Origin: Lachnospiraceae bacterium
GTDB taxonomy: Bacteria; Bacillota; Clostridia; Lachnospirales; Lachnospiraceae
Direction: 5' to 3'
Length of the DNA: 64,000 nucleotides
Assembly (NCBI GenBank): GCA_014804485.1
Contig: JAAUZT010000007.1
Span: 66,928-130,927, forward strand
The notes under the pieces were generated by a model. It saw nothing but the letters and a program-made list of their open reading frames with translations. It searched no databases and was not told the DNA's origin. Made by a program: the position numbers and the translations under genes. Positions 1-64,000 of this stretch are shown here, piece by piece. Each line of letters opens with the position of its first letter. Position 1 is the first letter of the stretch.

Positions 1-488
1 ATAGTTGCGATCGTGTTACCGCCAAATGCCGGACGTGTCATGAGGAGCTGGTTATGTAACTGCTCCTGTCCCGGAACTGCCTGCAGCGGGAAATCACCGA
101 TCTCCAGAACGGTACAGTCTGCTGTCAGACCTGTAGCAACTCTTGCGGATACTCTCGGTCCCAAATCTCTACCGATCGCTGTAGCGCCGACCAGCATGAT
201 CTCGGGTTTATACTGATTGATTACGGAAGAAAGTGCATGTGCGTAGGGCTCTGTTCTGTAATCCTTTAACTCAGGATCATCCACTACGATTACCTTGTCT
301 GCACCATATTCAGCAAGCTGGTCTGCAAGCCCTTTGATTCCGGAGCCGATCAACACAGCCGTCACGTCTGTACTTAAGTCTTTAGCGAGGTCTTTTGCTT
401 TGCCAAGTAACTCGAATGCAATACTGCTGATCTCATTGTCTACCTGCTGCGCAAAGACATATACACCCTTGTATTCTTCTAAATTCAT
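1..488 (-). CDS. etfA: Electron transfer flavoprotein alpha subunit, N-terminal part (cut by window edge)
   Basis: EtfA pairs with EtfB and carries FAD; in butyrate-forming clostridia the dimer works with Bcd in flavin-based electron bifurcation from NADH to crotonyl-CoA and ferredoxin. The visible 162 residues are the N-terminal part, opening MNLEEYKGVYVFAQQ and including YGADKVIVVDD and GATAIGRDLGPRVSAR, both typical of the family. The C-terminal FAD-binding domain lies beyond the left edge. The ATG at 488 has AAAGGA upstream. It is the last visible gene of the minus-strand butyrate operon, 76 nt after etfB. Confidence 0.95.
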   Translation of the reverse strand, partial: MNLEEYKGVYVFAQQVDNEISSIAFELLGKAKDLAKDLSTDVTAVLIGSGIKGLADQLAEYGADKVIVVDDPELKDYRTEPYAHALSSVINQYKPEIMLVGATAIGRDLGPRVSARVATGLTADCTVLEIGDFPLQAVPGQEQLHNQLLMTRPAFGGNTIAT

Positions 489-564
489 TTTTTATATTCC
501 TTTCTCTATACCTGGATATAGTCTTATTTTCGTTGAAAACATATAAACTCACAAGCACGCGCTG

Positions 565-1347
565 TTAAATAACATGTTTCACTTTTAACTTGTCAACAAT
601 GTAGCTTACTGACTCGTCGGGATCAAGAGTAACCTTCTCGCCGGCACCTTTTCTTACCTTATCGGAAGCCTTAGCGATCTTCGTCGGTGAACCTTTCAGA
701 CCTAAGTTTGCATCGTCTACATCCTTTAAGTCTGCTCTGCCCCATACGGTGATCTCCTGCTTATACGCATCGAAGATTCCGCCGGGTGTCATATAACGAG
801 GCTCGTTCAACTCGGAAAGCGCCGTGATCAGGCAAGGCATTTTAGCCTTAACAACATGATATCTGTCTTCGTACTGACGCTCAACGATCACGCTGTCTCC
901 TTCGATCTTGATATTCTGCGCATAAGAGATTACAGGAATATCCAAATGCTCGGAGATCTGAGGACCTACCTGAGCCGTATCACCATCGATCGCCTGACGG
1001 CCTGTGATGATGAGATCATATTCGAGATTTCTGATCGCACCTGCGATTGTTGTGGAGGTTGCCCATGTATCCGCACCGCCGAGTACTCTGTCAGTTACAA
1101 GAATACCCTTGTCTGCGCCCATAGCCATCGCCTCACGCAGAACCTCTTCTGCCTTGGGAAGACCCATCGTTACAACAGTTACTTCCGCACCGTACTGATC
1201 TTTTAATCTGAGTGCTGCTTCCAGACCTGCTTTATCATCCGGGTTCATGATCGTAAGCATAGCGCCTCTGTCAAGTGTTCCGTCAGGATTAAACTTAACG
1301 CCGCCCTTTGTATCAGGAACCTGTTTAATACAAACAACAATTTTCAT
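565..1347 (-). CDS. etfB: Electron transfer flavoprotein beta subunit
   Basis: EtfB is the second ETF subunit; in bifurcating ETFs it binds the bifurcating FAD at the subunit interface. The 260-residue protein opens MKIVVCIKQVPDT and carries the family stretches GRQAIDGDTAQVGPQ (about residues 117-131) and ALSELNEPRYMTPGGI (about 177-192). Its length matches the family. AGGAG lies 9 nt before the ATG. It sits between bcd and etfA in the operon, the arrangement expected for a Bcd-Etf complex. Confidence 0.97.
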   Translation of the reverse strand: MKIVVCIKQVPDTKGGVKFNPDGTLDRGAMLTIMNPDDKAGLEAALRLKDQYGAEVTVVTMGLPKAEEVLREAMAMGADKGILVTDRVLGGADTWATSTTIAGAIRNLEYDLIITGRQAIDGDTAQVGPQISEHLDIPVISYAQNIKIEGDSVIVERQYEDRYHVVKAKMPCLITALSELNEPRYMTPGGIFDAYKQEITVWGRADLKDVDDANLGLKGSPTKIAKASDKVRKGAGEKVTLDPDESVSYIVDKLKVKHVI

Positions 1348-1387
1348 TGTATTTCTCTCCTTATATTATTTATTCGTTTATTTTTTC

Positions 1388-2539
1388 TTATTTGAGCAAT
1401 GCACCGGAGATGACCATTCTCTGAACTTCGCTTGTTCCTTCGTAGATCTCCGTGATCTTAGCATCACGCATCATACGCTCTACATCGTACTCTCTGATGT
1501 AGCCGTAACCGCCGTGTAACTGAACAGCCTTAGTGGTCACTTCCATAGCAACCTCTGCAGCGTATAACTTCGCCATAGCAGCCTCTACGGAATATACCTT
1601 CTGGGTAGCCTTCGCCATAGCAGCCTTGTACACGAGCATCTGTGCAGCCTGTACCTTGGTAGCCATGTCTGCTAACTGGAACTGTGTATTCTGGAAAGCA
1701 CCGATGGTTCTGCCGAACTGTTTTCTTTCTTTTACATACTGGATGGTTGTCTCCAAAGCGCCCTCCGCAAGACCGAGTGCCTGAGAAGCGATACCGATAC
1801 GTCCGCCGTCCAGTGTGTGCATAGCGATACCGAAACCTTTGCCCTGCTGTCCGAGTAAGTTGTCCTTCGGGATACGGCAGTCCGTGAAGATCAGCTCGTA
1901 TGTAGATGAACCGCGGATACCCATCTTCTTCTCTTTCGTACCGAAAGTAAAGCCGGGTGTTCCTTTTTCTACAATAAATGCGGAGATTTCTTTGGTCATT
2001 CTGCCGCGCTTCTCAACTGTTCCGGTGATTGCGAAGATAACATATACGTCAGCTTCCTTACCGTTTGTGATAAAGCATTTGGAGCCGTTAAGTACCCACT
2101 CGTCTCCGTCAAGTACAGCCTTAGTCTGCTGTCCCTGCGCGTCCGTACCTGCACCGGGCTCTGTCAGACCGAAAGCGCCTAACTTCTCACCTTTAGCAAG
2201 GGGAATCAGATATTTCTGTTTCTGCTCTTCTGTACCGTATGTCATGATCGGATCACAGCACAGAGATGTATGTGCGGATACAATAACGCCTGTTGTTCCG
2301 CATACCTTGGAGAGCTCCTCTACACACATAGCATATGTCAGAGGATCACAGCCCTGTCCGCCGTACTCCTTCGGAACAGGGATTCCCAGGAAACCTAACT
2401 TAGCCATTTTCTCAACGGTCTCTCTCGGGAAAACTTCTGTCTCGTCTACCTCTTGAGCGAGAGGTTTTACTTCTTTTTCAGCGAACTCTTTAAAGAGCGC
2501 TCTCGCCATTTCATGTTCTTTGCTTAAAGTAAAATCCAT
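1388..2539 (-). CDS. bcd: Butyryl-CoA dehydrogenase (short-chain acyl-CoA dehydrogenase)
   Basis: Bcd reduces crotonyl-CoA to butyryl-CoA using FAD and electrons from EtfAB, the committed step towards butyrate. The 383 residues cover the whole acyl-CoA dehydrogenase fold: an N-terminal helical domain, the FAD-binding beta domain (FGLTEPGAGTDA, then CFITNG), and a C-terminal helical domain with LQLHGGYGYIREY-type sequence. The catalytic base is Glu367 in IYEGTSEVQ, the expected position. GGAGG precedes the ATG. It follows hbd, separated by a 175-nt spacer holding a family A repeat. Confidence 0.97.
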   Translation of the reverse strand: MDFTLSKEHEMARALFKEFAEKEVKPLAQEVDETEVFPRETVEKMAKLGFLGIPVPKEYGGQGCDPLTYAMCVEELSKVCGTTGVIVSAHTSLCCDPIMTYGTEEQKQKYLIPLAKGEKLGAFGLTEPGAGTDAQGQQTKAVLDGDEWVLNGSKCFITNGKEADVYVIFAITGTVEKRGRMTKEISAFIVEKGTPGFTFGTKEKKMGIRGSSTYELIFTDCRIPKDNLLGQQGKGFGIAMHTLDGGRIGIASQALGLAEGALETTIQYVKERKQFGRTIGAFQNTQFQLADMATKVQAAQMLVYKAAMAKATQKVYSVEAAMAKLYAAEVAMEVTTKAVQLHGGYGYIREYDVERMMRDAKITEIYEGTSEVQRMVISGALLK

Positions 2540-2622
2540 GATTTTTTATTCCTCCATGTTTATTTTAATTGCATACTGACTTAATCATTTCTGCCAGTAT
2601 CCATAACTTTTAAAACGCTTCG

Positions 2623-2709
2623 GGAAGAATGCACTCTTTTTGCATTCTTCCGTGCGAAACTATAGAATTTCTTAGCCCGCGTACTCTGCGGGCTTAGAAA
2701 TTCTTTTCG
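2623..2709. repeat. Family A two-hairpin element, hbd-bcd spacer
   Basis: In mRNA sense the element starts 5 nt after the hbd stop codon. It has a hairpin with stem CTAAGCCCGC/GCGGGCTTAG, enclosed by CGAAAAG and CTTTTCG-like flanks, and then a second perfect hairpin GGAAGAATGCA/TGCATTCTTCC. The same architecture recurs five times in the ribosomal operon. This is the only copy outside it in the window, and its stem replaces GGCG/CGCC of other copies with a compensated CCCGC/GCGGG pair. Confidence 0.85.
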
Positions 2710-2714
2710 CATTA

Positions 2715-3554
2715 TTATTTTGAATAGTCGAAAAATCCTACGCCGGTCTTTCTGCCGAGTTTCTTCTCTTCAACCATCTTCTTCAGAAGCGGCTGCGGAG
2801 CATATTTCTCATCCTTAGTCTCGTTGTAGAGAACTTCCATGATTGCAAGGCAGATATCCAGACCGATCAGATCGCCCAAGTGAAGCGGTCCCATCGGATG
2901 AGAAGCGCCGAGCTGCATAGCAACATCGATATCTTCTGCGGACGCCGTGCCGGCATCCAGTACGCCGATTGCCTCGTTGATCATCGGGATCAGGATTCTG
3001 TTTACAACGAAACCAGGAGCTTCCTTAACCTGTACGGGAGTCTTGCCGATCTCTGTAGCGATAGCCGTGATCTTGTCTACCATCTCCTGAGGAGTATTCT
3101 CGCCTCTGATAACCTCTACCAGTTTCATTCTGTCAGCAGGATTGAAGAAGTGCATACCGATCATCGGTCTGTCTAAGCCTTCTCCGATCTTGGTGATGGA
3201 AAGAGAGGATGTGTTGGATGCAAACATACAGTCTTTCTTAACGATACCCATCAGCTCTTTAAAGATAGACTGCTTGATTTCCATTTTCTCAAGAGCAACC
3301 TCTATGATCAGGTCGCATTCTGTACAGATGCCGTTTAAGCCGGTTGTGATCTTACCCATGATCTCGTCAGCTTTTTCCTGTGTGATCTTCTCTTTGCCGA
3401 CAAGGAAGTTCATGTTCTTCTGAATCTTCGCCTTGCCGCCTTCTGCGTACTCTTCTTTGATATCGCAGAGGCAAACTTCATATCCGTCTGTCATAGCGAA
3501 TGCCTGTGCAATACCGGAACCCATCGTTCCTGCACCGATAATACCTACTTTCAT
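2715..3554 (-). CDS. hbd: 3-hydroxybutyryl-CoA dehydrogenase
   Basis: Hbd reduces acetoacetyl-CoA to 3-hydroxybutyryl-CoA with NAD(P)H, the second step of the butyrate pathway. The 279-residue protein has the N-terminal Rossmann motif GIIGAGTMGSGIAQ (residues 4-17), SNTSSLSITKI, the catalytic His135 in MHFFNPADRM with Glu147 downstream, and a C-terminal dimerisation domain ending GRKTGVGFFDY. The length is typical of the bacterial enzyme. AAGGAGG precedes the ATG. It lies 26 nt after crt in the same operon. Confidence 0.97.
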   Translation of the reverse strand: MKVGIIGAGTMGSGIAQAFAMTDGYEVCLCDIKEEYAEGGKAKIQKNMNFLVGKEKITQEKADEIMGKITTGLNGICTECDLIIEVALEKMEIKQSIFKELMGIVKKDCMFASNTSSLSITKIGEGLDRPMIGMHFFNPADRMKLVEVIRGENTPQEMVDKITAIATEIGKTPVQVKEAPGFVVNRILIPMINEAIGVLDAGTASAEDIDVAMQLGASHPMGPLHLGDLIGLDICLAIMEVLYNETKDEKYAPQPLLKKMVEEKKLGRKTGVGFFDYSK

Positions 3555-3580
3555 TGTAAGTCCTCCTTATTTATTTAATA

Positions 3581-4366
3581 TTATTTGTTTTTAAAAGGCT
3601 CTTTCACCTTCTCCTTATTCTTGTCAAGGAAGAATGCCATACCGTACTTCTGGTCTTCTGTCTCGAAGCAGTCACCAAACAGCTTCTCTTCGATCACGAT
3701 TGCCTCGTCCATGCCAACCTCTAAGCCGTCATTGATCGCTTTCTTGCAGTTGCGGACAGCGATCGGTGCATTCTTAGCAATGCCTGCTGCCATCTTCTCA
3801 GCGGCTGCCATCAGCTCTTCCTGCGGATATACAGCGTTTACAAGACCGATTCTAAGCGCCTCGTCTGCTTTGATATTTCTTGCCGTGTAGATCATCTGCT
3901 TCGCCATGCCCGGTCCTACGATTCTGGCAAGTCTCTGTGTACCGCCGAAGCCCGGTGTAATACCGAGACCAACCTCAGGCTGACCGAATACCGCATTATC
4001 GGAACAGATTCTGATATCACAGCTCATGGAGATTTCACATCCGCCACCCAATGCAAAGCCGTTTACTGCCGCAATGACGGGAATCGGGAATGTCTCTAAC
4101 TTACGGAATACGTCATTACCCTTCTTACCGAAAGCTTCGCCCTCTGCCTTGGTCAGTGTGCTCATCTCGCCGATATCAGCACCTGCTACGAAAGATTTCT
4201 GACCTGCGCCTGTTAAGATCAGGCATCTTACTTCATCCAGATTCACGCCGTCCAGAGTCTCATTCAGCTCGTCCAGCACGGTAGAATTAAGTGCATTAAG
4301 CGCTTTCTCACGGTTGATGGTGATAACACCGACCTGTCCTTTTACCTCATATAATACAAATTCCAT
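3581..4366 (-). CDS. crt: 3-hydroxybutyryl-CoA dehydratase (crotonase)
   Basis: Crt removes water from 3-hydroxybutyryl-CoA to give crotonyl-CoA. The 261-residue enoyl-CoA hydratase fold shows the oxyanion-hole segments SFVAGADIGEM (about 59-69) and NGFALGGGCE, and both catalytic glutamates of true hydratases, Glu111 in GGCE and Glu131 in GQPEVGLG. AAGGAG precedes the ATG. The 241-nt spacer upstream, between it and thl, contains a family B structured repeat, which is unusual inside an operon. Confidence 0.97.
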   Translation of the reverse strand: MEFVLYEVKGQVGVITINREKALNALNSTVLDELNETLDGVNLDEVRCLILTGAGQKSFVAGADIGEMSTLTKAEGEAFGKKGNDVFRKLETFPIPVIAAVNGFALGGGCEISMSCDIRICSDNAVFGQPEVGLGITPGFGGTQRLARIVGPGMAKQMIYTARNIKADEALRIGLVNAVYPQEELMAAAEKMAAGIAKNAPIAVRNCKKAINDGLEVGMDEAIVIEEKLFGDCFETEDQKYGMAFFLDKNKEKVKEPFKNK

Positions 4367-4443
4367 TGTATCTGTCTCCTTCTAAATATGTTTCATTATT
4401 CATAATTAACTGGTTACTTCTCACATACGCCAATAATCAGCCT

Positions 4444-4572
4444 GAATAGATAGAGAATTCTCAAGGAGGCCCTAGAACAGCGCCAGCACTTAGCGAGGTT
4501 TTCCACGAGCTTAGTGTCTGCTGCGCTGTGAAAGGAGCGAAAGCGAGCCGACGGAGAATTTTCTATCTGTTC
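4444..4572. repeat. Family B structured element, copy 1 (thl-crt spacer)
   Basis: A core of about 95 nt (4462-4554) is closed by long arms, GAATAGATAGAGAATTCTC at the left and its near complement at 4554-4572. The core contains AACAGCG pairing with CGCTGT, the single-stranded-looking CGAGGT and ACGAG blocks, and GGAGCGAAAGC near the right end. The core is clearly homologous to 13068-13157, but the arms are different. It lies in the leader region of crt within the butyrate operon. Confidence 0.75.
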
Positions 4573-4607
4573 GGGCGTCACCTTTAGCAAATATGTAAAC
4601 AGTAATA

Positions 4608-5789
4608 TTAATCTCTCTCAACGATAGTAGCACATCCCATACCGCCGCCGATACACAGTGTAGCAAGACCCTTCTTAGCGTCCTTAGCTTCCATCTCATG
4701 AAGCAGCGTTACAAGGATACGGCATCCGGAAGCGCCTACCGGATGACCCAGTGCGATTGCACCGCCGTTCGGGTTAAGCTGCTTGTCTACATCGATACCG
4801 AGTTCTTTGCCTACTGCTACGGACTGAGCCGCAAATGCCTCGTTTGCCTCGATGATATCGAAGTCTTCGATCTTGTAGCCTGCCTTCTCCATAACTTTCT
4901 TAGTAGCCGGAACAGGACCGATACCCATAACCTCAGGTCTGCATCCTGCAAGAGCGCCAGCTACGAATGTAGCCATCGGCTTAACACCTAATTCTTTTGC
5001 CTTCTCTTCGCTCATCACAACGATTGCTGCCGCACCGTCGTTGATACCGGAAGCGTTACCTGCCGTAACAAATCCGTTAGGATTGATCGGACGAAGCTTC
5101 TGAAGTCCTTCGATCGTGGAACCCGGTCTCGGTCCCTCATCAACCTTGAACTCAACCATCTCTTTTTTCTTCTTAACCATAACAGGTACGATCTCTTTAT
5201 CAAAAGCGCCGCTCTTCTGAGCTGCCTCAGCCTTTGCCTGACTCTTTAATGCGAACTCATCGAGTTCTTCACGGGTAAGTCCCCACTCTTCACAGATATT
5301 GTCTGCTGTCTTAATCATATGATAGTTATTAAAAGCATCCCACAATGCATCGTTTACCATGGTATCTACCAGAGTACCGTTATTCATTCTGTAACCGTAA
5401 CGTCCCTGCATCATAGCGTAAGGAGCCATAGACATGTTCTCCATACCGCCCGCTACAACGATATCGGCATCGCCTGCCTGAATCATCTGTGCTGCCATGT
5501 TGACACAATTAAGACCGGAACCGCACACTACGTTGATGGTAACTGCCGGAACCTCATTGGGAAGTCCTGCTTTGATGGATGCCTGACGAGCCACGTTCTG
5601 ACCCTGTCCTGCCTGAATAACGCATCCCATGTAAACATGGTCAACCTGATCGGGCGCTACTCCTGCTCTGTTCAACGCTTCCTTAATTACGATTGCTCCA
5701 AGCTCTGCTGCCGGAGTCGTGCTTAAGCCTCCGCCCATAGTACCGATAGCCGTACGGCAAGCACCTGCCAAAACAACTTTTTTTGCCAT
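4608..5789 (-). CDS. thl: Acetyl-CoA acetyltransferase (thiolase)
   Basis: Thiolase condenses two acetyl-CoA to acetoacetyl-CoA, the entry step of the butyrate pathway. The 393-residue protein has the acyl-accepting Cys89 in NVVCGSGLN, His349 in GHPVGASG and Cys379 in CIGGGMGCA, the full thiolase triad. The start is placed at the ATG at 5789, which has GGAGGG 7 nt upstream and gives the usual [17 protein letters not shown]-terminus; the open frame extends upstream to 5849 but nothing supports that. It is the first gene of the operon thl-crt-hbd-bcd-etfB-etfA. Confidence 0.97.
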
Positions 5790-5820
5790 CTTCTTTCCCT
5801 CCATTGTGGTATGATTGTTA

Positions 5821-5849
5821 GATAGATCTTTGATTTTCCAGAGTGACAA
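5821..5849 (-). promoter_or_regulatory. Possible promoter of the butyrate operon
   Basis: On the minus strand TTGTCA (5844-5849) is separated by 17 nt from TCTATC (5821-5826), about 30 nt before the thl ATG. The -10 match is poor, so this is a weak candidate; it is the best-placed sigma-A-like pair in the 93-nt gap between the upstream M23 gene and thl. Read-through from upstream is also possible because no terminator was seen. Confidence 0.3.
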
Positions 5850-5882
5850 CGATTGTTATTTTTTTATCATTGTCCGCTTCTC

Positions 5883-7064
5883 CTATTGTAGCATAGAGGT
5901 ATCCTTTTTGCAATGGTTTTCTACCTCGGGATCTGCCATTTCACGGGTACGTTTCCACTCTTTTGTGCCCTCGATTTTTGCCACCTCACTGCGGTTGCGG
6001 TAGAGGAATTTGGTCAGCTCATAACAGTCCACCCAGATCTCGTTATTTCCTTCTTTCTGGGATTCGTCGAAAATAAGTTGAAGTCCCCAGTGCAGATGTA
6101 CCGTCTCGATATTATTGACATTTTCTTTCGTGCTGTAACCGGTGTGTCCCATATAGCCGATCACGTCCCCCGCCGTGACCACGCTGCCCTCCTCAAGCCC
6201 TTCCGCATACGGGTAATTCTGGCGCAGGTGGGCATAATAATAGTATCTGCTGCCGTCGAAGCTGCGGATGCCGATGCGCCAGCCGCCGTATTGATTCCAG
6301 CCGAGCGCCTCCACGACGCCGGACTCGATGCATATGATTGGCGTGCCGATCTGACCCATCATGTCATGACCCAGATGCGGTCTGGAATAGCCATAGCTTC
6401 TGGAAGCTCCGAAGTCGTCATAATGGCTGTAGTCAAAGCCTTTTGCAATCGGAGAGAAGGCTTTCAGTCCGTAATAACGGTTCCACTGATTCTCCTCCCG
6501 TAAGGAAAACTCGCCCACCATTCCGCCAAGCACTGCCGTGTACGCCTCCAGATAATAGTCGTAATACTCCATATCCTTCGTCAGCTCTTCCATGGTTGTC
6601 TCACCTTCGGTCAGCTGCCTGGCCGTCTCGCTGATTTTCTTTACGCTGTTCTTATCGAATTGGCCTCCTGTCCTTGCGCCCACATAGGCGAGAAGCTCGA
6701 TCCAGTTAAGGTGCACATCCTTTTCATAAGATTCCACATCCAGATCGTAGGCTGCCGCCATCGCCTCGCAAGTCACGTTAAACTCCACCCATTTTATGAA
6801 ATTGCCATCCGCCGTCACCTCGATTGCCTCACCGGAATCTGACGTCCGCCATGCTTCCTCCTGCGCGCTCTCCGAACCCTGCCACCTGCCTGTCAGTTCT
6901 TTGGTAATCGCCACACAGCCCAGCGCGATCAGCAGGAGCAGTTCGATCCGTATGGCATATCCGATCCTGCTGCCTGTTTTTCCGGCGCTTCCGTACATGT
7001 TTCTGCCTCTGCCGCCATGATCTTTGACTTTCCTGACTTTTCTACTGTCTCTCCCTATCCCCAT
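5883..7064 (-). CDS. Membrane-anchored M23-family metallopeptidase
   Basis: Probable peptidoglycan endopeptidase outside the membrane. Starting at 7064 it has 393 residues: a basic N-terminus, one membrane segment (about residues 34-53, IRIELLLLIALGCVAI), a region of about 180 residues with no recognised domain, and a C-terminal LytM/M23 domain with zinc-site motifs HLGHDMMG, YYYAHLR and HLHWGLQ. All ligands expected of an active M23 enzyme appear present. The ATG at 7064 has GGAG 5 nt upstream; a further ATG at 6998 after AGAGG is an alternative, and the frame also extends to a GTG at 7133. It is upstream of thl but functionally unrelated to it. Confidence 0.85.
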   Translation of the reverse strand: MGIGRDSRKVRKVKDHGGRGRNMYGSAGKTGSRIGYAIRIELLLLIALGCVAITKELTGRWQGSESAQEEAWRTSDSGEAIEVTADGNFIKWVEFNVTCEAMAAAYDLDVESYEKDVHLNWIELLAYVGARTGGQFDKNSVKKISETARQLTEGETTMEELTKDMEYYDYYLEAYTAVLGGMVGEFSLREENQWNRYYGLKAFSPIAKGFDYSHYDDFGASRSYGYSRPHLGHDMMGQIGTPIICIESGVVEALGWNQYGGWRIGIRSFDGSRYYYYAHLRQNYPYAEGLEEGSVVTAGDVIGYMGHTGYSTKENVNNIETVHLHWGLQLIFDESQKEGNNEIWVDCYELTKFLYRNRSEVAKIEGTKEWKRTREMADPEVENHCKKDTSMLQ

Positions 7065-7174
7065 ATACACTCCATATGTCACTGCCGCCCGCTCGCGTCG
7101 TGAGCGCCATTGAAGCATTCCTGTTTCGACCACCCTTGTGCCAATGCGGGCAAATTTATGGTTATGTATATGAA

Positions 7175-7209
7175 AAATCCCCGCGGGTTATGACAGCCCG
7201 CAGGGATTT
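7175..7209 (-). terminator. Intrinsic terminator after the GT2-GtrA gene
   Basis: On the minus strand the stem AAATCCC-T-GCGGG pairs with CCCGC-G-GGGATTT and is followed by TTTTTC. It lies 50 nt after the stop of the glycosyltransferase gene and would end that two-gene transcript. Confidence 0.85.
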
Positions 7210-7258
7210 GTACGTTTGAACGTATCATTCTTCTCATTCTGTCGGAAAGGCATACACA

Positions 7259-8332
7259 TTAACTCTTGAAACGGTATACAAATTCCCTCTGAATCACAAA
7301 GCTTAAGAAAAACAGAAGAATGTCCACCGGCATCTTGATTAGCACTTCCGTTCCGCCGATCAGACCATACAGTGCATTGACAAGAAAAGCGCTGCACAAC
7401 ATCTGGCAAAAGGCCAGCAGAGAGTACTTGCCCGCGGTGACCGCAAGATTACCCTTACTCTTAAATACAACCCGGTAATTGATCAGGAAATTATATACGG
7501 CGGAAATCACCCGTGCGCACACGGTCGCCGCCACAATATACGGAATGCCGCGCACTGCCTCTCCAAGAGGTTCAAACATCACGCAGAACATGTGAAAAAG
7601 TAACAGATCCAGCACGCTTGATGAGATCGACGAGAACAGAAACTTCCCGAACACCAGATAGATCCGCACGGAATCCTTGATTGGATTGAAATGGCTTGTC
7701 CGGTTTTCCTCGATGTAAACCGTCTCCACCGATACTTCTGTAATCGGAATATTAAGATTCTTCGTCTCGATCAGCATATTGGTCTCATACTCGAACCGCT
7801 CCCCTTTTACCTGCATTAATTCTTTCATGAAAAAAGCCGGAATCGCCCGCAGTCCGGTCTGAGTATCCGAGACGGATAATCCCAAAAGATACCGGAATAC
7901 CTTCCTTGTACACTTGTTGCCAAAAGATGATCTTGCCGGAACGGACGGTGCATCGAAATCCCTGCATCCCAATATCAGTGCCGTCGGTTTCTCCCACAGC
8001 TTACGCATGCATGTCAGAATATCCTCCGGCGTATGCTGTCCGTCAGAGTCTGCCGTCACACAGCCCACAGCGTCGTCGTATACCCACAGACAATGATTGA
8101 ACGCCGTCTTAAGCGCACGGCCTTTACCCAGATTCACGGCATGATGCAGCACGGTGCAGTTGTCCACCGCCTCCGCCTGTGCAAAGAGCTTCGCATATCG
8201 CTCCCCACTGCCGTCGTCCACCACAATCACATGACGGATTCCTGTCTCCTCCAGTGCGTGAAGAAGCGTAATCAACTTTTCGTCCGGTTCATACGCAGGT
8301 ATGATTACCGGTATATCATAGTAGGAAGCCAT
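7259..8332 (-). CDS. Family 2 glycosyltransferase fused to a GtrA-like membrane domain
   Basis: Residues 1-220 are a GT-A glycosyltransferase with VIIPAYEP, VVDDGSG (nucleotide binding) and the metal-binding TADSDGQH; it resembles polyprenyl-phosphate sugar transferases. Residues 225-357 are a GtrA/DPMS-type domain with four probable membrane helices. Such fusions are thought to load a sugar on a lipid carrier and help move it across the membrane for cell-surface glycan modification. AGGAG precedes the ATG. The gene is 26 nt after a GT-C-like membrane protein, a plausible partner using the lipid-linked sugar. Substrate unknown. Confidence 0.88.
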   Translation of the reverse strand: MASYYDIPVIIPAYEPDEKLITLLHALEETGIRHVIVVDDGSGERYAKLFAQAEAVDNCTVLHHAVNLGKGRALKTAFNHCLWVYDDAVGCVTADSDGQHTPEDILTCMRKLWEKPTALILGCRDFDAPSVPARSSFGNKCTRKVFRYLLGLSVSDTQTGLRAIPAFFMKELMQVKGERFEYETNMLIETKNLNIPITEVSVETVYIEENRTSHFNPIKDSVRIYLVFGKFLFSSISSSVLDLLLFHMFCVMFEPLGEAVRGIPYIVAATVCARVISAVYNFLINYRVVFKSKGNLAVTAGKYSLLAFCQMLCSAFLVNALYGLIGGTEVLIKMPVDILLFFLSFVIQREFVYRFKS

Positions 8333-8358
8333 TTCCCGTTCTCCTTCTTAGTTCAAAC

Positions 8359-10371
8359 CTAGGCGTCTTTTGACACGCGTGTCAGTTCCATATTTACACC
8401 GTCATCCTCGATGCGGTACAACACACCGCAAGCAAAAGCGCCCTCCCGCGTAATCTCATCGAAAACCTCGCCTGTATCCGCTTCCGTATCTTCCGCATAG
8501 AGATATGCTGCATGGGAGGCTCTGATCTCCTGCACCATCCATTCCGTGGGCGCGTCATCCAGGTTGACGCTCTTGTACACTACCGATATCGGAGAAGCCT
8601 CATAAGCCGTATAACTGTTATTCACCCAGCGGGGCGTATCGCCTCTGCGAATATAGCATACCCTCGCACCCGTGTCCGTTTCGAGAATCCGTATCGTTTC
8701 CAAAAATTCCGCCTCATCCGCACCGATCATCTCTGCGCGTTCGGCAAGCCTTGCCTCTGTCTCCTGCCGGTAGCCGACCAGACCATGATACCCAATCCGA
8801 TAGCCCGCTGTCAATGCCACAAAAAGGATAAAACACAAGTATGCACCGTATTTTCGTAGGAAGGCCGGCATCTTTTCACTCTGAAATATCACATCTCCCC
8901 GATTCAGCCATATACCCGCCAGGAACAGAAGCGTGCCAATGGTAAAGGGCGCCCCGTAACGCTCGATGGACGAGATCATCCCCGCCGCTTCCAGATACTG
9001 CGTCTCCGTAGCAAAGATCGTGATATGCGCCACAAAAATAATTCCATAGAAAAGTGCGCCGCTGACCACGGTAAACCATAATATGATCCGTCTCTGCCAT
9101 CCGGACAGCAGCGGACGCATAAGAATCACAAGCACACAGATACACAGATACAGACCAAGCGGTGTCAGATCAATAACGACACTCTTCTCCTTATGAAGGG
9201 GCGAACTCACGAATGCCTTCAGAAAAGCCCTTGCAAATTCGCCCGTGTAACCTGAGATACCGTACTCATCGGTGGTCATATACTTCACCGCCGTAGCCGT
9301 CGTCTTCGTTACACGCCGCATAATGAGGCAGAAGACCATCCAACTGCCGCCCGTAAGCACCGGTACTGACGCCACCGCTGCCACGGATAACAATCCCCGG
9401 AATTTATGTTGATCTGCCGCCACGGATGACAGTCCGCGCGATTTATTCTCATCTGCCGCCACAGTTTCACTGCGCTGATACAGAAGCATAAATATCAAGC
9501 CAAATAACGCCCAGACAAAACCGATGGATTTGACTAATACCAGAACTCCCAAATAGAGCCCCAGCCTCCCGTAAAAGTAAATTTCTTCGGAATGAACTTT
9601 ACGAGATTCGCCCCGCGTCCCCAAAATCCAGGTACTTTTTCCCTGCGGCATATCGGTCACCGCGTACAGGAAACCGCCATAGATACACGCCATAGTCAAA
9701 TCGGCGCAGAAACCGTCGTAGCCGTATACCTCCGCTATACTCGGCATAAACCACAATGCTGCCGCCATGAAAAACATCACAAACACATTCCTGCCTTTTA
9801 GTCCCCTAAGCAGCGGCAGCAGAAACACCAGATTCATCACATAGTAGCCGGCAAACGCTAATCCTTCCCGAAATTCGTGGGGACTCAAATGCAAAAACCA
9901 CCACTTAAACAACTGTGCTGCCGGCGGATAATCTCCGAACTCCGGAGCCACATTAGCATATTTCTTCGCAAAACCGTCTAAAAAATACAATGATTTCACG
10001 TCTGTCGCCCAGAAGTTAATATCATCCCACCATGTTACGACTTTGCCTGATGTACACAGCATTGTCACGATCAGCAAAAACACGGCCGTAAGAAATGACG
10101 TTTCTGTCATATTATTCAGGCATACACTGCCAAACTCTTTACGCTGTTCCCGCCGCCTGCTCATCAGCCAAATACCAAACGACACCACCGCCAATGCCGC
10201 AATCCCGTCGATCCACGACAACTGCCCCGCCATCGCAAGCGCATAGAGAAGCAGTACAAGCCCACAGGTAAAGACCGGCATGATTTCCACCAGACTAACC
10301 CGAAAGCAATATGCCAGAAAAAATATACAAACCGAAACAGCAGCTATATGAAGTATCGTCAAATATATCAT
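8359..10371 (-). CDS. Large polytopic membrane protein, GT-C glycosyltransferase-like
   Basis: A 670-residue protein with about a dozen predicted membrane helices and a soluble C-terminal tail of about 130 residues. An early extracytoplasmic loop reads TWWDDINFWATDVKSLYF, resembling the acidic loop of GT-C enzymes that use lipid-phosphate sugars, followed by YPPAAQLFKWWF. Pairing with the GT2-GtrA gene supports a role in surface glycan transfer, but that is inference. A cytoplasmic loop holds a 13-residue tandem duplication (9375-9452). The ATG at 10371 has only AAAAGG close upstream. A family D hairpin lies 40 nt before it. Confidence 0.75.
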   Translation of the reverse strand: MIYLTILHIAAVSVCIFFLAYCFRVSLVEIMPVFTCGLVLLLYALAMAGQLSWIDGIAALAVVSFGIWLMSRRREQRKEFGSVCLNNMTETSFLTAVFLLIVTMLCTSGKVVTWWDDINFWATDVKSLYFLDGFAKKYANVAPEFGDYPPAAQLFKWWFLHLSPHEFREGLAFAGYYVMNLVFLLPLLRGLKGRNVFVMFFMAAALWFMPSIAEVYGYDGFCADLTMACIYGGFLYAVTDMPQGKSTWILGTRGESRKVHSEEIYFYGRLGLYLGVLVLVKSIGFVWALFGLIFMLLYQRSETVAADENKSRGLSSVAADQHKFRGLLSVAAVASVPVLTGGSWMVFCLIMRRVTKTTATAVKYMTTDEYGISGYTGEFARAFLKAFVSSPLHKEKSVVIDLTPLGLYLCICVLVILMRPLLSGWQRRIILWFTVVSGALFYGIIFVAHITIFATETQYLEAAGMISSIERYGAPFTIGTLLFLAGIWLNRGDVIFQSEKMPAFLRKYGAYLCFILFVALTAGYRIGYHGLVGYRQETEARLAERAEMIGADEAEFLETIRILETDTGARVCYIRRGDTPRWVNNSYTAYEASPISVVYKSVNLDDAPTEWMVQEIRASHAAYLYAEDTEADTGEVFDEITREGAFACGVLYRIEDDGVNMELTRVSKDA
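9375..9452. repeat. 39-bp tandem duplication inside the membrane protein gene
   Basis: Two adjacent 39-nt units encode VAADENKSRGLSS and VAADQHKFRGLLS. The period is a multiple of three, so the frame is kept; the extra copy lengthens a hydrophilic loop between two membrane helices. Confidence 0.8.
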
Positions 10372-10410
10372 TACCTTTTAAACCCCGTATCTCACACGTT
10401 ATATCCTCTT

Positions 10411-10443
10411 CGTAACTATTCAGAACCTGTTCTTCACAGTTAC
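10411..10443. repeat. Family D hairpin, copy 1 (leader of the GT-C-like gene)
   Basis: In mRNA sense it reads GTAACTGTGAAGAAC...GTTCTGAATAGTTAC: an 8-bp outer stem, a small bulge and an inner GAAC/GTTC stem. It lies between a TATAAT at 10473-10478 and the start codon at 10371. Copies at 24044 and 49059 have the same orientation and position relative to their genes. A half copy (GAGTAACTGTTCGG in mRNA sense) is just upstream. Confidence 0.75.
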
Positions 10444-10521
10444 AAACCTTCCGAACAGTTACTCCTCTGCTTATTATACATACTCAGAAGCAGTATTGCA
10501 TCTGCTTCTTTCGCACATAAT

Positions 10522-10549
10522 ATCACCCTGTCATTGCTGACAGGGTGAT
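10522..10549 (-). terminator. Hairpin after hpf
   Basis: A perfect inverted repeat ATCACCCTGTCA/TGACAGGGTGAT with a 4-nt loop starts 11 nt after the hpf stop. The run after it on the minus strand is ATTATG rather than a clear T tract, so termination may be weak. Confidence 0.6.
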
Positions 10550-10559
10550 GGATAACTCC

Positions 10560-11087
10560 TTATTCTTCCGGCTCAATCAATCCGTAGGTATTGCCTTTTC
10601 TCTTATATACTACGTTGACCTGATCTGTCTCCGCGTTGCAGAACACGAAAAAGTTGTGTCCGAGCAGTTCCATCTGCACGCATGCATCCTCCGGATACAT
10701 GGGTTTGATATCAAACTTCTTACTTCGGATGATCTGTACGTCCTCTTCTTCCATGAAGTCCTTCTCCATAAACTCCTGCTTAAAGAAAGAACCTGCCTGC
10801 TTCTTGTCGATCAGCTTGTTCTTATACTTCTTAAGCTGTCTCTCGATAATCTCTTCCACCAGATCAATAGACACATACATATCGCTGCTGACCTGTTCAG
10901 AACGAATGATATTACCTTTCATCGGAATCGTTACTTCTATCTTCTGTCTGTCCTTCTCGACACTCAAAGTAACATGTACTTCCGTATCCTCGGTAAAGTA
11001 CTTCTCCAGTTTACCGATCTTGTCCTCCACTGCCGCCCGTAAGCCGTCTGTTACATCAATATTTTTCCCAATAATTATAAATTTCAT
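10560..11087 (-). CDS. hpf: Ribosome hibernation promoting factor, long form
   Basis: Long HPF binds the 30S decoding region and dimerises 70S ribosomes into inactive 100S particles in stationary phase. The 175-residue protein has the N-terminal S30AE/YfiA domain (MKFIIIGKNIDVTDGL to about residue 100), a charged linker, and the C-terminal dimerisation domain beginning VQIIRSKKFDIKPMYPEDA and ending NVVYKRKGNTYGLIEPEE. The ATG at 11087 is chosen because GGAAGGG is 9 nt upstream and the usual MKF start results; the frame extends six codons further. A consensus-like promoter is just upstream. Confidence 0.95.
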   Translation of the reverse strand: MKFIIIGKNIDVTDGLRAAVEDKIGKLEKYFTEDTEVHVTLSVEKDRQKIEVTIPMKGNIIRSEQVSSDMYVSIDLVEEIIERQLKKYKNKLIDKKQAGSFFKQEFMEKDFMEEEDVQIIRSKKFDIKPMYPEDACVQMELLGHNFFVFCNAETDQVNVVYKRKGNTYGLIEPEE

Positions 11088-11122
11088 ATCACTCATCCCT
11101 TCCATTGGAGTATTGTATAGTC

Positions 11123-11152
11123 ATTATAGCATATTTGTCCTACTTGTTGCAA
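11123..11152 (-). promoter_or_regulatory. Promoter of hpf
   Basis: On the minus strand TTGCAA (11147-11152), an 18-nt spacer and an extended -10 TGCTATAAT (TATAAT at 11123-11128), ending about 35 nt before the start codon. The -35 overlaps the 12-bp palindrome TTGTTGCAACAA (11144-11155), a possible operator. Confidence 0.7.
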
Positions 11153-11304
11153 CAATTCATAAGACATGTTTCTTCTTTTTTGACACCTTAAAAGTCAAGA
11201 GTTTTCCTTGTTTTATTGCCAAAAAATGTTTTTTCATGACAACTTCACAAAACATTCGTTCTTTCGGTTACCATAAATACAGATTACCAATCCAGTCAAA
11301 AATC

Positions 11305-11376
11305 TGTGGATAAGGTGGATAATTCCGTGCATAAATCCATTTTTCGCAGAAATATGTCCTTTTGCAATGTGGATAA
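11305..11376 (-). promoter_or_regulatory. Cluster of DnaA boxes
   Basis: Two perfect copies of the DnaA box TTATCCACA (read on the minus strand at 11305-11313 and 11368-11376) and one with a single mismatch, TTATCCACC (11315-11323), lie in 72 bp with the same orientation. They sit in the otherwise AT-rich, gene-free stretch 11153-11463 between the hpf promoter and the terminator of the NlpC/P60 gene. dnaA and dnaN are not in the window, so a DnaA titration or regulatory site is more likely than oriC. Confidence 0.55.
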
Positions 11377-11463
11377 CCCATTTTCTCACATGGTATGGAA
11401 AAAAACATGTGCTCTTCTTTTTGTACAAGATACACAAAACATTGAGAGTGCAAGCGAAAATTA

Positions 11464-11485
11464 GGCGGCTGATTTCTCAGCCGCC
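11464..11485 (-). terminator. Intrinsic terminator after the NlpC/P60 gene
   Basis: A perfect GGCGGCTG/CAGCCGCC stem with a 6-nt loop, followed on the minus strand by TAATTTT, 26 nt after the stop codon. Confidence 0.8.
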
Positions 11486-11510
11486 TCTGCAATCTTTATC
11501 TTATACAGTT

Positions 11511-12818
11511 TTAGAAAATTCTTCTGATCGAAAGAATGGAACGATAGGTTGCACTGGAAACAATGATACCGGTCTTCGACGTGGAAGCGTGTACGATCTG
11601 TCCGTCTCCTGCATAGATTCCCACATGTCCGGAATAACAAATGATATCACCCGGCTGTGCATTCTCTATACCGTTTACGGCTGCACCTACATTTCTGTCT
11701 GCTGCCGAAGAGTGCGGCAGGCTTACACCGAAATTACTGTATACGCTCATAACGAATCCGGAGCAGTCAGCACCGTTCGTCAAACTTGTTCCGCCATACA
11801 CATAAGGGTTACCGACAAACTGCTTTGCAAATTTTACTACGTCAGCTCCCGTACTGCCTGTAGGACTTTGATAAGTCTTACCGCTATCAGTCTTGCTTCC
11901 CGAAGAAGAATTCTCAGCCATCTTCTTGCTTGCCGCTTCTCGTGCCGCTTTAGTGGCTGCCGCTTCCTTGGCAAGTCTTGCTTTCTCTTCCTCAATGGAC
12001 TCTGCCTTCACGAACTCGGTGGAAAGGGTCACATAATCGGTAGACACATAACCGTCACCTTCCTCGATATTTACCTTCACCCAGCCGTCCAGCTCTTCCG
12101 TAACGATCAACTCGGCTTCGAGCGGAACCATACCGAGTACAGATTCCTCTAAGCCCGGCTGCTCACGTACAAACAGCGTTTCCGTCGTAACCGTAGCGAT
12201 ACGGATACCGACTTCCTTCGCATAATCAACCGCGTCATCTCCTGTTACGCAGAACTCGCCTTTCACGTAGCCTTCCACGGAACCGGAACTGATCTTATAC
12301 CATCCGTCTACCTCTTCAATATAGTTACCGACGGATTTATCATATAACTTACCTACAATATTTCCTTCTTCACTGGGAAGATCTCTGACATTCACATAGT
12401 CATTAACCTTCGCGATTACCAGATTCTTAAAACTCTCTTCCTCTTCCGACAGCCCGATATTCGCTGCCTCCTTCAAGTCTTCCGTATATCCTTTGCTGAC
12501 AACAACCGTATCTTCGATCTTCTTGGAAACAGTGCTGACCTTGTCTTCGGTACTCGCCATATCCGCAAATGCACCGACCTGAACACTTCCTACACTGATT
12601 CCGCTTACTTCCTCATTCTTTGCCGCCTCCTTCTCGGAATCTTCCTGCAGGGAAGAAAGAGAAGTGGACTTATCTTCATTCTGCAGCGAAAAGTCAATAC
12701 CCGATGACGGCAGGACGGAACCCACATTACCCGAAGCGTTTGCTTCAAGTCCCAAGCCCGAAAAAGAAAGCACCGCGGCCATTGTACATGCTGCCATTTT
12801 TACGTGTTTTTTCTTCAT
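11511..12818 (-). CDS. Secreted cell-wall hydrolase with SH3 domains and NlpC/P60 domain
   Basis: A probable D,L-endopeptidase acting on peptidoglycan stem peptides. The 435-residue protein has a signal peptide (MKKKHVKMAACTMAAVLSFSG, cleavage near residue 28 after ANA), a low-complexity region, two bacterial SH3 domains (about 130-195 and 205-270; each with a VNVRDLPS or LFVREQPG start), an Ala/Lys-rich coiled linker, and a C-terminal NlpC/P60 domain. Catalytic Cys352 (DCSGF), His398 (GHVGIY) and His410 (IVHAS) are present. GAGGT precedes the ATG. A WalR-type direct repeat is in its leader, fitting control by the essential WalRK cell-wall system. Confidence 0.92.
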   Translation of the reverse strand: MKKKHVKMAACTMAAVLSFSGLGLEANASGNVGSVLPSSGIDFSLQNEDKSTSLSSLQEDSEKEAAKNEEVSGISVGSVQVGAFADMASTEDKVSTVSKKIEDTVVVSKGYTEDLKEAANIGLSEEEESFKNLVIAKVNDYVNVRDLPSEEGNIVGKLYDKSVGNYIEEVDGWYKISSGSVEGYVKGEFCVTGDDAVDYAKEVGIRIATVTTETLFVREQPGLEESVLGMVPLEAELIVTEELDGWVKVNIEEGDGYVSTDYVTLSTEFVKAESIEEEKARLAKEAAATKAAREAASKKMAENSSSGSKTDSGKTYQSPTGSTGADVVKFAKQFVGNPYVYGGTSLTNGADCSGFVMSVYSNFGVSLPHSSAADRNVGAAVNGIENAQPGDIICYSGHVGIYAGDGQIVHASTSKTGIIVSSATYRSILSIRRIF

Positions 12819-12832
12819 AGCTTACCTCATTT

Positions 12833-12849
12833 GTTACAAAATTGTTACA
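12833..12849 (-). promoter_or_regulatory. WalR-type box (TGTAAC-N5-TGTAAC)
   Basis: On the minus strand two TGTAAC hexamers are separated by five bases (AATTT), exactly matching the WalR (YycF) consensus TGTWAH-N5-TGTWAH. The box lies 15 nt before the start codon and just downstream of the predicted transcription start, a position that would favour repression. WalR is known to control NlpC/P60 and other autolysin genes in Bacilli; use of the same site here is inference. Confidence 0.6.
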
Positions 12850-12859
12850 TCTTGGGTAT

Positions 12860-12888
12860 AATATAGCATTGAATATTTATTTTGTCAA
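12860..12888 (-). promoter_or_regulatory. Promoter of the NlpC/P60 gene
   Basis: A perfect -35 TTGACA (12883-12888), a 17-nt spacer, and an extended -10 TGCTATATT (TATATT at 12860-12865) on the minus strand, about 42 nt upstream of the ATG. Confidence 0.85.
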
Positions 12889-12975
12889 CTACAGCATATA
12901 CCACTAAAATCGCGTATTTACGCAACTTCTTGTGCTATTTCTACAAATTCTCAAAAATTTCACAACTGTAACAAA

Positions 12976-13020
12976 AGTAAATTTGCTGCGCAAATTAACT
13001 TTAGTAAATTTGCTGCGCAA
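12976..13020. repeat. 18-bp direct repeat, period 27
   Basis: AGTAAATTTGCTGCGCAA occurs at 12976-12993 and 13003-13020. Each unit is itself partly palindromic (TTTGCTGCGCAAA). It lies in the gap between the NlpC/P60 promoter and the family B element behind trxB; no gene is visible in 12889-13042. Confidence 0.8.
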
Positions 13021-13042
13021 GCTTGAAGTCAGCCAATATGTA

Positions 13043-13179
13043 GCGCAGATGGAAGTTAATATCTTAAGGAGCCCCTCAAAAAGCGTCGGCACTTGACGAG
13101 GTATTTTACGAGTCTAGTGTCCGTTACGCTTTTTGCGGAGCGAAAGCGCGGCTCCGTAGATATTAACTTTCATCTGCGC
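13043..13179. repeat. Family B structured element, copy 2 (trxB 3' end)
   Basis: Arms GCGCAGATGGAAGTTAATAT (from 13043) and the near-perfect complement ending at 13179 enclose a core homologous to 4462-4554. Within the core AAAAAGCG pairs with CGCTTTTT, replacing the AACAGCG/CGCTGT pair of copy 1 while the CGAGGT, ACGAG, TAGTGTC and GGAGCGAAAGCG blocks are kept. The trxB stop codon lies inside the right arm. Confidence 0.75.
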
Positions 13180-14093
13180 GTACCATTCAAATACCGCTCC
13201 GCCGCCGCAACCGCACATGCCCCGTCCGCCACCGCGGTAACGATCTGGCGCACCTGCTTCGTGCGGATATCCCCCGCTGCCAGAATGCCGGGCACCTGTG
13301 TGGCGCAGTCCTCCCCAGCGATCACATATCCTCCGTCGTCGCAGGGAACACTGTCCCGGAATGCCGCCGTGTTAGGCTGCATGCCTACTGCGATAAATAC
13401 GCCTTCCACCGCCAATGTTTCTTCCGTCTGCTCCGTTACATGCCGCAGCTTCACGCTTTCCACCAGATCAGAACCGCAGATGGCCGACACTGTCCTGTTC
13501 CATAGCACTTCCACGCGATCAGAGCTAAACAGCTTGTCCTGAAGGCTCCCGGCGGCACGCAGACTGTCCCGCCTGTGGATCAGATACACCTTCCTGCACA
13601 TCCGCGCCAGATAGATCGCATCTTCCACAGCCACGTCGCCGCCGCCGACTACCGCCACATCTCTTCCCTTAAAAAAAGCACCGTCGCATGTGGCACAATA
13701 AGATACGCCCTTTCCCACATACTGCGTCTCTCCGTCTGCCCCCAGCGTCTTATGTGTCGCCCCTGCAGCAAGGATCAGCGCTTTCGCTTCATATTCCGTC
13801 CCATCAGCAGCGGTAACCACTTTGACCTCTCCCCGGTCGGCAATCGCCGTGACAGATGCCGTCTTATACTGTGCACCCATGGCATCCGCATGCTCTTTAA
13901 ATTTCACTCCCATGTCGAAACCGTTGATACCGGGCAGACCGAGATAATTATCCACCTCATAAGTATTCAGTACCTGTCCGCCGCTCATGGGCTTTTCTTC
14001 TATCACTAACAGATTCAATCCCGCACGCCTGCCGTAGACTGCCGCCGACAGTCCAGCCGGTCCGGAACCGATTATGATCAGATCATATATCAT
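13170..14093 (-). CDS. trxB: Thioredoxin reductase
   Basis: FAD- and NADPH-dependent reductase of thioredoxin. The 307-residue protein has the FAD motif IIGSGPAGLSAA (7-18), the redox pair Cys133-Ala-Thr-Cys136 followed by DGAFF, the NADPH-binding GGGDVAVEDA and HRRDSLR, and the C-terminal FAD motif VPGILAAGDIR. All active features are intact; GGGDVA instead of the usual GGGNSA is a minor variation. No thioredoxin gene is adjacent. The stop codon is embedded in a family B repeat arm. The 200 nt upstream (14094-14296) holds AT-rich sequence with no clear gene. Confidence 0.95.
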   Translation of the reverse strand: MIYDLIIIGSGPAGLSAAVYGRRAGLNLLVIEEKPMSGGQVLNTYEVDNYLGLPGINGFDMGVKFKEHADAMGAQYKTASVTAIADRGEVKVVTAADGTEYEAKALILAAGATHKTLGADGETQYVGKGVSYCATCDGAFFKGRDVAVVGGGDVAVEDAIYLARMCRKVYLIHRRDSLRAAGSLQDKLFSSDRVEVLWNRTVSAICGSDLVESVKLRHVTEQTEETLAVEGVFIAVGMQPNTAAFRDSVPCDDGGYVIAGEDCATQVPGILAAGDIRTKQVRQIVTAVADGACAVAAAERYLNGTRR

Positions 14094-14296
14094 TTTTCCC
14101 CTGCCTCCATTCTTCTGATTTGAAAAACTTCATTTCCCCGCTTATACAATAAAAAACCATTCCTTCGCTTACATACCTACAAAATCGTAAACCGTCTTTG
14201 CATTCTGTCTTTTTTTCTATATAATAGAACATTATAACACGAAATGCACGTTTTTATAAAACCAGGCAGCGCAGACAATACTGAACTCTTTCCTAA

Positions 14297-14607
14297 TAAG
14301 ATTAAAGTGTCAAAAAGTGCATTAAAGAATTTTGATAAGCAGATTGTACAAAATGTTCTCGAAGCTGTCCTGCGGAGGAATATGAGATTTTCTTAATATT
14401 CCGTTCAATAGCCAGAAATTTCGGGACACGGATGTCCCGAAAAGCCCGTAATGAGCCCGGATGGCGAATAGAGGGCGGTTTCGTCCGTTATCACAACTTT
14501 ATCGGAATATTTTAGAAAATCCATATGACGCAGCCCGACACAAGAGAACATTTTGTACAATCTGCCCTCTCAACCTATCATAATCATCTTTTGACACTCG
14601 AATCTTA
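14297..14607. repeat. Family L large palindromic element, copy 1
   Basis: A 311-bp element with terminal inverted repeats TAAGATTNNAGTGTCAAAA. Inside are nested inverted arms: GCAGATTGTACAAAATG... (from 14339) with its complement ending at 14564, GATTTTCTTAATATTCCG with CGGAATATTTTAGAAAATC, and a hairpin TTTCGGGACA/TGTCCCGAAA. The centre holds a strongly conserved unpaired stretch around AGCCCGTAATGAGCC and GGCGAATAGAGGGCGGT. A second copy is at 52917-53220 in the same orientation. It carries no open reading frame of note. Confidence 0.85.
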
Positions 14608-14641
14608 ACAATATAATAAAGAAAGGAATCAACCCGACATT

Positions 14642-15382
14642 ATGCAAAAAGAACTCATCTCTCCCCCAAAATATGCTCTGATCACCGGCGCCTCCCGCGG
14701 AATCGGCCGCGCCGTCGCAGAGTATCTGGCACAGGAAGGTTATCATCTTTATCTCGTCTGTAAGCAGTCCACAGACATGCTGACTGCATTGGTCGCACAG
14801 CTCTCAACACAGTACGGTATCTGCTGCACACCGTTTACGGCGGATGTGGGAAACCCTGATGATGTGGAGAATCTTTTTGCACAGATCAACACATTGGACG
14901 TACTGGTCAACAATGCCGGAATTTCCTATGTGGGATTGCTGCATGAGATGTCCGTCAATGACTGGCGGCAGGTTATGCAGACTAATCTGGATTCCCTCTT
15001 CTACACGAGCCGTCTGGCCGTGCCGCTCATGCTACGCAGACACAGCGGCAGAATCATCAACATCTCCTCCGTGTGGGGCAGCGTGGGAGCTTCTATGGAA
15101 ACCGCATACTCCGCTTCCAAAGGCGGCGTCAACAGTTTCACGAAGGCTCTCGCCAAGGAACTGGCTCCCAGCGGTATTCAGGTGAACGCCATCGCCTGCG
15201 GAGTGATTGATACGGATATGAATCGATGCTTTACCGAAGAAGATATGACTGCTCTGAAAAACGAAATACCGGCCGACCGAATCGGTCAGCCGGAAGAAGT
15301 GGCTCAAATGGTAGTTTCTCTGCTTCATGCGCCGGCATACTTGACCGGTCAGGTCGTCACCCTGGACGGCGGCTGGACATAA
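14642..15382 (+). CDS. Short-chain dehydrogenase/reductase, FabG-like
   Basis: NAD(P)H-dependent oxidoreductase of the classical SDR family, closest in pattern to 3-oxoacyl-ACP reductases. The 246 residues show the cofactor motif TGASRGIG (15-22), NNAG (90-93), catalytic Ser142/143, Tyr156 and Lys160 (YSASK), and the C-terminal LTGQVVTLDGG. The only nearby ribosome-binding site (AAAGGA) is about 14 nt from the ATG, longer than normal. It stands alone on the plus strand between a family L element and a convergent methyltransferase, so it is unlikely to be the fatty-acid-cluster FabG. Substrate unknown. Confidence 0.88.
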   Translation: MQKELISPPKYALITGASRGIGRAVAEYLAQEGYHLYLVCKQSTDMLTALVAQLSTQYGICCTPFTADVGNPDDVENLFAQINTLDVLVNNAGISYVGLLHEMSVNDWRQVMQTNLDSLFYTSRLAVPLMLRRHSGRIINISSVWGSVGASMETAYSASKGGVNSFTKALAKELAPSGIQVNAIACGVIDTDMNRCFTEEDMTALKNEIPADRIGQPEEVAQMVVSLLHAPAYLTGQVVTLDGGWT

Positions 15383-15421
15383 GTCAATTTGATTTTCAGA
15401 TACCGCCATGCCGCCCGGGAT

Positions 15422-17551
15422 CTAATAATTGATCACCAGCACTTCCCTGGTGACATCACTTTTTTGTGTCTGATAATTGGAATTAGAATAATCATATGAC
15501 AGCTGCATCGCCGTGAACTGCGGGTTCCTCTCGATCCAGTCCGCCAGAATATCGTTTCTCTTGCCCTTACTTTCCAGTACGTTGGATAAGGCAAAGCGAA
15601 TCCCCCGCCGATTAAGCTCCTCCAGATAATCTAGCAGATCCTTCTCATCCGCTCTCGTCCATCCGCCCTGCTCGTTGTAAGTTGCGCAGGTAATCAGGTA
15701 GGGCGGATCAACATAGAAAAAGCTTTGAGCGGTAAATTTCTCCGGCTTCAAATCCCGAAAATCACCACAGGTAAACCGATAGTCTCCGCTCTTCAACCGG
15801 TCCAGAAAACCGGCCAGCTTCTCCTGCATTCTGATGTTAAAATCCCGCTTGCCCACCGGCAGATTAAACTCGCCTTTTCTGTTAAACCGCAATTGATTAT
15901 TAAATGAATAGACAATCAACAAATACAGCATGAGATAATATTCATCATCCTTCTTTGTCCTGCCATTAAAATCTTCCCGCAGCTTATAGTAGCTTTTCGC
16001 GTTGTAGCCGGCTAATCCCTTAGAGCTTTCACACCCATAATATTCATAGCCATCCCTGCTTACAAGAGACAAACCATACAGGTCAATCGTCTCAAACAGC
16101 CATGAAAACACGACTTCACGGGATAATTTCTTCAATGTGTTAAGGAGTCCAATCAAATGCTCATCGGCATCATTAAACCAGACCTTACTGCAATTTACAT
16201 TAATGCCCACGTTGCAGCCGCCGCAGAATAAATCCACCGCCTGATCCGCTTCCTGCGGAAAAAGAGGTAATATCTGAGGCAGAAGCTTATATTTTCCTCC
16301 TGTATAATTCAGTGCGGACGGTATCATCTCTTTTGCTTCCCCGTAACAAGTACATAGAAAAAGCCTTTCCTGATTTTCCTTAATGTCGGATTTGCCGGTG
16401 GAAAAAGCCTTATAATCCTCCGAAAACACTTTTACCGATCCCTTTTTCTGCAGGATGCGCATGATATCGTCATCACTGATCTTGGCATTCGAGCGGTCGT
16501 TGCCTTTCTCTGCCATATTATTATAGGAAAGAACTATGTATTTTGCATGTATGGAATCGATCAGTCTTTCAAACGCCGCCGCCGCTTTCTTAGTGCAGTA
16601 ATCGCTCTTGAGGGCAGCTCTGTCCATCTTTCTGGCAACGCCGAACACCTCAGGCCTGTCCCACCTTGCTACATTCTCCAACAAATGATATGCGTCGCAA
16701 TACTGTCTGGAATTGTACGGCGGGTCAATATAGACCAAATCAGCCTCGATTCTCGCCGCCAGTTCATTCGTGTCCATATTATAACATATGTTATTTTCAT
16801 TCAGATCGGCCTCGGGCTGCGGAACCGCCAGTTCAAGATGCCGCTCAAACTCTACGCCCTGCCTGTATGCATCGTAATGGCCGCAGGTATTGGCAATCTT
16901 GTCCATCGCATACAAAAGGGAGGTGATCACCAGCGCCCGCTCTCTGCCGTTCACTTCTCCGGCATGAAATCTGTCTTCTATATCCTGCCTGATAAATCCG
17001 ATCTTCCTACAGTCCTCCCGAGAAAAATAGGTGTCGGCAAAGTTCTCACTCATGTAGTTATCCTGCTCTACACACACCGCATTATATTCCGCAATCAGAT
17101 CAATAATTTTTTCCTCGGAATAGCTTTCGCTGCCGAACCATGCCACATGGCAGATGTAATTGCTGTACATAATATCATTAGTGATTAATTTCTTATCGGT
17201 AAACGCGGACGCAACGGCTCCCGTTCCCGCAAATATATCCGCCACGGTGTTAATATTGCTGCATTCCTCTTCCGCAATTCTCGTGATAAAAGGCAAAAGC
17301 TTGTATTTATTTCCTAAATAACGCCTGTTGTTAATCTTAATCGTCTTATACGGCGGATCATCCGGTTCTGTTTTCTCTGTAATTCTGTTTTTCCTAATAT
17401 AATCCCTCAATTTATAATAGATTTCATCAGACCAAACCGGCTTTCCGTTTGCGTCAATCTCCGGCTCGACTACGCCATGATCTTTCAAATAGTATAAATA
17501 GGATCTCGAAATGCCTAATTTTTTTGCCATCTGCGTCGCCGAATAGTTCAC
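15422..17551 (-). CDS. Double D12-class DNA adenine methyltransferase with N-terminal HTH (M.FokI-like)
   Basis: 709 residues in three parts. Residues 1-55 are a MerR-like helix-turn-helix (TQMAKKLGISRSYLYYLKDHG). Residues about 70-400 are one D12 adenine methyltransferase with YLGNKYKLLPFI, DIFAGTGAVAS and the catalytic YIDPPYNSRQY. Residues about 415-709 are a second one with NYTGGKYKLLPQI, DLFCGGCNVGIN and YVDPPYLITC. Two fused D12 domains are the layout of M.FokI, which methylates the two strands of an asymmetric site with separate domains. The GTG start at 17551 has GGAAGG 4 nt upstream. No restriction endonuclease is adjacent, so it appears orphaned or solitary. Confidence 0.85.
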   Translation of the reverse strand: MNYSATQMAKKLGISRSYLYYLKDHGVVEPEIDANGKPVWSDEIYYKLRDYIRKNRITEKTEPDDPPYKTIKINNRRYLGNKYKLLPFITRIAEEECSNINTVADIFAGTGAVASAFTDKKLITNDIMYSNYICHVAWFGSESYSEEKIIDLIAEYNAVCVEQDNYMSENFADTYFSREDCRKIGFIRQDIEDRFHAGEVNGRERALVITSLLYAMDKIANTCGHYDAYRQGVEFERHLELAVPQPEADLNENNICYNMDTNELAARIEADLVYIDPPYNSRQYCDAYHLLENVARWDRPEVFGVARKMDRAALKSDYCTKKAAAAFERLIDSIHAKYIVLSYNNMAEKGNDRSNAKISDDDIMRILQKKGSVKVFSEDYKAFSTGKSDIKENQERLFLCTCYGEAKEMIPSALNYTGGKYKLLPQILPLFPQEADQAVDLFCGGCNVGINVNCSKVWFNDADEHLIGLLNTLKKLSREVVFSWLFETIDLYGLSLVSRDGYEYYGCESSKGLAGYNAKSYYKLREDFNGRTKKDDEYYLMLYLLIVYSFNNQLRFNRKGEFNLPVGKRDFNIRMQEKLAGFLDRLKSGDYRFTCGDFRDLKPEKFTAQSFFYVDPPYLITCATYNEQGGWTRADEKDLLDYLEELNRRGIRFALSNVLESKGKRNDILADWIERNPQFTAMQLSYDYSNSNYQTQKSDVTREVLVINY

Positions 17552-17708
17552 TTTACCTTCCCCGTCTTATGCAACATTTTTCTTCCGTTATTGGACACTT
17601 TTCTTCTTAATTATATCATTACTATACAAATTATCAATATTATTTTGGGGAAATGCACTAGGAAATGGATGCTAGATGGTGTCAGCTTATGAACAAATCC
17701 GCATAGCA

Positions 17709-17740
17709 AAAGCCCCTTGAATGCAAGCATTCGGGGCTTT
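17709..17740 (-). terminator. Intrinsic terminator of the rplM-rpsI operon
   Basis: AAAGCCCC and GGGGCTTT enclose an inner GAATGC/GCATTC stem; on the minus strand the hairpin is followed by TTTTGC. It lies about 100 nt after the rpsI stop, beyond a duplicated copy of the rpsI 3' end. The rest of 17552-17839 has no gene. Confidence 0.85.
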
Positions 17741-17770
17741 GTATATGCGTCTTTGTTTGCAGATAACTGC

Positions 17771-17856
17771 TTATCTCTTTGAAAACTCGGAAACAGGTTT
17801 CCTCGTTCAGTCGATAAAAATGCTCGCAAGCGGCATTTATTATCTCTTTGAAAACT
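17771..17856. repeat. 17-bp duplication of the rpsI 3' end
   Basis: TTATCTCTTTGAAAACT is present at 17840-17856, where it encodes the last residues and stop of rpsI on the minus strand, and again at 17771-17787, 69 bp further downstream. Flanking bases differ. The rpsI 3' end is a known target of site-specific integrative elements in Firmicutes, so this may be an attachment-site scar. Confidence 0.6.
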
Positions 17857-18247
17857 GTGGTGCGCGTCTTGCGGCTTTGAGACCGTATTTCTTTCTCTCT
17901 TTCATACGAGGGTCTCTTGTTAAGTAGCCGGCTTTCTTTAAAGTCGGTCTGTAATCCGCATCCGCCTGAAGTAAAGCTCTTGCAATACCGTGTCTGACAG
18001 CGCCCGCCTGACCCGTATAACCGCCGCCTTTTACGGTAACGATCACATCAAATTTATCAACGGTATCTGTAGCCACGAGAGGCTGACGAACGATAACCTT
18101 CAGTGTCTCTAATCCAAAATAATCATCAATACTTCTCTTATTGATCGTAATATCACCTTTGCCCGGCACTAAATATACTCTGGCAATAGATTTCTTTCTT
18201 CTGCCGGTACCATAATATTTTGCTGCTGCTTTCGCTGACTTAGCCAT
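17840..18247 (-). CDS. rpsI: 30S ribosomal protein S9 (uS9)
   Basis: S9 sits in the 30S head; its C-terminal Ser-Lys-Arg tail contacts P-site tRNA, and this protein ends FSKR as expected. The 135 residues include the conserved [33 protein letters not shown] and [17 protein letters not shown]. It is slightly longer than the usual 130 because of the N-terminal extension MAKSAKA. GGAG precedes the ATG, and it is 29 nt after rplM. Its final 17 bp are duplicated downstream. Confidence 0.98.
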
Positions 18248-18276
18248 TATTATTTTCTCCTTTCAGTCCTTGTGAA

Positions 18277-18705
18277 TTAAAATGTTAATACTTCCGGCTT
18301 CTGTGCTGCCTGCTGATGATCAGGTCCCGCATATACATGAAGCTTCGTGTACATTTGTCTTCCCAAAGGTCCTTTTGGAAGCATGCCTTTTACTGCGTGC
18401 TCTACAACTCTCTCCGGATGTTTCTGCATCATCTCTTTCAGGGTAGTCTCTTTCATACCGCCTACATAATCTGAGTGATGATAATAAATCTTCTGGTCTA
18501 ACTTCTTACCGGTCACCTTTACCTTCTCGGCATTGACTACAATCACATAGTCTCCCGTGTCAATGTGCGGTGTAAAGATCGGCTTATTCTTACCTCTAAG
18601 CACCTTAGCAACCTCAGATGCCAAACGTCCGAGTGTCATATCTGTCGCATCAACTACATACCATTTTCTTTCGATCGTAGCCGGACTTGCCATAAAAGTC
18701 TTCAT
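18277..18705 (-). CDS. rplM: 50S ribosomal protein L13 (uL13)
   Basis: An early-assembling 23S rRNA-binding protein. The 142 residues match the family length, with [16 protein letters not shown] near the N-terminus, [12 protein letters not shown], and [28 protein letters not shown] is 7 nt before the ATG. It is the first long gene of the rplM-rpsI unit, preceded by a consensus promoter and a 216-nt leader that contains a possible 58-codon reading frame ending 15 nt before rplM. Confidence 0.98.
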
Positions 18706-18720
18706 TGTATTACCTCCATA

Positions 18721-18897
18721 CTAGCGATTGTCTTTCGACTGTCTGTGTTGTTCTTCCGGTTCCTCGTGCGGATGTCCGGCCACACTCGGCAACCCTCGTA
18801 ACAACGGTTTATTCTTCATTGCATAGATTAATCCACTAACCGATTCATAATCTATTTCTTTATTTAAAATGTCTTCGCCGGGGCTTTGGCTCGACAT
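18721..18897 (-). CDS. Possible 58-residue leader protein upstream of rplM
   Basis: An open frame from ATG at 18897 to TAG at 18721 lies fully inside the rplM leader, ending 15 nt before the rplM ATG. The product begins MSSQSPGEDILNKEIDYES, has a central IYAMKNKPLLRGLPSVAG and an acidic, polar end; composition is protein-like and codons look ordinary. Against it, no Shine-Dalgarno is visible (the ATG would be about 20 nt from the transcript start) and no family was recognised. It may instead be part of a structured L13 leader RNA. Not certain to be a gene. Confidence 0.35.
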   Translation of the reverse strand: MSSQSPGEDILNKEIDYESVSGLIYAMKNKPLLRGLPSVAGHPHEEPEEQHRQSKDNR

Positions 18898-18921
18898 TTC
18901 TAAACACTGTCACACTTGCCT

Positions 18922-18950
18922 ATTATATTATACGCTTCCGCGTGTGTCAA
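18922..18950 (-). promoter_or_regulatory. Promoter of rplM-rpsI
   Basis: A full consensus sigma-A promoter on the minus strand: TTGACA (18945-18950), 17-nt spacer, TATAAT (18922-18927). The leader from about 18915 to rplM is roughly 210 nt. The promoter is needed because the GH43 gene on the other strand separates rplM from truA. Confidence 0.9.
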
Positions 18951-19030
18951 TATTTTTTTGTATTGAGTTTCCGTAGCTGCCTCACTATAATTATTTATAG
19001 ATCAATACATACCACGCGGAGGAAAATAAC

Positions 19031-20560
19031 ATGCGCTATACTAATCCCATTGTTAAAGGCTTCTATCCCGATCCGAGCGTCTGTGAGGCAGACGGCATAT
19101 TTTATCTGGCCTGCAGCTCTTTTCAATATTTCCCGGGTGTACCGCTGTTTCAAAGCACCGATCTGGTCAACTGGACACCGATCGGCCATGCCCTGACCAG
19201 AAAAAGTCAGGTTATGCTGGAAAAGGTCAACAGTTCCGGCGGCGTCTTCGCACCTACGCTCCGTTTTCACGAAGGACGGTTCTATATGGTAACCAATAAT
19301 AATACGACACAGGAAAACTTCTATGTATATACAGACGATATCCACGGTGAATGGTCAGACCCGATCACCGTAGATCAGGGCGGTATCGACCCCTCCCTGC
19401 TATTCGACGATGGTCATGTATATTTTATCAGTAACGGCGCGGATGAACATGGCGTGGGCAGTGTCATTCAATGCGAGATCGACATCCATACCGGACGTAA
19501 GCTTACACCCAGTAAGCCGATCTGGCAAGGTTCCGGCGGCCGTTATCTGGAAAGCCCGCATATGTACCGCATAGGTAGCACGTACTATCTGATAGCCGCC
19601 GAAGGAGGCACGGAGTACGGTCATATGGTTACCTATGCCGTATCCGACAATGTCTGGGGACCTTTCCGCAATTATCCCCACAATCCCGTACTGACCAACC
19701 GTAACAAAGCGCCCGGAATCATACAGGGCATCGGGCACGGCGATCTGATCCGTGCAGCGGACGGCAACTGGTTCCTTCTCACGCTGGGATTCCGTCAGAT
19801 CCATAAGTGGCAGGCTTATCATCATCTGGGAAGGGAAGTATTCCTTACGCCTGTCTTCTTTGACAAGGACGGCTGGTTCCACGCGGGAACAGACGGAACC
19901 ACAGAACACTCCTATGAGATCTCCGGAGATTTCCCACAGCTTCACAAAAACCTTTATACCTTTAAAAATACTTCCTGGGATTTAGACTGGATCTACCTGC
20001 GCCATCCTCATATGCACAACTACATGTTGGAAAACAATCAGCTGACGCTGTGCGGCTCTGACATTACTTTAGGTGAGGCAGACTCCCCAACATTCCTCGG
20101 TATCCGGCAGCAGGATTTTGATATGACTGTTTCAGTCAAAATTGAATATAAACCCTCTGTCATATCCGACAGCAGTGCCGCTATGACACATAATGAGGCC
20201 GGATTAACCCTGTATATGGATGAATTGCAACACTATGACATATATGTCACAAAATCTGCTTCTGGTTATGAAGCGGTATTAAAACTAAACATCGGCAACA
20301 TCAAACATATTCAGACCACCGTACCGTTGGAAAACGGAACGACTCGGATGGTCATTGAATCCGATTCTCTGGAATATCATTTCTATCTGGTATCCGGAAC
20401 GGAAAATCCACAGAAGATCAAGCTTGGTTCCGCATACACGAAATATTTATCCAGTGAGGTGGCCGGCGGTTTCACCGGAGTCGTAATCGGGCTCTATGCT
20501 GTCGGTGAGTGCACTGCCGTATTCGATGACTTTTGCTGCGAATACCACAATCCGGCTTAA
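19031..20560 (+). CDS. Glycoside hydrolase family 43 beta-xylosidase / alpha-L-arabinofuranosidase
   Basis: A GH43 enzyme acting on xylo- or arabino-oligosaccharides, probably in the cytoplasm since no signal peptide is seen. The 509 residues hold an N-terminal five-bladed propeller with the catalytic acids: base Asp14 (FYPDPS), pKa modulator Asp120 (GGIDPSLLF) and acid Glu174 (YLESPHMY), and a C-terminal beta-sandwich from about residue 310. GGAGG precedes the ATG. It is on the plus strand between truA and rplM, which are normally adjacent, and ends one base from the truA stop; no transporter or regulator for xylan use is nearby, suggesting a later insertion. Confidence 0.92.
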   Translation: MRYTNPIVKGFYPDPSVCEADGIFYLACSSFQYFPGVPLFQSTDLVNWTPIGHALTRKSQVMLEKVNSSGGVFAPTLRFHEGRFYMVTNNNTTQENFYVYTDDIHGEWSDPITVDQGGIDPSLLFDDGHVYFISNGADEHGVGSVIQCEIDIHTGRKLTPSKPIWQGSGGRYLESPHMYRIGSTYYLIAAEGGTEYGHMVTYAVSDNVWGPFRNYPHNPVLTNRNKAPGIIQGIGHGDLIRAADGNWFLLTLGFRQIHKWQAYHHLGREVFLTPVFFDKDGWFHAGTDGTTEHSYEISGDFPQLHKNLYTFKNTSWDLDWIYLRHPHMHNYMLENNQLTLCGSDITLGEADSPTFLGIRQQDFDMTVSVKIEYKPSVISDSSAAMTHNEAGLTLYMDELQHYDIYVTKSASGYEAVLKLNIGNIKHIQTTVPLENGTTRMVIESDSLEYHFYLVSGTENPQKIKLGSAYTKYLSSEVAGGFTGVVIGLYAVGECTAVFDDFCCEYHNPA

Positions 20561-20561
20561 A

Positions 20562-21380
20562 TCATTCTTCACCTGTAATCCGTCCAAGCTCCAGATACTC
20601 GATCCCGATCAGGGTAAGTCCGCAGGCAGGCGCGGTAGGACCCGCCGCCTGCCTGTCTCTTGCTTCCAGAATACGCTGCACGTCCTGCGGCGCAATATGC
20701 CCTCTGCCGACTTCCATCAAAGTTCCCGCTATGATCCGTACCATGTTATAGAGGAACCCATATCCTGTCACACGGATCACGATCTCCCGATCCGCATATC
20801 GTTCTGCTTGGTCCGTCTCTTCCGCGGTACGGTCTTTTCCGCTGTATTCCGCCCACACTTCCAGAGACTCTATCTGTCTCACTGTAGTTTCCACCTGGGC
20901 TCCCACGGTACAAAAACTCTTGAAATCATGTGTTCCCACCAGATATTCTCCCGCTTGTCTCATTAAGCCAATATCCAGCGGCATATAAGTAAAATGGGTA
21001 TACAGCCTTTTCACCGGCATGGGAAAAGGCGCGCAATAGATTCGATATTCATAGCTCTTACGGCTGACGCAGTGGCGCGGGTGAAAGTCCGACGGTACCT
21101 CCCCGGATCTGCGGACTCTGATATCCTCCGGAAGTCTTCTGTTGAGTGCATAAGCTATTTTGTCCGCCGGAATCGGGCTATCCGTATCGAAGACAGCAAC
21201 ATTCCCCATGGCATGCACGCCGGAATCCGTGCGGCTGGCACCAATCACCTCTATCCGTTCTCCCATAAGATCAGAAAGGCACCTATTCAAGATGCCTTCG
21301 ATCGTCTCCCCATTCGGTTGTATCTGCCACCCACGATAGTTCGTCCCATCATAAGCGACGGTCAGCATAACTCTCTTCAT
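20562..21380 (-). CDS. truA: tRNA pseudouridine(38-40) synthase
   Basis: TruA converts U38, U39 and U40 in tRNA anticodon arms to pseudouridine. The 272-residue protein has LTVAYDGTNYRGWQIQ at the N-terminus, the catalytic Asp52 in ASRTDSGVHAMGN, and RNPRHCVSRKSYEYRI-like and YNMVRIIAGTLMEVGRG segments. The ATG at 21380 is chosen for its GGAG and normal N-terminus; another ATG six codons upstream at 21398 is possible. It is the last gene of the ecfA1-ecfA2-ecfT-truA run, 28 nt after ecfT. Confidence 0.95.
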   Translation of the reverse strand: MKRVMLTVAYDGTNYRGWQIQPNGETIEGILNRCLSDLMGERIEVIGASRTDSGVHAMGNVAVFDTDSPIPADKIAYALNRRLPEDIRVRRSGEVPSDFHPRHCVSRKSYEYRIYCAPFPMPVKRLYTHFTYMPLDIGLMRQAGEYLVGTHDFKSFCTVGAQVETTVRQIESLEVWAEYSGKDRTAEETDQAERYADREIVIRVTGYGFLYNMVRIIAGTLMEVGRGHIAPQDVQRILEARDRQAAGPTAPACGLTLIGIEYLELGRITGEE

Positions 21381-21408
21381 AGCTCTCCATTCACTCAACT
21401 CAAATACG

Positions 21409-22209
21409 TCACAAATAAATCCGTATCACCACACACATCGCAAAGTACGCCGCCAGCACTCCATACGCAATCCGATCCCTGCCTGCATATTTCAGCGGCT
21501 TCATCTTCGTTCTGTTCTCTCCACCCCGATAACATCTGGCTTCCATCGCCATCGCCAGATCATTCGCGCGGCGGAATGCCGAGATAAACAGCGGTACAAG
21601 CAGCGGTACCATGGCTTTCGCTTTTTTTATCAGATTGCCGCTCTCAAAATCCGCGCCTCTGGCAATCTGCGCTTTCATGATCTTATCGGTCTCTTCCAAC
21701 AGGATCGGGATAAAACGCAGCGCGATCGACATCATCATCGCCACCTCATGTACCGGTACCCGGAACACTTTGAGCGGCTTCATCAACTTCTCCATGCCGT
21801 CCGTCAGGCTGTTGGGCGTAGTCGTCAGCGTCATCACCGAGGAACCGATGATCAGAAAAGACAGTCGTACAGCCATCATCACCGCCGTGTGCAGCCCTTC
21901 TTTCGTGATTTTTAATTTCCACACTGACCATAGAACCTCTCCCGGTGTCAGGAACAGATTGAATACGACCGTAATCAGCAGAATGAAAATAATGGCCTTC
22001 ATGCCTTTGACCATATATCGAAAAGGCACATTGGACAATTTAATCATCACCGCCAGAAAAACAGCGGCCAATACATACCCCACCCAGTTCTTTACCACAA
22101 AAAGCGATATAATAAAACAAATAGTCGCTATCAGTTTCACTCTCGGGTCCAATTTATGTATGACGGAGTCCGTCTGATAATACTGGCCCAGTGTAATGTC
22201 TCGTAACAT
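21409..22209 (-). CDS. ecfT: ECF transporter transmembrane component EcfT
   Basis: EcfT is the membrane scaffold of energy-coupling factor transporters, joining the EcfA1-EcfA2 ATPases to exchangeable vitamin-binding S components such as BioY. The 266 residues contain about six membrane helices and the two Ala-Arg-Gly-type coupling motifs, AQIARGAD (about 180-187) and AMEARCYRGG (about 225-234). AAAGGA precedes the ATG. It lies 12 nt after ecfA2. A bioY gene is present elsewhere in the window (53679) and could dock on this module. Confidence 0.95.
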   Translation of the reverse strand: MLRDITLGQYYQTDSVIHKLDPRVKLIATICFIISLFVVKNWVGYVLAAVFLAVMIKLSNVPFRYMVKGMKAIIFILLITVVFNLFLTPGEVLWSVWKLKITKEGLHTAVMMAVRLSFLIIGSSVMTLTTTPNSLTDGMEKLMKPLKVFRVPVHEVAMMMSIALRFIPILLEETDKIMKAQIARGADFESGNLIKKAKAMVPLLVPLFISAFRRANDLAMAMEARCYRGGENRTKMKPLKYAGRDRIAYGVLAAYFAMCVVIRIYL

Positions 22210-22221
22210 AACCTATTCCTT

Positions 22222-23067
22222 TCAAAAAAAAATTTGCAGTATCTCCTGCGCCGCTTCCTCTATCGTCGTAGCATCGGTCGCAACCGGCATACCCCTCTTA
22301 TGGAGTGCCTGCATGATATACGTCACCTGCGGTGCCGCCAGCCCCACTTCCTCCAATTCGCGATAGTGCTTAAACACTTCTTTCGGCACATCGTCATACA
22401 GCACGCTGCCCTGATTCATCACGATAATGCGATCCACATACTTGGCCACGTCTTCCATGCTGTGAGACACCAGAATAACCGTGATGCCCGTTTCCTCTTT
22501 CAGCTTGGCAACCTGATCGAGAATCTCGTCTCTTCCTTTCGGATCCAGTCCCGCCGTCGGCTCATCCAGCACGAGCACATCCGGTTTCATGGCAAGCACA
22601 CCGGCAATCGCCACTCTGCGCTTCTGTCCGCCCGACAGGTCAAAAGGCGACTGGTAGAAATATTCGTCCTCCAACCCTACCTGCTTAAGCGCTGCATAGG
22701 CTCGAAGCTCCGCCTCTTTCTGCGTCAGTCCCAGATTTTTCGGTCCGAAACAAACATCTTTGAAAACATCAATCTCAAACAGCTGGTGCTCCGGATACTG
22801 AAACACCAGTCCGACCTTGCTCCGCAGCTTCTTCTTATCATACCCCTCCGCATGGATATCCTCGCCGTTAAAATATATACTGCCGCCTGTAGGTTTGATC
22901 AGCCCATTCAAATGCTGCACAAGCGTAGACTTTCCGGAACCTGTATGTCCGATCAGTCCGATGAACTGACCGTCCGGAATCACCAGATTCACATCATTCA
23001 GTGCATGCACCGCGAGCGTCGTGTCCTCACCGTATACATAATCTACATGATCTAATATAATCGACAT
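22222..23067 (-). CDS. ecfA2: ECF transporter ATPase EcfA2
   Basis: One of two ATPases of the energy-coupling module. The 281 residues have Walker A GHTGSGKST, the Q-loop VFQYPEHQLF, the signature LSGGQKRRVAIAG, Walker B VLVLDEPTAGLD and the switch His in LVSHSMEDVA; a C-terminal extension of about 50 residues is usual for the family. GAGG lies 10 nt before the ATG. It follows ecfA1 by 61 nt. Confidence 0.95.
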   Translation of the reverse strand: MSIILDHVDYVYGEDTTLAVHALNDVNLVIPDGQFIGLIGHTGSGKSTLVQHLNGLIKPTGGSIYFNGEDIHAEGYDKKKLRSKVGLVFQYPEHQLFEIDVFKDVCFGPKNLGLTQKEAELRAYAALKQVGLEDEYFYQSPFDLSGGQKRRVAIAGVLAMKPDVLVLDEPTAGLDPKGRDEILDQVAKLKEETGITVILVSHSMEDVAKYVDRIIVMNQGSVLYDDVPKEVFKHYRELEEVGLAAPQVTYIMQALHKRGMPVATDATTIEEAAQEILQIFF

Positions 23068-23128
23068 CTTGTTTAATCCTCATTCCCGTATATAATCGCG
23101 TACTTATGACATCTTATATGATCGGTTT

Positions 23129-23989
23129 CTATTTCATATGATATTTTTGCAACAAGTGCTGTGTCAGCTCCTCCACCGTCAGGATTCCATCCGGCAGTTC
23201 TACGCCCTTTTGCTGCAATTCATAGGCAAGCAATGTCACCTGCGGCACATCCAGACGCAGTTCCTTGAGCCTTTCCACCTGTGAAAAGATCTCCCTCGGC
23301 GTTCCCTCCATTGCTATTTTCCCTTTATCCATGACGAAAACTTTGTCCGCGTGAATAATTTCTTCCATATAATGGGTAATCAGCACTACCGTGATCCCTT
23401 CCACATCATTTAATCCCCTGACGGCGCGAACTACCTCCTTGCGTCCGTTGGGATCAAGCATCGCCGTCGGCTCATCAAGAATAATGCATTTGGGATGCAT
23501 TGCAATTACACCTGCTATCGAAACTCTCTGCTTCTGACCACCGGATAACTTATTCGGTGAGAATTTGCGGTATGCGTACATCCCCACCGCTTTCAGACTC
23601 TCTTCCACGCGCGCCCAGATCTCTTCCGTAGGCACGCCCATATTCTCCGGTCCGAATCCCACATCCTCTTCGACCACCTGTCCGATGATCTGATTATCGG
23701 GATTCTGGAAAACCATACCCGCTTCCTGACGGATATTCCACAGATCCTTCTCGTCCCGCGTATCCATGCCGTCCACCCACACTGCTCCTTCGGTGGGATA
23801 CAGGATCGCGTTGATATGCTTGGCCAGCGTGGACTTGCCTGAACCGTTATGCCCCAGAATCGCAACGAAATCGCCCTGCTTCACATCCAGATCGACCTCG
23901 TCCACTGCGCGGGTGATTCCCTCCACGTTGCCTTCTTCGTCACGCCTTATATATTCAAATACCAGTTTATCTGTCTTAATGATTCCCAT
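23129..23989 (-). CDS. ecfA1: ECF transporter ATPase EcfA1
   Basis: The partner ATPase, forming a heterodimer with EcfA2. The 286 residues have Walker [19 protein letters not shown], the signature [13 protein letters not shown], Walker [13 protein letters not shown] and LITHYMEEI. The ribosome-binding site AGGAG is about 13 nt from the ATG, which is long. It is the first gene of the ecf-truA operon and has its own promoter and a family D hairpin in its leader, consistent with the chemoreceptor and M15 genes separating it from rplQ. Confidence 0.95.
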
Positions 23990-24043
23990 CTGCGATATTT
24001 AACTCCTATTACAAATTCATGCGTATACATTTTAACGCTGTAA

Positions 24044-24077
24044 CGTAACTGTTCGGAACCCTGTTCTTCACAGTTGC
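24044..24077. repeat. Family D hairpin, copy 2 (ecfA1 leader)
   Basis: In mRNA sense GCAACTGTGAAGAACAGG then GTTCCGAACAGTTACG: outer stem, bulge and inner GAAC/GTTC stem. It lies 55 nt before the ecfA1 start and downstream of the TATAAT at 24122-24127, so it is transcribed in the 5' leader. Confidence 0.75.
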
Positions 24078-24121
24078 ACTGTACCAATTCAGTCTGTGAT
24101 AACTTATTCAATTCATCGCTT

Positions 24122-24150
24122 ATTATACTAACTAATCCCCCAAAACACAA
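24122..24150 (-). promoter_or_regulatory. Promoter of ecfA1
   Basis: On the minus strand TTGTGT (24145-24150), a 17-nt spacer and a consensus TATAAT (24122-24127), followed by AAGC as at the copy 1 family D leader. The transcript leader would be about 125 nt and includes a family D hairpin. Confidence 0.7.
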
Positions 24151-24212
24151 GGTTTTATGATATACTTTTAGAGGTTCACGGAATTTACCTTGAGAAAGGA
24201 GATATGACATAT

Positions 24213-25259
24213 ATGTCACAAAATACATCGTCAAATAAACTGCCCGACACTCCGAAAGAATTATTACATCTTGCCGCCGGACCTTTCCTGTTTATCGTAC
24301 TGCTGATTATGGTATGCGCGTTCCTTACCCATCTTCTGATCGGCTCGGAAACACTGGAGGAATACGCCAAAGCCAATCCGGAGATCGCATACGGTACTGC
24401 ATCGGAAGATCAAGCAATCGGCAGTGCCGAAGCTGACACAGAAAAAGCGGAACCCGGAAGCACTGATTCCGGACCCTCTATCACGGACGCTGAAGCCCCT
24501 ACTAATGCACTAAATGGCTCAAGCATCGAAACTTCAGACGAGCCTACCGCATACAATACTCCTAAAGACACGATCCCTGACGGAAACGAAAGCACTGCTT
24601 CGGATTCCGCAGCAGACCGTAAGGAGCCGGACAATATGGCAGCTAATACGGAGCGAACTACTTATCAGACAGGGTTCTATTATGAACCTCTGAGTGACAG
24701 TATCAAGGATAAGATAACGGGAATCTCCTATCCCGAAAGCGGCTGTACCATAGCTTATGAGGACCTAAATTATGTAGGGCTGCTCTACATTGATTTTAAC
24801 GGCGAAGAGCAAATCGGTGAATTGATTTGTAATAAAGCGATTGCACAGGATATGGTGGAAATATTCTACGAACTGTATCAGAACGACTATCAGATCGAGC
24901 GAATCCGTCTCATAGATGAATATGACGGCGATGACACGCTCTCCATGATGGACAATAATACTTCCTGTTTTAACTACCGGGTGGTAGACGGCACTACGAA
25001 TCTGTCAAAACATGCACTCGGATGCGCCATCGACATTAACCCGTTCTACAACCCCTACGTCGTATTTAATAAGGATGGCACCGGAGAAACCTATATTTCC
25101 CCAAAGGGCAGCGAAGTGTACACGGATCGATCCCTTGATTTTCCTTATAAAATTGATGAAAACGACTTGTGCTACAAGTTGTTCACGGAACATGGATTCA
25201 CATGGGGTGGTAATTGGAACTCCTGTAAGGACTACCAACATTTCCAGATCGTACTGTAA
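24213..25259 (+). CDS. Membrane-anchored M15-family peptidase (VanY-like)
   Basis: Probable zinc D,D- or L,D-carboxypeptidase on peptidoglycan. The 348 residues comprise a short cytoplasmic start, one membrane helix (about 25-45, FLFIVLLIMVCAFLTHLL), an acidic Ser/Thr/Glu-rich stalk of about 110 residues, and a C-terminal M15 domain with the zinc motif SKHALGCAIDIN and the last ligand in DYQHFQIV. The ATG at 24213 has AAGGAG 9 nt upstream; an in-frame ATG at 24204 is only 2 nt from it. It is on the plus strand, divergent from ecfA1, and is one of three accessory genes interrupting the ribosomal superoperon. Confidence 0.85.
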   Translation: MSQNTSSNKLPDTPKELLHLAAGPFLFIVLLIMVCAFLTHLLIGSETLEEYAKANPEIAYGTASEDQAIGSAEADTEKAEPGSTDSGPSITDAEAPTNALNGSSIETSDEPTAYNTPKDTIPDGNESTASDSAADRKEPDNMAANTERTTYQTGFYYEPLSDSIKDKITGISYPESGCTIAYEDLNYVGLLYIDFNGEEQIGELICNKAIAQDMVEIFYELYQNDYQIERIRLIDEYDGDDTLSMMDNNTSCFNYRVVDGTTNLSKHALGCAIDINPFYNPYVVFNKDGTGETYISPKGSEVYTDRSLDFPYKIDENDLCYKLFTEHGFTWGGNWNSCKDYQHFQIVL

Positions 25260-25260
25260 C

Positions 25261-25315
25261 AAATTGAGCAAAGCTCAATTGCGAGATTTGTTCGCTTACG
25301 CTTCACAAACTCGGA
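25261..25315. repeat. Family C palindromic element, copy 1
   Basis: A perfect hairpin ATTGAGC/GCTCAAT is followed by CGAGATTTG...CAAACTCG. A related arrangement (TTGAGC, GTTGCGAGAT, GCAAACTCG) is at 27331-27405. It lies between the M15 stop and the bidirectional terminator. Confidence 0.55.
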
Positions 25316-25339
25316 ATATGTATCCTTCAAGGAATAAAA

Positions 25340-25372
25340 AATCCCCCGGGGAAGTATATTTCCCGGGGGTTT
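25340..25372. terminator. Bidirectional terminator between the M15 and chemoreceptor genes
   Basis: A GC-rich stem of CCCCCGGG with its complement and an AT-rich loop is flanked by A runs on the left and TTTATTATT on the right; on the minus strand the hairpin is followed by TTTTTTATT, so it serves best as terminator of the chemoreceptor gene and also fits the convergent M15 gene. Confidence 0.85.
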
Positions 25373-25418
25373 ATTATTCCTGATATTTTTTAAGACTGAC
25401 CGCTTCCAGTCATATGTC

Positions 25419-27119
25419 TTACATCTCAAACATTGACATGCTGTCATCCATTCTGTTGGAAATGCCCTTAAGTTCTGCAGCATTGCCGGCAATCTCTGTA
25501 ATAATACCGCTGATCTCTGTAACAGATGCCGATGTCTCCTGTGTACTTGCTGCATTCTCCTGTGCAATCGCTGACAGGTTCTGTACCGTATCTACTACGC
25601 CGCTTCGTACATCATTGACTTTATTCGTCTTCTCTGTCACATCGCCGATCATAATCAATGACTCGTCTACATCACTCAGAAGCTGTGTTACCTGCGTGCC
25701 TGTGTTAGTAACATTCTCATTCTGCTGCTCCATAATTTCTTTTACTTCATTCATGGTAGCAACTGCCTTATCCGAATCCTCAATCAGGGAAAGGATAATT
25801 CCCTCAATCTGTCTTGCAGACTCATTAGACTGCTCAGCCAGTTTCTGAATCTGTCCAGCAACAACTGCAAATCCTCTACCCTGTTCACCTGCACGTGCTG
25901 CCTCAATAGACGCATTCAGTGAAAGGAGATTGGTCTCTTCCGCAATATTGGTAATCAGAGCGGTTGCCTCTTTAATCTTCTGAGCCGACTCATTCGTTAC
26001 ATTGGTCTGCTCATAAATGATATTGATAGCTGCACTGGTCTTCTCATTGGTACTCTGCAATTCACGAAGCGCTCCAATAGCAACCTCACCGCGTTCTTTG
26101 ATCGAATTAGCTCTCTCATTCAGATTTGCCAGTTCACTTGCAGTCTCCTCGATCATATTACCCATCAGAATAATAGACTCTGTAGCATCCTGTGTCTCCT
26201 CAGCCTGGCTTCCTGCACCGATCGCAATCTCGTTAACAGCCTTCTCCATCTGTTCTACATGCTCTGTGGTAACATCGGTCTTCTCACGAAGTTTATCGGA
26301 TGCATCCAACAAGATGGCACTATCCTCCTTGATCGTAGCGATGATACCCGAAAGATTCTCTTTCATCTTATCGATTGCCCGACAGATATCGCCGATCTCA
26401 TCTTTCTCCTCCAAAACCTTATCTTCTATATGAATATTCAGCTTTCCTTCCGAGAGCTGTGACAAAGCCGTCACACCACCCGCCAGATGCTTAACCATCT
26501 TATTAACTGTGAAGAAAATAAGAATCGCACAGATAACACCGACAATGACAACAAGCGCTACGATCAATACGATAATTCTTCTGATCTGTGCCTTTGCTTC
26601 CGCCTGCGGCATTCCCGCAAATACCATACCGATTACTTCATTTGTCCCGAAATCAAATAACGGTACGTAATATCCGAAATAGTCTGCATCATTCACAACA
26701 GCATCTGTGGCAAAGAATTCTTCACCTTTACCCAATACAGTCTCGATCGCTCTGGGGCCTGCCTGTGTACCGATAATACGTTGTCCGTTATCATCAATTA
26801 TAGAAGACATATATCTTGTGTCACCGAAAAAGATCGTAACGTCAATATCTGTACCTTCCTTAATTTCATCTACCAGATCCGGTGTCTGGGAAATGTTGAG
26901 ATCACCTTTAACCAGTTCATTATTCTCATTCAGTCTATATGGCTCATTATTCATTTTCCTTAAAGTGGTTCGTACAGCTATCGCCGTCGCCTGCAAACCT
27001 TCCTCCGTGTTCTCTGTCAACACGTTCGTGATCTGCTTGTCACCGAAAACAATAATCACAATACCAAGAAGTAACAACGGTAAAATTGCAATCATAAGAA
27101 TCTTCTGCTTCAACCTCAT
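25419..27119 (-). CDS. Methyl-accepting chemotaxis protein with extracellular Cache-like sensor
   Basis: A transmembrane chemoreceptor. The 566 residues have a membrane helix near residues 6-28, an extracellular sensor of about 150 residues resembling a single Cache domain ([31 protein letters not shown]), a second membrane helix (about 183-208), a HAMP linker, and a long cytoplasmic coiled coil with the signalling tip [20 protein letters not shown] and [15 protein letters not shown]. The ATG at 27119 has GGAGG 9 nt upstream. No motility or chemotaxis genes lie nearby. It interrupts the usual rplQ-ecfA1 adjacency. Ligand unknown. Confidence 0.93.
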
Positions 27120-27330
27120 CGTAATGTTCCTCCAATACACTATATTTTTACGTACAGCACTATTATAACATATTTGTAAATAAATTCTACAAGAAAATTA
27201 TAATTTTTGTATTTTTTGCGTTTTTTCACTAAATTCTACCAATTAGAGCGATTTACATATATAATTATATCTTTTTTTCAAAAATATGTCAGTAAGTCCT
27301 TTTTCCTCACACAATATGTTTCCTGTAAAA

Positions 27331-27405
27331 AATTGAGCTTCGCGGAGTTGCGAGATATTGCTTATGAGATGCTGCGCATCTCCGCAAACTCGTGCATGAA
27401 CGGGC
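27331..27405. repeat. Family C palindromic element, copy 2
   Basis: TTGAGC, TTGCGAGATATTGC, a perfect inner hairpin GAGATGC/GCATCTC and GCAAACTCG follow in the same order as at 25261-25315. It lies in the 348-nt gap 27120-27467 between the chemoreceptor and rplQ; the rest of that gap holds AT-rich sequence with a TATAAT-like -10 for the chemoreceptor near 27162 and the rplQ terminator, and no gene. Confidence 0.5.
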
Positions 27406-27422
27406 AATTTTCTATACAAAAC

Positions 27423-27451
27423 AATACCCTGCACAGATGTGCAGGGTATTT
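27423..27451 (-). terminator. Intrinsic terminator after rplQ
   Basis: A perfect 13-bp inverted repeat AATACCCTGCACA/TGTGCAGGGTATT with a 2-nt centre, followed on the minus strand by GTTTTG. It lies 17 nt after the rplQ stop and marks the end of the S10-spc-alpha transcript. Confidence 0.85.
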
Positions 27452-27467
27452 GGTCATATCATATATA

Positions 27468-28004
27468 TTACACAAGCTCAAGAACTACTTCCATCGCCGC
27501 ATCTCCCTTACGGGGACCGATCTTGATGATTCTTGTGTATCCGCCGTTACGGCTCGCATACTTAGCGCCGTATTCATCGAAAAGCTTTGCAACCAGATCA
27601 ACTTCCTTGGTGCCTTTCTTTCTGCCTGCAGGTGTGGAAGGCACTTCCTTTACGGGATATAACACCTTTAACATCTGTCTTCTGGCATGCAGTCTTGAAG
27701 GCATATCTTTCTTAATCTCCTTCTCAACCGTATCGAAAACGGTAACTTTCTTGCCGTCCACTACTTCCTTAACTCTCTTGCCGTCCTTATCCTTACGGGG
27801 TACCTTCGCCGTAACCTTAACGGTCTCGAAATTGTCCTTTTCCTTTACGGCTAAAGCAATCAGACCTTCCGCAATCTTACGCACTTCCTTCGCTCTTGCC
27901 TCAGTCGTAATGATCTTGCCGTTGTACAGCAGAGCCGTTACCTGACTTCTCAGTAATGCTTTTCTCTGATCAGACGTTCTGCCGAGTTTTCTGTATTTTG
28001 CCAT
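27468..28004 (-). CDS. rplQ: 50S ribosomal protein L17 (bL17)
   Basis: L17 lies near the exit of the 50S tunnel. The 178-residue protein has the conserved start MAKYRKLGRTSDQRKALLRS, LITTEARAKEVR-like and GGYTRIIKIGPRKGDAA. It is about 50 residues longer than the Bacillus form because of a lysine-rich insert at about residues 55-115, a feature of this bacterial group. AAAGGA precedes the ATG at 28004; the open frame extends 12 codons upstream without support. It is the last gene of the alpha cluster. Confidence 0.97.
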   Translation of the reverse strand: MAKYRKLGRTSDQRKALLRSQVTALLYNGKIITTEARAKEVRKIAEGLIALAVKEKDNFETVKVTAKVPRKDKDGKRVKEVVDGKKVTVFDTVEKEIKKDMPSRLHARRQMLKVLYPVKEVPSTPAGRKKGTKEVDLVAKLFDEYGAKYASRNGGYTRIIKIGPRKGDAAMEVVLELV

Positions 28005-28160
28005 AATAAATTCCTTTCTCACTGGGGAGTTCTCTCCCACAACATGGTGTACATCCGGCCACGCGCTTCGGACTTACTTACCGAATGTGTTAGCAGTTCC
28101 ATTCATGAGCAGGCGCACGGGTGCTCTTCGGGCTTATCCTGCACGCCATTCATATATAGA

Positions 28161-29120
28161 TCAGGCCTCGTCGCTTGGATTCAGCTGTAAGCCTAATTCT
28201 TTTAATTTTGCCAATACTTCCTCCAGAGACTTGCGTCCTAAATTGCGGACTTTCATCATATCCTCGGAAGTCTTGTTGGTCAGTTCCTCCACGGTATTGA
28301 TGCCGGCTCTCTTTAAGCAGTTGTAAGAGCGTACAGACAGCTCGAGCTCGTCTATGCTCATCTCCAATACTTTCTCTTTCTCATCGTCTTCCTTCTCTAC
28401 CATAACCTCTGCGGTCTTGGCATTCTCGGACAGATCAATGAAAAGGCTTAAATGCTCGCTCAGTACCTTAGCAGCCAGACTGACTGCCTCGTCGGGAACC
28501 AACGTCCCGTTCGTGTATACGTCCAGTGTCAGCTTATCGAAATCGGTAATCTGACCTACACGGGTGTTCTCTACGGTCACATTGACTCTCTCAACAGGTG
28601 TATAAATAGAATCTATCGCGATCACACCGATCGGAAGATCTTCAACCTTATTGCGGTCAGAGCTTACATATCCTCTGCCCCTTGTGATCGTCAATTCCAT
28701 GTACAGTTTTGTATCTTTGCCGCTTAATGTGGCAATCACCTGATCAGGATTTAAAATCTCGATATCCTGATCCACCTGAATATCGGACGCTCTGACAATG
28801 CCCTCGCCCTCGTATTCAATGTATGCGGTCTTAGGTTCATTGGTATCGCTGCTATTCTTGATCGCAAGGCTCTTGATGTTCATAATAATCTCCGTAACAT
28901 CTTCCTTTACGCCGGAAATAGAGCTGAATTCATGTAAAACACCTTCGATTTTAACCTGGCTGACTGCTGCGCCCGGCAAAGAAGAAAGCATAATTCTTCT
29001 AAGAGAATTACCAAGGGTAATACCGTAACCTCTCTCCAAAGGCTCTACAACAAATCTACCATACTTCTTATCTTCTGAGATTTCTGCAACCTCAATATTA
29101 GGTCTCTCAAAATCAAACAC
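28161..29120 (-). CDS. rpoA: DNA-directed RNA polymerase subunit alpha
   Basis: Alpha dimerises to start RNA polymerase assembly and its C-terminal domain contacts UP elements and activators. The 319 residues give an N-terminal domain ([25 protein letters not shown], conserved), a flexible acidic linker near 230-245 and the C-terminal domain ending in [15 protein letters not shown]. The GTG at 29120 is the start: GGAGGG lies 7 nt upstream, inside what would be coding if the ATG at 29144 were used. It is 42 nt after rpsD. Confidence 0.97.
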
Positions 29121-29162
29121 GCAAATACCCTCCTTTGCGAACATGTTGGAAAACCACTGCTA

Positions 29163-29756
29163 TTATTTAGAGTACAACTCGACGATAAGCATCTCGTTGA
29201 CCGGAACGTCGATCATCTCTCTTGTGGGAAGATATTTCACGGTTCCCTTCAATGCTTCCTGATCTACCTCTAACCACTCCGGAACAAGTCTTCCTGCCGT
29301 CACTTCGAGGATATCTTTATATCTCTGCAGAGATCTGGATTTCTCTCTTATTTCGATCACATCGCCTGCTTTAACCAGATAAGACGGAATATGCACCGGC
29401 TTGCCGTTTACGAGAAAATGCTTATGACCTACGACCTGTCTGGCCTCTCTTCTTGTTCTTGCAAAGCCCATCCTGAACACGATACTGTCCAGTCTGCTCT
29501 CCAGCATGACCATAAGGTTCTCACCGGTCATACCTTTCATTCTCTCTGCCTTTTCATAATAGTTTCTGAAAGGCTTCTCCAATACACCATAGATAAATTT
29601 AGCTTTCTGCTTCTCTCTGAGCTGAAGACCATACTCGCTGATCTTCTTGCCGGCTCTCGCCGATGTTCTGTTGGATTTCTTATCGTATCCTAAATAAGTA
29701 GGATCTAAATCAAGTGATCTGCATCTTTTCAATACAGGGACTCTGTTTACTGCCAT
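29163..29756 (-). CDS. rpsD: 30S ribosomal protein S4 (uS4)
   Basis: A primary 16S rRNA-binding protein and, in many bacteria, the regulator of its own operon. The 197 residues include the N-terminal domain and an S4 domain (about 88-150, [21 protein letters not shown]). It is the zinc-free type: only one cysteine remains (CRSLDLDP). A family A element lies in the 164-nt spacer upstream, between rpsK and rpsD. Confidence 0.97.
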
Positions 29757-29828
29757 ATCTTTTGGCTCCTCTCATTATAATTTTGTTTACAACGCCGCAC
29801 TCGGCGCCTTCATCCAATGCTTTCATGT

Positions 29829-29915
29829 GGGAAGAATTGCGGTTTTTGCAATTCTTCAGGACGAAACATAGATTTTCTTAGGCTGCGTCCTTTGCTGCCT
29901 TAGGAAATCTTTTCG
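29829..29915. repeat. Family A two-hairpin element, rpsK-rpsD spacer
   Basis: Starts 5 nt after the rpsK stop in mRNA sense. Hairpin one is GATTTCCTAAGGC with its complement, hairpin two GAAGAATTGC/GCAATTCTTC; the second stem is one pair different from the other copies but still fully paired. Confidence 0.85.
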
Positions 29916-29920
29916 TTCTA

Positions 29921-30316
29921 TTATACGCGGCGACGCTTAGGCGGACGACATCCGTTATGAGGCACGGGCGTCACGTCACGGATACTTGTCACTTCCAGAC
30001 CGCATGCCTGCAATGCACGGATTGCTGCCTCACGACCCGAACCCGGACCCTTAACCATAACATCTACTGTCTTTAAACCATGTACTAAAGCAGCCTTAGC
30101 CGCTGTCTCTGCAGCCATCTGTGCCGCATATGGAGTAGATTTCCTTGAACCTCTAAAACCAAGACCACCTGCACTTGCCCAGCTTAATGCGTTACCTTCT
30201 GTATCTGTTAAAGTAACGATCGTATTGTTAAAAGAAGACTGGATATGTGCCTGTCCACGTTCAACGTTTTTCTTTACACGCTTTTTTGTCACTTTTTTTG
30301 TAACTTTTTTAGCCAT
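29921..30316 (-). CDS. rpsK: 30S ribosomal protein S11 (uS11)
   Basis: S11 forms part of the 30S platform near the E site. The 131 residues include [35 protein letters not shown] and the C-terminal [23 protein letters not shown]-type tail. The N-terminus has a lysine-rich repeat (VTKKVTKK). Its ribosome-binding site (TAGGTTAG) is weak. It is 80 nt after rpsM. Confidence 0.97.
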
Positions 30317-30396
30317 AATAAACTAACCTACTTTCTCCTAATCTGCTAACTTCAATTACTACACAACTTTTCAGAATCCCCGATTCCGGGTTCATC

Positions 30397-30765
30397 TTAT
30401 TTCTTCTTATTTGCTACTGTTCTCTTCGGACCTTTTCTTGTTCTTGCGTTGGTCTTAGTCTTCTGACCACGAACCGGAAGTCCCTTCCTGTGGCGGATAC
30501 CTCTGTAACATCCGATCTCCTGAAGACGCTTGATGTTCAGTGCGATCTCTCTTCTCAGATCACCTTCCACCATGTAATCCTTGTCGATCACCTCGGCAAT
30601 TCTCTTTACCTCATCGTCAGTTAATTCTCTGACACGGGTATCAGGATTTACGTTTGCTGCCTCCAGAATCTTGTTGGAGCTTACTCTGCCAATACCGTAG
30701 ATATAAGTAAGTCCAATCTCCACACGTTTCTCTCTGGGTAAGTCAACACCTGCAATACGAGCCAT
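30397..30765 (-). CDS. rpsM: 30S ribosomal protein S13 (uS13)
   Basis: S13 is in the 30S head and bridges to the 50S subunit. The 122 residues have [19 protein letters not shown], the helix-two-turn-helix [14 protein letters not shown], and the basic tail [27 protein letters not shown] is 7 nt before the ATG. The spacer to rpmJ is unusually long (235 nt) and hairpin-rich. Confidence 0.97.
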
Positions 30766-31000
30766 TTACGTTTCCTCCATTTTCTTTACGTTTCATACGA
30801 GATTGCGTCCGAGTTTACGAAGCAAATCCCGTAAGCGGGCTTTGCCCGCCTTACTAATTGATTGGGGTAGGTTCTACCCAACCGGATCAGGTATCCGATC
30901 TTTCCAAACATAATTGTTGGTATCAAAAAGTAATCTCCCATTAGGCTCCGGCATCTATATAAAATAGGCAAGAACCCCGTTAAACTAAATCATTCGGGGA
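30766..31000 (-). other. Hairpin-rich rpmJ-rpsM spacer
   Basis: The 235-nt spacer contains at least three inverted repeats: AAGCGGGC/GCCCGCCTT (30829-30851), GGGTAG/CTACCC (30864-30878) and CGGAT/ATCCG (30881-30896), plus CCCCG/CGGGG just after rpmJ. A 51-codon frame (30786-30941) with GGAG before its ATG exists but is built mostly from the palindromes and is not called. It may hold a leader RNA for the rpsM-rpsK-rpsD-rpoA-rplQ part. Confidence 0.45.
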
Positions 31001-31114
31001 TTAACCTTGTACCTGCTTATGTTTCGGATTCTCACAGATTACTCTGATCTTTCCTTTTCTTTTGATGATCTTGCATTTTTCGCAGATCGGTTTTACTGAT
31101 GACCTTACTTTCAT
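31001..31114 (-). CDS. rpmJ: 50S ribosomal protein L36 (bL36), zinc form
   Basis: The 37-residue protein is the smallest ribosomal protein, bound to 23S rRNA. It starts [15 protein letters not shown] and has the full zinc ribbon (two Cys in CEKC, a third Cys and a His near the C-terminus), so it is the zinc-binding type. GGAGGG lies 6 nt before the ATG at 31114; the longer upstream frame is not supported. It follows infA in the usual order. Confidence 0.97.
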
Positions 31115-31187
31115 CTCAAACCCTCCTTTCAAAAAAGACCGTTTTACATTATACCACCATACCCAATCTTTGGCAAGGTCTTTTTTC

Positions 31188-31406
31188 TTATTTATCACGC
31201 CAGATAATTCTGCCTTTGGATAAGTCATAAGGTGACAGCTCCAGTGTTACTTTGTCACCGGGCAGAATACGGATAAAATTCTGGCGGAGTTTACCGCTTA
31301 TGTGCGCTAACACCACATGCCCGTTCTCCAGTTCAACCTGAAACATGGTGTTCGGCAGCTTCTCAATGACTGTTCCCTCAATTTCGATTACATCAGCTTT
31401 TGACAT
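31188..31406 (-). CDS. infA: Translation initiation factor IF-1
   Basis: IF-1 occupies the 30S A site during initiation. The 72 residues form a single S1/OB fold with [43 protein letters not shown] and the end [11 protein letters not shown], all conserved. AGGAGG precedes the ATG. Its start overlaps the end of the KOW-domain gene by 14 nt. Confidence 0.97.
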
Positions 31407-31647
31407 TTGCTTCCTCCTGATATTGTTTGATCACTCTCTTGATTTCCAAATCCTTATAACCGTCCGCCGGTCTTATCATCTGTTTCTTCTTAATAATCTG
31501 AATATGTTTCCTGTTTTTCTTCTTCGGTCTGTCCACGGTTCTGCTTCGGCCGTCGGCTAAATATACATATTCGTCGTCTTCATCTATTATGACATATACG
31601 GTTTTCTGATCGTGCCCCGCCTTAGAGCTTGCCAGCATTCCTATCAT
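31393..31647 (-). CDS. KOW-domain RNA-binding protein (L14e-like)
   Basis: An 84-residue protein with an N-terminal KOW/SH3-like barrel ([38 protein letters not shown]) resembling eukaryotic and archaeal L14e/L27e. In clostridia this gene is regularly found between map and infA, as here, which suggests a ribosome-related role, but its function is not established. GGAG is 6 nt before the ATG at 31647. Confidence 0.85.
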
Positions 31648-31725
31648 ATTCTACTCCATTTCTGCACATCACCCTGGTTAAATAAGCGGCGCACAGACAC
31701 AAATCCTTCTCATTTCCTGATTCCG

Positions 31726-32475
31726 TCACAGCGTCAGGATCTCCGGCTCACCTTCCGTAATCAACACCGTGTTTTCGTAATGTGCCGATAGGGAATGATC
31801 CGCCGAGACTACCGTCCAGCCGTCATCTTGCCACTCCACATCCTCCGTACCCATATTGATCATCGGTTCAATCGCCAGCGTCATGCCCGGACGCAGCTTC
31901 GGTCCTCTTCTCCTCAGTGCAAAGTTCGGGATCTGCGGCGGTTCATGCAGACTAGTACCTATGCCGTGTCCCACCAGATCTCTGACAATACCGTAACCGT
32001 ACGGTGTGACATATGCAGCAATGGCATTGGAAATGTCATGGAGATGATTGCCCGCCTTCGCCATCTTGATCCCTTCAAAGAAACTCTGTCTGGTCACGTC
32101 AATCAATTTCTGCGCCTCGGCGCTGATTTGCCCCACCGCATGAGTTCTGGCCGCATCGGAATGATACCCCCGATAAATCAGTCCCGTATCCAGACTGACG
32201 ATATCGCCTTCCTGAATGATATGATCTTCTCTCGGAATACCATGCACCACTTCCTCATTCACAGAGACACACACGGAAGCCGGATACCCCTGATAGTGCA
32301 GGAAATTCGGTGTACACCCGTAACCGCGGATGAGCTCCTCACACACTCTGTCAATTTCCTTCGTGGATATCCCCGGCCTGATTACCTTCGCCAGTTCATT
32401 ATGAACCAAACCAAGCAACCTGCACGATTCCCGCATCAATTCAATTTCTCCGGGCGATTTAATCGTTATTGCCAT
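31726..32475 (-). CDS. map: Methionine aminopeptidase, type I
   Basis: Removes the initiator methionine from nascent proteins. The 249-residue protein is the short type Ia form without a zinc-finger extension. Metal and substrate residues are visible: HGIPRED, SLDTGLIYRGYHSDAA, GHGIGTSLHEPP and AIEPMINMG, with the last Glu in HYENTVLIT. GGAG is 8 nt before the ATG. It follows adk by 52 nt. Confidence 0.96.
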   Translation of the reverse strand: MAITIKSPGEIELMRESCRLLGLVHNELAKVIRPGISTKEIDRVCEELIRGYGCTPNFLHYQGYPASVCVSVNEEVVHGIPREDHIIQEGDIVSLDTGLIYRGYHSDAARTHAVGQISAEAQKLIDVTRQSFFEGIKMAKAGNHLHDISNAIAAYVTPYGYGIVRDLVGHGIGTSLHEPPQIPNFALRRRGPKLRPGMTLAIEPMINMGTEDVEWQDDGWTVVSADHSLSAHYENTVLITEGEPEILTL

Positions 32476-32527
32476 CCTTTTTATCTCCTACAGCACTTCT
32501 CACACGTCAATTTCTCTTTTGCATGCT

Positions 32528-33169
32528 TTATGACAAGACTGTCACAATAGCTTCAAACACATCGTTCATATCCATCGTGCCATCCACCGTCTGTAATACG
32601 CCCTTCTTGCTGTAGAACTCAATTAACGGCTGCGTCTGCTCATGATATACATTCAGACGATTCTGCACCGTCTCCGGTCTATCATCATCACGCAGCACCA
32701 GCTCCTGTCCGCAGCTGTCACAGATTCCTTCCGTTTTAGGCGGTACATGCTCAATATGGTATGTGGCTCCGCATGAAAGGCATGCGCGCCTGCCGCCCAT
32801 TCTTCTTACAATATTTTCATCCGGCACATCCACATTAATTGCATAGTCGATCTTATCTCCCAGCTCACTAAGCGCCTTGTCCAGAACCTCCGCCTGCGGA
32901 ATGGTCCTCGGAAAACCGTCCAGCACATAGCCGTTCTTGCAATCTTCCTTCGCCACTCTGTCGAGCAGGATCTTGACCGTCAGATCATCCGGAACGAGCA
33001 ATCCCTGATCCATGTACTGTTTCGCTTCCATGCCAAGCTGTGTACCGTTCTTAATATTTGCCCTGAATATGTCACCCGTGGATACATGCGGAATTTCATA
33101 TTTCTCCGCAATCATTTTCGCCTGTGTTCCCTTACCTGCGCCGGGTGCACCCAACATAATTATCTTCAT
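32528..33169 (-). CDS. adk: Adenylate kinase, zinc-binding lid type
   Basis: Interconverts ATP plus AMP and two ADP. The 213 residues include the P-loop GAPGAGKGTQA (7-17), the AMP-binding STGDIFRANI and LDGFPRTIPQAE, and a lid domain with CLSCGATYH and CDSCG, a four-cysteine zinc site. The ATG at 33169 gives the usual MKIIMLGAPG; the frame runs 28 codons further upstream without support. The ribosome-binding site is weak. The spacer to secY (33170-33308) has two hairpins, CCTGCGG/CCGCAGG at 33196-33218 and TTGAAAAA/TTTTTCAA at 33232-33255. Confidence 0.95.
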   Translation of the reverse strand: MKIIMLGAPGAGKGTQAKMIAEKYEIPHVSTGDIFRANIKNGTQLGMEAKQYMDQGLLVPDDLTVKILLDRVAKEDCKNGYVLDGFPRTIPQAEVLDKALSELGDKIDYAINVDVPDENIVRRMGGRRACLSCGATYHIEHVPPKTEGICDSCGQELVLRDDDRPETVQNRLNVYHEQTQPLIEFYSKKGVLQTVDGTMDMNDVFEAIVTVLS

Positions 33170-33308
33170 AACTGATACCCACGCCTTTCTCATAACCTGC
33201 GGATTTATAGCCGCAGGGTACAAATTTGCGATTGAAAAAACTTTATTTTTCAATGAAACGTAAGGGACGCCTCGGTTGCCCTGCTCGTCCCCATCATTTC
33301 CATATAAA

Positions 33309-34622
33309 TTAATCGTTTAAAAATCCTTTATAATTACGAACCAGCATCTGTGATTCTATCTGCTTGATCGTCTCCAGAACAACGCTCACGATAATGATCA
33401 GGCTTGTTCCGCTGAAGGATACGCTTGCACCAAATACTCCGTTGAAGAAATACGGCACAACACATACGATCGTAAGTCCTACCGCGCCAATGAAAATAAT
33501 ATAGGTAAGCACCTTATTCAGATAATCGCTGGTAGGCTTGCCCGGTCTGATACCCGGAATAAATCCGCCCTGCTTCTTCATGTTCTCCGCAATCTCTAAA
33601 GGATTGAACGTAATGGATGTGTAGAAATACGCAAAGAAGATAACCAGTGCAATATATACCAGCAGTCCGATGGAATACACCGGCTGTTTCGGATTGCACC
33701 AATAATTGGAGTTTACTCCTTTCAAAATCTCACCCCACACACCTGTGCCGGTAATGCCGAAAAACGAACAAACAATTACCGGAAGCTGCATCAGGGAAGA
33801 GGCAAAGATTACCGGAATAACACCTGAGGTATTCACCTTTAACGGCAGGCTTGTCATCTGACCGCCAACCATCTTCCTGCCCTGTACTTTCTTGGCATAC
33901 TGCACCGGAATCTTACGAACGCCGTCATTTAAGATAATAACGAGCACTACCATCAGTATAATGATTGCAATGATAATGATCGCCGCCACAGCACCCTTTG
34001 CAATGGATTTACCGATCACAAACTGCTCAAATAACTGCGTGATATCCTGCGGTATACGTGACAGGATATTGATGGTCAAAACGATTGAAATACCATTGCC
34101 TACACCGCTCTCCGTAATCCGTTCTCCGATCCACATAAGAAACGCACTGCCGGCTGTCAAAGCCGCAATAACCGTAATCACATTAATGACATTATATGTC
34201 TGCAGCAGTCCCTGACGTCCGAATCCAATCGCCATAGCACTGGATTCAATAAGCGCAAGCGCCACCGTCACATATCTCGTGATGGAAGCAATTTTCTTCC
34301 TGCCGTCGGCACCGTCACGCTGCATCTCTTCCAGTTTCGGAATCGCTATCGTCATAAGCTGCATAATAATGGACGATGTAATATACGGCGTAATATTAAG
34401 CGCCAGAACAGACATGTTCAGGAACGAACCTCCCGTAAAAGCATCGAAGAAGTTGAAAGCATCTCCGGTCTGCTGTGAAAACCAGTCCGCAAAGAAGCTT
34501 CTGTTGATGCCCGGAACAGGGAGCTGTGATCCGAAACGGATCACAACCAACATCATAAATGTAAAGAAAAGTTTCTTTCTGATTTCTTTGATTTTAAACG
34601 CATTCTTTAAGGTTGTAAGCAT
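33309..34622 (-). CDS. secY: Protein translocase subunit SecY
   Basis: The channel-forming subunit of the Sec translocon. The 437 residues contain ten predicted membrane helices, the plug-region sequence FFDAFTGGSFLNMSVLALNI, and the conserved cytoplasmic loops with GERITESGVGNGISI and MKKQGGFIPGIRPGKPT. Its length is normal. The ATG overlaps the last base of the rplO stop codon, indicating translational coupling. Confidence 0.97.
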   Translation of the reverse strand: MLTTLKNAFKIKEIRKKLFFTFMMLVVIRFGSQLPVPGINRSFFADWFSQQTGDAFNFFDAFTGGSFLNMSVLALNITPYITSSIIMQLMTIAIPKLEEMQRDGADGRKKIASITRYVTVALALIESSAMAIGFGRQGLLQTYNVINVITVIAALTAGSAFLMWIGERITESGVGNGISIVLTINILSRIPQDITQLFEQFVIGKSIAKGAVAAIIIIAIIILMVVLVIILNDGVRKIPVQYAKKVQGRKMVGGQMTSLPLKVNTSGVIPVIFASSLMQLPVIVCSFFGITGTGVWGEILKGVNSNYWCNPKQPVYSIGLLVYIALVIFFAYFYTSITFNPLEIAENMKKQGGFIPGIRPGKPTSDYLNKVLTYIIFIGAVGLTIVCVVPYFFNGVFGASVSFSGTSLIIIVSVVLETIKQIESQMLVRNYKGFLND

Positions 34623-35062
34623 TAGATCACCTCTGCTGTTCCACCAAGTGCCTCGATCTTTTCTTTCGCGGATGCGCTGAAAGCATTCACTTTCACATCG
34701 AGTTTCTTAGTAAGTTCTCCGTTTCCAAGAATCTTAACCCCATCGCGAGGATTCTTGATGATCCCTTTCTCAAGCAGTACATCCACGTCAACTGTCGCGC
34801 CGTTATCGAACACTTCAAGCGCACTTAAGTTGATCGCCACGATATCCTTAGAATTCCTGTTGGTAAAACCTCTCTTAGGAATACGTCTGTATAACGGCAT
34901 CTGACCGCCTTCGAATCCGATTCTGGGTGCTCCTGAACGAGCTTTCTGTCCCTTATGACCCTTACCGGCTGTCTTACCGTTGCCTGAACCGTGTCCACGA
35001 CCTCTTCTAAAATTATCACTGTGTACTGACCCGGGCGCGGGTCTTAAATTTGATAATTCCAT
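34622..35062 (-). CDS. rplO: 50S ribosomal protein L15 (uL15)
   Basis: A late-assembling 23S rRNA-binding protein. The 146 residues show [19 protein letters not shown], the glycine-rich [20 protein letters not shown] and [24 protein letters not shown] precedes the ATG. It follows rpmD by 14 nt and overlaps secY by one base. Confidence 0.97.
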
Positions 35063-35076
35063 TCTGACACCTCCTT

Positions 35077-35277
35077 TTATGCTTCTTCTACTTTAACCAT
35101 ATGTCTTACTTTCTGAATCTGACCTCTGGTTGATGCATTGTCAGGCAGTTCCACTGTCTGATGAAGTTTCCTGAGACCCATAGCTTCAACCGTTGCCCTG
35201 TTTTTCGGAACCTGACCAATGGTAGATTTAATTAAAGTAATCTTTAATGTTTTAGCTGCTTCTTTCTTTGCTGCCAT
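35077..35277 (-). CDS. rpmD: 50S ribosomal protein L30 (uL30)
   Basis: The 66-residue protein carries [21 protein letters not shown]-type sequence and [13 protein letters not shown], with a short lysine/alanine N-terminal extension compared with the usual 60 residues. AGGAGG is 8 nt before the ATG. It lies between rpsE and rplO. Confidence 0.96.
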
Positions 35278-35324
35278 CTTCTTTTCCTCCTAAATATTCT
35301 GACCGATCAACAACCTTCGGTAAC

Positions 35325-35834
35325 TTAAGCGCGAATCTCTTCTACGGATTTACCGCGGTTCTTAGCTACTTCTTCAGGAGTCTTTAACTGGCGCAGTCCC
35401 GCGATCGTAGCAAGTACGACATTCTGCTTATTGTTGGAGCCTAAAGATTTCGTACGGATATTCTTGATACCTGCAAGTTCACATACAACACGGGCAGGAC
35501 CTCCTGCGATAATACCGGTACCTTCCGGAGCTCTCTTAAGGAGTACGGAAGCAGAACCGAATTTTCCGATAAAATCGTGTGTGATACTGCTGTTATCATC
35601 AAGTGCAACAGAAACTAAGTTCTTGATCGCATCTTCCTTACCTTTGCGAATTGCTTCAGGGATTTCAGTTGCTTTGCCTAAGCCTGCACCAACATGACCA
35701 TTGCTGTCACCGACTACTACAAGAGCCGTGAAACGCATGTTACGACCACCTTTAACAACCTTAGTAACACGTTTGATCGTTACTACTTTTTCAGTCAATT
35801 CTAACTGACTTACATCAATGATTGTACGTCTCAT
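35325..35834 (-). CDS. rpsE: 30S ribosomal protein S5 (uS5)
   Basis: S5 contributes to decoding accuracy and mRNA unwinding at the entry tunnel. The 169 residues have an N-terminal double-stranded RNA-binding domain ([39 protein letters not shown]) and a C-terminal domain with [20 protein letters not shown] and [12 protein letters not shown]. It starts 20 nt after rplR. Confidence 0.97.
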
Positions 35835-35853
35835 GTGATTTCCTTCTCCCTTC

Positions 35854-36222
35854 CTAGAATTCTAAGCCAGCTTCTCTGGCTGCCTCAGCTAATGCTGCAA
35901 TTTTACCCTGATATATAAAGCCGCCTCTGTCAAAGACAACAGTCTTAATACCTTTTTCAATTGCTCTCTTAGCGATTACTGTTCCTAAATATGCTGCTGC
36001 ATCAACGTTATTGGTTTTCTCCAGTTCAGACTTTACAGACTTCTCGAGAGTAGACGCCGAAACTAAAGTATTTCCAACTGTATCGTCAATAATTTGAGCA
36101 TACATATGATTATTACTTCTGAACACAGAAAGACGCGGTCTCTCAGCGGTGCCGCTGAAACGGTTACGCAGTCTGTTGTGTTTTTTTACACGAACTTTTT
36201 GTCTTGATTCCTTACTAACCAT
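35854..36222 (-). CDS. rplR: 50S ribosomal protein L18 (uL18)
   Basis: L18 binds 5S rRNA. The 122 residues include [41 protein letters not shown] and the end [26 protein letters not shown]-type tail. The ATG at 36222 is 9 nt from AGGAG and gives the family start; the ATG two codons upstream at 36228 is only 3 nt from it but cannot be excluded. Confidence 0.96.
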
Positions 36223-36242
36223 CTTCATACTCTCCTTATCTG

Positions 36243-36785
36243 TTATTTCTTACCAGTCTTACCAACTTTACGTCTAATTGTCTCATCAGCATACTTGATA
36301 CCCTTGCCCTTATAAGGCTCCGGTCTTCTCTTGTCTCTGATCTCAGCCGCAAATTGACCAACTTTTTCTTTATCAATACCTTTGACGATGATTACGTTCT
36401 GTCCTTCCATGACAGTCTCGATACCTTCGGGATCTGTCATTTCCACCGGATGAGAGTAACCCAGGTTAAGTGTCAGAGTCTTGCCTGATTTGGACGCTCT
36501 GTAACCTACGCCGTTTACTTCCAGCTTCTTCTCGTATCCTTCCGTTACACCGACAACCATATTGTGGATCAGTGTTCTTGTCAGACCGTGGAAAGATTTC
36601 ATCTTCTTTAAATCATTGGGTCTGGATACTACAACCTGATCGCCTTCTACTTTGATTTCCATTTCTGCCGGAAGCACTCTCTCAAGTGTTCCCTTAGGAC
36701 CTTTTACAGTCACTTTATTATTTTCTGCTACCTCAACGGTTACCCCCGCGGGAATAGCGATTGGCATTCTTCCTATACGTGACAT
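36243..36785 (-). CDS. rplF: 50S ribosomal protein L6 (uL6)
   Basis: L6 lies near the sarcin-ricin loop. The 180 residues have two similar domains, starting [15 protein letters not shown] and ending with the conserved [27 protein letters not shown] is 7 nt before the ATG. The 159-nt spacer to rpsH holds a family A element. Confidence 0.97.
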
Positions 36786-36852
36786 GCCCGTACCTCCTGT
36801 TTTAATTGTGTTAGAAGTTATTTATTCTTACTATAAAGTACACCATTTCGAT

Positions 36853-36940
36853 GGAAGAATGTAAGCGCAAGCGACATTCTTCCGGACGAAACATAGTATT
36901 TCTTAGGCGGCGTATTTCGGCGCCTTAGAAATTCTTTTCG
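36853..36940. repeat. Family A two-hairpin element, rpsH-rplF spacer
   Basis: Starts 4 nt after the rpsH stop in mRNA sense. Hairpin one TTTCTAAGGCGCC/GGCGGCCTTAGAAA-type stem, enclosed by CGAAA/TTTCG; hairpin two GGAAGAATGT/ACATTCTTCC with an 11-nt loop. Confidence 0.85.
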
Positions 36941-36944
36941 TCCA

Positions 36945-37346
36945 CTACCAGACGAAGGCTAACACTTCGCCGCCTACCTGCAGCTCTCTTGCCTTCTTAT
37001 CCGTTACAACTCCCTGATTGGTGGAGATGATTGCAACGCCCAGACCTCCGAGAACTCTCGGCAGATCCTCTTTGCCGGCATATACACGAAGACCCGGTTT
37101 AGAGATTCTCTTGATTCCGGAAATGATCTTGTCATTCTTATCCTCGCCGTATTTCAATGTGATATGAATGGTCTTGAAACTGCCGTTATCGATCAAATCG
37201 AATTTCCTAATATATCCTTCATCCAAAAGAATCTGCGCGATAGCCAATTTCATCTTAGATGAGGGTACATCTACTGTATCATGTTTTGCAGTATTTGCAT
37301 TACGGATTCTTGTAAGCATATCTGCAATAGGGTCGCTCATTGTCAT
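36945..37346 (-). CDS. rpsH: 30S ribosomal protein S8 (uS8)
   Basis: S8 is an early 16S rRNA-binding protein and, in E. coli, the spc operon repressor. The 133 residues include [33 protein letters not shown], and the C-terminal [21 protein letters not shown]-type sequence ending [14 protein letters not shown] is 7 nt before the ATG at 37346. Family A elements flank it on both sides. Confidence 0.97.
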
Positions 37347-37407
37347 GATTTTTCCTCCTTAAATTATTGATCCGCTTATTTCATTCACTTATCCCAGTCA
37401 ATGCACT

Positions 37408-37497
37408 GGAAGAATGCAAGCGTCAGCGACATTCTTCCCAACGAAACTTAGTTTTTCTTAGGTGCGGTTCTTTCGCACCTTAGTAAAACTTTTCGTT
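37408..37497. repeat. Family A two-hairpin element, rpsZ-rpsH spacer
   Basis: Starts 3 nt after the rpsZ stop in mRNA sense. This copy is the most divergent: its first stem is AGTTTTACTAAGGTGCG with matching CGCACCTTAG...AACT, so both arms changed together relative to other copies. Hairpin two GGAAGAATG/CATTCTTCC is unchanged. Confidence 0.85.
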
Positions 37498-37500
37498 GCT

Positions 37501-37686
37501 TTACCAGCTTGCTTTCTTAACGCCGGGGATCTGACCTTTATATGCTAATTCACGGAAGCAAATTCTGCAAATTCCGTACTTTCTTAAATAAGCATGTGGA
37601 CGACCACAGATTTTGCAACGATTGTATTCTCTTACGGAGAATTTCGGTTTACGCTGCTGTTTGATCTTCATTGCTGTCTTAGCCAT
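37501..37686 (-). CDS. rpsZ: 30S ribosomal protein S14, zinc-binding type Z
   Basis: The 61-residue protein is the short, zinc-containing S14 form with [20 protein letters not shown], a CxxC-CxxC zinc site, and the end [11 protein letters not shown]. It is the housekeeping form in this group. GGAGG precedes the ATG, 14 nt after rplE. Confidence 0.97.
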
Positions 37687-37700
37687 GAATTTACCTCCTT

Positions 37701-38243
37701 CTATTTAGCGAATGGCATGTTAAATAATCTCAACAACTCACGAGCTTCCTCATCCGTCTTCGCGGTGGTGACAATGATCACGTCCATACCTCTGACCTTA
37801 TCTACCTTATCATACTCGATCTCCGGGAAGATGATCTGCTCCTTAATACCCAGTGCATAGTTACCTCTGCCGTCAAAGGAGTTAGGATTAACACCTCTGA
37901 AGTCACGTACACGGGGAAGAGCAAGGTTTACGAGGCGATCCAAAAATTCATACATCTTATCGCCGCGGAGTGTCGTCTTACATCCGATTGCCTGACCTTC
38001 TCTGATCTTAAAGTTAGCAACAGAGTTCTTAGCCTTCGTTACGACTGCCTTCTGTCCGGTGATCGTTTCCATATCACTCACAGCCGCTTCCAGAACCTTA
38101 GCGTTTTCCTTCGCTTCACCGACGCCCATGTTGATTACGATCTTGTCAAGTTTCGGAACTTCCATAACATTTTTATATCCAAACTTTTTGACCATAGCAT
38201 CTACGATCTCGTTCTTATACATCTCTTTCAGTCTACTACTCAA
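37701..38243 (-). CDS. rplE: 50S ribosomal protein L5 (uL5)
   Basis: L5 binds 5S rRNA and contacts P-site tRNA. The 180 residues have [21 protein letters not shown], the conserved [20 protein letters not shown] and [14 protein letters not shown]. The start is a TTG at 38243 with AGGAGG 9 nt upstream; no ATG in the vicinity gives a complete protein. Confidence 0.96.
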
Positions 38244-38267
38244 CGTTTTAGACCTCCTTTCTTAGAA

Positions 38268-38579
38268 TTAGTCAATGATGTCACCTGTGGATTTCGCATA
38301 GCGGACCTTCTTATCATTCTCGAACTTGAAACCGATCCTTGTTGCTTTACCCTTGTGTACATACATTACATTGGAAGCGTTGATAGGTGCTTCCTTCTGA
38401 ACAATGCCGCCGTTCTGATTAGCTGCTGAAGGCTTCTCATGCTTTGTAATCATGTTGATTCCCTCAACCAGAACCTTATTGTTCTTTCTGTCTACGGATA
38501 TAACTTTGCCTTCTTTGTCTTTGTCTTTACCGGCGATCACCTTAACGGTATCACCTTTTTTAATCTTAAATGTTGACAT
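38268..38579 (-). CDS. rplX: 50S ribosomal protein L24 (uL24)
   Basis: An assembly-initiating 23S rRNA-binding protein. The 103 residues contain the KOW motif [20 protein letters not shown] (about 5-24), [21 protein letters not shown] and [23 protein letters not shown] is 7 nt before the ATG; it is 11 nt after rplN. Confidence 0.97.
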
Positions 38580-38590
38580 ACCGGCACCTC

Positions 38591-38959
38591 CTATAATACT
38601 TCCGGAGCCAGTGAAACAATTTTCATAAACTGTTTATCACGAAGCTCTCTCGCTACTGGTCCAAAAATACGGGTTCCTCTCGGAGTTTTATCCTCCTTGA
38701 TGATAACAGCAGCATTCTCGTCAAATCTGATATAAGATCCGTCTTTACGACGAGCGCCTTTTACACTACGAACAACTACAGCCTTTACAACGTCGCCTTT
38801 TTTTACAACGCCGCCTGGTGTTGCGTCTTTGACCGTAGCAACAATGATATCACCGATACGTGCATATCTTCTTGTAGAACCGCCCACAACTCTGATGCAC
38901 AGAAGCTCTTTTGCACCGGTATTGTCAGCGACCTTAAGTCTGCTTTCCTGTTGAATCAT
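38591..38959 (-). CDS. rplN: 50S ribosomal protein L14 (uL14)
   Basis: L14 forms intersubunit bridges. The 122 residues start [19 protein letters not shown] and include [20 protein letters not shown] and [13 protein letters not shown], all conserved. AGGAG is 8 nt before the ATG. The 136-nt spacer to rpsQ holds a family A element. Confidence 0.97.
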
Positions 38960-39005
38960 GCTGATTTCTCCTTCTTTCCATTATTGTACAGATTACCGAC
39001 ACCTC

Positions 39006-39091
39006 GGAAGAATTTTCGAAGAAAATTCTTCTAAACGAAACATAGTATTTCTTAGGCGGCGTATTTCAGACGCCTTAGAAATTCTTTTCGT
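39006..39091. repeat. Family A two-hairpin element, rpsQ-rplN spacer
   Basis: Starts 4 nt after the rpsQ stop in mRNA sense. Hairpin one is the CTAAGGCG/CGCC-TTAG stem within CGAAA/TTTCG; hairpin two is GAAGAATTTTC/GAAAATTCTTC, extended by two pairs relative to other copies and with a 3-nt loop. Confidence 0.85.
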
Positions 39092-39095
39092 TTTA

Positions 39096-39350
39096 TTATT
39101 TTGCTTTCTCGACAATCTCAACAAGTCTCCATCTCTTATCCTTGGATAAAGGTCTGGTCTCCATTACCTTAACTGTATCACCGATGTTGCACTCATTGTT
39201 CTCATCATGTGCTTTCAATTTATAGGTCTTCTTCACAATTTTCTTGTAAAGCGGATGTTTAACATGGTCTTCGATTGCTACCACGATCGTCTTATCCATC
39301 TTGTTACTGGTTACCTTACCAGTACGTGTCTTTCTTAAATTTCTGTCCAC
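39096..39350 (-). CDS. rpsQ: 30S ribosomal protein S17 (uS17)
   Basis: An early 16S rRNA-binding protein with an OB fold. The 84 residues include [39 protein letters not shown] and [19 protein letters not shown]. It starts with GTG at 39350, with GGAG 8 nt upstream. The short spacer to rpmC has two small hairpins, GATTTCAG/CTGAAATC and GAATTGC/GCAATTC. Confidence 0.97.
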
Positions 39351-39426
39351 GATTGAGTCTCCTTTCCTATGATTTCAGTAAACTGAAATCGCATGAATTG
39401 CTTTGCAATTCTTACAGCGTCGTTTC

Positions 39427-39636
39427 TTAATTTACTGCTTTTGCCTTCTCAGTGATCACGGTCTGTATTCTGGCGATGTTTCTTCTGACATCTTTGATTC
39501 TTGCCGTGTTATCCAACTGATTGGTTGCATTCTGGAATCTCAAATTGAAAAGTTCTTTCTTCGCATCAACCAATTCCTGCGCTAATTCTGCATCTGATTT
39601 GTTCTTTAAATCTTCTACAAATTTATTAGTTTTCAT
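39427..39636 (-). CDS. rpmC: 50S ribosomal protein L29 (uL29)
   Basis: L29 lies near the tunnel exit and helps dock the signal recognition particle and trigger factor. The 69-residue helical hairpin starts [20 protein letters not shown] and has [18 protein letters not shown] and [15 protein letters not shown]. The ATG at 39636 is chosen by family length; it overlaps the rplP end by 11 nt, so the two are coupled. Confidence 0.96.
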
Positions 39637-40063
39637 TCGATACACCGCCTTCCAAATCCGCTTTAGAAACGATCTTACATTTGCATGGAAGCTTATGTGT
39701 TGCAAGACGTAACGCTTCTTTAGCTACATCCTCAGCTACTCCCGCAATCTCGAACATAACACGTCCGGGTTTTACAACTGCAACCCAGTATTCCAGAGTA
39801 CCTTTACCGGATCCCATACGTGTCTCAGCCGGTTTCGCTGTTACAGGTTTATCAGGGAATATTTTGATCCAGACTTTACCGCCACGCTTAATATGACGAG
39901 TCATAGCAATACGGGCTGCCTCGATCTGGTTGGACTTAATCCAACAGGGCTCTAATGCTACAATACCGTACTCACCGTAGGTGATCGTGTTGCCACGGGT
40001 AGCTTTTCCGCTCATAGAGCCGCGAAACTGTTTACGACGTTTTACTCTTTTAGGCATTAACAT
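39626..40063 (-). CDS. rplP: 50S ribosomal protein L16 (uL16)
   Basis: L16 organises the A-site region of the 50S. The 145 residues begin [17 protein letters not shown] and contain [36 protein letters not shown] and [13 protein letters not shown]. The ATG at 40063 overlaps the rpsC stop by one base and has GGGAG 9 nt upstream; a second ATG two codons in is possible. Confidence 0.97.
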
Positions 40064-40719
40064 TATTTATCGCTCCCTTCCACATTAGATTTAGTCGGAA
40101 GTACCTCACCTTTATAGATCCATACTTTGACACCGAGCTTACCGTATGTCGTATCGGCCTCTGCAAAACCGTAGTCAATATCTGCTCTCAAAGTCTGAAG
40201 CGGGATAGTACCCTCGCTGTAGAACTCTGTACGAGCGATATCTGCGCCGCCCAGACGTCCGGATACAGCAGTCTTGATGCCTTCTGCTCCTGCTTTCATG
40301 GTTCTGCCCATGCAGGACTTCATGGCACGTCTGAAAGATACACGATTCTCAAGCTGCTGTGCGATATTCTCCGCAACAAGCTGTGCATCTTTATCAGGTC
40401 TCTTAATCTCTTTGATATCTACGAAAACTTTCTTGCTTGTCAGCTTGGAAAGTTCTTTCTTGGTCACTTCGATCTCTGCACCGCCCTTACCGATCACAAC
40501 ACCCGGTTTTGCAGTGTAGATGATTACTTTCACTCTGTCGGATGCTCTCTCGATCTCGATCTTAGAAATACCGGCACTGTATAATTTCTTCTTTAAGTAT
40601 TCTCTGATGTTGTAGTCTTCTACTAAGAAATCAGAAAACTCTGCATCAGCATACCATTTAGAATCCCAATCTTTAATGATACCGACTCTGAGGCCGTGTG
40701 GATTAACTTTCTGTCCCAT
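40063..40719 (-). CDS. rpsC: 30S ribosomal protein S3 (uS3)
   Basis: S3 lines the mRNA entry tunnel. The 218 residues start [20 protein letters not shown], carry the KH domain motif [15 protein letters not shown] (about 73-87) and the C-terminal domain with [23 protein letters not shown] precedes the ATG. It is 23 nt after rplV. Confidence 0.97.
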
Positions 40720-40742
40720 GTTGTTCTCCTTCCTATATGATC

Positions 40743-41129
40743 CTATCTTTCATCAAGCACGATTGTGATGTGGCTCATTCTCTTCTCGATCCTGTAGGCC
40801 CTGCCCTGTGCTCTCGGTCTTACTCTCTTCATGGTCGGTCCCTTGTTTGCATAGCACTCTGCAATGTAAAGGTTCTCCACATTCATACCGTTGTTGTTCT
40901 CTGCATTCGCAATCGCAGACTCTAACAGCTTCTTAATAATGCTTGATGCGTATCTCGGATTATATGCAAGGATCGCAAGCGCCGTCTCCACATCTTTTCC
41001 TCTGATGGCATCCAATACGAAACACGCTTTCTGAACAGACACTCTGGCGTAAGATAACTTAGCGGAGGGTCTTGTGTCTTTATTCGCGTTTCTCTCTCTC
41101 TTTATTTGGGATCTATGTCCTTTAGCCAT
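40743..41129 (-). CDS. rplV: 50S ribosomal protein L22 (uL22)
   Basis: L22 has a loop reaching into the exit tunnel, a site of macrolide resistance mutations. The 128 residues include [39 protein letters not shown] and the loop [27 protein letters not shown] precedes the ATG, 21 nt after rpsS. No deletion or insertion is seen in the loop. Confidence 0.97.
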
Positions 41130-41150
41130 AGATTTATGCCTCCTTTCAAA

Positions 41151-41432
41151 TTAGCGGACTTTAGACTTTCTCTCGTCCTTATCGTGTCCTCTATAAGTTC
41201 TGGTCGCTACGAACTCGCCGAGTTTGTGACCAACCATATCCTCTGTAACATATACCGGTACATGCTTTCTTCCGTCATGAACAGCGAATGTGTGTCCCAC
41301 GAAGGAAGGGAAGATCGTAGAGCGGCGGGACCAAGTCTTAATAACCTGCTTCTGTCCTGACGCGTTCATAGCATCTACTTTCTTCAATAAGCTCGCATCT
41401 GCAAACGGTCCTTTTTTCAGTGATCTTGCCAT
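41151..41432 (-). CDS. rpsS: 30S ribosomal protein S19 (uS19)
   Basis: S19 sits in the 30S head. The 93 residues start [19 protein letters not shown] and include [20 protein letters not shown] and the end [21 protein letters not shown] is 6 nt before the ATG. The 125-nt spacer to rplB holds a family A element. Confidence 0.97.
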
Positions 41433-41470
41433 TTCAAACCTCCTAAATTATTCTATATTCTCACAGCCTC

Positions 41471-41553
41471 AGAAGAATCGCGTTGTGATTCTTCCAACCG
41501 AAACTTAGAATTTCTTAGGCGGCGTCCTTCGACGCCTTAGAAATTCTTTTCGG
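41471..41553. repeat. Family A two-hairpin element, rplB-rpsS spacer
   Basis: Starts 4 nt after the rplB stop in mRNA sense. Hairpin one AGAATTTCTAAGGCGTCG with matching complement, within CGAAA/TTTCG; hairpin two AGAAGAATC/GATTCTTC with a 6-nt loop. Confidence 0.85.
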
Positions 41554-41557
41554 TTTG

Positions 41558-42400
41558 TTATTTAATAGCTCTGCCGTCTCTTCTTCTTACAATCAGCTTG
41601 TTGGACGCTTTCTTCTTCTTACGTGTCTTCAAGCCGAGTGCCGGTTTACCCCAAGGTGTGCACGGACCGGGACGACCGATCGGCGCTCTGCCTTCACCAC
41701 CGCCGTGCGGATGGTCATTCGGGTTCATAACGGAACCGCGGACTGTAGGACGGATACCCATATGGCGCTTACGCCCTGCCTTACCGATCTTGATCAGGTT
41801 GTGATCCACGTTGCCGACTGTTCCTACCGTTGCGCGACATACGATCGGAACCATTCTCATTTCGCCGGAGGGAAGTCTCAGTGTCGCATACTTGCCTTCC
41901 TTAGCCATAAGCTGTGCGCTGTTACCAGCAGAACGAACCATCTGTCCGCCCTTGCCGGGATATAATTCAATGTTGTGAACCAGTGTACCTACGGGGATTG
42001 CAGATAACGGTAAGCAGTTACCCACTCTGACTTCCGCCTCAGGACCGTTCATAACTTTCATGCCGTCTGTCAAACCTTCCGGCGCGAGAATATATGCTTT
42101 CTCACCATCCTCATAACAAATCAGTGCGATGTTTGCCGTTCTGTTGGGATCGTACTCGATACCGATTACCTTAGCAACAATACCGTCTTTATTTCTCTTG
42201 AAATCAATGTTTCTGTATAATCTTCTGCTTCCGCCGCCGTGATGTCTCACTGTGATCTTACCCTGATTGTTACGTCCGGCATTCTTCTTAAGAGAAGTAC
42301 ATAACGCTTTCTCCGGAGTCTTCTTGGTAATCTCTGAGAAATCAGAACCGGTCATATTACGTCTGGAAGGTGTATATGGGTTATATGTCTTAATTCCCAT
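41558..42400 (-). CDS. rplB: 50S ribosomal protein L2 (uL2)
   Basis: L2 is needed for subunit joining and peptidyl transfer. The 280 residues include [38 protein letters not shown] and the essential C-terminal [18 protein letters not shown] with its conserved histidine. GGAG precedes the ATG. It follows rplW by 25 nt. Confidence 0.97.
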
Positions 42401-42425
42401 GATCTTATCTCCTTTTCCTTATATT

Positions 42426-42725
42426 CTATAATCCTGCAAAGATCTCGATATCCTTGCTGTCCTGTGTCAACTGTACGATCGCTTTCTTGGTCTTGGCTGT
42501 CTTGCCGTATACCATGCCGCGTCTCTTGGTCTTGCCGTCCATGTTCATCGTGTTGACCTTAGCTACCTTTGTTCCTTCAAACATCTTCTCAACAGCTTCT
42601 TTGATCTGCGTCTTGTTGGCTTCGGGATGAACTAAGAAAGTATATTTCTTCTCGCTCATGCCTGCCATGCTCTTCTCTGTGATAACCGGTTTGAGGATTA
42701 CATCATAATATTGGATTGCTGCCAT
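42426..42725 (-). CDS. rplW: 50S ribosomal protein L23 (uL23)
   Basis: L23 is the tunnel-exit docking site for trigger factor and SRP. The 99 residues include [37 protein letters not shown] and [24 protein letters not shown] is upstream of the ATG, which overlaps the rplD stop by one base. Confidence 0.97.
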
Positions 42726-43345
42726 TATGCATACACCTCCTCGATCTTTGCTACGGCATCCTTAGTGAGTACTAAAGTGTCGCCCTTCAAGATATCATAT
42801 ACGTTGATATTTTCTGCTACTGCTGTAGATACTGTAGGAAGATTTCTTGCGGAAAGGATCACGTTCTTATCCTGCTCGCCGATCACTACCATTGCCTTCT
42901 CTACCTTAAGATTATCCATAACCTCTTTAAACTTCTTTGTCTTGATCTCATCAAGCTTAAGCTCGTCTAAAACGATCAGCTTGTTGTCCTGCACTCTGCT
43001 GGTCAGTACAGACTTAAGAGCCGCCTGCTTCTCTTTCTTATTTAACTTGAAAGAGTAATCTCTCGGAACGGGTGCGAATACAACACCGCCGCCCTTCCAC
43101 TGGGGAGCTCTCGTGGAACCCTGTCTTGCATGTCCTGTTCCCTTCTGTCTCCAAGGCTTTCTGCCGCCGCCGGACACTTCGGAACGAGTCTTTGCTTTCT
43201 GTGTTCCCTGACGTTTATTGGCAAGTGTCTGGACAACCGCCATGTGTACTAAGTGCTCATTGATCTCGACACCGAATACCGCATCGTTTAAGTCCATCTT
43301 GCCGACTTCTTTACCTTCCATATTATAAACAGATACGTTTGCCAT
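42725..43345 (-). CDS. rplD: 50S ribosomal protein L4 (uL4)
   Basis: L4 has an arm in the exit tunnel and, in E. coli, represses the S10 operon. The 206 residues show [39 protein letters not shown] (the tunnel arm) and [25 protein letters not shown] precedes the ATG. It follows rplC by 35 nt. The arm carries no unusual residues. Confidence 0.97.
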
Positions 43346-43380
43346 CTGAATGGTCCTCCTTTCATCTGTGACTCAGGTCA

Positions 43381-44067
43381 CTATTTCACATCCACCTTAG
43401 TTGTCTCTTTAATGGTTACCAAGGCTTTTCTCGGTCCGGGTACAGCGCCTTTAACAAGAATCAGATTCTTATCTGCGTCAACCCTTACGATCGTAAGATT
43501 CTGAACCGTTACCCTTACACAGCCCATGTGTCCCGGCATGCCTTTTCCTTTGAACACCTTACTCGGTGAGGAACATGCACCGTTGGAACCCTGATGGCGA
43601 TGGAATTTGGAACCGTGAGTCATAGGTCCTCTGTGCTGACCATGTCTCTTGATCGCGCCCTGGAATCCCTTACCTTTAGAGATTGCAGTTGCGTCGATAT
43701 GATCACCCACTTCAAAGATATCTGCTTTGATCTCGCTTCCGAGCGTGTACTCTTCCGCATTCTCAAGCTTAAGCTCTCTTACAAATCTCTTGCTCGATAC
43801 GCCCGCCTTATCAAAGTGACCTTTCTGTGCCTTATTGACACCGTGTCTGTGGATTACTTCTTTCTTACCGCCTTTGTCCTTGTTGACAATTCTGTCTTTC
43901 TTATCTACAAAACCAACCTGTACTGCACTGTAACCGTCATTCTCTTTTGTTTTGATCTGTGTTACTGCGCAAGGTCCTGCCTGAAGTACGGTAACAGGTG
44001 TTAATGTTCCGTCTTCGCTGAAGATTTGAGTCATTCCGACTTTTGTTGCTAAGATAGCTTTCTTCAT
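43381..44067 (-). CDS. rplC: 50S ribosomal protein L3 (uL3)
   Basis: L3 initiates 50S assembly and reaches the peptidyl transferase centre. The 228 residues start [20 protein letters not shown], and include [20 protein letters not shown] and [24 protein letters not shown] precedes the ATG. It is 59 nt after rpsJ. Confidence 0.97.
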
Positions 44068-44126
44068 TCCTTCTTACCTCCTGTTATTCTACAGCGGACC
44101 CCATGGGGGTCGTCCTAGTAGGGGTC

Positions 44127-44444
44127 TTATTTGTTTTTCATCTTGATGTCGATGTACACACCTGCAGGCATCTCTAATCTCTGCAGCGCATCCACCGTCT
44201 TAGGTGTCGGTGTGATGATGTCGATGAGTCTCTTATGGGTTCTCTGTTCGAACTGCTCTCTGGAGTCCTTATACTTGTGAACCGCTCTGAGAATCGTAAC
44301 AACTTCCTTCTTAGTAGGAAGCGGTACGGGTCCGCTCACCTGAGATCCATTCTTCTTCACTGTTTCGATGATTTTTTTTGCAGATGCATCAACTAACTGA
44401 TGATCATAAGCCTTTAATGTAATTCTCATTACTTGACTTGCCAT
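44127..44444 (-). CDS. rpsJ: 30S ribosomal protein S10 (uS10)
   Basis: S10 is in the 30S head and also acts in transcription antitermination with NusB. The 105 residues include [36 protein letters not shown] and [24 protein letters not shown] is 12 nt from the ATG, a long spacing. It is the first gene of the S10-spc-alpha superoperon, preceded by its promoter and a structured leader of about 235 nt. Confidence 0.97.
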
Positions 44445-44679
44445 AAAAAAAGTCGCCTCCTTTTCGCACTTTTACTTCTTAAGTACGACAAGCGGTGACT
44501 GTACACTCTCCCGTGTGTGTCCTATATTAAAAAGGCACTAACCACGTTGTTTCCGGTTGTACCGGACATTTTTGCCTGTACAGTGACTTGTCGTCAGTTT
44601 CCTAACTTGACATTCGCTCCACGGAAAACCTGCCACATAGGGCAGCAACCTCACGCTTCATAGCTATCATGCCACAGCA
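44445..44679 (-). ncRNA. Structured leader of the S10 operon
   Basis: The leader between the promoter and rpsJ has a long-range helix, ACGACAAGTCACTGTACA (5' arm, plus-strand 44577-44594) with TGTACAGTCACCGCTTGTCG (3' arm, 44485-44505). Between them is a strong hairpin CCGGTACAACCGG (44553-44565), bracketed by AGGCA and TGCCTTTTT, which resembles a weak terminator. Ribosomal protein leaders commonly bind L4 or another operon product; which protein would bind here is not known. Confidence 0.6.
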
Positions 44680-44685
44680 ATGACT

Positions 44686-44714
44686 AGTATACATGATGTT
44701 TTTTTAGGATGCAA
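44686..44714 (-). promoter_or_regulatory. Promoter of the S10-spc-alpha superoperon
   Basis: On the minus strand TTGCAT (44709-44714), a 17-nt spacer and TATACT (44686-44691), in an AT-rich stretch with long T/A runs upstream that could serve as an UP element. Confidence 0.75.
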
Positions 44715-44761
44715 GTGTTTTTTTCAGAAAATATGAAAAAAAGAGGTGTATGAAAAAATGT

Positions 44762-44800
44762 AGGGCATAAATCCCTATCGGTCGCAGGATTTATGCCCTT
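44762..44800 (-). terminator. Intrinsic terminator upstream of the S10 promoter
   Basis: A 13-bp perfect stem AGGGCATAAATCC/GGATTTATGCCCT with a 12-nt loop, followed on the minus strand by ACATTTTTTC. It ends the small gene at 44817 and insulates the S10 promoter. Confidence 0.85.
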
Positions 44801-44816
44801 GTTCAGTCTGAAACAA

Positions 44817-45002
44817 CTATTCTTTTATTTTATCCAATTCCGTAAGATTAATACCCGAAGCCGTCAGTATAACTTTTAATTCGATATATCGATCCCTGAT
44901 CTCTTTATATGCAGCCGACTCCTTATCCTGAATTAAAAGCATGTATTTCTGTACCCGTGAGAACTCCTCAACAGAGACTTTCAGCATTTCTTTTTCAGTC
45001 AT
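44817..45002 (-). CDS. Small conserved-looking hypothetical protein (61 residues)
   Basis: Not assigned to a family. The 61 residues start MTEKEMLKVSVEEFSRVQKY and are highly charged and predicted helical, possibly forming a short coiled coil (RDRYIELKVILTASGINL in the second half). The ATG at 45002 follows AAGGCGGG; the frame extends 28 codons upstream with less plausible sequence. It has its own terminator and is divergent from the methyltransferase gene at 45183. Confidence 0.65.
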   Translation of the reverse strand: MTEKEMLKVSVEEFSRVQKYMLLIQDKESAAYKEIRDRYIELKVILTASGINLTELDKIKE

Positions 45003-45182
45003 ACGATCACCCGCCTTCTTTCCGCCTGCACTGACTGTTACACTTTTATTATAATAGATTGCCGGGAAAGTGTAAAGCTTATTCACCGCCCGGTCTGTAA
45101 AAGTCCGGTGGATTTCACAGATAAAATATGCTATCCTTAATTCATTATGATTATATATTAAGGAAGAGAAAGGATATACAAA

Positions 45183-46046
45183 ATGTGGATCGCAGGCGAC
45201 TGGAAAGATTATGAAGTGATAGATACCTCAAACGGAGAGAAACTGGAACGCTGGGGAGATTATATTCTCGTGCGCCCTGACCCTCAGGTCATATGGGATA
45301 CAGATCGCGTGGATAAACGCTGGAGGCATAGGAACGGGCATTACCACAGAAGCCCCAAGGGCGGCGGCGAATGGGAGTTCTTTGATCTGCCGCAGGAATG
45401 GAGCATACATTATAGAGATCTCACTTTCCGTTTGAAGCCTTTCAGCTTTAAACACACGGGGCTTTTTCCCGAACAGGCTGTCAACTGGGATTGGTTTTCT
45501 TCTATTATAAAGGGGGCCGGCAGACCGGTGAAAGTATTGAACCTGTTCGCATACACCGGAGGCGCTACTCTTGCTGCCGCTAAGGCCGGAGCAGCCGTCA
45601 CTCATGTAGATGCTTCCAAAGGCATGGTCTTATGGGCGAAGGAGAACGCCGCAGCTTCCGGTCTTGCCGATGCGCCGATCCGCTGGCTGGTAGACGACTG
45701 CGTGAAATTCATAGAGCGCGAGATCAGACGGGGCAATACTTACGATGCCATTATCATGGATCCGCCTTCCTACGGAAGAGGTCCCAAGGGTGAAATCTGG
45801 AAAATAGAAGAGAGCATCTTCCCTTTCATCCGCCTTACCACGCAGATTCTGTCAAAAGATGCCCTGTTTTATCTGGTCAATTCATATACCACCGGTTTAC
45901 AGCCCGCCGTGCTGACTTATATGATCCGATCAGCCCTCACACCTGCCTTCGGCGGCAGCACGGAATCCTCCGAGATCGGTCTTCCGGTCACCGCAAGCGG
46001 TCTGATTCTGCCCTGCGGCGCGTCCGGACGATGGAGTGCTGTTTAA
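45183..46046 (+). CDS. SAM-dependent rRNA methyltransferase, RlmI/COG1092-like without PUA domain
   Basis: Probable 23S rRNA cytosine-5 methyltransferase relative. The 287 residues have an N-terminal beta-rich part, a Rossmann SAM domain with NLFAYTGGATLAAAKAGA (about 119-136), HVDASKGMVLWAKEN, and the catalytic-loop motif MDPPSYGRGPKGEIWK. The PUA domain of RlmI is missing, as in many Firmicute members. AAAGGA precedes the ATG. Its last four bases overlap the stop of the convergent gene at 46043. Exact target unknown. Confidence 0.85.
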   Translation: MWIAGDWKDYEVIDTSNGEKLERWGDYILVRPDPQVIWDTDRVDKRWRHRNGHYHRSPKGGGEWEFFDLPQEWSIHYRDLTFRLKPFSFKHTGLFPEQAVNWDWFSSIIKGAGRPVKVLNLFAYTGGATLAAAKAGAAVTHVDASKGMVLWAKENAAASGLADAPIRWLVDDCVKFIEREIRRGNTYDAIIMDPPSYGRGPKGEIWKIEESIFPFIRLTTQILSKDALFYLVNSYTTGLQPAVLTYMIRSALTPAFGGSTESSEIGLPVTASGLILPCGASGRWSAV

Positions 46047-46540
46047 CTTAATGCCAGCACAAACAGCAGGATGCCCAACCACATCAGAATACCAAGCGCC
46101 GCCATAATCGCGAAGAAGATCAGATACGCCTTGAAGAAATTAGATTTACTCTTCTTCTCGGTACTGCTGAACGCCCATACAAACATCATAATAATATTGA
46201 CACAGGGAATCATCATCAACACCATCGACAAAACCCACTCGCTGACTTTGACAGGCTCTTCCAGCTCGAGCTGGTCATTCCCGTAGGGCGGTACATTGTT
46301 GTAAGGCTGATAAACGTTCGGATAGCCGCCACCCGGGTAGCCGCCATTTGTATAACCTTGATTTGGGTAACCATCGTTTTGATATGCATTGTTCTGATAG
46401 CTGCCGTTTTGATAGCTGCCGTTTTGATAGCCGTTATCCGACTGGCTGCTGCCACTGTATTGCGCATCGCTGTCAGACTGATTATAATCCGTCTGGCCGT
46501 TGTCCTCTCCGTAATTCCGGTTCGTGTTGTTCTCTTCCAT
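46043..46540 (-). CDS. Membrane protein with Gln/Asn/Tyr/Gly-rich repeat region
   Basis: 165 residues. Residues 1-90 are a disordered, low-complexity segment with tandem pentapeptide-like units (YQNGS, YQNNA, YQNDG, YPNQG, YTNGG, YPGGG), and residues 95-165 hold two predicted membrane helices (SEWVLSMVLMMIPCVNIIMM and a C-terminal hydrophobic stretch). Such proteins with a proline/glycine/tyrosine-rich tail and a paired-helix domain are common in Gram-positives without known function. GGAGG-like sequence precedes the ATG. Confidence 0.75.
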   Translation of the reverse strand: MEENNTNRNYGEDNGQTDYNQSDSDAQYSGSSQSDNGYQNGSYQNGSYQNNAYQNDGYPNQGYTNGGYPGGGYPNVYQPYNNVPPYGNDQLELEEPVKVSEWVLSMVLMMIPCVNIIMMFVWAFSSTEKKSKSNFFKAYLIFFAIMAALGILMWLGILLFVLALS

Positions 46541-46575
46541 AATATCCTCCGTTTTCTTTCGTTATATTTTTAACA

Positions 46576-47037
46576 TTATAGAGCGCTCTTTATAATCCGA
46601 ATCATGGTATAAAAGTGCGCCATCACATTGTCCTCCTTATAAATATAGGGTTCTCTGACCGGAAAGTACATACTCATCCGCACCAGATAGACAATGACCA
46701 AAAGCGCTGCGATCAGCACGAGACACCCCTTTAACCCTTTGGCCTTCCGGCCGCGGAAATATCGGTTCCACGCGAAATAAGCTGATGTTATCATAATAGG
46801 AAAAATCACCGGATTAAGCTGCCACGCCTGCTGCCATCTGCCCGCCAAGAAGCACACTGTCGCTCTGGTAACCCCACAGCCCGGACAGGGCAGTCCGCAG
46901 AAGATCACCAAAGGACAGAATGCGTGAAAGACCAGATTAACGACAATGGTATACAGAAGCAGCGCCGCACCTGTCATGCCATATTGCTTTACATCCGCCG
47001 TAATTCGTCCGCAGACCGTCTTCATATATTTCCCCAT
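46576..47037 (-). CDS. DUF2752 membrane protein
   Basis: 153 residues with three or four membrane helices and the DUF2752 hallmark CGLPCPGCGVTRA (about residues 52-64). Function of the family is unknown. The ATG at 47037 lies inside the end of the TraX-like gene (16-nt overlap), indicating coupling. Earlier TTG and later ATG starts are possible. Confidence 0.8.
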   Translation of the reverse strand: MGKYMKTVCGRITADVKQYGMTGAALLLYTIVVNLVFHAFCPLVIFCGLPCPGCGVTRATVCFLAGRWQQAWQLNPVIFPIMITSAYFAWNRYFRGRKAKGLKGCLVLIAALLVIVYLVRMSMYFPVREPYIYKEDNVMAHFYTMIRIIKSAL

Positions 47038-47873
47038 ATAACCGTCACCACCCAATGTAAAGCCAGCAAATGTACCGGATAGAAGGCATAACAGACTGCC
47101 TTCGGAAGCTGCCGCCCTTTGCTCCCGTCATAAAATGTAATCGGAACAAACGCAGCCAGTCCGTATAGTTCCCGCATGGAAAACCGGAACAGATAAGCCT
47201 TTGTATACAGCCCGTTATACTTCAGACAGTTGACGCTCCATATACCGAACAGCATCACGCAACCCGCCAGCACAATCTTCGGAATCAGCTTCCCGTCATG
47301 CATGAGATAGAAGGTAAAGATCAGAAGCACACCCATATATTTATAATCCGTATGCAGTGCATACGCTATCACACAGCAACAAACCACTGAGCCAAACTGC
47401 ACCACACGAAATGCGATCACGCAAACCCACCAACACCGGTCCCGTCTGTCCGATCGGCACTCCTGTAGCTGCCGGGCATTATTTCCGGCCCACTCCCACA
47501 CAGTCAGAGTAAGCACACCCAGAAACAAGGTAAAGAACACATTCTGGCTTCCGCGATCCACAATCTCTCCCGAAAAGGCAAGATCGAAAGGCACCTCCGA
47601 CACCAGCGCGAAGATACCAAGCCGCAACAGATAAGCCCGCCTGCTTCTCGTGTACAGAAATCCCTCCACGGCCAGATAAGCAAACAGCACAAAGGAAATC
47701 CTGCCTACTGCCCTTCCCGCCGAATAGATCTCACGGAGCAGATCCGTCTCATACCCTGCCGCGGACCGCCGTCTAATCACCTCCATGATAACCACGGCGA
47801 AAAAGTGATCAATGAACATCGTCACATACGCTATATTTTTCAGCCCTGCATTGGTAAACACGATCTTCTTCAT
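47022..47873 (-). CDS. TraX-like membrane protein
   Basis: 283 residues with about eight membrane helices. The N-terminal NIAYVTMFIDHFFAVV, GRISFVLFAYLAVEGFLYT and SEVPFDLAFSG...QNVFFTLFLG follow the TraX pattern. The founding member acetylates F-pilin, but chromosomal homologues are widespread in Lachnospiraceae and are thought to be acyltransferase-like; there is no conjugation gene here. Overlaps the DUF2752 gene. Confidence 0.8.
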   Translation of the reverse strand: MKKIVFTNAGLKNIAYVTMFIDHFFAVVIMEVIRRRSAAGYETDLLREIYSAGRAVGRISFVLFAYLAVEGFLYTRSRRAYLLRLGIFALVSEVPFDLAFSGEIVDRGSQNVFFTLFLGVLTLTVWEWAGNNARQLQECRSDRRDRCWWVCVIAFRVVQFGSVVCCCVIAYALHTDYKYMGVLLIFTFYLMHDGKLIPKIVLAGCVMLFGIWSVNCLKYNGLYTKAYLFRFSMRELYGLAAFVPITFYDGSKGRQLPKAVCYAFYPVHLLALHWVVTVIWGNI

Positions 47874-48019
47874 ATTCTATACCGTTTCAGTGGTGTTTCG
47901 CCACTTTATGACATGTGATTACATCATATATGTTTTATACATATATCTTACTACAAAAAAGTAAAAAGGTAAACGCATACGATCCAGATTGTTAAACGTG
48001 CCCGGCATATCCCGGCATA

Positions 48020-49021
48020 CTATACCGCCCTCACGCTCTCTCTCAGGATCAGCCTCACCGGAAGATGTCGGACCGGTTCCTCCAACGTCCTCTTCTTCAA
48101 TTCCTTCAACGCCTGTACGGCCGCTATTGCCCGCTCTTTGGCGTCCTGTCCCACTGTGGTAAGGGCGGGATAGCAGTTCCGGCTTAAGACAGTGTTATCA
48201 AATCCGACCACGGATATCTCATCCGGAACCGGGATATGATTTTGTTGTAAAAAATAGAGCAGCTCCACCGCATAGGCATCGGACACTGCAAAAACCGCCG
48301 TGTACTGCCTGATATACGTCAAATGCTCCTCATAAAACCGCAGGCGCTCCTGTCGGCTCATGGGGATTTGCAGCCAGTCAACCTGACATTCCTGAGCGCC
48401 TGCACGGCACCCATCCATCCGATCTTTATCCACACAGATATTATTGTCGGAGACACACAAAATCCTGCGATGCCCCATGCGGCGCAGATAGTCCCCTACC
48501 TGCCATCCGCCATCGAAATTGTCAATGATCAGATTGCATATTCTCTTATTCTCCTCGAAATACCCGTCGTAAACAACAAAAGGAATGTGCATTTTCTCCC
48601 GAAGTCTCTCGTAATCACTCTCGCAGAATCCCAGCAACACAAGCCCGTCCATATTCCACATGGAAGCAAAGCGCACGACCTCATTCCAGTCCTCCGTTGC
48701 CTTAACCATCATAAAATAATCCGATTTCTCCAACTCAAATAAAAGCGCATTCAACGCTGCCGACACAAAGGCATCCTCCAGCACTTTTCCCTCATACTTC
48801 ATATGATCGTTCACCACCACGCCGACGATTCTGGAATTATTCTGAGAAAGCAGAATCCCCGCCATACTGGGGATATACTGTCTCTCTTCCAGAAGCTCCT
48901 GCACACGTCTCACCGTCCGGTCCGAAATCTTCTTCGTCTTGCCGTGGATCACATTAGATACCGTGGCTGTACTCACGCCCAGTTCCTCCGCAATGTCCAC
49001 GATTCTGACACGCTGCTCCAT
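48020..49021 (-). CDS. LacI-family transcriptional regulator
   Basis: 333 residues: an N-terminal LacI helix-turn-helix with hinge (VDIAEELGVSTATVSNVIHG, residues 8-27) and a periplasmic-binding-like effector domain (GVVVNDHMKYE, FVVYDGYFEENK, VVGFDNTVLSRNCYPALTT). Likely controls sugar uptake or metabolism genes, but none is adjacent; genes on either side are membrane proteins and a FlxA-like protein. GGAGG precedes the ATG. A family D hairpin is in its leader. Confidence 0.92.
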   Translation of the reverse strand: MEQRVRIVDIAEELGVSTATVSNVIHGKTKKISDRTVRRVQELLEERQYIPSMAGILLSQNNSRIVGVVVNDHMKYEGKVLEDAFVSAALNALLFELEKSDYFMMVKATEDWNEVVRFASMWNMDGLVLLGFCESDYERLREKMHIPFVVYDGYFEENKRICNLIIDNFDGGWQVGDYLRRMGHRRILCVSDNNICVDKDRMDGCRAGAQECQVDWLQIPMSRQERLRFYEEHLTYIRQYTAVFAVSDAYAVELLYFLQQNHIPVPDEISVVGFDNTVLSRNCYPALTTVGQDAKERAIAAVQALKELKKRTLEEPVRHLPVRLILRESVRAV

Positions 49022-49058
49022 ATTACTGTCCTCCCGACTCTCTTTACCGTCCCATCAC

Positions 49059-49092
49059 CGTAACTGTTCAGACCCCTGTTCCTCACAGTTAC
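49059..49092. repeat. Family D hairpin, copy 3 (LacI-type regulator leader)
   Basis: In mRNA sense GTAACTGTGAGGAACAGG then GGTCTGAACAGTTACG: 8-bp outer stem and short inner GAC/GTC-type stem. It lies 37 nt before the start codon and downstream of a predicted promoter at 49124-49151. Confidence 0.75.
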
Positions 49093-49123
49093 GAAGATGT
49101 TCAAATCTTGTCTCTCAGACTTT

Positions 49124-49151
49124 CTTATAGTGTAAACAGAAAACAGCGCAA
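49124..49151 (-). promoter_or_regulatory. Possible promoter of the LacI-type regulator gene
   Basis: On the minus strand TTGCGC (49146-49151), 16-nt spacer, TATAAG (49124-49129). Moderate match; its position just upstream of the family D hairpin parallels the ecfA1 leader. Confidence 0.4.
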
Positions 49152-49237
49152 ACACAATAGGTTAAATGCATAACCTGATTTTGCGGACACACATTTATTT
49201 TACTGTATGACAGATCTTTGCCCGTAAACCGAAAAAA

Positions 49238-49263
49238 GGGAACCGGCATTCTATCCGACTCCC
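49238..49263 (-). terminator. Intrinsic terminator after the FlxA-like gene
   Basis: On the minus strand GGGAGTCGG pairs with CCGGTTCCC (two G-U pairs) across an 8-nt loop and is followed by TTTTTTC. Confidence 0.85.
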
Positions 49264-49304
49264 TCTGCTATATCGTTTTTTCCTATTGATGGCACGCTGC
49301 TACA

Positions 49305-50177
49305 TCACAACCTCACATCCACCGGTTGATACCCGCGGCTGAATGCCACGCCCATCATTTCCGTATCAAACGTATTCTGCTCCTCCGCCTCCTGCTGACT
49401 GCCGCTTTGTCCCTCATCCCGTGTCAACGTACTCGCTACGCTTTGCGCCGTCCCCGGTGTACCCTGCTCTTCGCCTTCTACGACAGCAATATTCTGGCTT
49501 GATCCTGTCTTAGTGCCTGCCTCTGTCTTTCCGGCTTTATCATTCTGCTCGTCCTCGGCTGCTTCCTGCATGGTCTTATTCGCCTGCGCCAGCGACTTCA
49601 TCTGGGAAGCGGTGGCCTGATCCGCCAATGCTTTTGTCTTGGCGAGTTCCTCTTCCTTTAATCCTATGTTGCTGCTGCCGCCCCTTCCTGAATCCAGCAT
49701 GATCTCCGTCTCGATCACACCAACCCTGTTTTCCATCTTTGTCGCTATACTGCCATGCACATCCGCCTGCTTCATGGACACATCCGCCGATATCAACGCC
49801 TCCATACTACCGGCTGACATTCCCGTGCTCTGCTTACCGCCCTGTTTCTCCTGCGGTTTCGTTCCCAGAAGATCATCGAAGGAAGACCCATTGCTCTTTT
49901 TCTTCTGATTTTCCTCCCGTTTGACTTCTATCTGGCGCTGGCGGAGCTGTATTTCCAACTCACTGATCTGCTTCTGAAGCTCCTGCCGCTTCTTCATCTT
50001 CGTCTCCATCGGCATTTCCTGATTGGCAGACAGCTCCTGCATCTGTTTCTGCAGATCCTCTATCTGTCTTCTCAGATCCTTGCTGACCGGGTCCATCTGA
50101 TCCGCCGCTCCCGCTCCCATTCCTGACATATTCGGCTGCATGCCGGCTCCGCTTACTCCGCTTATGTTCATACTCAT
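49305..50177 (-). CDS. FlxA-like coiled-coil protein
   Basis: 290 residues, no signal peptide or membrane helix. The N-terminus is Gly/Met/Ser-rich (MSMNISGVSGAGMQPNMSG), residues about 30-95 form a coiled coil (LRRQIEDLQKQMQELSANQE, ISELEIQLRQRQIEVKREEN) resembling the FlxA family, and the remainder is polar and probably disordered. FlxA in E. coli is flagellar-regulated with unknown role; here function is unknown. GAGGA precedes the ATG. Terminated at 49238-49263. Confidence 0.65.
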   Translation of the reverse strand: MSMNISGVSGAGMQPNMSGMGAGAADQMDPVSKDLRRQIEDLQKQMQELSANQEMPMETKMKKRQELQKQISELEIQLRQRQIEVKREENQKKKSNGSSFDDLLGTKPQEKQGGKQSTGMSAGSMEALISADVSMKQADVHGSIATKMENRVGVIETEIMLDSGRGGSSNIGLKEEELAKTKALADQATASQMKSLAQANKTMQEAAEDEQNDKAGKTEAGTKTGSSQNIAVVEGEEQGTPGTAQSVASTLTRDEGQSGSQQEAEEQNTFDTEMMGVAFSRGYQPVDVRL

Positions 50178-50399
50178 ACGCTTCCTCTTTTCTGCACACG
50201 TTTTTATTTTTTAAGGCATACTATCGCGTGAGTTTGTGTCGGGTGTGCACAGACACAAATCCGTGTGTAAAAAAACTGATTCCTACGTTTTTCAGTTCTT
50301 CACTCTTCATGTTTTATTTCGGTCATACGATTGTGCCTATAAAGAGAAATGTTGCGGAAGGGCTTTTATCGGTTGTGAGAGAACCCACTTCTCCGTCTC

Positions 50400-51926
50400 C
50401 TATCCCGCAAGCTGCAGCATTACCCGCAATACACAGTATGATTCCCCTTCACGCATTTCTTTGCCAATCTCCATGTCCCCGTAGTATTTCCGCGCCACAT
50501 GACGGATATTGGCAAGTCCGAAACCGTGTCCGTCACCGACCTTTGAAGTACCCGGTAACCCGCTTATCGTATCAAGAAAAAACTCTCCTTTATAGGGATT
50601 AGACACTTCGATGATATACATATTCTTCACACGATGAGAGACCAGTGATATCTGCGGCATTTTTCGGTCATTTTCATATTCTTGATTTGTTTTCTCCTTC
50701 GCCATGACACGTGTGTCATTTTGTCTGCTATCATCTTGCATTATATTCCTTTGTGCTATGCCCTTATCTGTACCGGACATCCGCTCCCGCTCTATCGCCT
50801 CGATCGCATTGGACAGCGCATTGTTCAGGATAATGCTCACGTCAAAAGCATCAATACCGCCAGTCTGCGGATAATGGAAGTCACACTCAAACCGGATTCC
50901 CTTATCTTCCATCTCCTTCCTCCGGCCGGACAGAATGATGTCCGTCACCGGATTTCCGCTTGCCACATCTAATGAGATGTTCTTCATTTCCCGTTTCAGC
51001 GTCCCCACATACTTTTCCGCCTGCTCATACTCTCCCGCACCATATAGCTGCTCCAGCGTCATGAGATGATTACCCATGTCATGGCGCAGACTCCGCATGT
51101 CACGATAAAGCCGCTCCACCTCATCGATATGGCTCTCCAGATCCTGTATCTGTCTTGAAAATATCTCCCGCTGTTTGTCCTCCTCCCGCTCATTTTGCCA
51201 TTGGCGAAACACATAAGTCATCACGAAGATCGTCATAAAACAGATCACACTGTAAAGTAACATCAGCCAGTCATGATAACCGTAAATGTCCAAAACATAT
51301 TTTCCCGAATCGCGCTCATATATCTTTTCATAATGTTTAAGCACCTCATAAGTAAACACCCCTGAAACCGAGGGTACAAGCAGGATCAAAAGTTCTCTGC
51401 CCTTCATATCCTCCCGCCGTGCGCCATAGGCCCACAGCATCAGCCTGACAGAACCTCCCAGAACTCCAATCGCCAGAAGTATATCAAGGGTGCACTGCAC
51501 GAAATAGCTTCCAAGCCATACTATATTTTTACCATTCACCGATCCCAGCAGGGACTCCTCTATTTTATATTGCAATAAAAACAATTCATTTCCCACACTG
51601 GCCTGTATCAAAAAGCTCTGCCATCGCAGGCAGAAAAAAGTAACGGCCAGAAAAAATTTCTGCCCGACATTTCCCCGATCAAACAGACCCATGACTACAA
51701 AAACGGACATTACAGACAATCCATAGGCAACCATTTCTGTCATATCGACCGGAATGATAATCAATATTTCCATGACCACCGCATATGTCGCGCCGCACAG
51801 CCATGCCGTCCTACGCTTTAGCAGGAACGGTCTCACCCATACCATATAATAAAATGATACGATCAAGGTAAGCAGCACGCTGTAAATATTACTGGCTATT
51901 TCAAAATACAGATCTATCCTGTCCAC
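50400..51926 (-). CDS. GHKL-type sensor histidine kinase (AgrC-like)
   Basis: 508 residues: six or seven membrane helices (1-240), a coiled coil, the phospho-acceptor His282 in RHDMGNHL, and a C-terminal GHKL ATPase domain with the N-box NNALSNAIEAIE and G-box GDGHGFGLANIRHVARKYYGD. Between N-box and the next strand is a polar insert of about 45 residues (MSGTDKGIAQRNIMQDDS). It starts with GTG immediately after the TAG of the response regulator gene, with AAGGAG 7 nt upstream. No peptide-pheromone genes (agrB/agrD) are adjacent, so the signal is unknown. Confidence 0.9.
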   Translation of the reverse strand: MDRIDLYFEIASNIYSVLLTLIVSFYYMVWVRPFLLKRRTAWLCGATYAVVMEILIIIPVDMTEMVAYGLSVMSVFVVMGLFDRGNVGQKFFLAVTFFCLRWQSFLIQASVGNELFLLQYKIEESLLGSVNGKNIVWLGSYFVQCTLDILLAIGVLGGSVRLMLWAYGARREDMKGRELLILLVPSVSGVFTYEVLKHYEKIYERDSGKYVLDIYGYHDWLMLLYSVICFMTIFVMTYVFRQWQNEREEDKQREIFSRQIQDLESHIDEVERLYRDMRSLRHDMGNHLMTLEQLYGAGEYEQAEKYVGTLKREMKNISLDVASGNPVTDIILSGRRKEMEDKGIRFECDFHYPQTGGIDAFDVSIILNNALSNAIEAIERERMSGTDKGIAQRNIMQDDSRQNDTRVMAKEKTNQEYENDRKMPQISLVSHRVKNMYIIEVSNPYKGEFFLDTISGLPGTSKVGDGHGFGLANIRHVARKYYGDMEIGKEMREGESYCVLRVMLQLAG

Positions 51927-52766
51927 CTACCTGCTCCTTTTCCTGTTGATATACTGCATGTACCGCCGGACAAACTCTGCGTATTTTTTTTTGGACACAA
52001 GCACCGACCCTTGCTCCAGCCAGATCGTTGTCGCATTGTACTTTTCTACATATTTCAAATTCACCAGATATGCGCGGTGTGTCCGACAAAAATCCTCTCC
52101 CGTCTGTTCTGACAGTTCTGTCAGTTTCCCATAATATTCGATATCCCCGTCTGTTGTGTGCAGCATAACCTTGCGGTTAAATACTTCCGCATAGATAATA
52201 TCCTCCAGAAGCACCCTCGTGGAAATACCGCCCCTCTTCACAACAATCGCCGCCGGAGTCTGTTCCTGTCCGCTCCGATATCTGTCTCTGCCCTCCCCGG
52301 TATCCTGCATCATCCTGTCCGCACCGTCCGCCCCTGCCCGTATGCTGTCATCCGTCCGCCGCAGCGCCGCAATCTCCTGCTGTCTCTCATACTGCCGCAG
52401 CGCTTTCCCTAGTACCTCCTTCAATTTATCATCGCTAAAGGGTTTCACCAGATAGTGAAAAGCTCCCACGTCAAAAGCCTCGTAAACATATTCTGACAGT
52501 GCTGTCACAAATATCAAAATCGTGTCCCCGTGCTGTTTACGCAGTTCTTCCGCAATCTCCATTCCGCTTTTTCCCGGCATCTGTATGTCCAAGAAAAGGA
52601 TATCCGGCGCTTCTTCCCCACGAAGATCAAGTATCTTCTCGCCCGAATCGCAACAGACGATCCGACAACTTACTTCCGCCTCCCGGCACATCTTCTCAAT
52701 CTTGTTCCGCAAAATTTCCTGCAATGCCCTGTCATCATCGCATACCATGATTGTTACGGTCTTCAT
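51927..52766 (-). CDS. LytTR-family response regulator
   Basis: 279 residues: an N-terminal receiver domain with Asp10-Asp11 acidic pocket, phospho-acceptor Asp60 (LFLDIQMPGKSG) and Lys in YLVKPFSDDKL, a linker of about 55 residues, and a C-terminal LytTR DNA-binding domain (RVLLEDIIYAEVFNRKVML, FCRTHRAYLVNLKYVEKYN). LytTR regulators bind pairs of direct repeats. Forms an operon with the kinase gene, which begins right after its stop codon. AAGGA lies 13 nt before the ATG. Confidence 0.93.
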   Translation of the reverse strand: MKTVTIMVCDDDRALQEILRNKIEKMCREAEVSCRIVCCDSGEKILDLRGEEAPDILFLDIQMPGKSGMEIAEELRKQHGDTILIFVTALSEYVYEAFDVGAFHYLVKPFSDDKLKEVLGKALRQYERQQEIAALRRTDDSIRAGADGADRMMQDTGEGRDRYRSGQEQTPAAIVVKRGGISTRVLLEDIIYAEVFNRKVMLHTTDGDIEYYGKLTELSEQTGEDFCRTHRAYLVNLKYVEKYNATTIWLEQGSVLVSKKKYAEFVRRYMQYINRKRSR

Positions 52767-52916
52767 ATCCTGTTTATTCCTTCCCGATACTCCGTCGCCA
52801 TCGTGCCATATCTACAGCTTATTATACATGAAATTTATATTTTACTCTTCTTTTATAAAGGGAAATGTTGTGAATAGACTGTTTTTTGATGTGAGCAAGA
52901 GAATATCTTCCCGCAG

Positions 52917-53220
52917 ATCAGAATGTCAAAAGGTTCCTCAATAAACATGGACTGGCAGATTGCGCAAAAGGTTCACGAAGTCGTCCTGCGCAGGAGATTG
53001 AGATTTTCTTAGTATTCCGTATACAAAACAGCAATTCCGGGACATGGACGTCCCGGAAAGCCCGTAATGAGCCTGGATGGCGAATAGAGGGCGGTTGCGT
53101 TCGGTATCACAGCTTACACCGGAATACTTAGAAAATCCATTCGACGCAGCCCGACACGAGAGAACCTTTTGTGCAATCTGCCCTCTCAGCGTATATTAAG
53201 TACCTTTTGACACCCGAATC
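52917..53220. repeat. Family L large palindromic element, copy 2
   Basis: Same architecture and orientation as 14297-14607: terminal repeats ATGTCAAAAGGT/ACCTTTTGACAC, arms GCAGATTGCGCAAAAGGTTC with complement ending at 53180, GATTTTCTTAGTATTCCG with CGGAATACTTAGAAAATC, hairpin CCGGGACATGGACGTCCCGG, and the conserved AGCCCGTAATGAGCC and GGCGAATAGAGGGCGGT centre. Stem changes relative to copy 1 are compensated on the other arm. It fills most of the 465-nt gap between the response regulator and the DUF1284 gene; the rest (52767-52916) shows no gene. Confidence 0.85.
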
Positions 53221-53231
53221 CACCATATGAA

Positions 53232-53600
53232 TTAATCACTGCACAACCCGCTCCACTCGCAATCACCGCAAATCTCTTCTCTCCTGCCGACATCAAGTAT
53301 ATTCTCCCGCACCAGATTCTCAAAATCTTTCCACCGCATCTCTACGCCCGCCTCCAATCCGCAGTATGTAAGAACCTGACGGTCATAGCGCTTTGCCTTT
53401 TCTGCGCAGGTACTCTTCCCACCCTGATTATTCGGGCAGTGCACGCATACATCATCCGCCTCCTTCAAAAGTATGACGTGGGGATCTTTCTGAAGCTTCT
53501 CCTTCATCACCCACATATTCTCCGTAAATTCTCCGCTGTATCCTTTCCCTTTAAAAAAGGAAAAGCACATACCATGATGTGCTCTGATCCTGTATAACAT
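53232..53600 (-). CDS. DUF1284 protein (cysteine-rich, possible iron-sulfur protein)
   Basis: 122 residues starting MLYRIRAHHGMCFSFFKGKG, the DUF1284 signature. Cysteines occur as VCVHCPNN, STCAEKAK, LTYCG and ICGDCEWSGLC, a pattern that could bind an iron-sulfur cluster or zinc; this is inference. The ATG at 53600 has GGGAG 5 nt upstream. Function of the family is not known. It is downstream of bioY by 78 nt and probably in the same transcript. Confidence 0.8.
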   Translation of the reverse strand: MLYRIRAHHGMCFSFFKGKGYSGEFTENMWVMKEKLQKDPHVILLKEADDVCVHCPNNQGGKSTCAEKAKRYDRQVLTYCGLEAGVEMRWKDFENLVRENILDVGRREEICGDCEWSGLCSD

Positions 53601-53678
53601 ATATACTCCCTTCTTATCGGACAATACTTCCCGCCTTACTTTTACCCGTTCGTAAAACGTACTGCCCCAAAACCTCTT

Positions 53679-54284
53679 CTAACATGTTTCTCCCATAATT
53701 CCGGCAAGCGGCTTTCGCAAAGTGTTACTCAATATCAATGCCAGTGCGATCTTAACCGCATCCGGAATGATATAAGGAAGCACACACCAGCCGAGCACCG
53801 TCATCAGCCCTACCGCTCCGGTACTCCTCATATATACCAGCATAAACCATGCCGTGCCGAATGCGTAGCAGACAACGAGTCCTATCACCATGGATACTGC
53901 CTGCACCCATAATTTCCTGCCGAACAGCCTCTCCATCAGCCACATGGTTAACGCCGTGAAGATAAATCCGATGATGTATCCGCCCGTATTCCGCAGAATA
54001 ACACCAAATCCTCCCGTAAATCCCGCAAAAACCGGAACCCCTATCGCGCCTAACAGCACATATACGACCACCGACAACGTACCACGTTTCCCTCCGAGTA
54101 TCGCCACTGACAGAAATACCGCAAAAGTCTGTAATGTAAAGGGAATATCCATGGGAATGGATATCCATGAGCAAATAGCAATCAGCACGGTAAATACGGC
54201 AATATATGCCATATCATATGTCTTACCCTTTCCTGATGATCTCATCTGTGCGTTCTGCGCCTGTGTGCTTACTCCTCTGCTCAT
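53679..54284 (-). CDS. bioY: Biotin transporter substrate-binding component BioY
   Basis: S component of an ECF transporter that binds biotin. 201 residues with six membrane helices; the family features ISIPMDIPFTLQTFAVFLS, LGGKRGTLSVVVYVLLGAIG, VPVFAGFTGGFGVI and GGYIIGFIF are present. The ATG at 54284 has GGAGG 5 nt upstream. A BirA-type operator overlaps its promoter. It would use the EcfA1A2T module encoded at 21409-23989. Confidence 0.95.
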   Translation of the reverse strand: MSRGVSTQAQNAQMRSSGKGKTYDMAYIAVFTVLIAICSWISIPMDIPFTLQTFAVFLSVAILGGKRGTLSVVVYVLLGAIGVPVFAGFTGGFGVILRNTGGYIIGFIFTALTMWLMERLFGRKLWVQAVSMVIGLVVCYAFGTAWFMLVYMRSTGAVGLMTVLGWCVLPYIIPDAVKIALALILSNTLRKPLAGIMGETC

Positions 54285-54327
54285 AGCTTCCTCCAAATAA
54301 TCCGATTATTCTGCTGTTGACGAAGTT

Positions 54328-54356
54328 ATCTTAGCATGAGGAGCGTAGGTTGTCAA
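54328..54356 (-). promoter_or_regulatory. Promoter of bioY
   Basis: On the minus strand TTGACA (54351-54356), 17-nt spacer and extended -10 TGCTAAGAT (TAAGAT at 54328-54333). The -35 is part of the right half-site of the BirA operator. Confidence 0.75.
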
Positions 54357-54380
54357 CCGTATTTTTATTTCGGTTAACAA
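54350..54380. promoter_or_regulatory. BirA operator of bioY
   Basis: TTGTCAACC (54350-54358) and GGTTAACAA (54372-54380) are the inverted half-sites of the biotin repressor box TTGTTAACC...GGTTAACAA, with one mismatch and a 13-nt AT-rich centre. The site covers the -35 hexamer, so biotinyl-AMP-bound BirA would block transcription. birA is not in the window. Confidence 0.8.
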
Positions 54381-54396
54381 TGGCTGGTGCCCGGGA

Positions 54397-56130
54397 CTAT
54401 ATCTTCAATCTCCTATATCTGTTAATGCAAGCCATGATCTCCTGTTTCCTCGGTCTTGCAAGCTGTGCCGAAACATCTCCACGTTCAAAGAGACTCTCAA
54501 GTCCTTTCCCGTCAAGCTGATCCTCCAGGAAGTCGCCGATCTGCCTTATATCTTTCTTTCCATCCATCAGCTTAAGCTCCGCATATTTCAACAGATAGGC
54601 AAGCGCCGCCGTCTGCTCCTGATCCTTGAGCTGTTCTAAATAGCGCAGTTCCACGCTCTCTTTCGCAAGGGACAGTTCGCTGGTTCCCATAGTTTTGATT
54701 TTGATGCGGTCTTCTTTTTTGAGCGCCATATCCGGTAACGGACAGCGCTTTTTGTTGAATTCAGGAAATTCGGCGCTCGCTTTGCTGCCTCTCTCTTTAT
54801 CCTCTGCTGATTTGTCCGCTGCCGCTTTGTCATATGCCTCCGCTGCCTGCTTCGCCCGCTTTGTAATATCGATGGGCACGTACTCTTTCATCTGAATGAT
54901 CGTATCCGCCCTATGGAAGAACGCACCGGAACTTCCTGCCACGATAACGGAGGATACGCCCAAATCTTCATACATGCCACGCACCCTGTTTATAAAGGGC
55001 GTGATTGGCTCCTCGCCGGGCGTGATCACCTGTGCCATCAACTGATCCCGCACCATGAAATTCGTTGCCGATGTATCTTCATCAATCAGGATCAGATTGC
55101 TGCCGCTCTCCAGTGCCTCCATCAGATTAGCCGCCTGTGACGTACTGCCGCTGGCATCCTCCGTGGAAAAATGTACTGTATCTTTCTTATTCGGCAGATT
55201 CTTGATAAAAGGGGATATATCTACCCCTGTAATGCTCCGTCCGTCTTCGGCACGCAGCTTAAATGCCGTGCTGTCCGTAATCACAAACTCTCTGCCATCC
55301 CCCGCTATATGGTTATATACTCCATTCTGCAATGCCTGTAGGATAGTGGACTTGCCGTGATAACCGCCGCCAACGAACAAAGTGATTCCTTTGGGGATAC
55401 CCATTCCGCAAATCTCTCCCCTATGGGGAAGGTTTAGAGAGACCTTCAAACTCTCCGGTGATAGGAAAGTTACTGCCCCTTTCATCGGTTTTTCCGACAC
55501 TCCGCTCTCCCTCGGAAGAACAGAGCCATCCGCAATAAATGCACAGAGCTCACGCTCGGAAAGGCACTGTCTGATATACTGTTGATCCTCGCACAGCCAA
55601 ATCGCCTGCTTTAATTTCTCTTTGTCAATGTTTGTATAATAAAGACTCTTCCTCACGCATTCTGGCAGAATGTCAAAAAGCATCTTCTCCAACTCTCTGG
55701 CATTGATCGTCCGCCCGTTGGCAGGAAATCCCGCCTCAAACCGCAGCGTCACATCTCCTGCTGCCACACGCATCGCCGTGCGCTCCAACACCTGCTGACC
55801 GCAGCGGGAAACCGTCATCAGTCCGCTCTTGCCGGAACCTTTTGCCTGAAAGCTGCCGCCTGACACCCATCTGCCGAACAGTCTCGTGAGATGATCCTGC
55901 AGAGTAATCCTCTTAGCATGGGTATCATAATAATCTGCCGGGAATCCCGCTTTTTCCTTTTTTACGATCACCGAGAGTCTGGACGGCGCAGCAAAAGGAT
56001 CGCCCTGCACATGATCGATGGAGAGCACATAACCTCCGAAATTGTACTGTCCTTTTAACTCTTTATAGGCGGGATAGCCTCTATGGTCAATATTTCTTAA
56101 TTTTGTTCTTAGTTCTGTTGCTGTATTCAT
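54397..56130 (-). CDS. COG3044-family predicted ABC-class ATPase
   Basis: 577 residues. The N-terminal half binds substrate by an unknown fold (YKELKGQYNFGGYVLSIDHV, PSRLSVIVKK); the ATPase core has the P-loop LFVGGGYHGKST (about 240-251), a signature-like SGSTSQAANLMEAL and Walker B NLILIDEDTSATNFM, then VIVAGSSGAFFHRAD. Relatives include the trypanosome RNA-editing protein MRB1590, which binds poly-U RNA; a nucleic-acid role here is plausible but unproven. A Lys/Ala/Glu-rich insert lies near 440-475. GGAGG is 5 nt before the ATG at 56130. Confidence 0.8.
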   Translation of the reverse strand: MNTATELRTKLRNIDHRGYPAYKELKGQYNFGGYVLSIDHVQGDPFAAPSRLSVIVKKEKAGFPADYYDTHAKRITLQDHLTRLFGRWVSGGSFQAKGSGKSGLMTVSRCGQQVLERTAMRVAAGDVTLRFEAGFPANGRTINARELEKMLFDILPECVRKSLYYTNIDKEKLKQAIWLCEDQQYIRQCLSERELCAFIADGSVLPRESGVSEKPMKGAVTFLSPESLKVSLNLPHRGEICGMGIPKGITLFVGGGYHGKSTILQALQNGVYNHIAGDGREFVITDSTAFKLRAEDGRSITGVDISPFIKNLPNKKDTVHFSTEDASGSTSQAANLMEALESGSNLILIDEDTSATNFMVRDQLMAQVITPGEEPITPFINRVRGMYEDLGVSSVIVAGSSGAFFHRADTIIQMKEYVPIDITKRAKQAAEAYDKAAADKSAEDKERGSKASAEFPEFNKKRCPLPDMALKKEDRIKIKTMGTSELSLAKESVELRYLEQLKDQEQTAALAYLLKYAELKLMDGKKDIRQIGDFLEDQLDGKGLESLFERGDVSAQLARPRKQEIMACINRYRRLKI

Positions 56131-56375
56131 TTTTCCTCCATTCCAAAGTGTTCTATACTGCCATATTATCATATCAATTGCGTTTTTTCCATATTCTCTT
56201 GTCTTCTCCCCATACTCTTAATTCATAACACAGACTGTGCATTTCATAACTTTCCCCTTAAGCCCGCGGAAATTTATGACGAGAAAAATATCAGGTAGAA
56301 AAAGACATCCCAGAACCACCGTAACAAAGTTTGAAGAGCGCATCACAAAGCAATCAGCGCAGAAATGAGGTAAAA

Positions 56376-57242
56376 ATGAGTATAATGAGCACAGCGATCC
56401 TCGGTCAGCCGACCACAATATATGAGTATTCTGCATCTGCAGGCAACTCCGCCGGGAAAACCCAGACGGCAGATCACGCCGGCAGCTTCAAAGATGTCTT
56501 AACAGAAAGCGTGGTAGATAAATATAAAAGAAGACATCCCGACCATGCCGCTCACGTTGATAAACAGGTCAGGGCGGGAAAATCTGTCAAGGAACGAAAC
56601 GGTGTCTCAGACCTTTCCACCGAAAATATGACTATGGCAGAGTATCAGGCTTATTTCTACGCACTACTGGATACGATCCCCTATGACTCCACGAGAATCA
56701 ATGACACAAGTGTCATTTCCATCTCAGACAAAGGCTGGGAACAGATGCGCAAAGATCCCGAGTACGAAGCATGGATTCTCGGATATTTTGTGGAAGACCG
56801 CGCTGTGCGCAATCCCTTCTTCGGCTGGGGTAATGATGCCGGAAGTATGATCACCGAACATTTCGGTGCTTCCATCGAAGAGCATCACGGAGTAGGCATC
56901 AGTAAAGCCGCATTAAAAGGAAATTCCGATAAGGACGATGACGACGATGAGGAAGACTGGTGGATCAAACGGCATAAGAGAATGAAAAAGCTGATGAGAG
57001 AACAAGTGGAACGTAACATGAAAAAAGATGCTGCTGTGAAGGCTGCCGCCAAAGAAGAATATGCACGACAGCAGTATCTGAGCAGACAGAGACAGCACAG
57101 TTTTCTTACAACAGGAGCAACAAATATATCAGACGGCAATGCAATGCCGAACCCGGAAGGGCTGGCGGCTTCTATAGCTGCGGCAGCTTATGCGAATACT
57201 TTAGATCTGTTTGGAAACGGTGTCATCGGTGATATTCACTGA
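56376..57242 (+). CDS. Uncharacterised protein with acidic run and coiled-coil region
   Basis: 288 residues, no signal peptide or membrane helix, not recognised. It starts MSIMSTAILGQPTTIYEY, has a central conserved-looking part (ENMTMAEYQAYFYALLDTIP, GWEQMRKDPEYEAWILGYF, NPFFGWGNDAGSMITEHFG), a run of acidic residues DKDDDDDEEDWW near 190-205, and a basic helical stretch with YARQQYLSRQRQ. The layout resembles proteins found beside FlxA-like genes in Lachnospiraceae. GAGGT is 5 nt before the ATG at 56376; the frame extends 15 codons upstream. Confidence 0.65.
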   Translation: MSIMSTAILGQPTTIYEYSASAGNSAGKTQTADHAGSFKDVLTESVVDKYKRRHPDHAAHVDKQVRAGKSVKERNGVSDLSTENMTMAEYQAYFYALLDTIPYDSTRINDTSVISISDKGWEQMRKDPEYEAWILGYFVEDRAVRNPFFGWGNDAGSMITEHFGASIEEHHGVGISKAALKGNSDKDDDDDEEDWWIKRHKRMKKLMREQVERNMKKDAAVKAAAKEEYARQQYLSRQRQHSFLTTGATNISDGNAMPNPEGLAASIAAAAYANTLDLFGNGVIGDIH

Positions 57243-57360
57243 GATGACAACAGCAAAAAGACATGGAAAGCAGCCATAGATCTTCCTTAATGTGTAGAAA
57301 CCTTCTTAATATGGCATAGCTGCCGGAGCGGTGTTAACCGCCCTGACAGCCATTATACCT

Positions 57361-58686
57361 TTATTCTTCCACCCTGCGCTCTTCCAATGCCCAGATATCC
57401 TTATTGCGCCTGAAATACAGGCACACGCCGATTCCCGCAAATGCGATCACGAAGAACAAAAATGCCGCGCCGCTTCCTTTGCCGCTGCCAAACATTTTCG
57501 TCAGCATACTACCCTCACGCTGCACTGCCATAATCGGCTCAAACACCTGATCCACCAGCAGTCCGCCGAGAAAATACCCGACCGGTATGGTAAAGAACTG
57601 CAGCGAATTTCTCACGGAATATACCCGTCCCTGCATCTGCTCCGGCACGTATAGCCTCATGATGGCATCCAAATTCGTACTCATAAGCGGTATGGCGATC
57701 CATCCGAGGAATCCGCCGATACACCAGACAAGCGGCGTTCTTCCGAAAGCAAGCAGGAAATTCTCCGTGCTCATGGAGAACAGCAGACAGTTACAGATCA
57801 CCCGCACCCTGCTCTTAGGCGTCTTCAAAAATGAGGCAAAAACACTTCCCGCAAAGGTCGTCACACCAATCACCGCATTCACCAAGCCAAGTGTTTTCTC
57901 ACTGCCGCCGTTTCTTGACAGCATCATCGCCGGAAAAGCAGCATCATAGATAGAGGCAACCAGATTAATCGCCGCCAGAAACATGATCAATCCGAAAATC
58001 CCCCGTTCCTCGCGCAAATACATAAGACCTTTTTTCGCAGAGGTCAGCAGTTTCTCCTGCTCCTCGCCCGCTTCCTCATTTCCCGGAATCCGTATTCCGA
58101 ACGCCAGCGTAATAAACGCCACCCCGAACGTAAACAAGTCAAATGCCACAACTGCATTCATTCCGGCAATTCCCAAAACCGCCGTAGCGATGATGGGCGT
58201 CAGAATGGAATTTAAAGACCTGGCAAAATATCCCAGCCCGCCTACGCGCTGATAATATTTCTTAGGCAGCACACGTGTAGTCGCCACCTCGGAAGCCGGC
58301 TGCTGCACTGTATTCATAATGCCGTTTACGCCGTTAATCAGATACAGATGCCATATCTTAAGCGCGTCATTACGCAGTAAAACCAGCATAACCACAGTTG
58401 TCACTGCTGCCAGCGTATCACACACCAGCATGGTTTTCTTCTTATTCCACTTGTCACTCAGGGCTCCCGCAAAAATGCTGAGCAGCACATAGGGCGCATA
58501 AGAACTTACCATCAGCAGCGCCGTCATAAGCGCCGACCCCTTCTGCGTATAGGACCAGATGACCAGCGCATAGCTCGTCATCGCACTTCCAAGCCCGGAA
58601 AAAGACTGGGTGCTCCACAGCAGCAGATAGGTTTTCATCTCCCCCAAAGCATGGAAAAATTCTTTGTTTTTAATTATGTTTTTCAT
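57361..58686 (-). CDS. MFS exporter (MefA/EntS-like)
   Basis: 441 residues with twelve predicted membrane helices, starting MKNIIKNKEFFHALGEMKTY. The loop between helices 2 and 3 reads GALSDKWNKKKTMLVCD, the MFS motif A. It resembles the macrolide-efflux and enterobactin-exporter branch. AAGGAGC precedes the ATG, and the segment between the ribosome-binding site and the ATG can pair with an upstream complementary segment. A leader peptide and alternative hairpins upstream suggest drug- or translation-inducible control. Substrate not determined. Confidence 0.88.
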   Translation of the reverse strand: MKNIIKNKEFFHALGEMKTYLLLWSTQSFSGLGSAMTSYALVIWSYTQKGSALMTALLMVSSYAPYVLLSIFAGALSDKWNKKKTMLVCDTLAAVTTVVMLVLLRNDALKIWHLYLINGVNGIMNTVQQPASEVATTRVLPKKYYQRVGGLGYFARSLNSILTPIIATAVLGIAGMNAVVAFDLFTFGVAFITLAFGIRIPGNEEAGEEQEKLLTSAKKGLMYLREERGIFGLIMFLAAINLVASIYDAAFPAMMLSRNGGSEKTLGLVNAVIGVTTFAGSVFASFLKTPKSRVRVICNCLLFSMSTENFLLAFGRTPLVWCIGGFLGWIAIPLMSTNLDAIMRLYVPEQMQGRVYSVRNSLQFFTIPVGYFLGGLLVDQVFEPIMAVQREGSMLTKMFGSGKGSGAAFLFFVIAFAGIGVCLYFRRNKDIWALEERRVEE

Positions 58687-58855
58687 AGACTTTGCTCCTT
58701 ATCACTGTTTTCATTGCCGCAGATCTCATGAGATCAACTTCGCAGCAATTCATTTACCGTTTCCCGATTCGCAAAGTCTAAGAGCAGTTATTCTACTCCA
58801 TGCAATCACTGCCCGTTCAGACTTTGCATGGAGCTGTTGCACTCATCAGTTTCAT
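58687..58855 (-). promoter_or_regulatory. Leader attenuator of the MFS exporter gene
   Basis: Three complementary segments lie in the leader: segment 1 TGCAAAGTCT (58819-58828) at the end of the leader peptide, segment 2 AGACTTTGC (58771-58779), and segment 3 GCAAAGTCT (58687-58695) touching the start codon and next to the ribosome-binding site. Segment 2 can pair with 1 or 3. The 1:2 hairpin is extended by GGCAGT/ACTGCT. A further hairpin with GATCTCATGAGATC (58721-58734) lies between 2 and 3. Confidence 0.65.
58817..58855 (-). CDS. Leader peptide of the MFS exporter gene (12 residues)
   Basis: ATG at 58855 to TGA at 58817, encoding MKLMSATAPCKV. AAAGGAGG lies 9 nt before the ATG, a strong ribosome-binding site for a very short frame. 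The last codons form segment 1 of the attenuator, so a ribosome pausing here would change pairing around the MFS start. Similar short leaders control erm, mef and bmrCD genes. Confidence 0.65.
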   Translation of the reverse strand: MKLMSATAPCKV

Positions 58856-58887
58856 TGGCCTGCGCCTCCTTTCTCAGCTTGCTTCTT

Positions 58888-58915
58888 ATTATAACAAACT
58901 ATTTTCCTCTGTAAA
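58888..58915 (-). promoter_or_regulatory. Promoter of the MFS exporter gene
   Basis: On the minus strand TTTACA (58910-58915), 16-nt spacer and TATAAT (58888-58893), placing the transcript start about 20 nt before the leader-peptide ribosome-binding site. Confidence 0.7.
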
Positions 58916-58967
58916 TATAATCGTCTAAATTAATCATTCTTCCTTTACTCCTGATATATTACAATCC

Positions 58968-59849
58968 TCACTGACCAAGCTCCCGCCCGATCCAGATCCC
59001 TTTCGCATCCGTCCCGTGTCCGATCTGCTTTGTTACTGCAATCGGCAGGTCTTTTCCGGCAAACTTTCTGATGAGCGTCTCCATGGGCGGCACCACATTT
59101 TTCTCCTGCATTTCAGTAAAAGTTCCCAGCAAAATGCCCGCCACTTTTCGAAAAGCTCCGAGCTGTTCCAACTGGCATAAATACGTCTCCATTTTCGCGG
59201 CTGTCCCTGTGTAGCCTTCCAAAAGCAATATTTTATCGGTAAGATCCGGCATATACTCCGTTCCTGCCAGTTTCAGGAAACATCTGATATTACCGCCTAC
59301 TACGATTCCTTGCATCGCACCCCAGTCTGTGTTTTCACGCCAAGTCACCGAATCCGAAGAAATAAACCTGTAATCTATTCTGAACAAATCATCGGTGTGA
59401 TTTATGACAGTATTCCTGAAATCCTCGATCTGCTGTGCTCCATGATCGTAGAGTACATTCCGTATCTGATACAGCACCGACGCCTTACCCGTCTTTGCAT
59501 AAATTGCATTGAGCACTGTCGTCAAGTCACTGTAACCCCAAAATGTCTTACCGCTGTCTGCTATCACGTCGTAATCCAGATAAGGAAGAATACCATTTGC
59601 GATATCACCACCCGAAATATCAAATATTCCCTTTATCTCATCGTCCTGATAGAACTCCATGAGAGACCACGCACGTTCCTTAGCTGTACCGCTGAAAACA
59701 TCTTCTTTAGCATAGATATAATCGCTGAATACAGGCTGAAGCCCAATGCTTCTTAAGATTTCTTCCAAACGCCTGAGTTTTTCGGAATATTCTTTTTTCT
59801 GTCCGTTTGAACAACAAACGATGCCTATTTTGGAACCGGTAGTTATCAT
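58968..59849 (-). CDS. S66-family peptidase (LD-carboxypeptidase / MccF-like)
   Basis: Serine peptidase of the family that includes murein tetrapeptide LD-carboxypeptidase and the microcin C immunity protein MccF. The 293 residues have IGIVCCSNGQ at the N-terminus, the nucleophile region FWGYSDLTTVLNA, GIVVGGNIRCFLKLAGTEY, the Glu in LLLEGYTGTA and the His in QIGHGTDAKG. The start is uncertain: the ATG at 59849 gives the normal N-terminus with GAGGA 10 nt upstream; ATGs at 59879 and 59858 are also in frame. Cytoplasmic. Confidence 0.85.
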   Translation of the reverse strand: MITTGSKIGIVCCSNGQKKEYSEKLRRLEEILRSIGLQPVFSDYIYAKEDVFSGTAKERAWSLMEFYQDDEIKGIFDISGGDIANGILPYLDYDVIADSGKTFWGYSDLTTVLNAIYAKTGKASVLYQIRNVLYDHGAQQIEDFRNTVINHTDDLFRIDYRFISSDSVTWRENTDWGAMQGIVVGGNIRCFLKLAGTEYMPDLTDKILLLEGYTGTAAKMETYLCQLEQLGAFRKVAGILLGTFTEMQEKNVVPPMETLIRKFAGKDLPIAVTKQIGHGTDAKGIWIGRELGQ

Positions 59850-59939
59850 ACTAAACATATCCTCATTTTTATTGTTCATCTGTACGCCATATTTCCCTAA
59901 ATCCAACTGTGATCTGATATTTTTATGGATAATTTAAAC

Positions 59940-59964
59940 AAGGTCTCTCATTACTAAGAGACCT
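59940..59964 (-). terminator. Intrinsic terminator after the flavin reductase gene
   Basis: A perfect AAGGTCTCT/AGAGACCTT stem with a 7-nt loop followed by TTGTTTAAATT on the minus strand, 15 nt after the stop codon. Confidence 0.8.
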
Positions 59965-59979
59965 TGCGATGTGCTGATA

Positions 59980-60546
59980 CTATTTTTTGAGCTGCATACC
60001 GTCCTTGAATGCTTCGCCGACTCTTTCTGTCACCTTATAGTAGCCATGCGTGTACGGGTCAAATGCGATAGCCTTTACTAAAGACATATCAATTTTGTCA
60101 CCAATCATAACGCTTTCATCTGCTGTAACATTTACTACCTTACCGATCACACCACAACCGTATTTGTCGTCCTGATATTCGATAAACTCACACTCTAAGC
60201 AAATCGGAAATTCGTTGATCATCGGTGCGTTCACCATTTCGGCTTTGCTCGCGGTAAGACCACTGTTTTCAAACTTATCAGAAACATTGTTGCCTGATAC
60301 AACACCAAAGTAATCTGCTTCCACTACATGAGCCGCATCAGCAATGCTTACCGTAAATGCACCATTTGCCTTGATATTTTTTACCGTCTTATGTGTCTCT
60401 GTCAAGTTGAGAGCAACATTACCTCTCTCCTGCATGGTGCCCCATGCCGCATTCATAACATTAACACTGCCATCTTCATTGTAAGTTGCCACCATCAAAA
60501 CCGGCATCGGGAAAATCCCTTCTGTTATGTTGAGTTTCTTTCTCAT
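59980..60546 (-). CDS. Flavin reductase-like FMN-binding protein
   Basis: 188 residues of the split-barrel flavin reductase family (MPVLMVATYNEDGSVNVMNAAWG, LNLTETHKTVKNIKANGAFTVSI, DYFGVVSGNNVSDKFE). It probably binds FMN and reduces flavin or an electrophile with NAD(P)H. GAGGT precedes the ATG. It is divergent from an HxlR-type regulator, a common pairing in which the regulator senses redox-active or electrophilic compounds. Confidence 0.88.
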   Translation of the reverse strand: MRKKLNITEGIFPMPVLMVATYNEDGSVNVMNAAWGTMQERGNVALNLTETHKTVKNIKANGAFTVSIADAAHVVEADYFGVVSGNNVSDKFENSGLTASKAEMVNAPMINEFPICLECEFIEYQDDKYGCGVIGKVVNVTADESVMIGDKIDMSLVKAIAFDPYTHGYYKVTERVGEAFKDGMQLKK

Positions 60547-60573
60547 AATGATTACCTCGCTTCTTGAATAGGA

Positions 60574-60602
60574 TTGACAGAACTTTTTTCTGTATATATA
60601 AT
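60574..60602 (+). promoter_or_regulatory. Promoter of the HxlR-type regulator gene
   Basis: Full consensus on the plus strand: TTGACA (60574-60579), 17-nt spacer, TATAAT (60597-60602). The transcript leader contains the direct-repeat boxes at 60629-60658. Confidence 0.85.
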
Positions 60603-60628
60603 TGTAACAGGTAACAGAAAAGCTGCAA

Positions 60629-60658
60629 GTACTATCTTATTTAACATGTACTATCTTA
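60629..60658. promoter_or_regulatory. Direct-repeat operator candidate (HxlR-type)
   Basis: GTACTATCTTA occurs twice, at 60629-60639 and 60648-60658, period 19. A second small tandem repeat, GTAACAGGTAACAG, is at 60604-60617. Both lie between the divergent flavin reductase and HxlR genes, 15-45 nt before the regulator start. TACTAT-containing boxes are typical of HxlR/YodB operators. Confidence 0.6.
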
Positions 60659-60672
60659 CAGGAAGGTGTAAA

Positions 60673-61005
60673 ATGATAAAGAACTATATCGAGAAAGCCA
60701 ATTTTGAAGATACTGGATTCAGTTATACATTGTCACTTATATCAGGCAAATACAAGATGATTATCCTTTATTGCCTGATGGAGTTTGAGATTGTACGCTT
60801 CAATGAACTAAAGCGATATTTAAAAAACGTGTCGGACAAGACACTCAGCAGCAACTTGAAAGAATTGGAAGCGGACCGACTCATAATCAGAAAAGAATAT
60901 CCTCAGATACCGCCGAAGGTTGAATATAGTTTAAGCGACAAGGGTAAATCTCTGATGGAAGTTTTGGACCAGCTGTGTGTTTGGGGCGAAAACAATAGAG
61001 ATTAA
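60673..61005 (+). CDS. HxlR-family transcriptional regulator
   Basis: 110 residues: one winged helix-turn-helix with LSLISGKYKMIILYCLMEF, VRFNELKRYLKNVSDKTLSS and VEYSLSDKGKSLMEVL. The N-terminal Cys position used by redox-sensing HxlR proteins such as YodB is absent, but a Cys is present in the helix (YCLMEF) and in LDQLCVWG. The ATG at 60673 has GGAAGGT upstream; a longer frame from 60574 overlaps the promoter and is rejected. Likely controls itself and the divergent flavin reductase gene. Confidence 0.9.
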   Translation: MIKNYIEKANFEDTGFSYTLSLISGKYKMIILYCLMEFEIVRFNELKRYLKNVSDKTLSSNLKELEADRLIIRKEYPQIPPKVEYSLSDKGKSLMEVLDQLCVWGENNRD

Positions 61006-62063
61006 GCGCTGTGGTACGCTCTTCCACTTGCAATTTTATGTACTATCTTTGAAAATTCTTCCGATTTCGATTCCAGCAAACCATGCGTGGTATTTTCCAT
61101 TATAAACAATTCTTTATAAGGTGCGTCTATACTTTCAAAATACTCCCCTGCCAGTTTATAGTTAGTCTGATAATCCATATTTCCATTGATGTTATAATAA
61201 GGAACTTTATACTCTAATCTTCCTTTTAATGAAAAAGATTGAAATTCTTCTGATTGAAAAAAAGCTAAATATACGCTCATATCTCTCGAAAAATATTTTG
61301 CCCAGTCAACAATTGAATAGTTTGGATTGAAAATAATCGTTGTTATGAGATTATAGTCAGAACCATCCTTCATCATGTTGTAACCGTATTTTTCCATCAA
61401 GGCGTTTCTAGCCAGAATATGATTCATAGTCATGCTCTCCGGCGTTAATTGACTGACAAGTTCTAAAGCTTCATCGTCACCCTCTGCCCAAGATATCGCC
61501 TCTTCCTTAAATGCCTTCTCATTATCAATTGAATCGACAAGCTGCCCTGTACCTATGAAACATTCATAATATTCCGGATATTCCAATACAAGATTTGCTC
61601 CGTAAATCGAGCCCCATGAATGACCAAGTATGGTTATCTGATCTACTGATAAATAGTCTCGTATAAACTCCGTCATTTCCTTTCCGTCTTCTAAAAACAT
61701 ATCCCGTGTCAATTCAATCTCATTCTGCCCGGCGTCATAGCTCTTTCCACAGTTTCTCTGATCCCACGTTACCACTGTATAGATGTCTGCCCATTTTCTT
61801 GTGATCACGTAATCAATATCGCTTGTCGAAGAACCCGGTCCGCCATGCAAATATAGTAAAACCGGATTATTAATATTTTCACCATAAATGTTGATCCACT
61901 GCTTTGTTCCGTTTTTATCCACATACATGGACTCATTTATACCACCTTTAGGCGTTCTTCTGTTAATGCTTACTCCAACTGCCCTTACAATAAAAAACAG
62001 GATTATAAATGCAATAATAGCTAAACCGATTGACTTTATGATTTTGAATATTCCTCTTTTCAT
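61002..62063 (-). CDS. Alpha/beta hydrolase with N-terminal membrane anchor (proline iminopeptidase-like)
   Basis: 353 residues: one membrane helix (about 10-30, IGLAIIAFIILFFIVRAV), then an alpha/beta hydrolase domain with the oxyanion motif LLYLHGGPGSS, WDQRNCGKS, the nucleophile Ser in ILGHSWGSIYG and the catalytic His in ENTTHGLLE. HGGPG and DQRGxGxS-like motifs place it near S33 peptidases. Its last four bases overlap the 3' end of the convergent HxlR gene. AAGGG precedes the ATGs at 62069 and 62063; the second has better spacing. Substrate unknown. Confidence 0.85.
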   Translation of the reverse strand: MKRGIFKIIKSIGLAIIAFIILFFIVRAVGVSINRRTPKGGINESMYVDKNGTKQWINIYGENINNPVLLYLHGGPGSSTSDIDYVITRKWADIYTVVTWDQRNCGKSYDAGQNEIELTRDMFLEDGKEMTEFIRDYLSVDQITILGHSWGSIYGANLVLEYPEYYECFIGTGQLVDSIDNEKAFKEEAISWAEGDDEALELVSQLTPESMTMNHILARNALMEKYGYNMMKDGSDYNLITTIIFNPNYSIVDWAKYFSRDMSVYLAFFQSEEFQSFSLKGRLEYKVPYYNINGNMDYQTNYKLAGEYFESIDAPYKELFIMENTTHGLLESKSEEFSKIVHKIASGRAYHSA

Positions 62064-62139
62064 TACCATTCACCCTTCTGAAGTTATTGCTTCCATTGCA
62101 ATCCTCATTGCTGCCCCTCATTTTTGAATAGGGCCATAC

Positions 62140-63492
62140 TCAATTGCTCCTTTGCATATTCAATGAAACTATAGCATAAACGATTCCCAGAAACACATCC
62201 GCCCCAATCCACGCAAGCACCTCTCCCCAGAAAACTCCTTCATGCCCAATCAACCGCGTCAAAAGCAGGGCGCACATGATCCGCATGAGTACCTGCATAA
62301 AACTGGACAACATAGGCATTACCGAATCTCCCATGCCCTGAATACATGCCCTGAGCACATAAAGGCAATACAGCAACGGAAATCCAAGTGCCAGTACGCA
62401 CAGAAAACGATACCCGATCCGAATCATTTCGCCGGCTCCGCTTTCCGTCTCCTTGATAAAAAGCCCTAAAATCCCCTGTCCGGCAAAAACCATAACCGCG
62501 GACATCATAAGTGCCGTAACAATTCCGATCGCCAATGCCGCAAATAATCCGTCCCGTATTCTCTTGTCATTGCCCATCCCCTTATTCTGCGCCGTAAAGG
62601 TGAGCATGCCGTGTCCGTAAGAAGTCGCCGCAATCTCTAACAACACATACACCTTATTTGCCGCCGCGTATCCCGTCAGAAACAGGATTCCGAAACCATT
62701 GACCGTAGCCTGCACCACCAGACCTCCGATGGCGGTAATGATGTTCTGCAAGCCCATAGGCATACCCATCCGAATCTGCTCCCGCAGAATACTTCTGTCC
62801 GGCACCCTATTCTCCCTGCCGATCCGGCACACCTCAATCTTCCTTATGGCAATAACACAGTAAACTGCTGCCAGAGCCTGCGCCAGCACAGTGCCGTATG
62901 CCGCTCCCGCGATTCCCATGTTCAGTCCCGCCACAAAAAGCAGATCCAATGCAATATTTCCGAGAGACGCTATGATCATCGCATGTAACGGTTTCTTACT
63001 GTTTCCCAGCGCACGCAGTATGGCTGCAGCGATATTATACAGGAAAGTGATTGGAACTCCCGCATACAGAATCCGCAGATATGTCTGTGTCAGGTCAAAA
63101 ACTTCCGGTGGTGTCCGCAGCAGCCTAAGTCCCGGCACGATCGCAATCTGTCCCACCAGGGTAAATCCTGCTGCACCTACCCCCGCAATGAGACAGCCGC
63201 CGTAGATGGCACGTTTCAACGCGTCTATCTGCTTTTCCCCGAAAAATCCGGCAATCACCACAGAACATCCCTGCGTGATTCCCTGAATGACACCAAACAT
63301 GATAAATGTCAGCCATTCCGTCGCTCCAAGCGCTGCCAATGCATTGGAACTCACACACTGTCCCACGATAAGCGCATCCACGAAAGTATATAATTGTTGA
63401 AACAGATTCCCCAGCATAAGCGGCATAGAGAATGCCAACAATAGGCGGGCGGGATTACCTGTTGTCATGTCTTTAGTATCTGTCACTGCCAC
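62140..63492 (-). CDS. MATE-family multidrug efflux transporter
   Basis: 450 residues with twelve membrane helices in two related halves, typical of DinF/NorM-like proteins: GNPARLLLAFSMPLMLGNLFQQLYTFVD at the start (positions 12-39), ALGATEWLTFIMFGVIQGITQG, and in the second half GMPMGLQNIITAIGG. Probably exports cationic drugs or metabolites by Na+ or H+ antiport. It starts with GTG at 63492, with GGAG 8 nt upstream. Stand-alone gene. Confidence 0.92.
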   Translation of the reverse strand: MAVTDTKDMTTGNPARLLLAFSMPLMLGNLFQQLYTFVDALIVGQCVSSNALAALGATEWLTFIMFGVIQGITQGCSVVIAGFFGEKQIDALKRAIYGGCLIAGVGAAGFTLVGQIAIVPGLRLLRTPPEVFDLTQTYLRILYAGVPITFLYNIAAAILRALGNSKKPLHAMIIASLGNIALDLLFVAGLNMGIAGAAYGTVLAQALAAVYCVIAIRKIEVCRIGRENRVPDRSILREQIRMGMPMGLQNIITAIGGLVVQATVNGFGILFLTGYAAANKVYVLLEIAATSYGHGMLTFTAQNKGMGNDKRIRDGLFAALAIGIVTALMMSAVMVFAGQGILGLFIKETESGAGEMIRIGYRFLCVLALGFPLLYCLYVLRACIQGMGDSVMPMLSSFMQVLMRIMCALLLTRLIGHEGVFWGEVLAWIGADVFLGIVYAIVSLNMQRSN

Positions 63493-63686
63493 TTCCCTTG
63501 CTCCTTATTCTAACTTTCTTATTCAATTCATTTACACCCTATAATTTCCTGCATATTCCGAGCCTTTTCGGAAATCCTTAGCATATAAGGCTATTATAAC
63601 ATGAAAGCTTCATTTCTGCATTTGCGCAAATCACGAAGAACTTTTTGTATACCAGCCTGTTTTATTCTAAAAAAGGAGAATGACAA

Positions 63687-64000
63687 ATGAACAACGATAA
63701 ATCTATTGGATCGGAATTGGCCATGAACGCATTTGATGATATTCCCAAAGCAAAAAGCGATGCCAAGGATATTGTCGGCCTCGTAAAAAGCAGCGGCCGT
63801 ATTACCGGATATCAACTTTCTGATGGCAACATCGTTTCCAAAGAACACGGAGTAGAAATGGCAAAACACGGAGAAATCAAGGGTGTTGGCATCGCCCATA
63901 ATAAGGATAACGAATATTTAAAGTCTCTGCCTGACGGGGAAGAGGGAAATAATCTGGGCAACCTGCCTTCCATAAGTCAGGGACGCGTTGACGCTGATTC
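63687..64000 (+). CDS. DUF3892 protein (cut by right edge)
   Basis: The visible 104 residues start MNNDKSIGSELAMNAFDDIP and contain the DUF3892 pattern: GRITGYQLSDGNIVSKEHGV, GEIKGVGIAHNKDNEYLKSL and PDGEEGNNLGNLPSI. The family is found in firmicutes and its function is unknown. AAGGAG lies 8 nt before the ATG. The 3' end is beyond the window. The gap 63493-63686 between it and the MATE gene is AT-rich with no other gene. Confidence 0.85.
   Translation, partial: MNNDKSIGSELAMNAFDDIPKAKSDAKDIVGLVKSSGRITGYQLSDGNIVSKEHGVEMAKHGEIKGVGIAHNKDNEYLKSLPDGEEGNNLGNLPSISQGRVDAD

Follow-up and report, generated by a model that had tools for sequence, protein, structure and literature searches.

A probably mobile double-hairpin repeat located 3' of stop codons in ribosomal operons of Lachnospiraceae

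Six double hairpins in intercistronic spacers

The window, a stretch of 64,000 nucleotides from a Lachnospiraceae bacterium, contains six copies of a double hairpin of roughly 90 bases, all on the minus strand and all where the original prediction had located them. Copy a (2623..2712) lies 3' of the TAA of a 3-hydroxybutyryl-CoA dehydrogenase-type gene (2715-3554) and is followed by an acyl-CoA dehydrogenase-type gene (1388-2539). Copy b (29830..29918) lies 3' of the rpsK stop (S11, 29921-30316), with rpsD (S4) next, and copy c (36853..36943) 3' of the TAG of rpsH (S8, 36945-37346), with rplF (L6) next. Copy d (37408..37498) follows the TAA of rpsN (S14, stop 37501-37503) and precedes rpsH (S8), copy e (39006..39093) follows the TAA of rpsQ (S17, 39096-39350) and precedes rplN (L14), and copy f (41471..41555) follows the TAA of rplB (L2, 41558-42400) and precedes rpsS (S19). 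S4, S11, L6, S8, L14, S17 and L2 gave NCBIfam matches above cut-off; S14 and S19 were assigned by sequence and gene order. The best NCBIfam matches of the butyrate-type genes (3-hydroxybutyryl-CoA dehydrogenase, short-chain enoyl-CoA hydratase, an acyl-CoA dehydrogenase) were strong but below the curated cut-off.

As predicted, the distance to the stop codon is nearly constant: the element model begins 1-2 nt 3' of the end of the stop. The spacing from the element to the following start codon is 38-83 nt. The core CGAAAAG-N4..7-CTAAG occurs six times in the window, compared to 0.01 occurrences expected from shuffles. Each of the six copies folds 5.7 to 8.7 SD below its own shuffles, and none of the 200 shuffles per copy was as stable.

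According to folds and alignment, hairpin I is directly followed on its 3' side by hairpin II. The motifs and the two hairpins of the original prediction were recovered; however, CGAAA pairs with TTTCG to form one outer stem, and the element formerly termed hairpin 1 is therefore one hairpin of ~60 nt. It begins with an outer stem of variable sequence, continues with AG/CU next to a bulge of 3 nt (A[A/U]G) and then CUAAG/CUAAG, and ends in a variable tip. For example, hairpin I of copy c (36884..36943, minus strand) has the outer stem GGACGAAA/TTTCGTCC and the bulge AUG, beyond which follow CUAAG/CUAAG with an A.A mismatch and an apical stem with its loop. Hairpin II of this copy, GGAAGAATGT.../...ACATTCTTCC, spans 36853..36883 (minus strand). 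CUAAG/CUAAG with the A.A mismatch is usual in hairpin I, not universal: CTAAG is present twice in 68/102 copies of one set and 30/49 of another. The outer arms (8 positions) take 62 distinct forms among 102 copies. The arms drift in sequence while staying complementary, and most copies retain the 3' bulge and the A.A mismatch.

Family size, stop anchoring and turnover

A search of the own genome and of relatives revealed a family larger than the six reported copies. The own genome (3.97 Mb) has at least 50 matches with E<=6.1e-4 among the 150 of 751 candidates that were scored, and five of the 50 are in the ribosomal operon. The family is present in 35/37 same-genus genomes, and many more matches occur across Lachnospiraceae. 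In 20 low-copy genomes, 15/89 matches lie <=12.4 kb from rplE (hand count), which indicates ribosomal enrichment. A full-text literature search returned no description of the repeat, and viral contigs contained 0 exact matches to the element pattern. Rfam 15 gave zero matches on elements, both at the gathering cut-off for the whole window and at relaxed E for 36600-41800 plus six loci of other subfamilies; on these covariance-model scores, membership in an Rfam family was rejected.

Three sets of copies were used to analyze the context. For the own genome, 69 matches had E<=1; 55 were kept and 14 dropped (10 opposite-strand shadows and 4 tandem neighbours). The ribosomal operons of 51 same-genus genomes gave 126 matches, of which 111 were used; the butyrate copy and 14 matches with E >=0.0013, seven of them opposite-strand shadows, were omitted. 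Here, of the 53 other genomes in which rplE was matched, 50 were included; G001, G068 and G093, whose rplE is close to a contig end, were left out. The species-collection set comprises 83 copies from 80 loci listed among at least 116, and includes some same-genus records; as it was found by pattern, the patterned letters are conserved there by construction.

In gut Lachnospiraceae, most members of the family share one orientation directly 3' of stop codons. All 111 ribosomal-operon copies are in sense orientation, and the start of 92/111 falls in the interval from -1 to +4 nt relative to a stop codon. In the other two sets, 30/55 own copies (null 8.5%) and 56/83 species-collection copies (null 9.7%) are stop-anchored, the null of about 9% being given by random intergenic positions; with the ORF rule used, 25/55 and 27/83, respectively, are outside the stop window. 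The lack of a stop or orientation preference had been named beforehand as the outcome contradicting the prediction, and the preference is strong. The co-oriented position closely 3' of stop codons is that of a stop-proximal palindromic repeat.

A comparison of ortholog spacers in close relatives revealed filled and unfilled sites. Even in near-identical relatives the same site is filled in one and unfilled in the other. Another hairpin I can occupy the same site, sites change subfamily, and several unfilled sites bear stubs. Note that unfilled sites can be losses. With filled and unfilled sites, subfamily change and decay to stubs, the behaviour of the family is that of a repeat which is mobile or turns over fast. 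At one orthologous locus the element occupies the position of the relatives' stop, and TAG in the unfilled state stands against TAAAA in the filled one. One own copy (L036) with a clean unfilled counterpart is inserted 7 codons before the native stop, together with extra flanking bases; insertion exactly at the stop is therefore not universal. The filled/unfilled comparisons yielded no consistent target-site duplication. At L2|S19 a TA may be duplicated, and the S17|L14 junction (TAACA|GTATT in locus L246, compared to L247) has none, although L246 may itself represent a loss.

Mobility, pairing and a possible role in mRNA

The presence of the element in some close relatives and its absence from others suggest a small repeat that is mobile and ends up within the mRNA. 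We consider it probable that a family with this structure, anchoring and turnover is a lineage-specific, non-coding mobile repeat, stop-anchored, sense and co-transcribed, within which a mobilisation route and an mRNA effect may be proposed. Good support for the originally suggested insertion element with a stop-codon target comes from filled and unfilled sites, stubs, anchoring and the stop takeover at one locus. Such a fold-back element, made up of two hairpins side by side, would enter the genome in sense, at or a few bases from a translation stop, and would often create or replace this stop (TAANA, or TAA/TGA within its 5' arm). Between stop and next ribosome-binding site it would be tolerated and co-transcribed, and highly expressed operons would therefore bear an intercistronic hairpin. 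A mobilising enzyme would recognise the element as a folded single strand, of DNA or possibly of RNA. In mRNA, the hairpin would probably have a secondary effect, as a barrier or processing site that keeps the decay of one cistron apart from that of the next. Neither an autonomous copy nor a mobilising gene was found in flanks read by eye, Y1 being the sole systematic search.

In three sets of copies, two-sided changes affect 27, 31 and 30 of the 34 pairs (shuffles: 0 of 500 per set), which gives strong covariation support for the proposed pairing. The ratios of G.U to A.C cells in the three sets are 16/12, 38/32 and 25/25 for hairpin I and 22/11, 34/15 and 22/33 for hairpin II. In hairpin I, G.U is hardly commoner than A.C, and its pairing may therefore be maintained largely at the DNA level. 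The S10 leader served as wobble control (nine ARAGORN tRNAs in the loci, without pairing, were dropped); in this small control with an energy-chosen structure, 5 of 14 one-sided standard changes are gains of G.U, and there are zero one-sided A.C changes and one two-sided A.C cell.

These counts bear on the best surviving alternative, namely a functional mRNA element acting in cis, as an endonuclease processing site or a 3'/5' barrier, that is selected between cistrons and sets relative expression in high-output operons. It has a real chance of being correct, albeit clearly below an even one. It agrees with the exclusive sense orientation, the cotranscribed position, the stop anchoring and the enrichment near ribosomal operons. 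Furthermore, when similar copies at a given site are compared, the number of changes per column is lower for paired than for unpaired columns, with 36 two-sided Watson-Crick events, which also agrees with the mobile repeat, and G.U exceeds A.C by 16 to 9; pairing kept in resident copies could alternatively reflect host selection for function, the comparisons being not independent. A precedent is given by the cip-cel intercistronic stem-loops of Ruminiclostridium cellulolyticum, described in the available part of the source as cleavage signals that stabilise transcript ends (PMC10311766). A terminator-like U tract is absent: a T-rich tail follows 2/55 own copies, and 0/83 have T6 at a distance of <=60 nt from hairpin I; an intrinsic terminator was rejected accordingly. 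What argues against an mRNA element is the filled/unfilled difference between near-identical relatives, the G.U/A.C ratios, the different behaviour of the S10 leader, an opposite-strand gene following 8/56 stop-anchored copies, and the 15/55 own copies beside a -10-like heptamer. The hairpins may plausibly have a role in mRNA processing or decay insulation, or in tuning decay or gene coupling as originally suggested.

Somewhat less likely is a sequence-targeted insertion 3' of TAANA/TATAATA-like motifs, with stops and -10 boxes as mere places of survival. The left flank is indeed A/T-rich and TAANA-like, position -1 being A in 82% of the 55 and 99% of the 83 copies, and 15/55 own copies adjoin a -10-like heptamer TANNNTA on its 3' side. 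The stop is TAA at 60/81 filled ribosomal sites (list compiled by hand) versus 101/188 sites without a match (p=0.002). However, only 94/987 non-coding TAA[ACT]A sites in the loci examined are stops, a much smaller proportion than the stop-anchored fraction of the copies, even though the presence of elements in these loci would, if anything, inflate this number. Moreover, many stop-anchored copies lack a TAANA-type motif. A pure TAANA target was rejected on the basis of the 94/987 stops.

An expression-coupled hairpin insertion is a still more speculative route for the mobile repeat. An enzyme would read the 3' bulge and the A.A mismatch of the folded strand and join it to the non-template strand where transcription exposes it, at the stop codon in the wake of the last ribosome or at the -10 of an open promoter. 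If true, the element would represent a new class of mobile hairpin, and this would jointly explain sense orientation, stop and -10 contexts and the ribosomal-operon excess. Mobilisation by IS200/IS605 or RAYT (REP-type) enzymes, compatible with imperfect hairpins, orientation specificity and the S17|L14 junction, is improbable: Y1_Tnp (PF01797), present in 30/77 genus genomes, had 0 matches in the own genome (G000, 85% complete, so that a gene may have been missed) and in six copy-rich genomes with 12 to 85 matches each (G013, G032, G034, G061, G067, G091), and the hairpin base is without a GTAG or CGTC foot, its flank being A-rich and TAANA-like.

Comparison with known repeats

At precise positions, this dispersed repeat remodels the spacers between genes of an operon that is among the most conserved in bacteria, and therefore offers many natural filled/unfilled pairs. 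With these, the effect of a post-stop hairpin on mRNA decay, coupling and ribosomal-protein stoichiometry can be addressed, as can the question which machinery or selection sets hairpins at stop codons.

By description, YPAL and REP repeats are the closest kinds. De Gregorio et al. 2006 reportedly located YPALs closely 3' of stop codons and observed raised levels of upstream transcripts. The present element is, like YPAL, a small intergenic palindromic repeat with empty and filled sites and a link to upstream genes (PMC2229807); the likeness is one of description. In contrast, YPAL (RU-2) belongs to another lineage (Yersinia), is about 168 bp long and generates target duplications of 3-26 bp, and the available part of its description names neither CUAAG/A.A nor a 3' bulge, which are features of the present element (PMC2229807). 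ERIC, Correia and RUP type MITEs are likewise small repeats, but have terminal inverted repeats according to the same partial source, which also mentions a proposed effect of ERIC and NEMIS on mRNA stability or cleavage (PMC2229807); the present element is without a clear target duplication. The cip-cel stem-loops also lie between cistrons; they are an operon-specific set, and the accessible portion of the text describes no dispersed repeat family (PMC10311766). REP sequences and BIMEs with RAYT are hairpin repeats near gene ends, and GTAG REP termini often supply the stop codon to flanking ORFs, as stated in the part of the source at hand (PMC3733652). Compared to these, the present element consists of two unlike hairpins in strict stop phase, without GTAG foot or RAYT.

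Architecture and range of the repeat

The six copies of the roughly 90-nt double hairpin lie on the minus strand of the window, where they had been located (2623-2709, 29829-29915, 36853-36940, 37408-37497, 39006-39091 and 41471-41553). Their alignment contains the invariant blocks CGAAAAG, CTAAG, CTAAG, CTA and TTTCG, between which the stems vary. The folding of each copy is far more stable than that of its 200 shuffles (z -5.7 to -8.7). The consensus fold is a single long hairpin (hairpin I), directly adjoined by a second one (hairpin II). The outer stem of the long hairpin consists of NNNCGAAA paired with TTTCGNNN. Inside this stem follows an AG/CU pairing beside a bulge of three nucleotides, A[U/A]G, in the 3' arm; further inward are a variable stem, CUAAG opposite CUAAG with an A.A mismatch, and a variable apical stem. 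The stems of the original prediction are correct, except that CGAAA and TTTCG, which it had placed outside the first hairpin, are both arms of the outer stem in the consensus fold.

Subfamilies are distinguished by their outer arms: CGAAA/TTTCG, CATGA/TCATG, GATGA/TCATC and TGAGA/TCTCA. In two model-found sets, the double CTAAG occurs in 68/102 and 30/49 copies and the bulge motif CTA[AT]G in 71/102 and 39/49; both are therefore common, not universal. A tail resembling GGGTTGTGAGAGTAATTCC follows some copies of an AGACATG subfamily (L018, L027, L041 (after hairpin II) and L039 of the own genome), so that the full element may exceed two hairpins. Tandem arrays were seen in another genome (G112:C25:27131-27549, four units) and at own locus L043 (three matches, G000:C11 86321-86582).

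In the own genome (3.97 Mb, 58 contigs), the six-copy model yielded at least 69 matches with E<=1, of which 50 reach E<=6.1e-4, with 150 of 751 candidates scored. The element is present in 35 of 37 genomes of the genus, in at least 17 of 200 of the family and in at least 7 of 196 of the order, the own genome being counted in the latter two; as about 21 candidates were scored per genome there, these two counts are lower bounds. One of the order's carriers belongs to another family and has two weak matches. No element was found in the 24 genomes searched from other families, nor in viral contigs. Pattern matching in the species collection gave at least 80 loci; among the matches listed, the names are mostly Lachnospiraceae (e.g. 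Parablautia, Acetatifactor, Eisenbergiella), and a few loci are named only Clostridia, Clostridiaceae, Ruminococcus or Bacillota.

Position relative to stop codons and ribosomal genes

Ribosomal-operon stretches from 50 further genomes and the window (51 genomes in total, some stretches ending at contig edges) provided 111 copies, all in sense orientation. The element starts -1 to +4 nt from the stop in 92 of them (67 at +2), and the distance to the next start codon varies widely. The remaining 19 lie further inside the spacer and are largely second units or remnants. Occupied spacers are L23|L2, L2|S19, S17|L14, S14|S8, S8|L6, S11|S4 and S5|L15, rarely others. The near-constant-length spacers L3|L4, S19|L22, L22|S3, L14|L24, L5|S14 and L18|S5 contain none of the 111 copies, and neither do S10|L3 and S13|S11, which are longer. 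Across the genus, the spacers of these operons form a near-constant-length set and a plastic set of up to 440 nt; rigid length may mark translationally coupled gene pairs. TAA is the stop at 60/81 filled ribosomal sites vs 101/188 without a match (p=0.002).

Genome-wide, a sense ORF stop lies between -4 and +27 relative to the start of the element for 30/55 own and 56/83 species-collection copies; for random intergenic positions the values are 8.5% and 9.7%, respectively. ORFs of at least 70 aa were counted, a limit that excludes the short S14 gene ahead of one own copy. For 8 of the 56 stop-anchored species-collection copies, the next gene is on the opposite strand. TANNNTA adjoins 15/55 own copies vs 2/83 others. 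Not every such site is a promoter, since one is the S11 stop and others lie within or beside coding sequence.

In 20 low-copy genomes with rplE located, 15 of 89 matches are at most 12.4 kb from rplE, where less than one is expected by length; the count was made by hand, excludes three more genomes without an rplE match and includes among the 89 a few opposite-strand shadows. Nine of the 20 have no match near rplE. An S10-Clostridia leader (44588-44669) and an S4-Clostridia leader (30857-30904) were found in the window; these ribosomal operons therefore have leaders in addition to repeats. The window also holds TwoAYGGAY RNA (RF01731), a cis-regulatory family, twice (14370-14536 and 52986-53152, each about 111 bits).

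Turnover between relatives

Among the window and four relatives with 99% L5 identity, L23|L2, L2|S19, S17|L14, S14|S8, S8|L6 and S11|S4 each occur both filled and unfilled. At S14|S8, two relatives have a different hairpin I, the same outer CAAC/GTTG and an adjoining hairpin II with one base different. At S8|L6 of L245, L248, L250 and L253, ribosomal-operon stretches from relatives, an unlike hairpin array starting GGAGCAATAAAATCAAGCGCG lies directly 3' of the rpsH TAG; one post-stop site is also occupied by other hairpin families.

For at least 10 of 24 other own copies, junction-spanning matches were found in five relatives, and nine were aligned. Element stubs are kept by relatives at L038, L049 and L029 and by two of four at L046, so that loss by deletion is common. 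At L040, TAG GTTACT of the unfilled site corresponds to TAA AA followed by the element in the filled one. The insert at L036 is situated seven codons upstream of the native stop and replaces the protein's end. A STAS-protein locus was compared in 30 matching loci from 75 genomes. Without the element, 20 of 24 proteins end at the EIMD position or at most two residues away and 4 extend further; in the 6 carriers, the reading frame enters the element for two to five residues and ends at a TAA or TGA that the element supplies.

Covariation and origin of the repeat

Two-sided changes occur in 27/34 pairs of 49 own copies (301 cells vs 98.8 shuffled), in 31/34 of 102 copies from ribosomal-operon loci and the window, and in 30/34 of 91 species-collection copies. 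For each set, none of 500 shuffles matched the covariation level. The 102 copies contain 62 distinct 8-position outer arms. In the three sets, hairpin I has 16/12, 38/32 and 25/25 G.U/A.C cells, next to 1029, 2094 and 1981 Watson-Crick cells; one-sided changes to G.U/A.C number 12/11, 35/25 and 20/21, two-sided changes 244, 330 and 588. Among 25 distinct sequences of the S10 leader from these operons, whose structure was energy-chosen, 14 one-sided standard changes were counted; A.C was seen in a single two-sided cell and never as a one-sided change. Because G.U and A.C are similarly frequent in hairpin I, its pairing looks nearly strand-symmetric, as expected of folded DNA or arm-copying. The G.U/A.C cells of hairpin II are 22/11, 34/15 and 22/33.

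Between similar copies at one site (50 non-independent comparisons), 36 two-sided Watson-Crick events, 16 changes to G.U, 9 to A.C and 22 others were counted, along with 125 changes in the far fewer unpaired columns. Resident hairpins do remain paired, and G.U is somewhat favoured among these copies.

Y1_Tnp is present in 30 of 77 genomes; none was found in the own genome or in six others holding 12 to 85 element matches. The element is best explained as a mobile, lineage-specific fold-back repeat whose insertion or retention is stop-codon-phased and sense-biased. In mRNA, it would be carried as an intercistronic hairpin, which at some sites may plausibly affect processing, decay or coupling; the cip-cel stem-loops (PMC10311766) are a precedent. 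By kind, the element is akin to the YPAL and REP repeats (PMC2229807, PMC3733652), from which it is set apart by its strict stop phase, by the bulge and mismatch that are common among its copies, and by its bias towards ribosomal operons.
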